From Thiomicrospira sp. (GTDB lineage: Bacteria > Pseudomonadota > Gammaproteobacteria > Thiomicrospirales > Thiomicrospiraceae), in the NCBI GenBank assembly GCA_030826915.1, contig JAUUDE010000066.1, positions 1-42,618 of the forward strand: DNA of 42,618 nt, given 5' to 3'. The notes under the pieces are model-generated. The model was not told the origin of the DNA. It searched no databases and saw nothing but the letters and a program-made list of their open reading frames with translations. The position numbers and the translations under genes were made by a program. Numbering within the stretch: the stretch's first letter is position 1; each line of letters begins with the position of its first letter. Shown here piece by piece: positions 1-42,618 of this stretch.

Positions 1-98
1 AATGAAGGAAATATCAAACTCCTTTTCGATTTATGGAAACTACAGTATTTGGTATTTATTGAATAGTATAGAAATATTGAAACGCAAATCAATAAACG

Positions 99-129
99 AA
101 AAAAGCCGCAACCAATTTGGTGCGGCTTT
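99..129 (-). terminator. Rho-independent terminator after the M16C protease gene
   Basis: A GC-rich stem (AAAGCCGCA pairing with TGCGGCTTT) closes a short CCAATTTGG-type loop and is followed on the minus strand by a run of T. It begins about 30 bases after the protease stop codon. The stem is also A/T-flanked on the other side, so it may work in both directions. Confidence 0.85.
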
Positions 130-157
130 CTTGTTTTAAGCTGACTGCCACTAAAGG

Positions 158-3103
158 TTATAGATTAATAATCTCAAACTGACTGTCTTTTAATGCCTCG
201 GCATTTTGACTGTTCGTTAAGACCGCTGAAGAAGTATTATCTGTGGTTAGATACTTGTCTGCCAATACTCTTAACTCGTCAATGGTTGTCGATATTACAC
301 CTTGTCGATATGCCATACGAATCGCATGTGTTCGGCCATATAAATCTTGATAAAAGGCTTTTTTCATTTCACCTGCCGGAGAACCAGGCTTATCCATAGC
401 ACTAATTACGTTTAGAATCGCTTCATCTACTTTTGCTTGCGTTGCATCTGCACTCATTAACCAGTCACGTGCGCGTTTAAAGTCATCGTAAGTTTCCATT
501 AAACGTGGATCACGGTATGAGTAGAATACAAAAGCGCTCGCTTCAGCATTGTAAGTGGCACCGCCACCATAAGCCCCGCCCTTTTCTCGAATGGCCGAGT
601 GCAAAAAGCCATTACGTAAACACGCACCTAAAACAGAGAGTTTAGGCGCATCTTCATGGTCTGACATAACTGCTGGATAAGCTAAAGCACAAAAGTTAAC
701 CTGTGTACTGGTAACCCAGGCCTGGTTAATCGGGGTTTGACTCGCTGCAAATTTAAATGCTTTGTGCTTCACATTTGATTCTATCGTTTTGCTCCAAACC
801 TCATTCATGGACTGCAATGCGGAATCCATACCAGATTCATCACTCACAACCAAAGCCTGCATATCTGACTGCTTCAACTTAGCTTGAATACTGCTTAATC
901 CTTCTGAGAACTGTTGCATCGCATCATCGTTAGATTGCAAATCTTCATGCAGTGTTTTGATGTATTGAATACCAGAAAAACCAGAACGTTCAAACTTCCA
1001 ACGAGCCGCAGGCGTATAACTTTGGGTTGCCGCCATCATGGCTAAACCATGGCCATTCCCAGTAATACCATGGTCCACTGACGCACGAATTTGTGAAACT
1101 AAGTCTTTTAAACGGTTCTTTTCATCAAAACGGGCTTCATTGAGTGTTTCGTTTAACAATTCAGCCATAGGTTTTTGATTACGGTTAAGTGCTTTAGAAG
1201 ACAAAATAAAATGGCTATGACACCCTTGTGGCTCACCTATTTTAGAATGCACACTTGAGCGCGCTGAGAGGCCCCCTGACACACTTGCTTGATGCGATTG
1301 CATTTCAATGTAATCACGCTGTTGTGTACCTACTTCCGTTAAACAGCTATTAAACAGCGGCATCAAAGCCTGTTCTTGTTCTGTTAATTCAGGCAATTCA
1401 ATAACCAGCTGTTCGTAAGTTAAACCATTGGTTCCACACTGATAACTTTGAACCGGCATATCAGCAATGTTAGTCTTATTCGCAGAATAACGCTTAATCT
1501 CAGCTGGGATATCATCCTTAGTCACTTCTGGCAGAATACTTGGATCATCTTCTTGAGATTGTCGCTCTTCTAAAGCTAGGGCTTGTTCAATAATCGCTTG
1601 TTTTTCAGCATCGGTTAACTGTGCTTGAATCGCCGCTAACTTATCTTTTTCAGCTTGCTCTTTTTTCGCTGATAATTCAGTATCTGGCTTCATGGTTAAA
1701 CGTACTCGGTGAGTGTTATTTAACAATAAGGATTTAACCAGGCCTGGTATAAAATCAGGTGATTTTACTTCGTTCTCTAATTGCTTAAGAGCCGCATCTG
1801 TGTCCAATAAAGCGATTGGATCACCATCATGCAAAGCACCTGCAAGCGAATGCAGAATAAGTTGTAACCCATAAGGATAACTATCACCACCGACTTCACG
1901 TTGCGAAAGTTCTAATTGATGCAACATCGCTTCAACTTGAGATTGTTCAACTCCCTCTTTAGCAATGCGCTCCAGTTCATTTAAAATCAAATCTTCAACC
2001 GCTTGTGCATGTTCTGGTTCTGATCCTTGAACCCCAACAACAAACGCCATCTCTTTATTTGATTCTTCAAAACCACACAGTGGCGATGGCGCATTGGCCA
2101 ACTCGGTTTCTTCCAATACTTTACGTAAAGGCGATGCACTGTTATCTAATAACACGGCCGAAAGCAGATGACCACGTAATACATTCAGAGGGTCTTGGTT
2201 CTGCCCTAACAACCAACCTAATACAATATGCGTTTTTGCTGAAACATCTTCTTCATCAAGCGCATAAGATTGCTCAACGGCTTTCGGTTCGTTATAGCGT
2301 TGCTCTAAACCAACACGAACCTTAGGTACAGTATCTTTGAAACGTTGCAAGCCTAAGCTTTCAAATTGTGCTTGATGTTCTGCGGCGGCGATATCACCAT
2401 AGGTCATAAACACGGCATTAGATGGATGATAGTGCAACTTGTGAAAATCCAGTAACTGTTGGTGAGTCAAATCTGGAATATCTTCAGGCTCTCCACCACT
2501 GTTATAGTGATAGGTAGTGGTTGGATAAAGTTCGGTAGTAAAGGCTTGCCACAGAGTAGAAACTGGCGAACTCATTGCCCCTTTCATCTCATTAAAGACC
2601 ACACCTTTGTAGGTTAGAGGAGAGTTAGAGTCGGTCTTATCCTCAAATTCAAATCGGTGACCTTCTTGAGCAAAATCCAAAGCGTCTAAATTGGGGAAAA
2701 ACACCGCATCCATATAAACCTGTAATAGGTTTTGAAAGTCTTTACGGTTTTCAGTGGCAAAAGGATATGCCGTCCAATCGCTAGAAGTAAAGGCATTCAT
2801 AAACGTGTTTAACGAACGGCGAATCATCATAAAAAACGGGTCACGCACTGGATACTTTTCACTACCACACAAAGTGGTATGTTCAAGAATGTGAGCCACT
2901 CCTGTCGAATCCATTGGTACGGTTCTTAAAGCGACCAAAAATACATTCTGTGAATCATCCGCAGCTAAATGATAGTGTGCGGCACCTGTGACTTTATGCT
3001 CATAGTGTTCAATGGTTAAATTCAGTGAATCAATGGCGTGTTCACCTTTAAATTCAAAGGCTGGATGGGTCGATTTATTCATGACTGATTGATTTTTACT
3101 CAT
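158..3103 (-). CDS. PreP-like M16C zinc metalloprotease (insulinase family)
   Basis: This 981-residue protein is an M16C metalloprotease of the presequence-protease (PreP/Cym1) type, which degrades unstructured peptides inside a closed two-half chamber. The inverted zinc motif HxxEH is His71-Ile-Leu-Glu74-His75. The distal zinc-ligand Glu is Glu172 in NEMKG, 97 residues later, as in PreP proteins. The C-terminal half carries the EKGGAYGGGATY segment typical of the family's Arg/Tyr substrate-binding region. The length matches the family (about 970-1000). There is no signal peptide, so it should be cytoplasmic, probably recycling peptides. It is monocistronic: pnp upstream ends with its own terminator and another terminator follows this gene. 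A 19-base inverted repeat (3122-3140) lies just upstream of its start codon. Confidence 0.93.
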   Translation of the reverse strand: MSKNQSVMNKSTHPAFEFKGEHAIDSLNLTIEHYEHKVTGAAHYHLAADDSQNVFLVALRTVPMDSTGVAHILEHTTLCGSEKYPVRDPFFMMIRRSLNTFMNAFTSSDWTAYPFATENRKDFQNLLQVYMDAVFFPNLDALDFAQEGHRFEFEDKTDSNSPLTYKGVVFNEMKGAMSSPVSTLWQAFTTELYPTTTYHYNSGGEPEDIPDLTHQQLLDFHKLHYHPSNAVFMTYGDIAAAEHQAQFESLGLQRFKDTVPKVRVGLEQRYNEPKAVEQSYALDEEDVSAKTHIVLGWLLGQNQDPLNVLRGHLLSAVLLDNSASPLRKVLEETELANAPSPLCGFEESNKEMAFVVGVQGSEPEHAQAVEDLILNELERIAKEGVEQSQVEAMLHQLELSQREVGGDSYPYGLQLILHSLAGALHDGDPIALLDTDAALKQLENEVKSPDFIPGLVKSLLLNNTHRVRLTMKPDTELSAKKEQAEKDKLAAIQAQLTDAEKQAIIEQALALEERQSQEDDPSILPEVTKDDIPAEIKRYSANKTNIADMPVQSYQCGTNGLTYEQLVIELPELTEQEQALMPLFNSCLTEVGTQQRDYIEMQSHQASVSGGLSARSSVHSKIGEPQGCHSHFILSSKALNRNQKPMAELLNETLNEARFDEKNRLKDLVSQIRASVDHGITGNGHGLAMMAATQSYTPAARWKFERSGFSGIQYIKTLHEDLQSNDDAMQQFSEGLSSIQAKLKQSDMQALVVSDESGMDSALQSMNEVWSKTIESNVKHKAFKFAASQTPINQAWVTSTQVNFCALAYPAVMSDHEDAPKLSVLGACLRNGFLHSAIREKGGAYGGGATYNAEASAFVFYSYRDPRLMETYDDFKRARDWLMSADATQAKVDEAILNVISAMDKPGSPAGEMKKAFYQDLYGRTHAIRMAYRQGVISTTIDELRVLADKYLTTDNTSSAVLTNSQNAEALKDSQFEIINL
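1737..1748. repeat. Perfect copy of the 12-bp palindrome ACCAGGCCTGGT inside the protease gene
   Basis: A perfect copy of the dispersed palindrome. Here it encodes Pro-Gly-Leu-Val, whereas the copy at 717-724 in the same gene is read in another frame as Gln-Ala-Trp. Protein sequence therefore does not explain it. Confidence 0.85.
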
Positions 3104-3121
3104 AGGTTTTCCGTTGTGTTC

Positions 3122-3140
3122 ATGCTGAAATATTCAGCAT
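3122..3140. repeat. Short perfect inverted repeat upstream of the protease gene
   Basis: ATGCTGAA and TTCAGCAT are separated by three bases, ending about 18 bases upstream of the protease ATG on its minus-strand leader. It could be a 5' UTR hairpin or a dimeric repressor site. The sequence alone does not decide, and no known regulator is recognised. Confidence 0.5.
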
Positions 3141-3171
3141 AAAAAGAGAAGTTACTCTGATCATAAAAGAC

Positions 3172-3200
3172 AAAAAAGGCCACTAACAGCGACCTTTTTA
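3172..3200 (-). terminator. Rho-independent terminator of pnp
   Basis: On the minus strand AAAAAGG-UCGC pairs with GUGG-CCUUUUUU around a short loop, using two G-U pairs, and ends in six U. It lies 25 bases after the pnp stop codon. Confidence 0.75.
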
Positions 3201-3224
3201 TGCAGTAAGCTTAAGTGAATAGCA

Positions 3225-5318
3225 TTAGTCTTTATCTGCTTCTTTCATTGAAAGTTTGACACGACCTTGCTTGTCAATATCGGTTAATTTAACGCGTATT
3301 TCTTGACCTTCTTTGAGGTAATCATTAACGTCTTCAACGCGCTCTTCAGCAATTTGGGAAACGTGGACAAGACCTTCTCGGCCTGGCATATAAGCGACAA
3401 ACGCACCAAAATCAACAATCTTTTTAACCACCGCATCATAAGTTTTACCAATTTCTGGTTCAACAGTAATTTCAGCAATACGTGCCTTAGCTGCATTCGC
3501 AGATTCATCATCTTTGGCGGCAATTTTTACATTCCCGTCGTCATCAATTTCGATAACACAACCAGTCTCTTCGGTAATAGAACGAATTGTTGCCCCACCC
3601 TTACCAATGATTTCACGTACTTTTTCTGGCTTAACTTTCACTGTAAAGAAGCGTGGAGCAGTACCAGCAACGGTATTATTTGAAGAATCAATCGCTTTGG
3701 ACATTTCACCTAAAATATGCAAACGACCTGCTTTCGCTTGGTCTAATGCAATTTGCATAATCTCTTCTGTAATGCCGGTGATTTTAATATCCATTTGTAG
3801 AGCGGTAATACCTTCATCTGTACCCGCCACTTTAAAGTCCATATCACCAAGGTGATCTTCATCACCTAAAATATCAGAAAGTACGGCAAACCCACTCTCT
3901 TCTTTAATCAACCCCATTGCAATACCTGCAATCGGTGCTGCAATTGGTACACCTGCATGCATCAATGACATTGAAGTACCGCATACTGAGGCCATTGAAC
4001 TTGAACCGTTAGATTCGGTAATTTCTGATACCACACGAATGGTGTAAGGAAACTCTTCAGCAGTTGGCAATAAAGCGGCAACGCCTCGGCGAGCTAACAT
4101 ACCATGACCAATTTCACGACGACCAGGGCTACCAGTACGGCCACATTCACCTACTGAAAATGGAGGGAAGTTGTAATGCAGCATAAAACGATCGTGATAA
4201 GAACCCGTCAAGTCATCAACAATCTTAGCATCTCTTTCTGTACCTAAGGTTGTCACAACCAGCGCTTGTGTTTCACCACGAGTAAATAAGGCTGAACCAT
4301 GTACCTGAGGCAATACACCCACTTTACAATTAATACCACGAACTGTCTTAGTATCACGACCATCAATACGAGGCTCACCTGCGATAACACGGCCACGAAC
4401 GATATCCTTTTGAACCTTACCAAACATACCTTCGATATCTTTTGCGTCAAAACCGTTTTCATTTTCATCTGTCATTGCCAACTCAGCAATGGCTTTTGCT
4501 TTTGCAGCATCTAACGCTGCATAACGGTCCATTTTGTCTGCAATGCTATAAGCCGCTTCAACATCCGAACGAATTAGGCTAAATACAGCCTCTTTTAATT
4601 CTGTATTTTCTGCCGGAGCTTGCCATTCCCAAGTAGGTTTGCCCGCTTCTTTTGCAAACTCAGCAATTGCATCAATCGCAACTTGCATCTGAGCGTGACC
4701 AAACATGACCGCACCTAACATAACATCTTCAGGTAATTCAGCCGCTTCAGATTCCACCATTAACACGGCATCTTTTGTACCAGCAACACTTAATTCTAAG
4801 TCGGAAGTCTGCAAGCTTTCTGGGCTTGGGTTTAATAAGAACTCATCATCACGGTAACCAACAATTGCCGCACCTATTGGGCCATCAAAAGGAATACCAG
4901 AAATGGCTAATGCGGCCGAAGTACCAAGCATAGCGGCAACTTCGGTTCCTACTTCTGCGTCTAAAGCTACAACCGTTGCAATAATCTGTACTTCGTTTAA
5001 GAAACCTTTAGGAAACAAAGGACGAATAGGACGGTCAATTAAACGCGAAGTTAAGGTCTCTTTTTCAGAAGGACGTCCTTCACGCTTTAAGAAACCACCA
5101 GGAATCTTACCTGCCGCATACGCCTTTTCTTGATAATTTACGGTTAAAGGAAAAAAGTCTTGCCCTTCTTTTGCTGTTTTAGCAGCAACCGCCGTAACCA
5201 AAATACGTGTTTCACCCATTCCAATCATGACTGCACCATCCGCCTGGCGCGCGATTTCTCCAGTTTCTAGAGTAACTTGATGATTTCCATACTGGAACGT
5301 TTTAGTAAACTTGGCCAT
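3225..5318 (-). CDS. pnp: Polyribonucleotide nucleotidyltransferase (PNPase)
   Basis: PNPase is the phosphorolytic 3'-5' exoribonuclease of the degradosome; it releases nucleoside diphosphates and can also add tails. The 697-residue chain has the full architecture: two RNase PH-like domains separated by an all-alpha domain, a KH domain with the GxxG loop IIGKGGAT at residues 570-577, and a C-terminal S1 domain from about residue 625 to the end. The core signature RIDGRD is intact at the start of the second RNase PH half. The start is supported by the family N-terminus ([13 protein letters not shown]) and an AAAGGA-type site upstream. It lies downstream of rpsO as in E. coli, but the gap here is 588 bases and holds a terminator, a mobile-looking element and a leader hairpin. 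Confidence 0.98.
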
Positions 5319-5376
5319 ATTATGTCCTTTTAAATTTCATTGGTTTCATGCTTTTTTACAGCTTTATTGTCTGAAA

Positions 5377-5445
5377 CCTGAATCCCTAATAAAACATAAT
5401 TACTCTCAAAAAATAAGTACTTAAATATTCTTTTAGGGATTCAGG
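5377..5445 (-). promoter_or_regulatory. Long leader hairpin in the pnp 5' UTR, possible RNase III/PNPase autoregulation site
   Basis: CCTGAATCCCTA at 5377-5388 is exactly complementary to TAGGGATTCAGG at 5434-5445. This gives at least a 12-bp stem with a loop of about 45 bases, ending about 60 bases upstream of the pnp start. In E. coli the pnp leader folds into a long duplex that RNase III cuts and PNPase then removes, giving autoregulation. The position and shape fit that role; the function is inferred. Confidence 0.6.
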
Positions 5446-5493
5446 CTATCGGGTTACAGGCAATCGTTATATTTGCTTAATCAAAGATCATCC

Positions 5494-5521
5494 ATTCTAC
5501 TATTTATTAGTGTCTATTCAA
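5494..5521 (-). promoter_or_regulatory. Candidate sigma70 promoter for pnp
   Basis: On the minus strand TTGAAT (5521-5516) and TAGAAT (5499-5494) are separated by 16 bases. The site lies downstream of the rpsO terminator and of the 261-bp element, so pnp could be transcribed separately from rpsO. The match is moderate. Confidence 0.4.
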
Positions 5522-5540
5522 AACAAATAGCAGACTTTTT

Positions 5541-5813
5541 TACTTAGTCGACTCTGAATAACTACTTTAAAATTATGTGGGACGTTTAAGTAGGTAGGCT
5601 CTAGGCGTGGATCGCAGGTAAGGGGTGTTCCTTAGCAAGATTCACAACAACGAGGATGCCTGCTTAAACGCCCACCCGAAGGGGCTGCGCCAGTTTACCC
5701 TCAACTGCGTTAGAATTTCTTATGTTATCTAGATAGCACTTCAAAATTCTGCCTTGTTGAGGAAAATCTGGCTTTGCCATAATTTAAAGGAGTTATTCAG
5801 AGTCGACTACTTA
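5541..5813. mobile_element. MITE-like 261-bp element, copy A, with 6-bp target duplication
   Basis: The element runs from 5547 to 5807 and is bounded by the direct repeat TACTTA (5541-5546 and 5808-5813). Its ends are perfect inverted repeats: GTCGACTCTGAATAACT is repeated inverted at 5791-5807. Inside are two long arms. One pairs 5577-5594 with 5659-5675 and encloses a small hairpin. The other pairs 5683-5705 with 5756-5778 and encloses AGAATTT/AAATTCT (5712-5718/5744-5750). There is no ORF of its own, so any transposition must use an enzyme supplied elsewhere. Copy B at 23572-23832 is nearly identical and has a different target duplication. Confidence 0.8.
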
Positions 5814-5836
5814 ACTTCTGCTGATTTTCACTAGGC

Positions 5837-5868
5837 AAAAAAAAACCCTGCAATGCAGGGTTTTTTTT
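5837..5868 (-). terminator. Rho-independent terminator of rpsO
   Basis: ACCCTG-caatg-CAGGGT is flanked by A-runs and T-runs on both sides, giving a strong stem and a long U tail on the minus strand. It lies about 40 bases after the rpsO stop codon and is potentially bidirectional. Confidence 0.9.
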
Positions 5869-5906
5869 GAGCTTAAGATTTACTTAAGTAGCCATCTTTC
5901 GATGAA

Positions 5907-6173
5907 TTACTTACGTAGACCTAGACGCTTGATAAGTGCTAAATATCTTTCACCATCTTTCTTATGTACGTAATCTAAAAGCTTACGACGACGGCTAACA
6001 AGACGAAGAAGACCAGTACGAGAATGGTTGTCTTGCTTGTGCTCTTTAAAATGCTCAGTAAGGTATTTGATACGTGCAGTTAAAAGTGCAACTTGAACTT
6101 CCGGTGAACCAGTGTCACCTTCTTTAGTTGCATATTCTGCAACGATTTTAGCTTTAGCTTCTGCGTTAAACAT
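5907..6173 (-). CDS. rpsO: 30S ribosomal protein S15
   Basis: S15 is an early-binding protein of the 30S platform that binds the three-way junction in the 16S rRNA central domain. The 88-residue length is the family norm. The conserved segments are present: [36 protein letters not shown] and [11 protein letters not shown]. The initiator ATG at 6173 is preceded by a GGAG-type site. A strong promoter sits about 75 bases upstream and a terminator follows, so rpsO is probably an independent transcript with partial read-through to pnp. Confidence 0.98.
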
Positions 6174-6244
6174 AATGTTTACTCCATTGGATCGGTCTTA
6201 ATAAAAATCCACCTCCACAACCGATGATAGGGGCGAATCCGAGC

Positions 6245-6272
6245 ATTATACTGATTTAAAGCAAAAATACAA
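6245..6272 (-). promoter_or_regulatory. sigma70 promoter of rpsO
   Basis: On the minus strand a perfect -10 TATAAT (6250-6245) is followed by a GCTCGG discriminator. A weak -35, TTGTAT, lies 16 bases further upstream (6272-6267). A GC-rich discriminator of this kind is common at stringently controlled ribosomal promoters. Confidence 0.65.
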
Positions 6273-6307
6273 ACGCCTTTCATCAGAATACAAATAAAAG
6301 GCGTTTA
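6271..6307 (-). terminator. Candidate terminator upstream of rpsO
   Basis: AAACGCCTTT (6271-6280) and AAAGGCGTTT (6298-6307) form a 10-bp stem with a loop of about 17 bases, followed on the minus strand by a T-rich stretch. It could end transcripts of the cyclic-nucleotide-domain gene before rpsO. It overlaps the weak -35 of the rpsO promoter by two bases. Confidence 0.5.
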
Positions 6308-6367
6308 AAATTAGCGGTTTATCTACTAAGCAACACGCCAAAATGAATCATGACTGATGTAAACCAA

Positions 6368-6598
6368 TTTTCGGATTAGTTTTCTCCTGAGCTGGATCAG
6401 TTCGAGGCATAAAGAAAGAGCCTACAAATAGTAGATGACGACTGAATAACGAAGCGACCTTAAAATAATTCAAACAAATTTTCGAATTATTTTAGTGTTA
6501 AAGTTGGTCAGAGTTAGGCGGGCGAAAGGAGCTTACGTAAAGTAAGTGACGCACAACCAACGAAACTATGGCCTGCTTTAACGCTAAAATAAACGAAA
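6368..6598. repeat. Two adjacent units of a dispersed structured repeat
   Basis: Unit 2 (6480-6598) has imperfect inverted ends, TTTCGAATTATTTTAG... against ...CTAAAATAAACGAAA. Its core reads GGTCAG-AGGC-GGAGCTTACgtaaAGTAAGTGACG-CAACGAA. Unit 1 (about 6368-6475) has the same order of blocks: GATCAG, AGGC, GAGCCTACaaataGTAGaTGACG, AATAACGAA. The central hairpin is kept in both with different bases. The pair fills most of the gap between rpsO and the gene at 6601 and begins directly after that gene's stop codon. It has no ORF and its function is unknown. Confidence 0.55.
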
Positions 6599-6600
6599 TT

Positions 6601-7092
6601 TTAGCGCTTGCCGAAACCGTGCATATAATGCCCTAGGGCTGAAATATCTTCACCCATATGACGAACAAGATTATCCAAGCTCACAATGGCGTTTTCTAGA
6701 ATATTTACCGCAATAAATGGCTCTTCAACTTTTAAACGGTCGTACATTGGACGCGTTAAGACTAAAAACGTCACCCCTTTTTTACAAGCTTCCATACGCA
6801 AGTTACGAGGCTTTCTATCAAAAAATGACATCTCACCAATTAACGTTCCCTCTCCTTGTTTACCAACAGACGTTGTATCTTGGCCATCAGAGCTGGTGAA
6901 TTGCACCTTACCTGTAATAACAAAGCCTAACGCTTCACCTACTTCACCTGCATCAGAAATAACTTCACCACCCTTATACGTTTTCTCTTGTAGGTATGGA
7001 ATAAGTTTTTCAACTTCTTGCTTGGTAAGAGATTCACAAATAGCGTGATCTTGAAAAAACTTTAGTAGTTCTTCTACTGACATTGAAATCAT
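6601..7092 (-). CDS. Cyclic nucleotide-binding-domain protein, single domain
   Basis: The 163-residue protein is essentially one cNMP-binding (CRP-like) beta-roll, residues about 12-130, followed by a short helix-rich tail. There is no DNA-binding or enzymatic domain. The phosphate-binding cassette reads GEMSFFDRKPRNLRM (residues 86-100): Gly-Glu and an Arg are kept, but the usual Ala/Thr after the Arg is Asn, so nucleotide affinity is uncertain. AGGAG lies 8 bases before the ATG at 7092; a second ATG three codons later is less well placed. It is 78 bases downstream of the methyltransferase gene, so it is possibly the last cistron of the rimP-truB transcript. It could act as a sensor partner or a small crp-type adaptor. 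No specific function can be given. Confidence 0.8.
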   Translation of the reverse strand: MISMSVEELLKFFQDHAICESLTKQEVEKLIPYLQEKTYKGGEVISDAGEVGEALGFVITGKVQFTSSDGQDTTSVGKQGEGTLIGEMSFFDRKPRNLRMEACKKGVTFLVLTRPMYDRLKVEEPFIAVNILENAIVSLDNLVRHMGEDISALGHYMHGFGKR

Positions 7093-7170
7093 TAAGTATT
7101 CTCCTGTAATCGTATTCTCTACGATTCATGCTTTTATTATTTTGAGAGATGAATCTAGTTGTTGCTTATT

Positions 7171-8016
7171 TTAAAGCTTTTGGGCAATAAATGAGGCAAC
7201 AGGCCGACCATCTTTTAATTTGTCTATTCTATCAACAATTATGTCAAATCCAGAAAAAACTTCTGCCAGTTCATTGTTGTTTAATATAAAGTTTGGATTT
7301 TTAGGTGAGCCAAACGCTTCAACACCTTCTATAAAGGTTTGAAACAGTAAAAAACCGCCTGAATTTAAACTGTGTTTAATATAAGAAAACATATCTCGAT
7401 TTAAAAAACGCACAACCGTGATTAAATCAAAACTTTGATAGGGTAAACAATTCTCTTTTTTTATATCGCAACACTTAAACTTTATTGATGTTCCAGACAG
7501 AGCTGCTAAGGATTTTGCACGTTTTAAAACTTTTGGCTCATGATCAATCGCCGTAACATTCATACGATTTTTGGCTAGAAAAATCGCATCTCGTCCACCG
7601 CCACAACCAATATCTAATACAGCAGGCCTGGTATTATCAACAGGAAAAGCAATGTGTTTTTTATTTAATAACTCAACAAACTCTTGCACTAAAAAGCTTG
7701 GTTTCCAGAGTATTTTAGACTTATTTCCCTCTTCTACCAGGCCTGGTAGCTGCTGCGACCAATTTTGCATATCTGTTGGGCTATTAATCACTAAAGATCC
7801 TGAAACTTCATAGCCTTTTGTATCCAAAAGTAGGCTTGCCGCTTCAATTTCATCTTTTTTACCGACTAAATATAATTGGGCTGGAGCCGCTGGTAAAGCG
7901 TTGAGGCTTTGTGGAAGATTCTCCCAGCTTAACCAGGTTGCGTCTTTTAAATGGCCTAATTTATAGTCACTTAAAGATCGCAAATCTAAGATACCATCTG
8001 CTTTAGCAAAGACCAT
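7171..8016 (-). CDS. Rhodanese-like/SAM-dependent methyltransferase fusion
   Basis: Residues 1-70 look like a rhodanese fold (DLRSLSDYKLGHLKDATWLS) and residues 105-281 like a class I methyltransferase of the TehB/methyltransf_11 kind. Motif I is VLDIGCGGG (133-141) and the following acidic residue is in VTAIDHE. The rhodanese active-site loop, where a CRxG-type Cys is expected, reads YLVGKK, so this domain has no sulfurtransferase cysteine and is probably a binding module. The start codon overlaps the truB stop as TAATG, indicating translational coupling. Two CAGGCCTG palindromes lie in the gene. The substrate is unknown; the operon position hints at a link to RNA or translation, but that is inference. 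Confidence 0.82.
   Translation of the reverse strand: MVFAKADGILDLRSLSDYKLGHLKDATWLSWENLPQSLNALPAAPAQLYLVGKKDEIEAASLLLDTKGYEVSGSLVINSPTDMQNWSQQLPGLVEEGNKSKILWKPSFLVQEFVELLNKKHIAFPVDNTRPAVLDIGCGGGRDAIFLAKNRMNVTAIDHEPKVLKRAKSLAALSGTSIKFKCCDIKKENCLPYQSFDLITVVRFLNRDMFSYIKHSLNSGGFLLFQTFIEGVEAFGSPKNPNFILNNNELAEVFSGFDIIVDRIDKLKDGRPVASFIAQKL
7734..7749. repeat. Extended 16-bp palindrome of the CAGGCCTG family
   Basis: CTACCAGGCCTGGTAG is a perfect 16-base palindrome within the methyltransferase gene, where it encodes part of Gln-Leu-Pro-Gly-Leu-Val-Glu. It extends the 12-bp consensus symmetrically on both sides. Confidence 0.85.
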
Positions 8017-8927
8017 TAACCCGCTTCACTTTCAGGCAGGTTAAAAACACGCTTGGGTTTAAGTAGGTTTTTCTCGGCTTGCCACTCGCCTACCGCAATG
8101 CAAATATCGTTTTCATAAAAACGAACTAAATCGGTTTGCGGCTTAGGCTGTTCTAGTTTACCTCCATGACGAATCAAATCAGCTTGTTCGGATGTTAAGT
8201 CAATACGTTCTAAGTGTTGAATGGCAATATCCAAAGGGTGAATACAATCATCTAGCTGTTGTTCAATCTCTTCAAAAGTCAGCATATCATCACCCAACAG
8301 ACTGCCAGTTTGTGTACGATGTAAAGCAGTTAAATGCCCAACTGTACCTAAAGCTTTGGCAATATCCTCCCCTAAAGTACGAACGTAAGTACCTTTGGAG
8401 CTATGAACATCAAAAACGATTTGGTTATCGGTAAATGAAACCAGCGATAATGCCAATATTTTGATTGGACGAGCGGGACGTTCGATTTCAATGCCTTGCC
8501 TAGCATAATAATACAGCGGTTTGCCTTGGTGCTTCAAAGCAGAATACATTGGCGGAACTTGTTCTATATCGCCAACAAACTGTTGCAAGACCTTATTGAT
8601 TGAAGCTTCTGATAGCTCAGGAATGGGAAGTGTCTGAATAATCTCACCTTCAGTGTCACCCGTATCCGATTGTTCGCCTAATTTTAATGTGGCCGTATAT
8701 CGTTTGTCTGACTCTAGCAACAGGCCTGAAACTTTGGTTGCTTCACCCAAACAAATAGGAAGCAATCCGGTTGCAAAAGGGTCTAAAGCCCCTGTATGCC
8801 CGCCTTTTTTAGCATTAAAGGCTCTAAGAACTTGTTGTAAGATTCCATTGGATGAAACCCCTGCTGGCTTATTTAAAAGCACAATACCATTTACCACTCG
8901 TTTAGGTGGTCTACAAACTTGACTCAT
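8016..8927 (-). CDS. truB: tRNA pseudouridine(55) synthase
   Basis: TruB makes the universal pseudouridine at position 55 of the tRNA T-loop. The 303-residue protein has the family N-terminus (GIVLLNKPAGVSSNGIL) and the catalytic loop GHTGALDPFATGLLP, with Asp49 as the nucleophile. The later KGTYVRTLGEDIA and TGSLLGDDMLTFEEI motifs and a small C-terminal PUA-like region are also present. Its ATG directly follows the rbfA TAA with no gap, and its own stop overlaps the next gene's start. The block rbfA-truB-methyltransferase is therefore tightly coupled. Confidence 0.97.
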   Translation of the reverse strand: MSQVCRPPKRVVNGIVLLNKPAGVSSNGILQQVLRAFNAKKGGHTGALDPFATGLLPICLGEATKVSGLLLESDKRYTATLKLGEQSDTGDTEGEIIQTLPIPELSEASINKVLQQFVGDIEQVPPMYSALKHQGKPLYYYARQGIEIERPARPIKILALSLVSFTDNQIVFDVHSSKGTYVRTLGEDIAKALGTVGHLTALHRTQTGSLLGDDMLTFEEIEQQLDDCIHPLDIAIQHLERIDLTSEQADLIRHGGKLEQPKPQTDLVRFYENDICIAVGEWQAEKNLLKPKRVFNLPESEAG

Positions 8928-9290
8928 TTAAGAATTTAACGCCTTATTAATTAGCTCTTCCATATGCTGAGCATGTTCTGGAATATTGTCATAATAAAAT
9001 CGAATATCTGGCACAATTCGCAAACGTAAACGGCTGCCAATTTCTGAACGGAAAAAACCTTTGGCTTTTTCAAGAGCTGCTAACGTTTCCGCTACTTCAG
9101 GGTCTTTTTCATTAAAGCCTATCAATGAAAAGTGCAGCTTAGCAATACTTAAATCTTTACTGATTTTACAGTCCGTAATACTGATATTTTGAAAACGAGG
9201 ATCTTTCACTTCTTGCACTAAAAGCTGAGCGATTGTTCTTCTAATTTCTTGAGCCACTCTCGTTGGTCGACTCACTGCTTGATTACTCAT
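8928..9290 (-). CDS. rbfA: 30S ribosome-binding factor A
   Basis: RbfA is a small KH-fold cold-shock factor that binds immature 30S subunits and helps 16S rRNA 5' processing. The 120 residues match the family length. Diagnostic stretches are RPTRVAQEIRRTIAQLLVQEVKDPR at the N-terminus and RLRLRIVPDIRFYYDNIPEHAQHMEELI near the end. It sits in the conserved infB-rbfA-truB order. The infB-rbfA gap is 179 bases and contains two hairpins, so its expression may depend on read-through or on a promoter I cannot pick out. Confidence 0.97.
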   Translation of the reverse strand: MSNQAVSRPTRVAQEIRRTIAQLLVQEVKDPRFQNISITDCKISKDLSIAKLHFSLIGFNEKDPEVAETLAALEKAKGFFRSEIGSRLRLRIVPDIRFYYDNIPEHAQHMEELINKALNS

Positions 9291-9343
9291 AATTCTTTCT
9301 CTTTTTGTATAGAACCATTGTACAAACCAAAGGTCTCTAAATC

Positions 9344-9386
9344 AAAAAACCCCAATAACAACTATCCTAAAACAGTTGGTCTGGGG
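9344..9386 (-). terminator. Terminator-like hairpin between infB and rbfA
   Basis: On the minus strand CCCCA...AACT pairs with AGTT...TGGGG, with an internal loop, and ends in six T. It lies between infB and rbfA, inside what is usually one operon, so it would at most attenuate downstream expression. Confidence 0.55.
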
Positions 9387-9420
9387 CAGTTTGAATAAAG
9401 CTTTTAATCTCTTTGTTAAA

Positions 9421-9440
9421 AGCTACCAGGCCTGGTAGCT
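9421..9440. repeat. Perfect 20-bp palindrome of the CAGGCCTG family, hairpin after infB
   Basis: AGCTACCAGGCCTGGTAGCT is a perfect 20-base palindrome 30 bases after the infB stop, flanked by AAA and TTTA. As RNA it would fold into a stable stem with a short loop, followed on the minus strand by TTTTAAC. It is the longest member of the dispersed palindrome family and may have been recruited as a terminator or 3'-end stabiliser. Confidence 0.85.
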
Positions 9441-9469
9441 TTATATAATGAAATTGAAACCTTATAACC

Positions 9470-11947
9470 TTAATCTAAAGTACGTTTTACTTCTACGCGT
9501 TCGTAACACTCAATTTGGTCACCAACTTTAACATCATTGTAATCTTTAACACCGATACCACATTCCATACCTTTGTTCACTTCATTAACGTCATCTTTGA
9601 AACGACGTAATGATTCAAGATTACCTTCGTAGATAACCACGTTATCGCGTAAAACACGAATTGGATTATTACGTTTAACCACACCTTCTGTAACCATACA
9701 ACCAGCGATAAGGCCAATTTTTGGTGCTTTAAACACTTCACGTACATCGGCAACACCAACGATATTTTCTTGAATATCAGGAGCAAGCTTACCTTCAACA
9801 GCACGTTTCACTTCATCTACGATTTCATAGATAATGCTGTAGTATTTAAGGCCAATACCTTCGCTATCAATAATACGTTTTGCCGCCGCATCAGCACGGA
9901 CATTGAAACCAAATATTAAGGCATCAGAAGCAATCGCTAAGTTGGCATCAGACTCGTTAATTCCACCTACACCAGATGAAATAACACTAACTTTAATTTC
10001 ATCATTTGAAAGCTTAACAAGTGCATCCGTAATCGCCTGAATAGACCCCTGTACATCTGCCTTAAGAATGATATTAATATGCTGAACATCACCTTCAGCC
10101 ATCTTGTTAAACATATTTTCAAGTTTGGCTTTCTGCTGACGGGCAATCTTTAACTCTTTAAACTTACCTAAACGGAAGTTAGCCGCTTCACGAGCTTTAC
10201 GCTCATTATCAACGGTAATCATTTCATCACCAGCAACCGGTACACCTGACAAACCTAAAATCTCAACAGGAATAGAAGGCCCAGCTTCCGTTACGTTTTG
10301 AGCTTTATCATTAATCAAGGCTCTGACACGCCCGTACTCCATACCACAAAGAACAATATCACCTTTGTGTAGCGTACCTGACTGTACTAAAACAGTTGCA
10401 ACCGTTCCACGTCCTTTATCAAGACGAGATTCAATAACAACACCTTTAGCATGACCTTCAGTTGGCGCTTCTAACTCTAACATTTCAGACTGTAACGAAA
10501 TTGCATCTAACAGGTCATCAATCCCTAAACCTGTCTTCGCTGAAACAGGAATAAACTGAACATCCCCACCCCAAGATTCTGGAACAACTTCTTCAGCAAC
10601 AAGTTCTTGCATAACACGATCCATGTTAGCCGTCTCTTTATCCATCTTGTTTACGGCAACAACAATCCCAACACCAGAAGCTTTAGCATGCTGAATAGCT
10701 TCTTTAGTCTGAGGCATAACACCGTCGTCCGCAGCAACAACAATAACGATAACATCCGTTACTTCCGCACCGCGAGCACGCATCGCCGTAAAGGCCGCGT
10801 GACCCGGAGTATCAATAAATGTTACACCACCTAAGTCAGTATCTACATGATATGCACCAATGTGCTGAGTAATACCACCCGCTTCACCAGTTGCTACTTT
10901 TGCTTTACGAATATAGTCAAGCAAAGATGTTTTACCATGGTCAACGTGCCCCATAATCGTAACTACAGGAGAACGAGTTACCGTCTCTCCGTGATACTCT
11001 TGGTTAACAACTTCATCTTCAACCGTTACTTCTGTGAATGCGACGGCTTTATGCCCCATCTCTTCAACAATCAACATCGCTGTTTCTTGGTCCAAGACTT
11101 GGTTAATGGTCGCCATTGTGCCAAGTTCCATCATCATAAACTTGATGATTTCACCCGTTTTAACAGACATTTGTTCAGCCAAGGCTGAAAGTGTAATACT
11201 TTCAGGAATCTTAACTTCTTTAATAACTGGCTCTGTCGGTTTTTGGAAACCGTGTTCATTATCCATTTGAACAGCTGATCTTTTATCAGCCTGACCTCTA
11301 CGACCTTTACCTTTGGCTTTACCTCCACGACGGTTATCATTGAAGTTGCGGGCTTTTGGCGCTCCTTTACCTTTTGGACCATCCTCACCATCATTTTTCT
11401 TACGACTATCATGATGCTTCTGATCTTTTGCTTTTTTAGCCGCTTTAGAATGATCTTCCTTGATAGGAGCAGGAGCAATCACTTCAGGCTCTTTTTCAAC
11501 AACTGGTGCTACTTTAGGTTTTTCTTCTTTTACCTTTTTAGTTTCAACAACCGGTGTTTCCACTACAGGTTCTGAAACAACCGGAGTTTCTACTACTGGG
11601 TCTTCTACAACAGGAGCGACTTCTTCAACTACCTCTTCAACCACTTCAGGTTTTTTTACATAGGTACGTTTTTTACGAACTTCAACATTAACAGTACGTT
11701 TGCCACTACCTGAACCGGCAGAAAGGTTTAATGTTTGTTTACGACGTAAAGTTACTTTTTTGGGTGTTTCTTCAGATGTTTCACCATGCAAACCTTTAAG
11801 ATAGGTTAATAAAGTACGCTTCTCTTCTTCTGAGATTGAATCCTTTGCAGTTTTACCCTTAACACCGGACTCATTAAGCTGTGAAATTAGTTTGTCTACA
11901 GAAAGGTTAAGCGTCTCTGAAAATTGTTTTATTGATACTTCTTCCAT
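9470..11947 (-). CDS. infB: Translation initiation factor IF-2
   Basis: IF-2 is the GTPase that brings fMet-tRNA to the 30S subunit and promotes subunit joining. The 825-residue chain begins with a small IF2_N helical domain ([25 protein letters not shown]). A long low-complexity charged linker (about residues 85-225) follows, rich in PVVETPVV-type repeats and then Lys/Arg/Gly. A second IF2_N domain comes next, then the G domain with GHVDHGKT near residue 335, DTPGH and NKMD. Domains II, III and IV follow; the last ends [22 protein letters not shown]. The start codon has AAGGAAGAG upstream and lies 13 bases after nusA, indicating cotranscription. Confidence 0.98.
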
Positions 11948-11960
11948 TTAACTCTTCCTT

Positions 11961-13451
11961 TTATTCTTCAAACCATGGAGCGCGTGCTTTTAGGATTAAT
12001 TCCCCTGCAGCCGCTTCATCCATATCTAAGTACTCTAATAATTCATCTGTACCAAGTTCTGCCAAATCTTCTTGAGTAACAATGCCGTTACCCGCTAATT
12101 GTTTAGCCATTTCTTCAGTCATACCTTCAAGATTTAATAGATCTTCTGCAGGTTCAGCCAAAGCAGTTTTTTCTTCTGCGGCAATCGCTTGTGTCAACAA
12201 TGCATCTTTAGCACGTTGCTTTAATTCAGCAACAAGCTCTTCATCAAACCCATCAATTTCTAACATTTCAGCAGCTGGAACATAAGCCACTTCTTCAATG
12301 GTTGTAAACCCTTCAGATACCAATACTTGGGCAAAATCTTCATCAATATCTAAAGCTTGAACAAACACATCTATCTGATCTTTAGATTCCGTTTCATGTT
12401 TACTTGCCATATCAGTTTGTGTCATGACATTCAGTTCCCAGCCAGTTAATTCACTTGCTAGACGAATGTTTTGACCATTTTTACCAATTGCTTGAGATAA
12501 CTGCTCATCTTCAACCGCCAAATCCATTGTATGCTTATCTTCATCTACCATAATTGAGGTAACTTCAGCAGGCGCCATTGCATTAATAACGAACTGAGCA
12601 TCATTTGGATCCCAAAGAATAATATCTACTCTCTCACCCGCAAGTTCATTTGTCACCGCTTGAACACGACCACCTCGCATACCAACACAAGCTCCAATTG
12701 GGTCTAAACGAGGATCATTCGCACGTACAGCAATCTTAGCGCGGAAACCTACATCACGAGCTGCACTCATAATATCGATTAAATCATCTGCAATTTCTGG
12801 TACTTCAATTTTGAATAGTTCAATCAGCATTTCATTGCATGAACGAGACATAAATAATTGTGGACCACGTGGACGGAATGAGACTTCCTGCAGGTAACCA
12901 CGAACACGATCACCAATACGGAATGTTTCACGACCAACTAACTGGTTACGCATAATGACAGCATCAACGTTATCACCCATATCTAAGATAACATCACCAC
13001 GATCAATACGTTTAACCTGGCCTGTTAATACTTCACCAACACGCTTTTCATAAACTTCAACGACTTTTTTGCGTTCTGCTTCACGCACTTTTTGAATAAT
13101 CACTTGCTTGGCAGTTTGTGCACCAATACGACCAAATTCAATCGATTCCATCGGCTCTTCAATAAACTCACCAACTTCGATATTAGGATCTTCTTCAACC
13201 GCATCCATTTCGCGAATATACCAACCTACGTTGTCTTCAATGGCAGTGGCATCTTCAATGACTTCCCAACGACGGAATGTTTCATAATCACCTGTTTCAC
13301 GATCAATTGATACTCGCACATCAATTTCATCATCATTATTTCTACGTGTTGCGGTTGCTAACGCAGTTTCAATGGCATCAAAGATAATTTCTTTGTCAAC
13401 ACCTTTTTCATTGGCCATAATTTCTACAACGGCTAAAATCTCTTTACTCAT
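11961..13451 (-). CDS. nusA: Transcription termination/antitermination factor NusA
   Basis: NusA binds RNA polymerase and the nascent RNA, affecting pausing, termination and antitermination. The 496-residue protein has the N-terminal polymerase-binding domain (1-130), an S1 domain (about 138-202), and two KH domains with [11 protein letters not shown] and [12 protein letters not shown]. Two C-terminal acidic helix-hairpin-helix repeats (about 365-496) are of the kind found in Gammaproteobacteria, where they contact the alpha subunit and the N protein. It lies in the standard rimP-nusA-infB order, 45 bases after rimP. Confidence 0.98.
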
Positions 13452-13496
13452 TTTTCTTTCTCTCTAATTCTGTCTGTATCTTCAAAATTCGGGGGA

Positions 13497-13952
13497 TTAA
13501 AACTGGGGTACTACATTGGCTTTTTCAATCAAGTCGAAAGGTATTTCATACAATTCACCATCTATTTCCATTTCGATACCTGAATCGGCCACTTTTGACA
13601 TAAGGCCTTTAAAACGTTTACGTCCTAAAATAGCTAAAGCTGTACGAACCTGAACTTCTTTACCTTCATAACGGCTGTATTGTTCTGGTGTAAACAATAG
13701 TCTATCCATTCCAGGAGATGAAACCTCCAAGCGGAACTCACTACTGATAACATCTTCAACATCTAAAATGGCACTAATCTGTTTACAAACCGTATAGGTT
13801 TCATCAGAGTTAACCGTACCATCGTCTTTTTCTATAAAAACACGCAGAAGAGTATGTTTTCCTGCAGGCAGGTATTCCATACCCCACCAGTTAAATCCCA
13901 TAGACTCAACCGTCGGTTTTAATGCGTTTTCAATTTTTTCTTCAATCGTCAC
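13497..13952 (-). CDS. rimP: Ribosome maturation factor RimP
   Basis: RimP assists late assembly of the 30S subunit. The 151-residue protein has the family's N-terminal alpha/beta domain (LKPTVESMGFNWWGMEYLPAGKHTLLRVFIEKDDG) and the conserved SSPGMDRLLFTPEQYSRYEGKEVQVRT segment leading into the C-terminal SH3-like barrel. It is the first protein-coding gene of the rimP-nusA-infB operon. It is preceded by a promoter and a terminator-ending leader, so the whole operon is likely controlled at that leader. Confidence 0.97.
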   Translation of the reverse strand: MTIEEKIENALKPTVESMGFNWWGMEYLPAGKHTLLRVFIEKDDGTVNSDETYTVCKQISAILDVEDVISSEFRLEVSSPGMDRLLFTPEQYSRYEGKEVQVRTALAILGRKRFKGLMSKVADSGIEMEIDGELYEIPFDLIEKANVVPQF

Positions 13953-13988
13953 TTAATATCTTTCCAAATATTCTGAAGTTTAAATAAC

Positions 13989-14016
13989 AAAAAACCCCGT
14001 AAAAACGGGGTTTTTT
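13989..14016 (-). terminator. Terminator at the end of the rimP leader
   Basis: ACCCCGT-4 bases-ACGGGGT flanked by A6 and T6 is a textbook intrinsic terminator on the minus strand, placed between the operon promoter and rimP (start 13952). Confidence 0.9.
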
Positions 14017-14080
14017 AAAATTCAAGCCGCCGCTTAACTTCTGTTTTGCGACCCTTGATAAAACTTTTTAAAAAATCTGG
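13989..14080 (-). ncRNA. rimP-leader-type attenuator RNA
   Basis: A strong promoter would start RNA near 14079. About 65-90 bases later the RNA meets a strong terminator, still upstream of rimP. No tRNA (the E. coli neighbour would be metY) or ORF lies in between, only a small AAGC-GGCG-GCTT hairpin. A terminator-ended leader in front of rimP-nusA-infB is a described gammaproteobacterial element (rimP-leader); I assign this by position and shape, not by a model search. NusA encoded downstream would be a logical feedback regulator. Confidence 0.6.
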
Positions 14081-14085
14081 CTCGA

Positions 14086-14113
14086 ATTATATCTTTTTTT
14101 GTTTAAATGTCAA
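14086..14113 (-). promoter_or_regulatory. Consensus sigma70 promoter of the rimP-nusA-infB operon
   Basis: On the minus strand a perfect -35 TTGACA (14113-14108) and a perfect -10 TATAAT (14091-14086) are separated by 16 bases. This is the strongest promoter match I see in the window. It reads into the rimP leader. Confidence 0.85.
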
Positions 14114-14172
14114 GAACTTAACCATGAATTTTTACTGATACTTTTATGACTTTGCGTAACAAAAACTCAGCT

Positions 14173-14835
14173 TCAGTTCTCTCTATCCTGTTGTAATTTA
14201 ACAAAAATCAACACTGTCATTAAAGCATCACTAAAAGCATCATGCTGCCCCAAGTTAGGAAGCGACAGTTTTTTTAGGATACTATCAAAAGACAAATCTA
14301 CATTTGGCTCTATACAAGAGCGTTTATATTTTTCCATTTCAAATGCATGATACATGCCTGAAACCTCAATCTGAGGGTTAGGCAAACCGACACCCAAACG
14401 TGGTTTGATAATTCGGTTTACCATAGCTACATCAAATTCAAAGTAGTAACCAACCAAAGTTGCACCTCGAATAAACTCTAAAAACTCCTTTATAACATCA
14501 AAATCATCAATATAATTAGTACCATTATTTTTTACATCAATATTGCGAATATGGTGAATCGCAATACTATCAGCCGAGATTTCCTCATCTTGCGGAAAAA
14601 CTAAATTTAAACTTTGGCTCGTTTGAATTTCATTGCCAATGATTTTAATAGCGCTTAAGGTGATAATACGGTCTTTTTTAGTGTTTAACCCCGTTGTTTC
14701 ACAATCAAAACAGACAAAAACATCTGGCTCAACATCAAATAAAAACGCATAGTAAACGTCTTTAAGTTGTCGTTTAAGCTTATTTAACTTTAAACCTTGT
14801 AGCCAAGCTTTGGTTTCTGCAAACCTTACAGTAAT
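14173..14835 (-). pseudogene. DnaQ-like 3'-5' exonuclease lacking a recognisable start codon
   Basis: The minus-strand frame is open from 14856 down to the stop at 14173 and encodes a DEDD exonuclease. Exo I reads FVCFDCETTGL, exo II LVGYYFEFDVAMVNR and exo III HDAFSDAL. No ATG, GTG, CTG or TTG occurs in frame before the catalytic core; the first TTG (14457) would remove Exo I. The best-placed codon is ATT at 14835-14833, overlapping the preceding gene's end, as if an ATG had mutated. About 40 residues precede Exo I, a normal length for the family. It is either a decayed gene or one using a rare start. The position after the broken CBS/DUF294 gene matches the gene pair seen beside acetate genes in many Gammaproteobacteria. 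Confidence 0.65.
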
Positions 14836-16513
14836 CCATGTAACGCAAAATGGTGTTCAATACGTTTTTTAAAGTCATCCACCACGGCAAAACTTTGTTT
14901 CAATATATCTTGTTGCATATGGCTCAACTTCGATAATTGAATCTTATTGTCTGGCACATCACACCCTCCTGCTAATTGCAGGAGCATGGATTCTAACCTT
15001 AAAGTATTTAAGAAATTCAACGTCTCTCCAAGCTCTATGCCAAATTCTTTATCCAAAACACTTTTATCCATTAAAGCTTTAATTCGCCAATGAGTATTGG
15101 TTTTGGAGATTCCTGATTCTAAAGCGTAACAACGAATTCCATGCACAATAGTAAAGATTCCACCTTTTTTAATATCTATTACCTCATGCCCTGATTCAGA
15201 CTCTACGAGCAAACCACCAAAGAAACCAACAGGGGTTTTGAATTTAAGCGCTACAACGGCAAAATGGCGTAAAAAACTAGGGTATTTTTCTTTTTCCATT
15301 TCTAATGCTTGCTTCATTTCATTCAACCAGGCCTGTTGACCGAACACCACCTCAGCATCAAACAAAATAGAAGCATTCATAAAATTCTCATCTGAAGGAT
15401 GAGCGAACCAATCATGAATTTTCTTTAAAAATCTGTTTGACTCATTCGCCATTCTGAGTTGGAAAGCATGATATTTCCAGGACAAGGCGGAAAGCCTATT
15501 TGCTGTAATGTTTCTACGAACTTCGCAGAAAATTCTGTTAATTCTACTTGTTGTTGCTCATTCAATTCATCAGAATAAATCAAAGCATTATCTTGGTCAG
15601 TTCTAATGACTTGCTCAGAGCGCCCTTCACTTCCCATAACAAAAATACAAACCTTGTCTACCAAATGCGGCGGTAGCAAAAAACCAACTAATTTATTAAT
15701 CATCTTACGATGCAACTCATTAACCAGTTTGGCAATGTAATGTGTTTTTATTCCTTTACGATTTAAGTTTTGGATGAGCTGGTCAATCTGTGGACCTATC
15801 TGAATTAAATCCTCAATATTTTCCGCTTTATCCACATTAATTAAGACTAAACCAGACTGGTTGGCAAACAAACTCATAAGATCTTTTTGATGTAAGAGAC
15901 CTATTAAGCCATCATCACCGCGAACAACCAAGCGATCAATTTGAAAGCGGGTCATTTTCAATAAAGCATTAAACAGATAATCAAACTCATGAACTGTGTA
16001 GATAGGTTTGCTTGCCAATTCTGATACGTTAATGGCAACACCACCTGAAAAATCTTCATGGCTAGCTATATATTTCATAACATCGGTTGAGGTTAATATG
16101 CCAACAGACTCATCCGCAAAATTTACAAGGCAAGCATCCGTTCTTCCAGCCACCATTTGTTGAACGGCCTGTTGCACAGTAGCATCTTGATTCACCGCCA
16201 CATAAGGATGAACTGGTGCAGAACAGACAGTATCCATCATGACCTCTGTAGAAGTTGCCGTTTGAATGGATTCATGAATTCGGTTCAATTTTTCAACAAT
16301 GGAAGAATTAAAAAACTGAACAAACTCGTTAATTTGTTGTGCCGCTTTCAAAAAAAGTTGGGCAGTAAGTTTATATGCAATGGCCTCTTCCTGAACTTCA
16401 TAATAGGTTGTACTTTCTGTTTTACCTAAAATTTCAGCATCACCAAAAAAATCGCGCATACTATGACGAGAAACCACTTCGTTATCTTGAATCTCAGCTA
16501 CTCGCCCTTTAGA
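14826..16513 (-). pseudogene. N-truncated, frameshifted cNMP-CBS-DUF294 nucleotidyltransferase-like gene
   Basis: Two overlapping frames together encode one protein. The first (open from 16513, GTG at 16477) has the tail end of a cNMP-binding domain (SRHSMRDFFGDAEILG), two CBS motifs and a DUF294 nucleotidyltransferase core (GSEGRSEQVIRTDQDNAL). It stops at 15425 after MSQTDF. The second (to 14826) continues with LKKIHDWFAHPSDENFMNASILFD, the DUF294 C-terminal domain. Reading one base back in the T5 run at 15427-15431 joins them smoothly, so one base seems to be missing. The first half of the cNMP domain is absent, since the acs stop lies only about 50 bases upstream. Programmed frameshifting or an assembly error in the homopolymer are alternatives for the break, but not for the truncation. 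Confidence 0.75.
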
Positions 16514-16563
16514 TTATAAATACATAAACTAAAAAACAGAGATATTTGGTTTAACACTGGGTG

Positions 16564-18516
16564 TTATTTTTTCTTTTGAAATTGATCTAATATACTTGGA
16601 TCTTCAAGAGTTGAAGTATCTTGAGTAATTTCTTCGCCTTTAGCGATGGTTCTTAATAAACGACGCATGATTTTACCTGAGCGAGTTTTTGGTAAATTTG
16701 TTCCAAAACGAATATCGTCAGGCTTGGCAATAGGACCAATTTCTTTAGCAACGTGTTCACGTAATTCAGCAATTAATGCATTACGTGCATCGCCTTTAGG
16801 AATATCAATATTTAGAACTACAAAAGCGGCAACCGCTTCACCTTTCACATCATGTGGACGTCCAACAACGGCCGCTTCTGCAACAGACTGATGAGAAACT
16901 AAAGCAGATTCAATTTCCATTGTTCCCAAACGGTGACCTGAAACATTCAAGACATCGTCTACACGCCCAAGAATCCAGAAATACCCATCTTGGTCTTGGT
17001 AAGCGCTGTCACCAACAACATAATAAGAAATGTCTTCTAATGGGAAATAGGTGCTTTTGTAACGTTCATCATCGCCCCAAACTGTTCGAATCATCGAAGG
17101 CCAGGGTTTTTTAATAACCAACAATCCACCTTGACCTCGTTCAAGTTCATTACCTTGTTCATCTAAGATTGCTGCCTCAATACCTGGAAGCGGTTGAGTA
17201 CATGACCCTGGCTTCAATGGCGTAATAGGGAATGGAGCAATCATGTGCGCACCCGTTTCAGTTTGCCACCAAGTATCAATAATTGGACATTCACCTCTTC
17301 CAATTACCTCGTGATACCACATCCAAGCTTCTGGATTGATTGGCTCACCTACCGTTCCAAGCAAACGTAACTTAGACAAATCATATTGATTCGGTAAATC
17401 AGCACCAAATTTCATTAATGCGCGAATTGCGGTTGGTGCAGTATAGAAAACAGTCACGCCATGATCTTGGCAAATTTGCCAAAAACGTCCTGCATCTGGA
17501 TAGGTTGGCACACCTTCAAACATAAGCATTGTTGCACCAACAGACAAGGGTCCGTATGCAACATAAGTATGACCGGTAATCCAGCCTACATCGGCTGTAC
17601 ACCAAAACACATCGGTATCATTTAAATCAAACATCCACTCATTGGTAAGATGGGCGTTTAATAAATAACCACCTGTACTGTGTTGAACACCTTTAGGTTT
17701 TCCTGTTGAACCTGATGTATAAAGTAAGAATAGAGGGTGTTCGGCATTAACAGCAACTGGATCATGGTAATTACTCATTCCCGCTTCTGCTTCTAGCCAA
17801 TCAATATCGCGCCCTTCTTTCATAGTCACTTCATCGTCTGTGCGACGATAAACAATCACTTTCTTGACATGGTCACAGCCTTTTTCAAGAGCCGCATCAA
17901 CCGCTGCTTTTAAAGGCACAGTTTTACCACCTCTGCGACTACCATTAGTTGTAATGACTAACTTAGCACTTGCATTCTCAATACGGTCACGTAACGCTTC
18001 GGCAGAAAAGCCGCCAAATACTACAGAGTGAATTGCACCAATACGTGCACAGGCCTGCATAGCAATAACAGCTTGTGGAATCATTGGCATATAGATAATG
18101 ACACGATCACCCTTTTCTACGCCTTGCGCAGTTAACGTATTGGCAAAACGGCAAACTTGATCATGTAACTCTTTATAAGAATAGGTTTCTACATCACCCT
18201 GATCGCCTTCAAAGATAATGGCGGCCTTATCACTTTTGGTTTCTAAGTGACGGTCAATACAGTTATATGAGACGTTCAGTTCACCATCGGTAAACCATTT
18301 ATAGAAAGGGGCGTTAGATTCATCCAAACCAACAGTGAAAGGTTTGGTCCAGCTTAATTTCTCTTTTGCTAAATCAGACCAAAAGCCAACATGATCGTCA
18401 CCTGCCTTAGCGCGCATTTCTGCCAACTTTTCTTCGCTGATAGCCACGCTATTTTTTATTTTATCGGTTGGTTCAAATAAACGGGTTTCGGTTAAGATCG
18501 ATTCAATGTTAGACAT
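16564..18516 (-). CDS. acs: Acetyl-CoA synthetase (AMP-forming)
   Basis: Acs activates acetate to acetyl-AMP and then acetyl-CoA. The 650-residue protein is full length and has the ANL-family motifs: the P-loop-like [12 protein letters not shown], the [10 protein letters not shown] region, [20 protein letters not shown] at the hinge, and [14 protein letters not shown] with Lys615 equivalent to the acetylated regulatory Lys609 of enteric Acs. It sits upstream of the broken CBS/DUF294 and exonuclease genes. The acetate symporter genes that often lie in this cluster are not found here. Inverted repeats at 18603-18616 and 18648-18687 in the upstream gap could be operator sites. Confidence 0.97.
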
Positions 18517-18898
18517 GGTGTCTCCTGCAATAATACAAATAATATATTAGAGGATACTCGGACCAGCTACTTAGGACTTTGAGAATCACTTCTTAATTTT
18601 TGGCACTAAATAGTGCGTATAAAAAGTTAATGTAGCAAAGTGTACCACCCTAAAATAAAAATTAAAGTGCTTAAATCGATTTTAGGGATAGAAAATAAAT
18701 GGATAAGACACAATAAATTTTATCGTTTTCTATTTCATTATAAATGTACTTTCTTTTTGTTATATTTAACTCATTGAATAATTTGAACATAACAAGAAAA
18801 CAGCGTTAATAAGAAGTTTTAAAGCCTGCATATTCAAGGCAATAACTTTACATCCCTAAATTCCTATTTCAAAAAACTTTTTAAAGGCACGAACATCG
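18517..18898. other. Divergent intergenic region between acs and the nitroreductase gene
   Basis: This 382-base AT-rich gap separates divergent genes and must hold both promoters. I see two inverted repeats: GCACTA-aa-TAGTGC (18603-18616), and CCCTAAAAT (18648-18656) with ATTTTAGGG (18679-18687). I cannot assign a regulator or a convincing promoter, and no small gene is visible. Confidence 0.5.
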
Positions 18899-19564
18899 AT
18901 GAACGTCAGTCAAGCAATCCAAGAACGTCAATCTACTAGAGCTTTCACCCAACAAGCGGTAGATATTGAAACGATAAAGTCCATTTTAAACACGGCCAAA
19001 CACGCACCATCCGGCGTGAATATGCAGCCCTGGCAAGTGGCCGTTGTTCAAGGAGAAAGCAAACAACAGTTATCCCAAAAGATGACTAAAGCTTTTCGTG
19101 ATAAACAACAAGAGAAAATGGATTATAACTATTATCCTACTGAATGGGTTCAGCCATACAAAAGTCGTCGTGTAGAAACTGGAAAACAGCTCTATCAAGC
19201 TTTAAATATTCAACGTGAAGACAAAGAAAAACGACTTTCTCAATGGGAGGCTAATTATCGTGCTTTTGATGCGCCTGTCATGTTGCTGTTTTTCATTGAT
19301 AAATCTTTAGAAACAGGCTCATATTTAGACTATGGCATGTTTTTACAAAACATTATGTTACTTGCCGAGGAGAACGGGTTAGCCACGTGTCCACAAGGCG
19401 CACTGGGCGAGTTTCCAAATTTAATCCGTGAAAAACTTAACATAACACCTGACAAGAAAGTAATTGGCGGCATGGCTCTAGGGTATCCAGACAAAAAACA
19501 CCCTGTTAATCAATACAGAACAAGCAGAATTGAACTGAATGAGTTTTGTGATTTTTATAATTAA
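18899..19564 (+). CDS. Nitroreductase-family FMN oxidoreductase
   Basis: The 221-residue protein has the nitroreductase N-terminus (AIQERQSTRAFTQQAVD), the flavin-binding Ser/Asn segment APSGVNMQPWQ, and the later LDYGMFLQNIMLLAEENGLATCPQGALGEFP helix and loop that forms the dimer interface and FMN pocket. Such enzymes reduce nitroaromatics, quinones or enones with NAD(P)H; the true substrate cannot be read from sequence. The ATG at 18899 has AAAGG about 12 bases upstream. It stands alone between acs (divergent) and dnaE (convergent). Confidence 0.9.
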   Translation: MNVSQAIQERQSTRAFTQQAVDIETIKSILNTAKHAPSGVNMQPWQVAVVQGESKQQLSQKMTKAFRDKQQEKMDYNYYPTEWVQPYKSRRVETGKQLYQALNIQREDKEKRLSQWEANYRAFDAPVMLLFFIDKSLETGSYLDYGMFLQNIMLLAEENGLATCPQGALGEFPNLIREKLNITPDKKVIGGMALGYPDKKHPVNQYRTSRIELNEFCDFYN

Positions 19565-19798
19565 TGCAAGAGGCTTAAGAAGCAAATGATATATAAACAG
19601 CACTGCCCGAAATTGCAATTACTTCACCTTATGACAAAAATACCTCTACCCCAACCATTGCTCGAATATCCATAGCAACATCTAACCAAAGGCCAATTAG
19701 CTTTTTTGATGTTTACATTCACTTCCTTTTTAAGAATACAGAAAATTTAATATTCCATCCTACTAACAGCAAATAAAGGTAACGCTTTACTTAAAAAT

Positions 19799-22700
19799 TT
19801 AAAGCACCACTTCTGGTTTCCAGCCTTGGGCGTTGAGCGCTTCAATCAGGTCATCGTCTGGGAAAAACTGTGTTTCTGCATTGGTTTTCATTTGTGCTGT
19901 GGCAGTATCGTTAGTGAAATCGACCACAACAGGTAAACCTTTTTCAGTTTGATAACTATTTAATAGGGTTTTAAGTTCGGATACTTTTTGTGGATTCAGA
20001 TTTAAGCTCTGAGTGTTTACATTGAGCTTAATCGCACGCGCTTTTTCCACACGAGCTTCAGCTAAACTAACAATCATCTCAGCATCAAGTTTAATACCGC
20101 CGTTAAAGGTATCTTCACTCACCTCACCTTGCACAACCACAACCATATCCGCTTTAATCGTATCCTTAATCGCTTCAAATACAGTGGGGCGCATTACCAC
20201 TTCTAAGCGAGCCGTTTTATCGTCTAATGCCATAAAGCCCATACGTTGACCATTGCGCGTTACTTTACTTCTAAGCTCAACAACCAGGCCTGCAGCAGAG
20301 ACTTTTTTCCATTTTTCAGGACGCAAACTTGATAATTTATTCTCAACTAAACCTGATAACTCTTTACGATAAATATCTATAGGGTGGCCTGTCATATACA
20401 AACCTAGCGTATCTTTTTCTCCGCTAAGGCGCAGTTTTTCTGGCATTTCAGGCACATCAATCAATTGATTTTCTCCCGACTCTTCTACCGACAACATATC
20501 ACCAAATAGATCATTTTGACCCACTTCATCGTTTTTATGTTGCTGTTCAGCCTGCTTAAGTGCCATTGGGATACTTTCTAGCATCGCATTACGATTATCG
20601 TGCAATTCATCAAACGCCCCCGAGCGAACTAAGGCTTCTATCACTCGTTTATTGGCTTTTTTACCTGCTCTTAAACAGAAGTCGAACAAGTCAGTATAGT
20701 TGCCATTTTCTTCACGCTCTTTAATCACGCCTTCAAGTGCCGCTTCACCCACACCTTTAATTCCACCTAAACCGTAATTAACGGTACGCTCACCATAAGG
20801 TTTAAAATGAATTTGCCCAGTATTGATATTGGGTTGAAGCACTTCAATTCCCATTGCATAACACTCATTCACCATATGTACTACTTTCTCGGTATTATCC
20901 ATATCAGATGAAATCTGTGCCGCCATAAACTCAGCTGGATAATGGGTCTTTAACCAGGCAGATTGATAAGAAACTAAGGCATAAGCGGCCGAGTGGGATT
21001 TGTTGAAACCGTAACCGGCAAACTTCTCCACCAAGTCAAAGATTTTCATGGCCAGTTCGCCATCTACCCCAATGCTAATCGCCCCCTCTTTAAAGACAGA
21101 ACGCTGTTTAGCCATCTCTTCAGGTTTTTTCTTACCCATAGCACGACGCAGCATATCCGCACCACCTAGCGTATAGCCAGCAAGAATCTGTGCGATTTGC
21201 ATTACCTGCTCTTGGTAGAGAATAACCCCATAAGTTGGTTCCAAAGTTTCTTTAAGAGATTCATGTTGCCATTGAGCATCTGGATAAGAAACTTTCTCTC
21301 GTCCATGCTTACGGGCAATAAAGTTATCCACCATTCCCGATTCAAGTGGACCAGGACGGAATAGCGCAACCAAAGCAATAATATCTTCAAAACAGTCTGG
21401 TCTTAACTTAACAATCAGACTTTGCATTCCGCTGGATTCAAGCTGGAATACCCCAGTTGTTTTACCTGTTTTAATTAAATCAAAGGTCGGTTCATCTTGT
21501 AATGGAATACGTGCAATATCAACAAAACCTTCATCTCCAGGTTTTTTATTACCATTAATAGACTGCAATGCCCAATCGATAATAGTGAGCGTTCTTAAAC
21601 CCAAGAAATCGAACTTAACCAGGCCTGCTGTCTCTACATCGTTTTTATCAAGCTGTGTCACCACGCTTGAACCATCAGGTTCACATAAAACTGGGCAAAA
21701 ATGATCCAGCGGTTTAGGGCCGATAACGACCCCACCTGCGTGTTTACCTGTATTACGCACCGTTCCTTCTAGCTTTAATGCTAACTCTAGAAGCTGACGA
21801 GCATCATCATCGTTGTCGTATTTATTTTGGAGTTCTTCTTCTTTTTCCAGCGCTTCACCTAACTTAATACCCAATTCATTAGGAATTAACTTAGCGATAC
21901 CATCAACCACACCATAACCTAAACCAAGTACACGCCCTACATCTCGCACCACCGCCTTAGCAGCCATAGTACCGTAAGTGACAATCTGTGAAACATGGTC
22001 TTGCCCATAGTGGCGTGAAACATAGGCAATCACTTCATCACGGCGATCCATACAGAAATCGACATCGAAATCGGGCATAGATACACGTTCTGGGTTTAAG
22101 AAACGCTCAAAAAGCAGGTCATACTCTATTGGATCTAAATCGGTGATTTTCAGTGCATAGGCCACCAAAGAACCCGCACCAGAACCACGCCCAGGGCCCA
22201 CGGGAATCAATTCATTTTTACCCCACTGGATAAAATCCGCAACGATTAAGAAATAACCGGGGAACCCCATTTGCAGGATAATATCTAATTCAAACTGAAT
22301 TCTTTTGTAGTACTCTTCGTGTTTTTTGGCAAATTCCTCTTTAGAAAGATGACCGAATAGAAACTCCAAACGCTCATCTAAGCCTTTATGACTCTCTTGA
22401 ATAAAGAATTCATCAATCGTCATGCCTTCTGGAACAGGAAAATCAGGTAAAAAATAAGTACCAAGTTCTAAATCTAAACTACAACGTTTTGCGACTTCAA
22501 CCGTGTTTTCAATGGCTTCGGGAATATCAGCAAACAGCTCAACCATCTGTTGAGTAGTTTTAAAGTATTGCTCTTCAGAGTAACGTTTTGGTCGGTTTTG
22601 GTCATCAAGAATATAACCGTCATGGATACAGGTACGTACTTCATGAGCTTCAAAGTCTTCAGGCTTGGCAAAACGCACATCATTGGTTGCCACCACAGGC

Positions 22701-23281
22701 AATTCATAACGAATTGCAACTTCTACCGCTTGAGCAATATATTGCTCTTCGTTATCTCGTCCTGTTCGCACTAACTCCAAATAGAATCGATCTGCAAAAT
22801 GACTCTGCCACCACTTCATTCTGCTGGCTACCAAGTTTGGTTTTTCTGCCAATAAAGCACTACCTATATCACCCTCTCTACCACCAGAAAGCACAATCAA
22901 ACCATCATTAAACTCGGCTAACCACTCACGTTTAATCAAAGCTAGCATGGCGTTATTATGGAGTTTTTGATTATGCAGATAGCTCTGGGAGATAAGGTGC
23001 GACAAATTTAAATAACCCTGCGGGTTCTGGCAAAGCAAAACCGCCTTAAAAACCTCACCTGACTCATCTTCAATAAAGATGTCTGCACCAATAATTGGCT
23101 TGATACCCGAACCGATTGCCGCATTGTAAAATTTTACTAATGCAAACAGGTTATTTTGATCGGTCAATGCAATGGCTGGTTGTTCACAACCTTGCGTTAA
23201 CGACATTAATGCTTTGATGCCTATCGTGCTATCAACAACGGAGTATTCAGAGTGAACGTGAAGGTGAACAAATTGGGTCAT
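19799..23281 (-). CDS. dnaE: DNA polymerase III alpha subunit
   Basis: DnaE is the replicative polymerase subunit. The 1160 residues match the E. coli protein length. An N-terminal PHP domain (FVHLHVHSEYSVVDS..., about 1-280) precedes the C-family polymerase palm, with catalytic aspartates in MPDFDVDFCMDRR near residue 400. Fingers motifs (FNKSHSAAYALVSYQSAWLKTHYPAEF), a helix-hairpin-helix region (GLGGIKGVGEAALEGVI) and a C-terminal OB fold with the tau-interacting tail follow. It is full length and apparently functional. Two CAGGCCTG palindromes lie in it. It is monocistronic here; the usual neighbours (lpx genes, accA) are not in the window. Confidence 0.98.
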   Translation of the reverse strand: MTQFVHLHVHSEYSVVDSTIGIKALMSLTQGCEQPAIALTDQNNLFALVKFYNAAIGSGIKPIIGADIFIEDESGEVFKAVLLCQNPQGYLNLSHLISQSYLHNQKLHNNAMLALIKREWLAEFNDGLIVLSGGREGDIGSALLAEKPNLVASRMKWWQSHFADRFYLELVRTGRDNEEQYIAQAVEVAIRYELPVVATNDVRFAKPEDFEAHEVRTCIHDGYILDDQNRPKRYSEEQYFKTTQQMVELFADIPEAIENTVEVAKRCSLDLELGTYFLPDFPVPEGMTIDEFFIQESHKGLDERLEFLFGHLSKEEFAKKHEEYYKRIQFELDIILQMGFPGYFLIVADFIQWGKNELIPVGPGRGSGAGSLVAYALKITDLDPIEYDLLFERFLNPERVSMPDFDVDFCMDRRDEVIAYVSRHYGQDHVSQIVTYGTMAAKAVVRDVGRVLGLGYGVVDGIAKLIPNELGIKLGEALEKEEELQNKYDNDDDARQLLELALKLEGTVRNTGKHAGGVVIGPKPLDHFCPVLCEPDGSSVVTQLDKNDVETAGLVKFDFLGLRTLTIIDWALQSINGNKKPGDEGFVDIARIPLQDEPTFDLIKTGKTTGVFQLESSGMQSLIVKLRPDCFEDIIALVALFRPGPLESGMVDNFIARKHGREKVSYPDAQWQHESLKETLEPTYGVILYQEQVMQIAQILAGYTLGGADMLRRAMGKKKPEEMAKQRSVFKEGAISIGVDGELAMKIFDLVEKFAGYGFNKSHSAAYALVSYQSAWLKTHYPAEFMAAQISSDMDNTEKVVHMVNECYAMGIEVLQPNINTGQIHFKPYGERTVNYGLGGIKGVGEAALEGVIKEREENGNYTDLFDFCLRAGKKANKRVIEALVRSGAFDELHDNRNAMLESIPMALKQAEQQHKNDEVGQNDLFGDMLSVEESGENQLIDVPEMPEKLRLSGEKDTLGLYMTGHPIDIYRKELSGLVENKLSSLRPEKWKKVSAAGLVVELRSKVTRNGQRMGFMALDDKTARLEVVMRPTVFEAIKDTIKADMVVVVQGEVSEDTFNGGIKLDAEMIVSLAEARVEKARAIKLNVNTQSLNLNPQKVSELKTLLNSYQTEKGLPVVVDFTNDTATAQMKTNAETQFFPDDDLIEALNAQGWKPEVVL

Positions 23282-23571
23282 ATATAAAGAATTTCAGTTA
23301 TTTTGATTCATTTTTTAAGCAGAAGTTTTATCTCAACTATAAGTAGTCGACTAAGTCGTTGACTAAGTTGCAAACTTATTTTAAACAGCTAAAAAAATGT
23401 ACAAATCAGGTTAATTATTTAATTGTGATATTCTATCGCATCTAACAGAAAAGACAGCGGATACTTATGAGAATATTTTCATACCCTTTTTTCATTGTCT
23501 TAACCCGCTTCTTTTCATTAAAAATACAACTTCTGCTCTCACCGCCGATGATGATATTAGTACCCTAAATA
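23282..23571. other. Gap upstream of dnaE leading into element copy B
   Basis: This AT-rich stretch carries the dnaE promoter region on the minus strand. At 23344-23353 the palindrome TAGTCGACTA matches the junction of two element ends and could be an excision scar. A 33-codon ATG ORF (23467-23568) has no support. Nothing else is recognised. Confidence 0.4.
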
Positions 23572-23838
23572 GTCGACTCTGAATAACGACTTTAAAAATA
23601 TGTGGGACGTTTAAGTACGAAGGCTCTAGGCGTGGATGCAGGTAAGGGTTGTTTCCTTACCAAGATTCACAATAACGAGAATGCCTGCTTAAACGCCCAC
23701 CCGAAGGGGTTGCGCCAGCTTCCCCACAACTGCGTTAGAATTTCTTATGTTATCTAGATAGCACTTCAAAATTCTGCCTTGTTGAGGAAAAGCTGGCTTT
23801 GCCATAATTTAAAGGATTTATTGAGAGTCGACTAAATA
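23566..23838. mobile_element. MITE-like 261-bp element, copy B, with 6-bp target duplication
   Basis: The element runs from 23572 to 23832 with GTCGACTCT... at the left and an inverted ...GAGAGTCGAC at the right. It is flanked by the direct repeat TAAATA (23566-23571 and 23833-23838). It has the same length as copy A and is nearly identical to it. The small hairpin GGTAAGG-gttgttt-CCTTACC is perfect here but carries a mismatch in copy A. The right end lies 30 bases from the aat start codon, so aat transcription must start in or beside it. Confidence 0.8.
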
Positions 23839-23850
23839 AAATAAAGACCT

Positions 23851-23856
23851 TATAAT
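23851..23856 (+). promoter_or_regulatory. Candidate -10 box directly in front of aat
   Basis: TATAAT ends 6 bases before the aat ATG (23863), and no Shine-Dalgarno sequence lies between. The base 18 positions upstream falls in the GTCGAC end of element B. If this -10 is used, the transcript would begin at or next to the ATG and be leaderless. Confidence 0.4.
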
Positions 23857-23862
23857 TCTCAT

Positions 23863-24642
23863 ATGACTCACCCAAAGCAACAAGTTCCTTTCTGGCTTAA
23901 CAGCTCGCCAGTTCTTTTCCCTCCAAGCAAATTAGCCATGAAAGAACCTGATGGATTATTAGCTGTGGGTGGAGACCTAAGTGTTGAATGGCTTTTGGCC
24001 GCATACAGCAAAGGAATTTTCCCTTGGTTTAACCCAGGAGAACCGATACTTTGGTGGACACCAAACCCTCGTAGCGTGCTATTTATTGACCAATTAAAAA
24101 TCAAAAGAAGCTTACGTAAAACCATTAAAAAGCTTTTAAAGTCAGGTGAGCTCTCCATTACTTTGGACACCGACTTTGAAAAAGTCATGCGAGCCTGTGC
24201 GGAAGTACCCAGAAATGGCCAAGATGGCACTTGGATTTCTGAAGAAATGCTTACCGCTTATCTTGCTCTTCATTCAGCAGGCCACGCTCACTCTGTAGAA
24301 GTTAGGTTTCAAGGCGAGTTGGTTGGCGGTCTTTATGGCGTTGCCATAGGTAAAATGTTCTTTGGTGAGTCTATGTTTTCCAAAAAGAGTGACACATCAA
24401 AAATAGCCTTAGTTGCCTTAGCACTCCAACTCAATGAGTGGGGTTTTTCGATTATAGACACTCAGGTAGAAACCGCTCATTTAAATAGTCTTGGTGCAGA
24501 AAACATCCCTAGAGGAATATTTGAGTCCATCGTTTCCAATCTTACACAACAAAGCTTTACGCCTAAAAAATGGGAGCTCAATCCAGAGTGGCCTAATTGG
24601 ATTGATACACATCTTCAACAGAGCAGCACTTTGCACTCTTAA
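23863..24642 (+). CDS. aat: Leucyl/phenylalanyl-tRNA-protein transferase
   Basis: Aat attaches Leu or Phe to proteins with N-terminal Arg or Lys, creating N-degrons that ClpS delivers to ClpAP. The 259-residue protein has the core signature GIFPWFNPGEPILWWTPNPRSVL, followed by GTWISEEMLTAY, GELVGGLYGVAIGKMFFGESMFS and the AHLNSLGAENIPR region. It is slightly longer than the E. coli protein (234) at both ends. It starts a plus-strand group aat-pyrD-infA, with clpA and clpS convergent just beyond, so the whole N-degron route is within 5 kb. A mobile-looking element occupies the upstream gap. Confidence 0.96.
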   Translation: MTHPKQQVPFWLNSSPVLFPPSKLAMKEPDGLLAVGGDLSVEWLLAAYSKGIFPWFNPGEPILWWTPNPRSVLFIDQLKIKRSLRKTIKKLLKSGELSITLDTDFEKVMRACAEVPRNGQDGTWISEEMLTAYLALHSAGHAHSVEVRFQGELVGGLYGVAIGKMFFGESMFSKKSDTSKIALVALALQLNEWGFSIIDTQVETAHLNSLGAENIPRGIFESIVSNLTQQSFTPKKWELNPEWPNWIDTHLQQSSTLHS

Positions 24643-24691
24643 AGCAAAAGGAGTAGACTAAAACTTAAATCCCCGACCGAGGTCGTATAAG

Positions 24692-25852
24692 ATGAAAAAT
24701 CTATATTTCTCACTGCGTGGCTTTATCACCTACTCTATATATCGATTTATTTTGAGGCCTGTTATCTTTCTTTGGCTTCCAGAAATTGCCCACAACAAAC
24801 TCAAGTATTTTGGCAAAGCGTTAAGTTCAAACCAGCTTGGTCGCTCCTTATTAAACACTCTATTTTTCTATAAAAACAAATCGTTAAACTTAACTATTAA
24901 TGGCATTTCTTACAAAAACCCTATTGGACTTTCCGCTGGATTTGATAAAGACGGAGAGCTTACTGATGCCTATCCAGAATTAGGCTTTGGTTTTGCTGAG
25001 CTTGGCTCATTTACCGGAAAAATTTGCCCGGGTAATCCTGGCGTTGGTAGACGATTATTTAGAATGCCTAAATCCAAATCTATTCTGGTTTGGTACGGTT
25101 TAAACAACCAAGGTGCTGAAGCGATATCCAGTCGTTTAGCGAATAAAGAGTTTAGAATTCCGATTGGAGTCAATGCCGCCAAATCCAATTTAACACCAGA
25201 GTTTAATCTTACTGATTCCATTAATGACTACCTGAAAACCCTGAGGTGCTTCCAAGGCATTGGTGATTATTTCACTATTAACATCAGCTGCCCAAACACC
25301 CAAGACAGGGAACCTTTTGTAGATAAAGATAACCTTGAAGCTTTACTTTCTGCAATCAGTGAGCAAAGAGCCGACAATAGACCAATATACGTTAAGCTTG
25401 CAGCCGATTTAGAAATTGATGAAATCAATACCATTGTTGATGCATGTCTTAAATTCAAAATGGATGGCGTAGTATTAACCAACCTTGCTAAACCGGAATT
25501 TAATAAAGAATATGTTAAGGATGAACTCGTTTTTCATAAAGGGGCAATGAGTGGCCTGCCTCTACAGCGTATATCAACCAACGTGATACGCCATGTTTAC
25601 AGAAGAACCCGAGGTAAACTGACCATTATTGGAGTGGGAGGCGTATTTAATGCCGAAGACGCCTACGAAAAAATCACTTCTGGCGCTAGCCTAGTTGAAC
25701 TCATTACTGGAATGATTTTTGAAGGCCCACAACTCATTGGTGAAATTAATCGTGGCCTGGTAGAACTTCTAGAAAAAGATGGATTTAGTTCAATTGAACA
25801 AGCGATAGGTTCAAAAAACCCTTTACCCAAACTCGCTTCAGAAATAGGTTGA
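24692..25852 (+). CDS. pyrD: Dihydroorotate dehydrogenase, class 2-like, with Cys in the active-site motif
   Basis: The 386-residue protein has a hydrophobic N-terminal extension (IYRFILRPVIFLWLPEIAHNKL, about 17-40) like the membrane-associating helices of quinone-dependent class 2 enzymes. The FMN barrel follows: NPIGLSAGFDKDGEL, PIGVNAAKSN, VVLTNL and GVGGVFNAEDAYEKITSGASLVEL. The catalytic loop reads NISCPNT with Cys200, where typical class 2 enzymes have Ser (NISSPNTPGL); Cys is usual in class 1. The PGL after the motif is also replaced (QDREP). It could be the real PyrD or a divergent paralogue; no other pyrD is visible. A GAGGT site precedes the ATG. The gene lies 49 bases after aat. 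Confidence 0.8.
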   Translation: MKNLYFSLRGFITYSIYRFILRPVIFLWLPEIAHNKLKYFGKALSSNQLGRSLLNTLFFYKNKSLNLTINGISYKNPIGLSAGFDKDGELTDAYPELGFGFAELGSFTGKICPGNPGVGRRLFRMPKSKSILVWYGLNNQGAEAISSRLANKEFRIPIGVNAAKSNLTPEFNLTDSINDYLKTLRCFQGIGDYFTINISCPNTQDREPFVDKDNLEALLSAISEQRADNRPIYVKLAADLEIDEINTIVDACLKFKMDGVVLTNLAKPEFNKEYVKDELVFHKGAMSGLPLQRISTNVIRHVYRRTRGKLTIIGVGGVFNAEDAYEKITSGASLVELITGMIFEGPQLIGEINRGLVELLEKDGFSSIEQAIGSKNPLPKLASEIG

Positions 25853-25940
25853 AACAGTTTGAAATAAAGGCATTTCATAAGCAAACTAAACCCATTACGT
25901 TACTTTAGACAAAATTAAAACCCTCATCTTTGATAATTAT

Positions 25941-25970
25941 TTGAATTAAAACAAATAAGTTTGTTATAAT
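25941..25970 (+). promoter_or_regulatory. sigma70 promoter of infA
   Basis: TTGAAT (25941-25946) and a perfect TATAAT (25965-25970) are 18 bases apart. A GC-rich CCGCGC discriminator follows, about 40 bases before the infA ATG. Confidence 0.65.
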
Positions 25971-26009
25971 CCGCGCACAAATTTTTATAGAAAGGGTATT
26001 AACAAGCTT

Positions 26010-26228
26010 ATGGCTAAACAAGACGTAATTGAATTCGACGGTGTTGTACTAGAAACTTTACCAAACACAATGTTCAAGGTAGAGCTAGAAAACGGACACC
26101 AAATTTTGGCACACATCTCAGGACGTATGCGTAAAAACTACATTCGAATTCTTGCAGGCGATGCTGTAAAAGTTGAACTAACACCTTACGACTTAACTAA
26201 AGGACGTATCACTTACCGCGGAAAATAA
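26010..26228 (+). CDS. infA: Translation initiation factor IF-1
   Basis: IF-1 is a single OB-fold protein that occupies the 30S A site during initiation. The 72 residues match the universal length and sequence ([62 protein letters not shown]-type). It has its own promoter and terminator. Its location beside aat and clpA is conserved in enteric bacteria. Confidence 0.98.
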
Positions 26229-26269
26229 TCCGGTAAGTAGATTAGTTAACTAAAACCTTTCTTAATAAA

Positions 26270-26307
26270 AAAACCCCTTAATGTTCAAATACATTAAGGG
26301 GTTTTTT
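26270..26307 (+). terminator. Terminator between infA and clpA (bidirectional)
   Basis: CCCCTTAATGT (26274-26284) pairs perfectly with ACATTAAGGGG (26291-26301) around a 6-base loop, flanked by A-runs and T-runs on both sides. It can serve infA and, in the other direction, clpA. Confidence 0.92.
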
Positions 26308-26393
26308 ATTGGCTTGATGATTAGTCAGTATTAAACGATGTAAGTAAATCAATCAATGACTACAAACGCCACTTAACATAATCGCTATGTAAA

Positions 26394-28631
26394 TCATTCT
26401 GTTTTAAAGGTTAAAGTATCATCTTCGCAATCAACAAATACTTCTCCACCCTGCTGTAAGTCACCAAACAGTAACTTTTCTGCAAGTGGTTGCTTGACCT
26501 TTTCTTGAATCAATCGTTCCATAGGCCTTGCCCCCATTAAAGGGTCGTAACCTTTTTTAGCTAACCAAGCACGAGCCGCATCACTGATTTTCAAGCTGAC
26601 CTTTTTATCACCTAGTGCATTTTCTAACGCATAGATAAACTTATTCACTACAGAACCCATAGAATCCTCAGAAAGACGGTTAAACTGAATCACACCATCT
26701 AATCGGTTTCTAAATTCAGGCGTAAAGACTTTCTTTAGTTCGGCATCAAAGTCCATTGTATGATCCTGCACAGCGAAGCCCATACTACTGCGAGCCATCT
26801 GTTCAGCACCTACGTTTGATGTCATGATGAGAGTAATATTTCTAAAGTCCGCTTTACGGCCATTATTATCCGTAAGCGTTCCATGATCCATTACCTGCAA
26901 TAGGATATTAAAGACATCAGGATGGGCTTTTTCAATTTCATCCAATAACACAACCGAATGCGGATTTTTTGTAACCGCTTCAGTTAACAGGCCACCCTGA
27001 TCATAACCAACATAACCTGGAGGCGCACCAATTAACCGTGATACAGTATGGCGTTCCATATACTCAGACATATCAAAACGCAGCATCTCAACACCCATAT
27101 GGTTCGCCAACTGCTGACTTAATTCTGTTTTACCGACACCTGTCGGCCCAGCAAATAGGAATGAGGCTGTCGGTTTATTTGGATTATTTAACCCTGATCG
27201 TGCTAAATGAATAGCGGATGTCAGCTGTTCCACTGCATGATCTTGGCCAAACACAACCCGTTTTAGGTTAGCTTCTAAATCAAACAGTTTATCTTTCTCT
27301 TTTTGAGTAATTTGAGAAACAGGAATACGTGCAATGCTGGCAACTACTTGCTGAATCTCATGAACACCAATCTGTTTTTTACGTTTGCTTGCTACTGCTA
27401 AAGCTTGTTTTGCACCCGCTTCATCAATGATGTCAATCGCCTTATCAGGCAAATGGCGTTCGGTTAAATAGCGAGCAGACAGAGCAACCGCTTCTTTTAA
27501 TGCCGGCAACGTATACTTCACATTATGATGCTCTTCGTATTTAGGTTTTAACCCTTTAAGAATGGCAAAACTCTCTTGATGACTTGGTTCTTTGACATCT
27601 ACTTTTTGGAAACGACGCGCCAAAGCACGATCCTTTTCAAAAATACCACGGTACTCTTCATAGGTGGTTGCACCAACACAACGTAGCAGGCCTGATGACA
27701 ATGATGGTTTCATTAAATTAGATGCATCCATAGCACCACCTTGAACCGCTCCTGCACCTATCACAGTATGAATTTCATCTATAAATAAAATGGCATGAGA
27801 CTCGGCTTCTAATGCTTTCAATAAAGCCTTAAAACGTTTTTCAAAATCGCCACGGTAACGTGTACCAGCTAGTAAAGCCCCCATATCTAGGCTATATACC
27901 ACCGCATCTAGAAGTGATTCAGGTACTTTTTGATGTACAATTTGATAAGCAAGTCCTTCTGCAACGGCTGTTTTACCAACCCCAGGTTCACCCACTAATA
28001 ATGGATTATTTTTACGGCGACGACTTAGTACCTCTAAAGTACGATTCAACTCCCACTCTCGACCAATGATTGGATCGATATTACCGTCAATAACCGACTG
28101 GTTAAGATTGGTTGTAAAGCTTTCAAGCGGCGATTTTTTTGACTGCTCTTGCCCTTCTAATTGCGCTTCGTCACTATCACTTGTTGCAGGAAGATAATCA
28201 TCACTTTCTGCCGCCGTAACTCCGTGAGAAAGAAAACTTAACACATCAACTCTCTCTACCCCATGACTCTCTAACAAGTAAACGGCTTGCGAATCTTGTT
28301 CTGCATATAATGAAGCCAATACATGAACTGCGGTTACTTCAGGATAACCATTAGACTGAACCAAATAAATGGCTCGCTCAATCACACGTTGAAAACTCAT
28401 GGTTGGCTGCAATTCATCTGGCTTACGTGAGACCATTTCAGACTCTAAAAACTTCTCTAGCCCTTCTTCAATCGCAACAACATCAGCACCACAAGCAGTA
28501 ATGACCTCTTGAACAGCTGGTACCCCCAATAACTCTAGTAATAGATGCTCTAAGGTAACAAATTCGTGTTCATACTCATGCGCCACACTAAATGCATTGC
28601 TGAGAGTCATTTGTAATTCTTTGCTTAACAT
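26394..28631 (-). CDS. clpA: ATP-dependent Clp protease ATPase subunit ClpA
   Basis: ClpA unfolds substrates and feeds them to ClpP. From the ATG at 28631 it has 745 residues. A TTG nine codons earlier would lengthen it, but [14 protein letters not shown] is the normal ClpA N-terminus and AAAGGG lies before this ATG. The chain holds a repeated N-domain (1-140) that binds ClpS, AAA+ module 1 with GEPGVGKTA and AAA+ module 2 with GPTGVGKTE. The ClpP-binding loop is MGF instead of the common IGL/F. It follows clpS by 19 bases in the same operon. Confidence 0.97.
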
Positions 28632-28650
28632 ATATATTTGACCCTTTTGC

Positions 28651-28968
28651 TTACGCAACCTCTAGTTGACACATTAACGGATGTTTATTCTGTCTTGAAT
28701 AACTGTTTACCTGCTGCACTTTCATTTCAGCCACTTCACGACTAAACACACCACAAACACCTTTGCCATCATGATGAACAGCCAACATGACAGCATTGGC
28801 TTTTAATTCATCTAATCCAAAAAAACGTTGCAACACTTCTACCACAAATTCCATTGGGGTGTAATCATCGTTCATCAATACGACTTGATATCTTTTAGGT
28901 GGTTTTACTGTTGCTTTGGCACGCTCTAACAGTAAATTACCGTCATCTTGCTCTGTAGAAAATGGCAT
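28651..28968 (-). CDS. clpS: ATP-dependent Clp protease adaptor ClpS
   Basis: ClpS recognises N-terminal Leu, Phe, Tyr and Trp and hands such proteins to ClpA. The 105-residue protein has a flexible N-terminal tail followed by the conserved fold YQVVLMNDDYTPMEFVVEVLQRFF (the NDDYTPMEFV pocket), then VMLAVHHDGKGVCGVFSREVAEMK. It is first in the clpS-clpA operon and is linked functionally with aat in the same region. Confidence 0.97.
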   Translation of the reverse strand: MPFSTEQDDGNLLLERAKATVKPPKRYQVVLMNDDYTPMEFVVEVLQRFFGLDELKANAVMLAVHHDGKGVCGVFSREVAEMKVQQVNSYSRQNKHPLMCQLEVA

Positions 28969-29488
28969 GAAATCTCTTTAATTTTTTGTTAATTAAAAAA
29001 CCTATTTACTTGAAGTAAAACACAGCTCTTTATTTAATTTGTTTAATCTAATTCTTATTTTACATTAAAGCAAAAAGGTTCTTGGTAAAGCAATAATAAA
29101 ACTAGTCTCAGTTTCTAATAAGGGAGAATAGCTTAAAATTCAAGTTAAACAAAAATCAGCCTCTCATATAAATCACCTGTGCGCCTATTATTTTATACTG
29201 TCAAACCCATTTTCTTTTTAATTTAGAGGGTTCACTGTCAATTTTCATTTTAAATGAAATTTAGAAGTATCCAGGCCTTCGGTCAAATCAACCTTTATAC
29301 TCCTTGCTAAGAAAAAGAATTTTTCTCTCAAACGCTGACAATAAGATTTTATATTCAACTTAAAACTTGGTTCATATCAAAGCCTAGATTTAGTAAACGT
29401 ATCGCATAACATAGTGTTAATGGATAAGTTCTGAAACTATACTTCCCATCAATCGGTTTATGGTGCCTGTCTCTTAAATATTAAGAAC
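28969..29488. other. Gene-free AT-rich region upstream of clpS
   Basis: No credible ORF, tRNA or conserved RNA is seen in this stretch. An 11-bp imperfect inverted repeat, GGATAAGTTCT (29422-29432) and AGAACCTATCC (29484-29494), closes a 73-base segment near its end and may be a remnant of an insertion. The clpS promoter should lie near the left end, but I cannot single one out. Confidence 0.4.
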
Positions 29489-29800
29489 CTATCCCATCCA
29501 TTTTTTCCGTTTTTTTCGTCTAATCAAGCTCGGCTTCGCCATAGGCTTATAGGTTTTATAATCGGCTTTATCAGCATTTTGCTGAGGATTGTCTTAAGTT
29601 TGATAGTCTTTTAGAACAGGAGCTCTTTTACATTCGCTGATTTAAATCATACTCATAACAATAATCATCCAGTAACTTCCTTAATACTCTAAATGCTTCA
29701 GCAATCTCTTGAAAACGGCTTTTTGCTTCGTGCATTTTAAAATTATCAGGATGATAGCGGCAAGCCATTATACCGATAAGCTAGCTTACCTGTTTTACTG
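29489..29800 (-). pseudogene. Remnant of a J-domain (DnaJ-like) protein gene
   Basis: On the minus strand 29628-29768 encodes ACRYHPDNFKMHEAKSRF followed by QEIAEAFRVLRKLLDDY: the HPD motif and helix III of a J domain, ending at a stop. A shifted frame downstream continues with KRAPVLKDYQT, a stop, then DYKTYKPMAKPSLIRR and a basic end at 29489. Upstream, the first J-domain helix is not recoverable and a stop interrupts the frame. The pieces look like one small J-domain protein broken by at least two frame or stop lesions. Confidence 0.6.
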
Positions 29801-30063
29801 CAAGCACCATAGTGCACGCCTAAGAGAGCAACTTAATCAATAATTAGATAGTAATTAGTGTTAAAAACAGCTTCTTACGCTATGAAGATCTCTCTTTAAT
29901 TTTACCTGCATAATTTCACATAAGAAGATTAATAAATAGGAGTTCACGCACCAACAAAAAGCAAAGAATAGTTCAATCAACCACAGTTTACGAATGACAT
30001 TTTTTGATATTTAATGCATAATACGCACACTCGAAATAACCTAGATTTAATAAGGAATATCCA
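29801..30063. other. Gene-free stretch upstream of the PhnA-like gene
   Basis: Apart from the promoter at its right end I see no gene, repeat or RNA here. It probably contains eroded sequence continuous with the J-domain pseudogene. Confidence 0.35.
29994..30022 (+). promoter_or_regulatory. Candidate sigma70 promoter of the PhnA-like gene
   Basis: ATGACA (29994-29999) and CATAAT (30017-30022) are separated by 17 bases, about 40 bases before the ATG, with an AAGGA site in between. Confidence 0.5.
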
Positions 30064-30636
30064 ATGAATTTAGAACAAGCTTTAAAAACACGTAGTGACA
30101 ATAAATGTGAATTATGTGGGGCGGAACATGACCTAGCTGTTTTTAAAGTAGCCCCAAGTGATGGAACTAAAGATCAAGCGGTTTTAGTTTGCTCTACCTG
30201 TAAATCACAAATTGAAGATCCTGCAACAATGGACGCTAATCACTGGCGTTGTTTAAATGACAGCATGTGGTCTCCTACACCTGCTGTTCAGGTACTTTCT
30301 TATCGTTTGCTTCACGCTCTTCGTGCTGAAGGTTGGCCACAAGATTTATTAGACATGATGTATCTTGAAGATGATATGAAAACTTGGGCGGATGCAGGCA
30401 TTGCCGACGAAGATGATGAAGACACTGTGCCAACCAAAGACAGTAACGGTACAATCTTAAATGAAGGTGATGATGTTACTTTGATTAAAGATTTAGATGT
30501 CAAAGGTGCTAACTTTACTGCAAAACGTGGCACACTTGTAAAAAACATTCACTTAACAGACAACCCTCTTCACATTGAAGGAAAAGTAAACGGTACTCAA
30601 ATTGTTCTTGTTGCTGCTTTCCTGAAAAAAGCTTAA
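30064..30636 (+). CDS. PhnA/YjdM-like zinc-ribbon protein
   Basis: The 190-residue protein has an N-terminal zinc ribbon with Cys15-x2-Cys18 and Cys43-x2-Cys46. A middle helical segment and an acidic linker (ADEDDEDT) follow. The C-terminal PhnA domain reads DSNGTILNEGDDVTLIKDLDVKGA...GTLVKNIHLTDNPLHIEGKVNG. PhnA-domain proteins were first annotated with phosphonate genes, but no phosphonate genes are here and the molecular role is not established. AAGGA precedes the ATG by about 8 bases. It is a single gene with its own promoter and terminator. Confidence 0.88.
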   Translation: MNLEQALKTRSDNKCELCGAEHDLAVFKVAPSDGTKDQAVLVCSTCKSQIEDPATMDANHWRCLNDSMWSPTPAVQVLSYRLLHALRAEGWPQDLLDMMYLEDDMKTWADAGIADEDDEDTVPTKDSNGTILNEGDDVTLIKDLDVKGANFTAKRGTLVKNIHLTDNPLHIEGKVNGTQIVLVAAFLKKA

Positions 30637-30661
30637 ATCTAAAATTGATTTAACTTCAGTC

Positions 30662-30699
30662 AAAAGCCATCATTCTAACTTTTAGAATGGTGGCTTTTT
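30662..30699. terminator. Bidirectional terminator between convergent genes
   Basis: AAAAGCCA-CATTCT pairs with AGAATG-TGGCTTTTT around a short loop (one mismatch), with A-runs and T-runs outside. It serves the PhnA-like gene and the convergent DsrE-like gene. Confidence 0.85.
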
Positions 30700-30715
30700 A
30701 GTCTAAACTCTCATT

Positions 30716-31288
30716 TTAATGCAAATACTTTTCAGGCTTTTCAAATAACTCTTTACGCTCTTCACTCGATAACTCCTGAATAACAACCACTGTATATCCT
30801 AATGCCTTGTAATCGTTAATTTGAGCCATTCCAGAAGCAGAATAACTGACAAAATCAGGGAAATCTTCCTGAGTTAATTGCTTTAATCCGCCAACCGCAC
30901 CGCAAACATGGACACTTACCCCTTTGTCAGATACCAACTGATTAAATACATTATGTATATCCATATTTTTATCTTTTGCTGATTTTTGTAAGGCAAACTC
31001 TTCAGCCCCGTGTGAAACAATGGCGATGTCTACGGTTGGATAAGCTTTTTTAACCAATTCAACTTGGCTAAGCACATAATCAGTTAAGGTTTGTAATGCT
31101 TGAGGATCAAGCGTTTCAATATCAAATACAACACCTTCGGGTTCAATCTCTGATTGAATTAACTGTTCTACTTGAGGGTGAACCCTTGAAAGAGAATAAG
31201 ACGTGGATGAGGCAAAAACAACATTACTCATTATCAAAATAAAGAATAAAGCGTAAAAAGTGTTTTTCATCACAAATGAAACATTCAT
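30716..31288 (-). CDS. Secreted DsrE-family protein
   Basis: The 190-residue protein has a signal peptide (MNVSFVMKN, a hydrophobic stretch YALFFILIMSNVVFA, then SS), so it should be periplasmic. The mature part is a DsrE/F-like fold: IAIVSHGAEEFAL, VSVHVCGAVGGLKQLTQEDFPDFV with Cys129, then INDYKALGYTVVVIQ. Cytoplasmic DsrE proteins trap or relay sulfur on a Cys; the single Cys here could act similarly in periplasmic sulfur chemistry, which is inference. A strong GGAGG lies 6 bases before the ATG at 31288, which decides the start. Confidence 0.85.
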   Translation of the reverse strand: MNVSFVMKNTFYALFFILIMSNVVFASSTSYSLSRVHPQVEQLIQSEIEPEGVVFDIETLDPQALQTLTDYVLSQVELVKKAYPTVDIAIVSHGAEEFALQKSAKDKNMDIHNVFNQLVSDKGVSVHVCGAVGGLKQLTQEDFPDFVSYSASGMAQINDYKALGYTVVVIQELSSEERKELFEKPEKYLH

Positions 31289-31364
31289 AAGTCACCTCCG
31301 ATGCAACTGATGAACTTTCATTCTAACGCGGTTAATGGGAATCACAAACTTTAAAGCGTTAACT

Positions 31365-31630
31365 AGGGAAGTGCTAATTAAATAATTTGATGTTCTGCGG
31401 GAGCTTTAAGGTGGCAAATTCTAGGCCGGCTTTGCAGGCAATGGTTCGCCCTTGTCAAGAAGCCCAACAACGAAGATGCCTCCTTAAAGTCCCGCCCGAA
31501 GGGGGCTAAGCCAAATTGCCAGCCACTGCGTTGTTTTTTCTTGCCGTATTGAAATACGCCTACGGAAAAACGCCTTGATTCTGAAAATTTGGCTTGCCCA
31601 GAAACCAAGCTATTTAATTAGCACTTCCCT
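31365..31630. mobile_element. Divergent 266-bp structured element, copy C
   Basis: It is bounded by perfect 20-bp inverted repeats (AGGGAAGTGCTAATTAAATA at 31365-31384 and its complement at 31611-31630). Inside it repeats the plan of copies A and B. Arm 1 pairs GCGGGAgCTTTAAGG (31397-31411) with CCTTAAAGtCCCGC (31482-31495). Arm 2 pairs 31504-31517 with 31586-31598. Each arm holds an inner hairpin, one with a TTCG loop. Blocks such as CAACAACGA-GATGCC, CCCGAAGGGG and ACTGCGTT are shared with A and B, but the ends are unrelated and I see no target duplication. A 76-codon ORF inside it is not credible. Confidence 0.7.
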
Positions 31631-31820
31631 TGTCCTCACTATTTTCAGATGAATCGTGAGAATTCTTAACCCCAGACTCTATATCTGTTTGATTATTTTC
31701 TTCATTTTTTAGCCTATCGGCTTTAGAAATATAAGGTTCTTTGTTTTTTGGAAAGCGTTTAGCCTTAGCTCTTTTAAGCTTTTTTTCGAACTTTTGTCTT
31801 ATTTTTTTCTGTCTATTCAT
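31614..31820 (-). CDS. Small basic protein, DUF2986-like, 3' end supplied by element C
   Basis: The 68-residue protein begins MNRQKKIRQKFEKKLKRAKAK and has the YISKADR motif, which I associate with the uncharacterised DUF2986 family. The second half is acidic and Ser/Asn-rich. The final Gly-Ser-Ala-Asn and the stop codon are encoded by the inverted repeat of element C (31611-31630), so insertion has replaced the original C-terminus or provided a new one. It is divergent from the YeeN-like gene. No function is known; a nucleic-acid-binding role is suggested only by the basic charge. Confidence 0.65.
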   Translation of the reverse strand: MNRQKKIRQKFEKKLKRAKAKRFPKNKEPYISKADRLKNEENNQTDIESGVKNSHDSSENSEDKGSAN

Positions 31821-31932
31821 GCTTTAACCCATTAAAAGTAATTTTATAAGAGGATTTTAGAGCAAAACCTCCTACTAAATGATGGAATTGTGTAAAATTT
31901 ACGCTTGTTAAAATTTTAATGGAGCACGAACA

Positions 31933-32649
31933 ATGGGAAGAGCCTATCAAAACCGCAAAGAATCAATGGCTAAAACCTCAGACCAAAAAGCCAAGGTTTA
32001 CAGTAAATACAGCCGTGAAATCTATGTGTGTGCAAAATCTGGTGGTGTTGAAACAGAAGGTAATTTAGCACTGCAAGGGCTAATTGATAGAGCAAAAAAA
32101 GACCAAGTTCCTGCCCATGTTATCGAAAAAGCGATTGATAAAGCCAAAGGCGGTGGCGGTGAAGATTTCTCTCCAGCGCGTTATGAAGGTTATGGCCCTG
32201 GTAACACCATGGTGATTATCGAATGTTTAACGGATAATCCAAACCGTACTTTTGGTGATGTTCGCCACTGCTTTACTAAAACAAACTGCAAAATTGGTAC
32301 TCAAGGCAGTGTTTCTCACATGTTTGATCACGCTGCTATTTTTGTCTTTTCTGGTGACGATGAAGAAGCGGTTTTAGAAGCACTACTAATGGCGGATGTA
32401 GATGTAAACGACATCGAATCAGAAGATGGGAAAATCAGTGTTTTTGCCCCTCATACAGAATACTCAAAAGCGAAAATCGCTTTAAAAGAGGCTTTTCCTG
32501 ACATTGAATTTGATGTTGATGAAATACAATTTTTGGCACAAATTCCTAAAAGCATTGAAGGTGAAGACTTAGAGATGTTTGAAAAGTTCATCGCCCTACT
32601 GGACGATTTGGATGACGTACAAAATGTCTATTATGATGCCGAGCTATAA
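31933..32649 (+). CDS. YebC/TACO1-family protein, YeeN-like
   Basis: The 238-residue protein belongs to the YebC/PmpR family. It starts with [38 protein letters not shown], which resembles E. coli YeeN more than YebC. Conserved stretches are [37 protein letters not shown] and GSVSHMFDH. YebC proteins have been linked both to transcription control and to relief of ribosome stalling at proline runs; which applies here is unknown. GGAG lies 8 bases before the ATG. It is followed by the GGDEF gene 65 bases later. Confidence 0.92.
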
Positions 32650-32714
32650 AACTCAACAACCCAGATTTTGGTTGTCAAAATTTAATTAAACCTAATTCAA
32701 CCAGGTACATTTAC

Positions 32715-33716
32715 GTGTTCAAAGGCAAACATATTGATGGTCAAAAACTTATCTCAGAACTTGAATCCATACTGAATGAGATTCACCGCCATTCAGAGTT
32801 AATCAATCAATATGTGATTATTTCATCAATGGATTTGAAAGGCAATATAACCAGTGTTAGCCAAGCATTTTGCGATATTTCAGGTTATAAAGAAGAAGAG
32901 TTAATAGGCAAAAAACACTTGATTTTATGTCACCCTGATATGCCAAAAGACCTTTATAAAGAGCTATGGCAAACGATACAATCTGGTAAAACTTGGCGTG
33001 GTGAAATTAAAAACAGAAAGAAAAACGGCGATGCATTTTGGACAGACGTTCATATAGATCATATAAAAGATAACTCTGGTGCAATCATTGGTTATACTGC
33101 TGTAAGCCAAGATATTACTGATCACAAATATATCGAAAAGCTATCTATTACCGATGAACTAACCGGTGCTTACAATAGACGTTACTACAATCATATTTTA
33201 CAATCTGAAATTGACCGTGCTAAGCGAGATAATCAATACCTATGTTTTCTGATGATTGATGCAGATAATTTCAAAAAATACAATGATACTTACGGCCACC
33301 AAGCAGGAGACAACGTTTTAAAAACGATAGTTACTTCAACGCAATCCGTTTTTAAACGAGCAGGAGATTTTGTTTTTAGGTTAGGTGGTGAAGAGTTTGC
33401 CGTACTATTTAGGGCTGAAACACCAGAAAAAGCATTTCAAGTGAGTGAAAAATCCAGACAAACCATTTATGAATATAACATTGATCACTCAGGAAACCAG
33501 CCCTTTCATAGAGTCACTGTTTCTTCAGGATTGATGATTTTAGAACCAACTGAAACTTGTATTGTTGAAGAAATATACAAATACGCTGATCAAGCTTTAT
33601 ATCGGGCAAAACAGAACGGGCGTAACCGTATAGAAATTCACCAGGCTAATAATTTTGAAATATTTGTAGACATGCAACAAAAAATAAATATAGAGAAACC
33701 TACTACAAATAACTAA
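32715..33716 (+). CDS. PAS-GGDEF diguanylate cyclase
   Basis: The 333-residue protein makes c-di-GMP by prediction. Residues 25-140 are a PAS sensor (SVSQAFCDISGYKEEELIGKKH ... TAVSQDITD). Then comes the DELTGAYNRRYY start of the GGDEF domain, with the active-site loop GGEEF at 224-228. An inhibitory I-site RxxD (RAGD) lies five residues before it, so product feedback is likely. There are no membrane helices, so sensing is cytoplasmic; the PAS ligand is unknown. The annotated start is GTG with AGGT about 8 bases upstream; no ATG occurs until after the first helix. Confidence 0.93.
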   Translation: MFKGKHIDGQKLISELESILNEIHRHSELINQYVIISSMDLKGNITSVSQAFCDISGYKEEELIGKKHLILCHPDMPKDLYKELWQTIQSGKTWRGEIKNRKKNGDAFWTDVHIDHIKDNSGAIIGYTAVSQDITDHKYIEKLSITDELTGAYNRRYYNHILQSEIDRAKRDNQYLCFLMIDADNFKKYNDTYGHQAGDNVLKTIVTSTQSVFKRAGDFVFRLGGEEFAVLFRAETPEKAFQVSEKSRQTIYEYNIDHSGNQPFHRVTVSSGLMILEPTETCIVEEIYKYADQALYRAKQNGRNRIEIHQANNFEIFVDMQQKINIEKPTTNN

Positions 33717-33742
33717 GCTAAAAGATTCATCCATCAACTCTG

Positions 33743-34276
33743 CTAAATTAGAGTAATCCAAGATACCTCGCAATCACCTTTCTCAGTAGTTACAAAAGCA
33801 GAATCTCCTGTAATAGTAACAGACATATCTGTTGTTCTACCTACCAGGCCTGCTAGGTCTTGAATTTGATTATTATCAAATCTATAAAACTCACTGTTTT
33901 TCAGTGCATTCAATTTCTCTTTACTTTGTGCCCACCAAACATCTGCTTTGCTATTAAAGCTATATACTTTAACAGAACGGGCTAAATGACTCGCTTTCTT
34001 TAATCGATCAAAAGCAGGTTCACCAATATCAATCCATAACATCAGCTGGTCATCCAATGTACGAACCCAGATATCCGGTTCTTCAATGGCACTTAAGCCT
34101 TTAGTAAAATCTAAAAATTCTTGCGAGTTCAAACAATAGGCCAAAACTCGAGCCATCATACGTTCAAGGTTTTCTGATGGATGCATCGCCACGGTTAAAT
34201 TGAAATTATCGTAAACATCTCGATTCATATCAGAAAGAGAGGTACGAAATTTATAAATAGTTGGTTTTAGTGCCAC
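33743..34276 (-). CDS. YaeQ family protein
   Basis: The 177-residue protein matches the YaeQ family from end to end: MALKPTIYKFRTSLSDMNRDVYDNF at the N-terminus, HPSENLERMMARVLAYCLN, EPDIWVRTLDDQLMLWIDIGEPAFDRLKKAS, and a C-terminal WITLI. The fold is related to restriction endonuclease-like PD-(D/E)XK proteins, with Asp and Glu residues in the EPDIW and DIGEP segments. An early report linked YaeQ to RfaH suppression; the role remains unclear. A CAGGCCTG palindrome lies in its 3' part and another between it and mnmH. Confidence 0.93.
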   Translation of the reverse strand: MALKPTIYKFRTSLSDMNRDVYDNFNLTVAMHPSENLERMMARVLAYCLNSQEFLDFTKGLSAIEEPDIWVRTLDDQLMLWIDIGEPAFDRLKKASHLARSVKVYSFNSKADVWWAQSKEKLNALKNSEFYRFDNNQIQDLAGLVGRTTDMSVTITGDSAFVTTEKGDCEVSWITLI

Positions 34277-34422
34277 TAGTGAACGCCTTGTTTCATAGGT
34301 GAATAGATTGAGATTAAAATAGAAATGTTTATAAAATCCTTTTCTAAAAATTAAGCAGATTCTAACGTAATACTTTAATTACCAGGCCTGCTAACTTATT
34401 CAATTTTTTTTGAAAAGTTTTA

Positions 34423-35553
34423 TTATTGTCTTGGCTGTAAGTACTCAACCACTTCATCAATTGAACCCGTAAAAGCGACCTTATGCTGATTCTTTTGCAT
34501 TTGATAGTCATACATTGGGTCATAATATTCCGTTAATAGTATTTCTATCCAGGCCTGGTGAGGTTCGGTAGAACCCGTTAATAACTGTTGTTGCATAGCA
34601 GCATCGAACGCTTGCATAACACGCTTATGACGTTCACCACCTAAACGTTTTTTAATACGCTCAAAAGCCGCTCGCATAAACTCTGTCCAAGCATCAATAT
34701 TTGTATACTCCTGTTGTGCTTCAATCACATATTCATCTAAGGTAATGTCTATTCGTTTTTGCAATGGCGTATCAACGATTACACGCTCACCGCTTTTTAA
34801 GCAGTCAAATAGCGGTTTTGAAAAATTTACCGAACCAATATTACGCCCTTCATCCTCAATAATTAACTGATTAGGTTGGGTTTCCATAAAACGAATCAAA
34901 GCCATAGCCAGATTATTTTCAAAGTTAATTTGCGTTGGTTGTGGTGTAGCATGGCGTCCAAATGCGGAGCCACGGTGATGAGCTAACCCCTCTAAATCAA
35001 TGGCATTTTGTAGCTTGTGAATCGCCAAGGTTTTTCCTGAACCTGTTCGCCCTCCTAGTACAATTGGTTTAATGTTTTTTTTCTCTAACAACTCAGGGAA
35101 AAAATCCAAATAATTAATTAAATATCGTCTAAAAGACTTATAACCACCTTTTAAACGCACAATATTTATACCGCTTTCTTTTAACCATTGCTGAGATATT
35201 TTAGAACGCATCCCACCTCTAAAACAGTACAACAAAGCACTTGGATTTTCGTCCATAAAAGCCGCCCAAGATGCAACCCTTGGAGCACGAGTAATATCGT
35301 TAACTAACTGATGTCCTAACTTTACTGCCGCCTCATTACCGTGTTGCTTATAACACAAACCCACCTTTTGACGCTCATCATCGTTCATTAACGGCAAGTT
35401 AATCGCTGAAGGGAATGCACCCTGAGAGAACTCAACTGGCGCACGTACATCAATCAATGGAATCTGATTTAAAACAATCGATTTAAAATCGTCTGTTTGT
35501 GGTAAATCATTGGGAAATTGAGTAATTTCTACTGGGCTAGAGTTTAGCGACAT
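34423..35553 (-). CDS. mnmH: tRNA 2-selenouridine synthase
   Basis: MnmH (SelU/YbbB) replaces sulfur with selenium in the wobble 2-thiouridine of some tRNAs, using selenophosphate. The 376-residue protein has the rhodanese domain with catalytic Cys110 in LLYCFRGGMRSK and the conserved upstream GLCYKQHG. A P-loop domain GGRTGSGKT (167-175) follows. Its start overlaps the selD stop as TAATG, so the selenium donor and user are translationally coupled. No selA or selB is in the window, so selenium use here may be limited to tRNA, which is inference from one locus. Confidence 0.96.
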   Translation of the reverse strand: MSLNSSPVEITQFPNDLPQTDDFKSIVLNQIPLIDVRAPVEFSQGAFPSAINLPLMNDDERQKVGLCYKQHGNEAAVKLGHQLVNDITRAPRVASWAAFMDENPSALLYCFRGGMRSKISQQWLKESGINIVRLKGGYKSFRRYLINYLDFFPELLEKKNIKPIVLGGRTGSGKTLAIHKLQNAIDLEGLAHHRGSAFGRHATPQPTQINFENNLAMALIRFMETQPNQLIIEDEGRNIGSVNFSKPLFDCLKSGERVIVDTPLQKRIDITLDEYVIEAQQEYTNIDAWTEFMRAAFERIKKRLGGERHKRVMQAFDAAMQQQLLTGSTEPHQAWIEILLTEYYDPMYDYQMQKNQHKVAFTGSIDEVVEYLQPRQ

Positions 35554-36623
35554 TAAATAACCTCAACGCAGTGCGTTTTAGAATCTGCAGATAGGGTTCT
35601 ACCAATTGATTCCACTGTTAAACCGTGTTTTGCTGCAACCGCTTTAAACTCGGCTACCGAATCAGGACGCACTGCAGCCAGCAGACCACCCGATGTTTGC
35701 GGATCACATAACACCATTTTCTGTGTTTCACTCAAGCTTGAATCGAATTGACCGCATACTTTATGGCCATAACTTTCAAAGTTACGCCCTGTTCCACCAG
35801 GCGTACAGCCTTGGGCTAAATAATCCAACACATGCGGCAAAATTGGCACTTTATCAAACTCAACTTCAGCAGCAATCTGACTGCCCTCACAAATTTCAAT
35901 TAAGTGACCTAATACACCAAAACCAGTTACATCTGTTAAGGCGGTGACACCATCTATTTTTGCAAAATCAGATCCAGGCTTATTCAACGTTGTCATCGCT
36001 TGAATTGCCATATCCATGTGTTCAGGCAAAATTTTCTTTTGCTTCTGAGCGGTAGTTAAAACCCCAATTCCAATGGGTTTGGTTAAAAACAGTTCACAGC
36101 CAGTTTCTGCTTCTGCGTTCTTTTTCAAATGTTTATTATCAACAATACCCGTTACCGCCAAACCAAAAATGGGTTCTGGCGCATCTATTGAATGCCCACC
36201 AGCTAAAGGAATGCCTGCGGCTTCACAAGTTGCTCTACCACCTTCAATGACTTGCTGCCCTACTTCAGCAGGTAGTTTATCTATTGGCCAACCAAAAATG
36301 GCAATTGCCATTAAAGGCTTACCGCCCATTGCGTAAATATCACTAATGGCATTGGTAGCCGCAATTTGACCAAAAGTAAAAGGGTCATCCACAATTGGCA
36401 TAAAGAAATCCGTGGTACTTAACACTGAAGAGCCGTTACCTAAATCAAATGCCGCCGCATCATCTTTAGTGCTGTTGCCTACCAATAACTTGGGATTTGG
36501 CACAATATCCATGGATGTTTTTAAAATACTATCAAGTATCTTTGGTGAAATTTTACAACCACAACCGGCACCGTGGCTGTATTCGGTTAGTTTAATAGAT
36601 CCAGCAGTTTCTGTTGTATTCAT
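35553..36623 (-). CDS. selD: Selenide, water dikinase (selenophosphate synthetase)
   Basis: SelD makes selenophosphate from selenide and ATP. I choose the ATG at 36623 (356 residues). An in-frame TTG 13 codons upstream adds [13 protein letters not shown], which lacks family similarity, while [20 protein letters not shown] begins at the normal distance. The catalytic Cys is the first of HGAGCGCK (Cys21 in this numbering, E. coli Cys17), with Lys24 matching Lys20. This is a Cys form, with no in-frame UGA. PurM-like ATP-binding motifs ([30 protein letters not shown]) and [18 protein letters not shown] are intact. Confidence 0.95.
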
Positions 36624-36740
36624 AGTGCTGTTTTCCTTATTCTTAATAGCCAGTTTGACCAATTTAATTGTGTCTACCTAGGATGCTATTTTCATTATAT
36701 AGATTACTTAGCAAAAGCTAATATTTGAAGTTGCATAACA

Positions 36741-37550
36741 TTAGCCTGCTTGCATCTTTAATATCTCTGCGACATCAATTGACTCAGCATAACGGGTAAA
36801 TTTGGTTTCTTTCTCTGCAATAGCAATCATCGACATACGATCAGCTAATTCATTGCCTTCTACACCAACATGGCCATTAACATGCAAAATTTTTAGCTTA
36901 TCTTTTATTTGTTGGTGTAGTGCAAACATCTCTTTAATGAGCTCTAGGTTTTTAATCTCACCACCAGCTTTTTTCCAACCTTTCTTTTGCCAACCAATTG
37001 CCCATTGTGTAATACACTGAATGGAATATTTTGAGTCACAAAAAATCACCACTGAGTTGTCCTTATTCAGCTCTATTTGAGCCATCATTAACGCTTGGTG
37101 TAAGGCATTCAACTCCGCTGTGTTATTGGTGCCCATTGGGTTATATAAGCCATACCAAAGCTCGGCAATTTCTTCATTGCGATACACCGCCATGCCTGAA
37201 CCTGCTTCACCTGGGTTTGGATCGCAACCGCCATCTGTATAAATTTTAACGTTTACCGCCATCTTGGCTATCTCTGCAGCGGTATAGGTTTTAATGGTAT
37301 TGGGCTTAATGGTATTGGGTTTTGCAGTCGATTTGCTCGTGGCTGTATTCATAGTTTTTTGAGCAGGCCTGCTCTTTTTAGCGGTAGATGCACCATGAGA
37401 GCCAACAAAGGCTTGTTCTGCTTCTGCCAAGCTTGAAAATGACTTGTATTTTGCGCCCGCAAATTTATCCACCTGCTTTTTACAGCTATTCCAATCAGTA
37501 TAAATTCCAGGCTCTCTACCCTGCCAAACCACATAAAACTTTTTTGCCAT
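36741..37550 (-). CDS. rnhA: Ribonuclease HI with N-terminal viroplasmin/hybrid-binding domain
   Basis: The 269-residue enzyme cuts RNA in RNA-DNA hybrids. Residues 1-50 (KKFYVVWQGREPGIYTDWNSCKKQVDKFAGAKYKSF) are a caulimovirus viroplasmin-like hybrid-binding domain, as in eukaryotic RNase H1. A Lys/Thr/Pro linker (about 55-100) carries the tandem KPNTIKPNTIK. The catalytic domain has the four acidic residues in YTDGGCDPNPG, NNTAELNAL, FCDSKYS and GNELADRMS, plus HVNGHVG. It differs from the 155-residue E. coli type. A CAGGCCTG copy, extended to the 14-base palindrome GAGCAGGCCTGCTC, lies in the linker region. Confidence 0.94.
   Translation of the reverse strand: MAKKFYVVWQGREPGIYTDWNSCKKQVDKFAGAKYKSFSSLAEAEQAFVGSHGASTAKKSRPAQKTMNTATSKSTAKPNTIKPNTIKTYTAAEIAKMAVNVKIYTDGGCDPNPGEAGSGMAVYRNEEIAELWYGLYNPMGTNNTAELNALHQALMMAQIELNKDNSVVIFCDSKYSIQCITQWAIGWQKKGWKKAGGEIKNLELIKEMFALHQQIKDKLKILHVNGHVGVEGNELADRMSMIAIAEKETKFTRYAESIDVAEILKMQAG
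37289..37322. repeat. Short tandem repeat in the RNase HI linker
   Basis: A 15-base unit (AATGGTATTGGGCTT/TTT) occurs twice in a row and encodes the repeated Lys-Pro-Asn-Thr-Ile. In-frame expansion or contraction here would change linker length between the hybrid-binding and catalytic domains. Confidence 0.7.
37361..37374. repeat. 14-bp palindrome of the CAGGCCTG family
   Basis: GAGCAGGCCTGCTC is a perfect palindrome. It shows that the flanks can change while staying symmetric (GC/GC instead of CC/GG). Confidence 0.8.
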
Positions 37551-37590
37551 AGTAACGCCTAACTCTCTTTCATTATTCTGTATCTGAAAA

Positions 37591-38448
37591 TTAATCTTGC
37601 TGTTCCGCTTCTCGCAATCGCTGTTGACGAAATTGCTCGGCTTCTAACGCGGCTTTAATCTCTTCCATCACCGAATCCACATCGGCTTGTTTTTCAATCT
37701 CATCATACAGGCCTGTTAACTCAATATCGGCACTTAGCTCACCTGCTTCAAACAGCGCCCAAATCTCTTTTGCATATTGCGTCTGTTTTAGCTCGGGCGC
37801 AAATTGTGCATAATAATTGGTGATATTATCAATATCGCGTGTCAGCATACGTTTAGAGTTATTATTGGCGGCGGCATCTACCGCTTGCGGTAAATCGATG
37901 ACTACAGGGCCATAATCGTCCACCAATACATTAAATTCCGATAAATCTCCGTGAATCAACCCTACGGATAACATCAACATAATATTGTGCATCATCTCAG
38001 CATGGTCTTCACGAGCTTGTTCTGCAGACATGCCCACATCATTCAAACGTGGGGCAACATCACCCAGCTCATCGGTAATTAACTCCATTAACAGCACACC
38101 GTCAAAACAGCCATAAGGTTCTGGCACTCGCACCCCAGCCGCAGCTAGTTTATATAGGGCATCCACCTCGGCATTTTGCCAAACCTCTTCTTGCTGTTGG
38201 CGACCAAACTTTGACCCTTTTTGCATGGCACGAGCTCGGCGGCTATTACGAACCTTACGCCCCTCTTGATATTCCACCGCTTTTTTAAAACTGCGTTTAC
38301 TGGCCTCTTTATACACCTTGGCACAGCGAATCTCATCGTCACAACGCACAATAAAAACATCAGCTTCTTTACCGCTCATCAGACGACGAAGCACATCATC
38401 AACAAGACCATCTTCAACCAAAGGTAGAATTCGTTTAGGGATTTTCAT
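37591..38448 (-). CDS. RIO1-like serine protein kinase (PA4780 type)
   Basis: The 285-residue protein is an atypical kinase of the RIO family in its bacterial form. Visible motifs are the nucleotide-binding GKEADVF, the Lys in CAKVYKEA, the catalytic loop LIHGDLSEFNVLV (Asp and Asn), and the metal-binding VVIDLPQAVDAAANNNSKRML. The C-terminal 50 residues form an acidic coiled-coil-like tail. Archaeal and eukaryotic RIO kinases act in ribosome maturation; the bacterial targets are not known. It is likely a single gene, convergent with nothing and about 40 bases upstream of rnhA. Confidence 0.93.
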   Translation of the reverse strand: MKIPKRILPLVEDGLVDDVLRRLMSGKEADVFIVRCDDEIRCAKVYKEASKRSFKKAVEYQEGRKVRNSRRARAMQKGSKFGRQQQEEVWQNAEVDALYKLAAAGVRVPEPYGCFDGVLLMELITDELGDVAPRLNDVGMSAEQAREDHAEMMHNIMLMLSVGLIHGDLSEFNVLVDDYGPVVIDLPQAVDAAANNNSKRMLTRDIDNITNYYAQFAPELKQTQYAKEIWALFEAGELSADIELTGLYDEIEKQADVDSVMEEIKAALEAEQFRQQRLREAEQQD

Positions 38449-38600
38449 AAGAGATAAGCCGTATTAAGGCAATGAGGAGTGATTAAAATATTCATAACCA
38501 ACTATGATACACACGCTGATTATTTTTTGTAAATTGTTATGCATACAAGACCGAATTCACACACTGTGTAAAACGCTGCGAACACACATAAATAGGGACT

Positions 38601-39398
38601 TTAATTTTTAAAAAGGGGATCTTGTTTATAAAACAAAGCCAACTGCTGATACACTTTTGGGTAAACACGATTTAAGCGCTGTGGCGTTTCAAAAAAATAT
38701 TCAGTAGATACTGCAAAAAACTCGGCAGGATTTGTTGCCGCATAAGAATTAATAAGCGTAACTCTGCCTTTATCAATTTGCTTATTTAGGTGTTTAAAAG
38801 CCTCTTCAAATGCGTTAAACCAGGCCTGTTCATTCATATTTTTGTGCAATGGCGGGTGTCCGTTGGTATAGCCATCCAACATATCCAATTTATGCGCCAT
38901 TTCATGTAATAACACCTGATTTGCATGAACTCTTAACGGATGCGGCTGGTCATCCTGCCAGTCAACAATAATACCGCCTTGATATTGCGTTTCTCCCGAC
39001 TCTACACCAGCCCAACTTACCAAAAAGCCATCTGTACTCAGCAAATTTTCTCGGCCATTGTGAAATGGTGCAGGGTAAACAATGATTTGGTTCCAATTAC
39101 GTAACCAATCTAAAGACAAATCATTTTCAACCGATTCAAAGCCAAACACCAAAATCGCCGCTTGTGTGGCGATGGTAATGCGGATTTCATCTGTCAAAAT
39201 CATACCCTTAGCAGGCACAATCGTTTTCACTCGTAAAATCTCGCCAGCCAACAAACGAATACGCATTCGTTCGCTTGAAGTATAACGTTGCATAAGTGGC
39301 ATTTTAGCCGTAATTTGATGCCAAATTTTAAGCGGAATCTTGCTCTGCTTTAGACAGTGTCTTAATATTAAATGCCTAGCGGTTTTAACAAGCTGCAT
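38601..39398 (-). CDS. MtfA-like zinc peptidase (M90)
   Basis: The 265-residue protein has the zinc motif HEMAH (His165, Glu166, His169) followed by KLDMLDGYTNGHPPL, and a downstream NPAEFFAVSTEYFFE that should give the third ligand. This is the arrangement of E. coli MtfA, which binds the glucose-system repressor Mlc and shows aminopeptidase activity. Whether an Mlc partner exists here is unknown. The N-terminal helices carry basic residues and no signal peptide, so it is cytoplasmic. It follows the FAD dehydrogenase gene by 23 bases and is probably cotranscribed with it. Confidence 0.9.
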   Translation of the reverse strand: MQLVKTARHLILRHCLKQSKIPLKIWHQITAKMPLMQRYTSSERMRIRLLAGEILRVKTIVPAKGMILTDEIRITIATQAAILVFGFESVENDLSLDWLRNWNQIIVYPAPFHNGRENLLSTDGFLVSWAGVESGETQYQGGIIVDWQDDQPHPLRVHANQVLLHEMAHKLDMLDGYTNGHPPLHKNMNEQAWFNAFEEAFKHLNKQIDKGRVTLINSYAATNPAEFFAVSTEYFFETPQRLNRVYPKVYQQLALFYKQDPLFKN

Positions 39399-39421
39399 CG
39401 CTGCCCTTCCTGTTTACAAGC

Positions 39422-41038
39422 TTAACGATTACATTGAGATTCATTTATCGCCAAAGCCATGGCTTCGGCAACACGAATTCCATCAATCGCGGCGGACATA
39501 ATGCCGCCTGCATAGCCTGCACCCTCTCCTGCAGGATATAAGCCTTTGGTATTAATGCTTTGATAATCTCTATCTCGCTTAATACTCACAGGTGAAGATG
39601 TACGGGTTTCAACACCTGTTAACATGGCGTCTTTTAACGCAAAACCACGGATTTTTTTATTAAAAGCAGGAATCGCTTCTCGAATGGCTTCTAGGCAGTA
39701 GTCTGGTAAAATATCGGTCATATCGGTGAACTTAACACCTGGCTTGTAAGAAGGTTCAACTTTGCCAAAGTTTTCAGAAGATTTTCCTTCTAAGTAATCA
39801 CCCACTCGTTGAGCTGGGGCATCGTAGTTTTCTCCGCCTAGAACATAAGCGGCACTTTCTAATTGGCGTTGCAGTTCAATACCGGCTAATGGACTATCAC
39901 TAGGGTAATCTTTTGGGTCTATGCCCACCACAATCGCACTGTTGGCATTACGTTCATTACGTGAATATTGGCTCATACCATTCGTCACAACACGATTCTC
40001 TTCTGAGGTAGCGGCGACGACTGTTCCACCAGGGCACATACAAAAACTGTAAACAGAACGGCCATTTTTACAGTGATGCACAAGCTTGTAATCCGCTGCA
40101 CCTAAAATGGGATGACCTGCATTTTTGCCAAAAAGAACCTCATCAATCGCTGATTGATTATGTTCAATACGAAAACCAATCGAAAAGGATTTAGCCTCCA
40201 AATACACGCCTTTGTTGTGGAGCATTTCAAAGGTATCTCTTGCACTATGCCCAGTGGCTAAAGCGATGTGTTTGGATTGAATTTTTTCACCATTAGATAA
40301 GGTTAAGCCAGTAATTTGACCGTCTTCAATATGCAAATCATCTACACGAGAGTTAAAGCGAATTTCACCACCCAGTTCAACAATTTTGGCACGCATTTTT
40401 TCTACCATGCCCACCAACTTAAAAGTACCAATATGCGGTTTACTCACATATAAAATTTCTTCTGGGGCACCTGCATCCACAAAATCATTCAGCACTTTAC
40501 GGCCGTAATGTTTTTTATCGTTAATTTGAGTCCATAATTTACCGTCTGAAAACGTACCTGCTCCGCCTTCTCCAAATTGCACATTAGATTCGGTATCTAA
40601 AGTACGAGTTCGCCAAAACCCAAAGGTGTCTTTAGTACGCTCACGCACCGCCTTACCACGGTCAAGAATAATCGGTTTGTAACCCATTTCAGCTAAAACT
40701 AAGCCAACAAAAATACCACAAGGCCCAAAACCAATCACCACTGGGCGTTCTTCTAAGTTTTGTGGCGCATTGGCAACATATTTATAGCTCATGTCAGGCG
40801 TTAATCGTACATTCTGGTTTTGGTCGTGTTGTTTAAGCAAAGCCGCTTCATCGTTGGTTTCTACATCAATGGTATACAACAAAGTAATTTTATTTTTGGC
40901 TCTTGCATCATAACCACGTCTAAAAACCGTAAAATCAATCAGCTGATTTTTGTTAATACTTAGGGCTGATAATACGGCGTTTGTAAGCTCATCTTCAGAA
41001 TGGTCTAGCGGGAGTTTTACATTGGTAATACGAATCAT
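39422..41038 (-). CDS. FAD-dependent dehydrogenase of the COG2509 type
   Basis: The 538-residue flavoprotein has a roughly 90-residue N-terminal domain, then the dinucleotide-binding fold VVIGFGPCGIFVGLVLAEMGYKPIILDRG. The signature ESNVQFGEGGAGTFSDGKLWTQIND follows, then HIGTFKL, YSFCMCPGGTVVAATSE, and the C-terminal FAD motif GLYPAGEGAGYAGGIMSAAIDGIRVAEAMA. I recognise the family as uncharacterised NAD(P)/FAD-dependent dehydrogenases; the substrate is unknown. It is divergent from fdxA with a 213-base shared upstream region. Confidence 0.88.
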   Translation of the reverse strand: MIRITNVKLPLDHSEDELTNAVLSALSINKNQLIDFTVFRRGYDARAKNKITLLYTIDVETNDEAALLKQHDQNQNVRLTPDMSYKYVANAPQNLEERPVVIGFGPCGIFVGLVLAEMGYKPIILDRGKAVRERTKDTFGFWRTRTLDTESNVQFGEGGAGTFSDGKLWTQINDKKHYGRKVLNDFVDAGAPEEILYVSKPHIGTFKLVGMVEKMRAKIVELGGEIRFNSRVDDLHIEDGQITGLTLSNGEKIQSKHIALATGHSARDTFEMLHNKGVYLEAKSFSIGFRIEHNQSAIDEVLFGKNAGHPILGAADYKLVHHCKNGRSVYSFCMCPGGTVVAATSEENRVVTNGMSQYSRNERNANSAIVVGIDPKDYPSDSPLAGIELQRQLESAAYVLGGENYDAPAQRVGDYLEGKSSENFGKVEPSYKPGVKFTDMTDILPDYCLEAIREAIPAFNKKIRGFALKDAMLTGVETRTSSPVSIKRDRDYQSINTKGLYPAGEGAGYAGGIMSAAIDGIRVAEAMALAINESQCNR

Positions 41039-41135
41039 AGGGTATCCAAAATTTATGTTACTTAGTTATAGTAAAGATAAATGACAAAATTAACAGTAAA
41101 GGCACAGCAAACGCAGGTTTTAGCACGACTTAATA

Positions 41136-41166
41136 TTGCAATTACTTGCTTAATCAGTAGTATACT
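41136..41166 (+). promoter_or_regulatory. Candidate promoter of fdxA
   Basis: TTGCAA (41136-41141) and TATACT (41161-41166), preceded by a TAG extension, are separated by 19 bases, a long spacing. The predicted start is about 80 bases before the ATG. Confidence 0.35.
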
Positions 41167-41251
41167 TGCACTTTAAAAGTTAGATGTTAATTTAGTGCTT
41201 TTAAGCGCAAAATTTTATCAGAAACCCACTCTTAAATGACTAAGAAAAAAT

Positions 41252-41584
41252 ATGGCATTTGTAGTTACCGAAAATTGCATTAAATGTAAATACACCGATT
41301 GTGTGGCGGTTTGCCCCGTTGATGCATTTCATGAAGGGCCAAACTTTTTAGCCATTAACCCAGAAGTGTGCATTGATTGCGACTTATGTTCGCCCGAGTG
41401 CCCTGCTGAAGCCATTTTTCAGGAAGACGCTTTACCAGAAGGCATGGAACATTACCGCCAACTCAATATTGACCTATCAACCATTTGGCCAGTGATTACC
41501 GAAGTAATCCCAGCTCCCGATGATGCCGATGACTGGGATGGCGTAGCAGATAAAGAACAGTATTTAATTGTCGAATCAAATTGA
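41252..41584 (+). CDS. fdxA: 7Fe ferredoxin
   Basis: The 110-residue ferredoxin carries Cys9, Cys12, Cys17 and Cys21 and then Cys40, Cys43, Cys46 and Cys50. The CxxCxxxxCxxxC spacing of the first set is typical for one [3Fe-4S] plus one [4Fe-4S] cluster (FdxA, Azotobacter ferredoxin I type). The free Cys often seen in VDCF is Ala here. A C-terminal extension ends in an acidic DDADDWDGV segment, as in the family. It is a soluble low-potential electron carrier; no partner redox enzyme adjoins except the divergent FAD dehydrogenase. Confidence 0.95.
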
Positions 41585-41645
41585 TATAACCACCTTGATT
41601 CAACTAGCTAGAACTAACGTGGTTTAACCATTTCAAAACAAAGTT

Positions 41646-41657
41646 ACCAGGCCTGGT
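41646..41657. repeat. Perfect ACCAGGCCTGGT palindrome between fdxA and the Nif11-type gene
   Basis: An intergenic copy of the dispersed palindrome, 63 bases after fdxA. A copy without any coding role supports a DNA- or RNA-level function. Confidence 0.85.
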
Positions 41658-41776
41658 TGTTTTAATTTTCACACCACTTTACACTTCTTTTATAACGGAA
41701 CAACCGAATTACCTTGCTATCTATATGCGGTTTCCTGTCTAATACGCCCTAAACAGTATAAATAGGAATAAAAATC

Positions 41777-41992
41777 ATGGCTTTAGATCAACTTAGAGAG
41801 TTTTTACAAAAAATGCAGTCTGAACCAGAACTAAAACAACAAGTGTTGGCTCAAGCTACAGCAGATGATGTTGCTCGTATTGGACTCAAGCTAGGTTATG
41901 AATTTTCTGGTGATGAATTATTAAGAATGACAGGTCAAAAAGTCGGAAAAGTAACCGTAAATAAAGTCGCCACCCCTGGTGAGTACAATTAA
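41777..41992 (+). CDS. Nif11-domain small protein
   Basis: The 71-residue protein starts MALDQLREFLQKMQSEPELKQQVLAQATADDVARIGLKLGYEFSGDELLRM, which fits the Nif11 domain found in small proteins near nitrogen-fixation genes and in leader peptides of some modified natural products. The tail (TGQKVGKVTVNKVATPGEYN) has no Cys and only a few Ser/Thr, and no GG cleavage motif is present, so a peptide-product precursor is unlikely. An AGGAATA site precedes the ATG. It lies 192 bases after fdxA in the same direction, and cotranscription is possible. Function unknown. Confidence 0.75.
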   Translation: MALDQLREFLQKMQSEPELKQQVLAQATADDVARIGLKLGYEFSGDELLRMTGQKVGKVTVNKVATPGEYN

Positions 41993-42127
41993 TAGCGTTT
42001 CACACCGCTGTTTGTAAATAAAGATATAGGAACGATAGACCCGATATTTTCCTATATCTGATATATCTTGAATAAAACTAATTCGCTCAATCTAGGCTTA
42101 AATTTCCCTGCCAACAACCTTAAACTA

Positions 42128-42139
42128 ACCAGGCCTGGT
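42128..42139. repeat. Perfect ACCAGGCCTGGT palindrome downstream of the Nif11-type gene
   Basis: A second intergenic perfect copy, immediately left of the REP-like repeats. Confidence 0.85.
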
Positions 42140-42141
42140 CT

Positions 42142-42286
42142 AATTTAATTTTACTCTGACCGGTGAGTTCAATAGCAAAGTGCAACACTTAAAAACCCTC
42201 TTTTAATTGGGGTCAGAGTAAAGTTATTTTTAACTTAACTATAAAAATCAACAGGTTATGAATTTAATTTTACTCTAACCCCAATT
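42142..42286. repeat. REP-like cluster built on the GGGGTCAGAGTAAA motif
   Basis: Three copies of the motif occur: inverted at 42142-42160, direct at 42205-42225, and inverted at 42261-42286. The last two form a stem-loop of about 80 bases. GGGGTCAGAGT ends with flanking AATT are typical of repeats mobilised by REP-associated tyrosine transposases in many Proteobacteria. No transposase gene is visible here, so these are non-autonomous copies or remnants. Confidence 0.65.
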
Positions 42287-42333
42287 ATTCGATTTCCGAG
42301 TGCATGTGCTTATTAGCCTTTTTTTTGTAATCA

Positions 42334-42618
42334 TTAGATTCTTGGCCTGATTTCTCTTTTAGCTATTTTTTGTAGAAATATTTCAGTGACGACCGCAACA
42401 GATACAAAACCAATAAGAACAACAATAACGTGATCAGAATTTTTTGAAACATAATCTAGCGCTAACAGCATAGCCACAGAGCTAAACAATGTAGCTAATA
42501 CAACAAGTAGTTTGGAGGCTCCTGTCTCAGAAATGAGTTTCAAATGACCAATGTGTGTGACCGTATGGATAAACAGAATCGATATTGATCCAATCGCGGC
42601 TATTTCTGACAGGTCAAA
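42334..42618 (-). CDS. Amino-acid permease-like protein, C-terminal part (runs off the window)
   Basis: The minus-strand frame is open from the right edge to the stop at 42334 and encodes about 94 residues: DLSEIAAIGSISILFIHTVT, then HIGHLKLISETGASK, and two further hydrophobic helices. The pattern of one helix, a LRxxxETGA-like loop and two final helices matches the end of APC-superfamily amino-acid permeases. A TTG at 42543 could be taken for a start, but the upstream frame continues with transmembrane sequence, so the gene is truncated by the window edge, not short. The substrate cannot be told. Confidence 0.75.
   Translation of the reverse strand, partial: FDLSEIAAIGSISILFIHTVTHIGHLKLISETGASKLLVVLATLFSSVAMLLALDYVSKNSDHVIVVLIGFVSVAVVTEIFLQKIAKREIRPRI

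What the first reader, a model, noticed from the sequence alone, without database searches (positions are those of the whole stretch)
717..42139. CAGGCCTG is a hugely over-represented palindrome spread through the whole window
Reading the sequence I count 19 exact copies, starting at 717, 1739, 7623, 7738, 8721, 9427, 15328, 18050, 20285, 21620, 27687, 33845, 34383, 34550, 37364, 37708, 38821, 41648 and 42130. At about 40% GC one expects roughly 0.25 in 42.6 kb. Five are part of the perfect 12-mer ACCAGGCCTGGT and others have symmetric flanks (GCAGGCCTGC). Copies lie in several reading frames within genes and four are intergenic, so codon or protein bias does not explain them. Long conserved genes (pnp, infB, nusA) lack it. 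It resembles cyanobacterial HIP1 or a palindromic uptake/recognition motif, and I know of no such description for this sequence.
Basis: partly seen in the sequence, partly recalled or inferred. Interest (0 to 1): 0.85.

Follow-up and report, generated by a model that had tools for sequence, protein, structure and literature searches.

The report
Genome-wide repeated palindrome in sulfur bacteria
A short palindrome is repeated many hundreds of times across the genomes of a family of sulfur-oxidising bacteria, and it changes from species to species in the way known self-DNA uptake tags do, so it may be a third, so far undescribed lineage of such tags.

Summary
In detail: all 19 CAGGCCTG copies are where stated (0.25 expected), and the genome holds 655 against 1 of the reversed control.

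It is abundant (236-1173 copies) in 32 of 62 family genomes examined. Two genomes have exactly the published lengths of Thiomicrospira cyclica and Hydrogenovibrio marinus. Some species poor in it carry related dialects: ACCGGCCGGT (1025 copies, G023) and an asymmetric AAAAAACTCAACAGGCCGGGT (482 12-mer copies in G020, 275 in G004). Others showed none in my samples.

The motif shares published hallmarks of Haemophilus USS / Neisseria DUS: strong consensus, 'A then T' flanks, noncoding bias, no strand bias, inverted pairs, dialects and losses. Six motif-rich, at least 99% complete genomes, and G023, gave no hit to the m5C, m4C/beta or D12 methylase families, so the HIP1-methylase explanation fits poorly.

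Best explanation: a self-DNA uptake signal, unusual in being palindromic in most dialects. Uptake and methylation could not be tested, and no receptor was found. I found no description in the paper library searched. New variant of a known kind.

The parts
717..724 (.). CAGGCCTG in M16-peptidase-like ORF (158-3103 -); the same octamer also in G020
1739..1746 (.). CAGGCCTG, full 12-mer ACCAGGCCTGGT, in M16-peptidase-like ORF (PGL codons; also in G018)
7623..7630 (.). CAGGCCTG in rhodanese/methyltransferase-like ORF (7171-8016 -)
7738..7745 (.). CAGGCCTG, full 12-mer, in the same ORF (PGL codons); shared with 5 of the relatives aligned
8721..8728 (.). CAGGCCTG in truB-like ORF
9427..9434 (.). CAGGCCTG inside a longer perfect palindrome (AAAGCTACCAGGCCTGGTAGCTTT) between infB and rbfA; folds as a hairpin followed by UUUU on the minus strand
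15328..15335 (.). CAGGCCTG in a DUF294-C-like ORF (14826-15485 -)
18050..18057 (.). CAGGCCTG in acs-like ORF (acetyl-CoA synthetase); also in G005 and G013
20285..20292 (.). CAGGCCTG in dnaE (AGL codons; shared with G015)
21620..21627 (.). CAGGCCTG in dnaE (AGL of DVETAGLVKFDF); same site in 8 of 11 motif-rich orthologues of the DnaE set, own included
27687..27694 (.). CAGGCCTG in clpA-like ORF
33845..33852 (.). CAGGCCTG in yaeQ-like ORF (shared with 4 relatives)
34383..34390 (.). CAGGCCTG, intergenic between yaeQ and mnmH
34550..34557 (.). CAGGCCTG in mnmH-like ORF (QAW codons; shared with 3 relatives)
37364..37371 (.). CAGGCCTG in rnhA-like ORF
37708..37715 (.). CAGGCCTG in RIO-kinase-like ORF
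38821..38828 (.). CAGGCCTG in mtfA-like ORF
41648..41655 (.). CAGGCCTG, full 12-mer, intergenic, downstream of the ferredoxin ORF
42130..42137 (.). CAGGCCTG, full 12-mer, intergenic

Best explanation
CAGGCCTG is the core of a ~24-bp dyad (consensus ACCAGGCCTGGTnRAwTT and its mirror). It works as a self-DNA uptake signal. A surface receptor of the natural-transformation machinery, probably a minor type IV pilin (inferred), prefers DNA that carries the motif. Uptake and recombination of kin DNA then spread copies made by point mutation wherever the genes tolerate them. When the receptor's specificity drifts, the genome follows it over time, which gives dialects. When specificity is lost, the copies decay. 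Shown here: abundance, dialects, losses, site conservation, the shape of the motif and its placement. Inferred: binding by a receptor, biased uptake, and molecular drive as the cause of accumulation.
For: (1) Lineage-specific dialects with one shared plan. CAGGCCTG: 236-1173 copies in 15 of 32 genomes of the window's genus, 9 of 9 in genus g5, 7 of 11 in g6, 1 of 1 in g3. ACCGGCCGGT: 1025 copies in G023 against 1 control; at most 20 in the other 36 genomes of that search. Asymmetric AACAGGCCGGGT: 482 in G020 and 275 in G004, at most 8 in each of the other 56 searched. (2) Strong consensus: pooled over seven genomes 290 perfect copies against 6.8 expected, with 221 one-off against 170 expected. 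(3) Flanks run A then T, R8-a9-T10-T11, in G018, G030, G009 and in G023; G020 has a one-sided A-tract. (4) Noncoding density is 3 to 4 times coding in G018, G030, G009 and G023. (5) No strand bias in the asymmetric dialect (242/240 and 137/138). (6) Inverted pairs 22-26 bp apart; the one folded is a terminator-like hairpin. (7) Between motif-rich relatives sites are kept above matched 8-mers in most pairs (G014 to G015: 5 of 5 against 0.5 expected; G000 to G015: 5 of 11 against 1.2); relatives poor in the motif keep almost none. (8) ComEC is present in 54 of 58 family genomes. (9) Lower density in acquired DNA: 18 against 28.0 expected in 21 methylase loci (p 0.03, overlaps removed); 3 against about 9 in a 20-kb plasmid-like stretch. 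Redfield 2006 (PMC1626085) and Frye 2013 (PMC3630211) give strong consensus, noncoding preference, lack of orientation bias, AT flanks (USS), types/dialects and inverted pairs (DUS) as features of uptake sequences.
Against: No uptake experiment. No receptor found: PF12019 (FimT/GspH-like pilins) gave borderline hits in only 3 of 25 genomes, none of them with a motif that I saw. ComEC does not separate motif-bearing from motif-less genomes, and G004 carries dialect 3 without a ComEC hit (520-contig assembly). Known DUS/USS are described as not palindromic and as not biased to places downstream of genes (PMC1939737, passages), whereas most dialects here are palindromes and pooled density is highest between convergent genes. 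Density (about 0.3-0.45 per kb) is below the roughly 1 per kb given for USS/DUS. The strong consensus is not uniform: in G033 and G036 one-off copies outnumber perfect ones (20 to 14 and 35 to 11), as in the small G002 and G006 samples. T. cyclica (G035) shows no noncoding preference and almost no flank beyond +2. ComEC loci are richer in the motif (58 against 30.2 expected) but also richer in one-off octamers, so that enrichment does not count.
Confidence: 0.6

Rival explanations
1. HIP1-like methylation site: an orphan methyltransferase modifies the palindrome and a methyl-directed repair system creates and maintains copies (Elhai's model).
For: GC-rich octameric palindrome, extended symmetrically, a similar order of density, replaced by another palindrome in a relative, as described for HIPs (PMC4390886).
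Against: G014, G017, G021, G025, G027 and G033 (rich, at least 99% complete) and G023 have no hit to PF00145, PF01555 or PF02086, although the same searches ring in 10, 11 and 4 of 14 control genomes. The own genome (86% complete) has none either. Other rich genomes do carry such enzymes, but so do poor ones (PF00145, strong hits: 7 of 15 rich and 8 of 17 poor genomes of the genus). The G020/G004 dialect is not a palindrome. Type I, IIG and III methylase families were not searched.
Confidence: 0.1
2. Binding site of an intracellular chromosome-organising or DNA-repair protein (dimer on a 24-bp dyad), kept by selection for its structural role.
For: Symmetric 24-bp footprint, left and right flank scores positively correlated in G018, G030 and G009, slightly even spacing overall (pooled variance/mean 0.83, p 0.03; above 1 in G009 and G035).
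Against: The small one-off excess, wholesale dialect change in single species, loss in several lineages without a replacement that I could see, and an asymmetric dialect are hard to square with about 1000 sites each selected for an essential role.
Confidence: 0.15
3. Chi-like recombination hotspot read by RecBCD/AddAB.
For: GC-rich octamer, over-represented genome-wide, species-specific.
Against: Long structured double-strand flanks; noncoding preference; no strand bias in the asymmetric dialect, genome-wide or among the first 23 listed sites on one contig (12 and 11; beyond that the capped listing shows one strand only). RecBCD content was not searched.
Confidence: 0.05
4. By-product of terminators or of a small mobile repeat (REP-like) that spread by copying.
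For: One inverted pair and the window site at 9427 fold as hairpins; pooled density is highest between convergent genes.
Against: Most sites lie in coding sequence, the aligned ones in all three phases and mostly in ungapped codon alignments; similarity falls to background beyond about 9 bp from the core. The site at 42130 does not fold better than its shuffles.
Confidence: 0.05

Closest known systems
Uptake signal sequence (USS) of Haemophilus and other Pasteurellaceae
   Same: GC-rich core followed by an 'A then T' tract, strong consensus with few one-off copies, noncoding preference, no orientation bias, two types in subclades, loss in some species (PMC1626085, passages and section 8 read)
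   Different: Core sequence unrelated; most dialects here are palindromes with tracts on both sides; density about a third to a half; uptake not shown
DNA uptake sequence (DUS) of Neisseriaceae and its dialects
   Same: Several related over-represented sequences in related species; inverted pairs associated with terminators (PMC3630211, passages read)
   Different: DUS has no flanking AT motif (PMC1626085 passage); here the core itself changes symmetry; no ComP-like receptor identified
HIP1 and alternate HIPs of cyanobacteria
   Same: Highly iterated GC-rich palindrome, extended symmetrically, replaced by other palindromes in some relatives (PMC4390886, outline, passages and part 1 of the Discussion read)
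   Different: Three methyltransferase families searched and not found in six rich genomes; one dialect is asymmetric
Chi sites (recalled)
   Same: Species-specific over-represented GC-rich octamer
   Different: Structured double-strand flanks, palindromy or unbiased orientation, noncoding preference

Membership tests
DNA uptake sequences (DUS/USS) | Competent cells take up DNA with the motif preferentially | not testable with these tools
   needs an uptake assay
DNA uptake sequences (DUS/USS) | Hundreds to thousands of perfect copies per genome | tested here: met
[quoted passage not shown]
   pooled 290 perfect (6.8 expected) vs 221 one-off (170 expected); G023 180 vs 59; not met in G033 (14 vs 20) and G036 (11 vs 35)
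DNA uptake sequences (DUS/USS) | No orientation bias | tested here: met
   asymmetric dialect 242/240 and 137/138; not applicable to palindromes
DNA uptake sequences (DUS/USS) | Preference for noncoding DNA | tested here: met
   significant in G018, G030, G009, G033, G023; not significant in G035, G036 or the window alone
DNA uptake sequences (DUS/USS) | Inverted pairs associated with terminators | tested here: met
   asymmetric dialect only: one pair in the 80 kb of G020 read, more among the listed places of G020 and G004; one pair folded
DNA uptake sequences (DUS/USS) | Flanking AT-rich tract (USS) | tested here: met
   weak or absent in G035
DNA uptake sequences (DUS/USS) | Competence machinery present | tested here: inconclusive
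   ComEC in 54 of 58 genomes, with and without motif; other competence genes not searched
DNA uptake sequences (DUS/USS) | Cognate minor-pilin receptor | tested here: inconclusive
   PF12019 hits in 3 of 25 genomes, none in a motif-bearing one; other pilin families not searched
HIP1-type iterated palindrome | Highly iterated palindromic octamer | tested here: met
   not in G020/G004
HIP1-type iterated palindrome | Cognate DNA methyltransferase in the same genome | tested here: not met
   no PF00145, PF01555 or PF02086 hit in 6 rich, at least 99% complete genomes and G023; other methylase families not searched
Chi | Stimulates RecBCD/AddAB recombination | not testable with these tools
   needs an assay; the enzymes were not searched for either
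REP/BIME | Intergenic copies spread by copying | tested here: not met
   most sites in coding DNA, mostly ungapped against orthologues

The most novel reading that the evidence does not exclude
Thiomicrospiraceae carry a third, independent lineage of self-DNA uptake signals. It is read mostly as a 24-bp palindrome, and the core has moved between symmetric and asymmetric dialects within one genus. This would be the first palindromic uptake sequence and the first in free-living chemolithoautotrophs.
Probability: 0.55. Interest if true: 0.88.

Novelty: new variant of a known kind. Interest (0 to 1): 0.8.

Why it matters
Uptake signals are known, in the passages read here, from two families only (Pasteurellaceae and Neisseriaceae), so whether they are a rare accident or a repeatable outcome of transformation is open. 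A family of environmental bacteria, some of them cultured, with rich, lost and switched dialects would give a third replicate. Sister species with a palindromic and an asymmetric dialect (G005/G017 and G020) are a natural experiment on how a receptor changes specificity. If it is not an uptake signal, a genome-wide iterated motif with no detected m5C, m4C/beta or D12 methylase would still be an exception to the HIP-methylase association.

Tried and rejected
Methylation: three Pfam methylase families searched over 58 genomes each (PF00145 and PF01555 over one set; PF02086 over an overlapping but different set); no link with the motif. ComEC as a marker of the motif: present nearly everywhere. 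ComEC loci (22 rich genomes held) look enriched in the motif (58 against 30.2) but are also richer in one-off octamers, so this was dropped. Methylase loci: one search gave 18 against 29.7, but some loci overlap; counted once each it is 18 against 28.0; weak or duplicate methylase hits of rich genomes (for example L100, L143, L145, L151, L152, L324, L325) were left out of both counts. PF12019 receptor search: not informative. Even spacing: weak (from rounded values). H. marinus (G076): only 20 kb seen, dominated by repeats, so no statement on a dialect there. ACCGGCCGGT was searched in 24 genomes of the genus and 13 class relatives only; G024-G031 and the other genera of the family were not searched for it. 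The named PNP loci were not used further. One search repeated genomes already counted. Scripts stopped with an error; the output printed before the stop is used, and one search replaced. I did not take a whole genome by stretches; the largest sample was 400 kb of G023 (14%).
Full report
Observation. CAGGCCTG occurs 19 times in the window at exactly the listed places; shuffles that keep dinucleotides give 0.25 on average and never more than 2. Among 8-mers with at least 8 copies it has the highest ratio (19 against 0.72 expected, order-3 Markov), and it is the commonest octameric palindrome, with 19 copies against 8 for the next. Fifteen copies lie in ORFs and four are intergenic. Gene names in this report are my reading of the translated ORFs. 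In the genome (G000, 1.79 Mb, 99 contigs, 86% complete) there are 655 copies against 1 of the reversed control.

Who has it. Counts in relatives are strongly bimodal. In the window's genus 15 of 32 genomes (own included) have 236-1173 copies and 17 have 3-74. Other genera of the family: g5 9 of 9 rich (840-1128), g6 7 of 11 (479-962; the other four 9-18), g3 1 of 1 (409), g2 0 of 4 (0-21), g4 0 of 1 (10), g28 0 of 4 (35-67, controls 7-31). Over both of 62 family genomes are rich; the family set was drawn from a larger group. G035 (g5) is one contig of 1,932,455 bp, the published length of Thioalkalimicrobium (Thiomicrospira) cyclicum ALM1 (PMC4891895, passages). G076 (g6) is 2,491,293 bp, the length of Hydrogenovibrio marinus MH-110 (PMC6797543, passages). 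The family is therefore the Thiomicrospira-Hydrogenovibrio group; the window's own genus, perhaps Thiomicrorhabdus, is a guess.

Dialects. In G023 the decamer ACCGGCCGGT stands at 1025 copies (control 1); none of the other 36 genomes of that search (23 of the genus, 13 of the class) exceeds 20, and the rest of the family was not searched for it. G020, poor in CAGGCCTG and sister to the rich G005 and G017 on a DnaE tree, carries an asymmetric motif AAAAAACTCAACAGGCCGGGT. Its 12-mer AACAGGCCGGGT counts 482 in G020 (242/240 by strand), 275 in G004 (137/138), and at most 8 in the other 56 genomes searched. G005 and G017 themselves lean to GAACAGGCCTGTTC (T next to the core in 20 of 36 and 10 of 22 half-sites), so G020's left half resembles its sisters' half-site. 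T. cyclica uses A[C/G]CAGGCCTG[G/C]T. In samples of 40-140 kb, G003, G013, G019, G024, G010, G012, G026 and G031 show no such motif; smaller samples of other poor genomes are not conclusive. On the DnaE tree (one gene, several weak branches) 'any dialect' (13 rows) against 'none' (9 rows) needs at least 4 changes. CAGGCCTG in four genera suggests that the motif is ancestral and was lost several times (inference).

Shape. Pooled over both sides, the CAGGCCTG sites of G018, G030 and G009 read CAGGCCTG-G-T-n-R-a-T-T, and G023 sites CCGGCCGG-T-A-A-A-w-T-T-T, falling to background by about +9. Counted from the centre, both dialects share GGCC and the outer A8, T10, T11. Left and right flank scores correlate positively in G018, G030 and G009 and are near zero in G035 and G023, so a site does not use only one side. 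One-off copies are few: over seven CAGGCCTG genomes 290 perfect (6.8 expected) against 221 one-off (170 expected, order-3 model with perfect sites masked; with order 2, 193 expected), and in G023 180 perfect against 59 one-off (41 expected). G033 (14 perfect, 20 one-off) and G036 (11, 35) do not follow this pattern. Redfield and colleagues describe an unusually strong consensus and flanks that begin with As and end with Ts for the Haemophilus USS (PMC1626085, passages and section 8).

Placement. Noncoding DNA holds 36% of sites on 12-16% of the bases in G018, G030 and G023 (p 2e-5 to 6e-17), 28% on 11% in G009 and 50% on 12% in G033 (14 sites). There is no significant preference in G036 (p 0.09), in T. 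cyclica (9% on 9%) or in the window alone (ORFs of at least 100 aa predicted by a simple script). Pooled over six genomes, density between genes is 2.5 per kb where genes converge, 1.2 in tandem and 0.7 where they diverge (35, 72 and 19 sites; p 7e-5); G009 does not follow this order. That argues against promoter elements, but one paper states that known uptake sequences are not biased to places downstream of genes (PMC1939737, passages). The asymmetric dialect forms inverted pairs 22-26 bp apart; the one folded reads as a terminator (-37 kcal/mol, z -7.9). The window site at 9427 is a hairpin between infB and rbfA (z -3.2), while the one at 42130 does not fold better than its shuffles. Spacing is slightly more even than random overall (variance/mean 0.83, p 0.03), mainly in G023, and not in G009 or G035.

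Turnover. The window's neighbourhood is largely syntenic in the ten relatives fetched. In codon alignments, sites in motif-rich genomes recur in other motif-rich genomes above phase-, composition- and residue-matched 8-mers in most pairs (G014 to G015 5 of 5, 0.5 expected; G000 to G015 5 of 11, 1.2 expected; G000 to G018 3 of 10, 0.6 expected); some pairs share little or nothing (G000 to G017 1 of 6, 0.6 expected; G005 to G009 0 of 3; G017 to G005 0 of 2). The pairs are not independent. Sites are almost absent from the relatives poor in CAGGCCTG (G000 to G003 0 of 10, to G013 1 of 8, to G020 1 of 10). These counts use ungapped positions only, gapped ones being dropped; most sites stay in, which points to origin by substitution rather than insertion. 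The dnaE site at window 21620 (AGL codons) is present in 8 of 11 motif-rich orthologues in the DnaE set, own included.

Acquired DNA. Twenty-one methylase loci of motif-rich genomes hold 18 copies against 28.0 expected (p 0.03, overlaps counted once). A 20-kb stretch of G018's 97-kb second contig, which looks like a plasmid from its proteins (my reading), holds 3 against about 9. Depletion is moderate.

What it is probably not. Elhai (PMC4390886; outline, passages and part of the Discussion read) found a predicted cognate methyltransferase in every genome with HIP sequences. Here G014, G017, G021, G025, G027 and G033 (rich, at least 99% complete) and G023 have no hit to PF00145, PF01555 or PF02086, while controls ring. 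Other rich genomes do have such enzymes, at about the rate of poor ones (PF00145: 7 of 15 rich, 8 of 17 poor in the genus, one weak hit left out). Type I, IIG and III enzymes were not searched. The asymmetric dialect also argues against a palindrome-only enzyme. A Chi role is unlikely given the double-strand flanks, the noncoding preference and the lack of strand bias, but RecBCD was not searched.

Mechanism. The best fit is an uptake signal: a receptor prefers the motif, and recombination of kin DNA spreads copies. It explains the strong consensus, the accumulation wherever genes allow, the dialects, the losses and the inverted pairs. The missing steps are uptake itself and the receptor. PF12019 pilins gave borderline hits in 3 of 25 genomes, none motif-bearing. 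Helsem and colleagues propose a FimT-like minor pilin, ComN, as the USS receptor (PMC12616744, abstract and passages), so minor pilins remain the place to look. ComEC is nearly universal in the family (54 of 58), which permits but does not show competence.

Novelty. Paper searches for CAGGCCTG (848 papers, 40 listed, none on genome motifs by title), for the genus names with palindrome/uptake-sequence terms (104 papers; the 30 listed hold neither of those two terms), and for related terms (no paper, 695 papers, 10 listed, 66 papers, 10 listed) showed no description of this motif or of uptake sequences in this family. The listings are capped and the library lacks most subscription papers. A survey of uptake signals in terminators names only Pasteurellaceae and Neisseriaceae (PMC13020248, passages). 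Known uptake sequences are stated not to be palindromes (PMC1939737, passages). I therefore call it a new variant of a known kind, with its membership in DUS/USS unproven.

Noticed in passing
window 5545-5814 and 23570-23839: A ~270-bp dispersed intergenic repeat, two copies 94% identical, bounded by AGTCGACT octamers (5 in the window, 0.24 expected).
   Followed up: partly
L181-L182 (G029), L169-L170 (G016), also G011, G028: Runs of 8-10 G (GGGGGGGGA) over-represented in genomes poor in CAGGCCTG, in up to 15 of about 33 1-kb bins of G029.
   Followed up: no
window 6120-6238 (-): Ribosomal S15 leader (RF00114, 40.3 bits against a gathering score of 39.5) overlapping the start of and upstream of an 88-aa rpsO-like ORF at 5907-6173 (-); ordinary.
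   Followed up: yes
L111-L114 (G019): A repeat with GCCGCCAAGGCAGCTAAGAAA-like units dominates the k-mer counts.
   Followed up: no
L328-L330 (G010, G026, G019): FimT/GspH-type (PF12019) hits, just over the cut-off, occur only in three genomes in which I saw no motif, of 25 searched.
   Followed up: no
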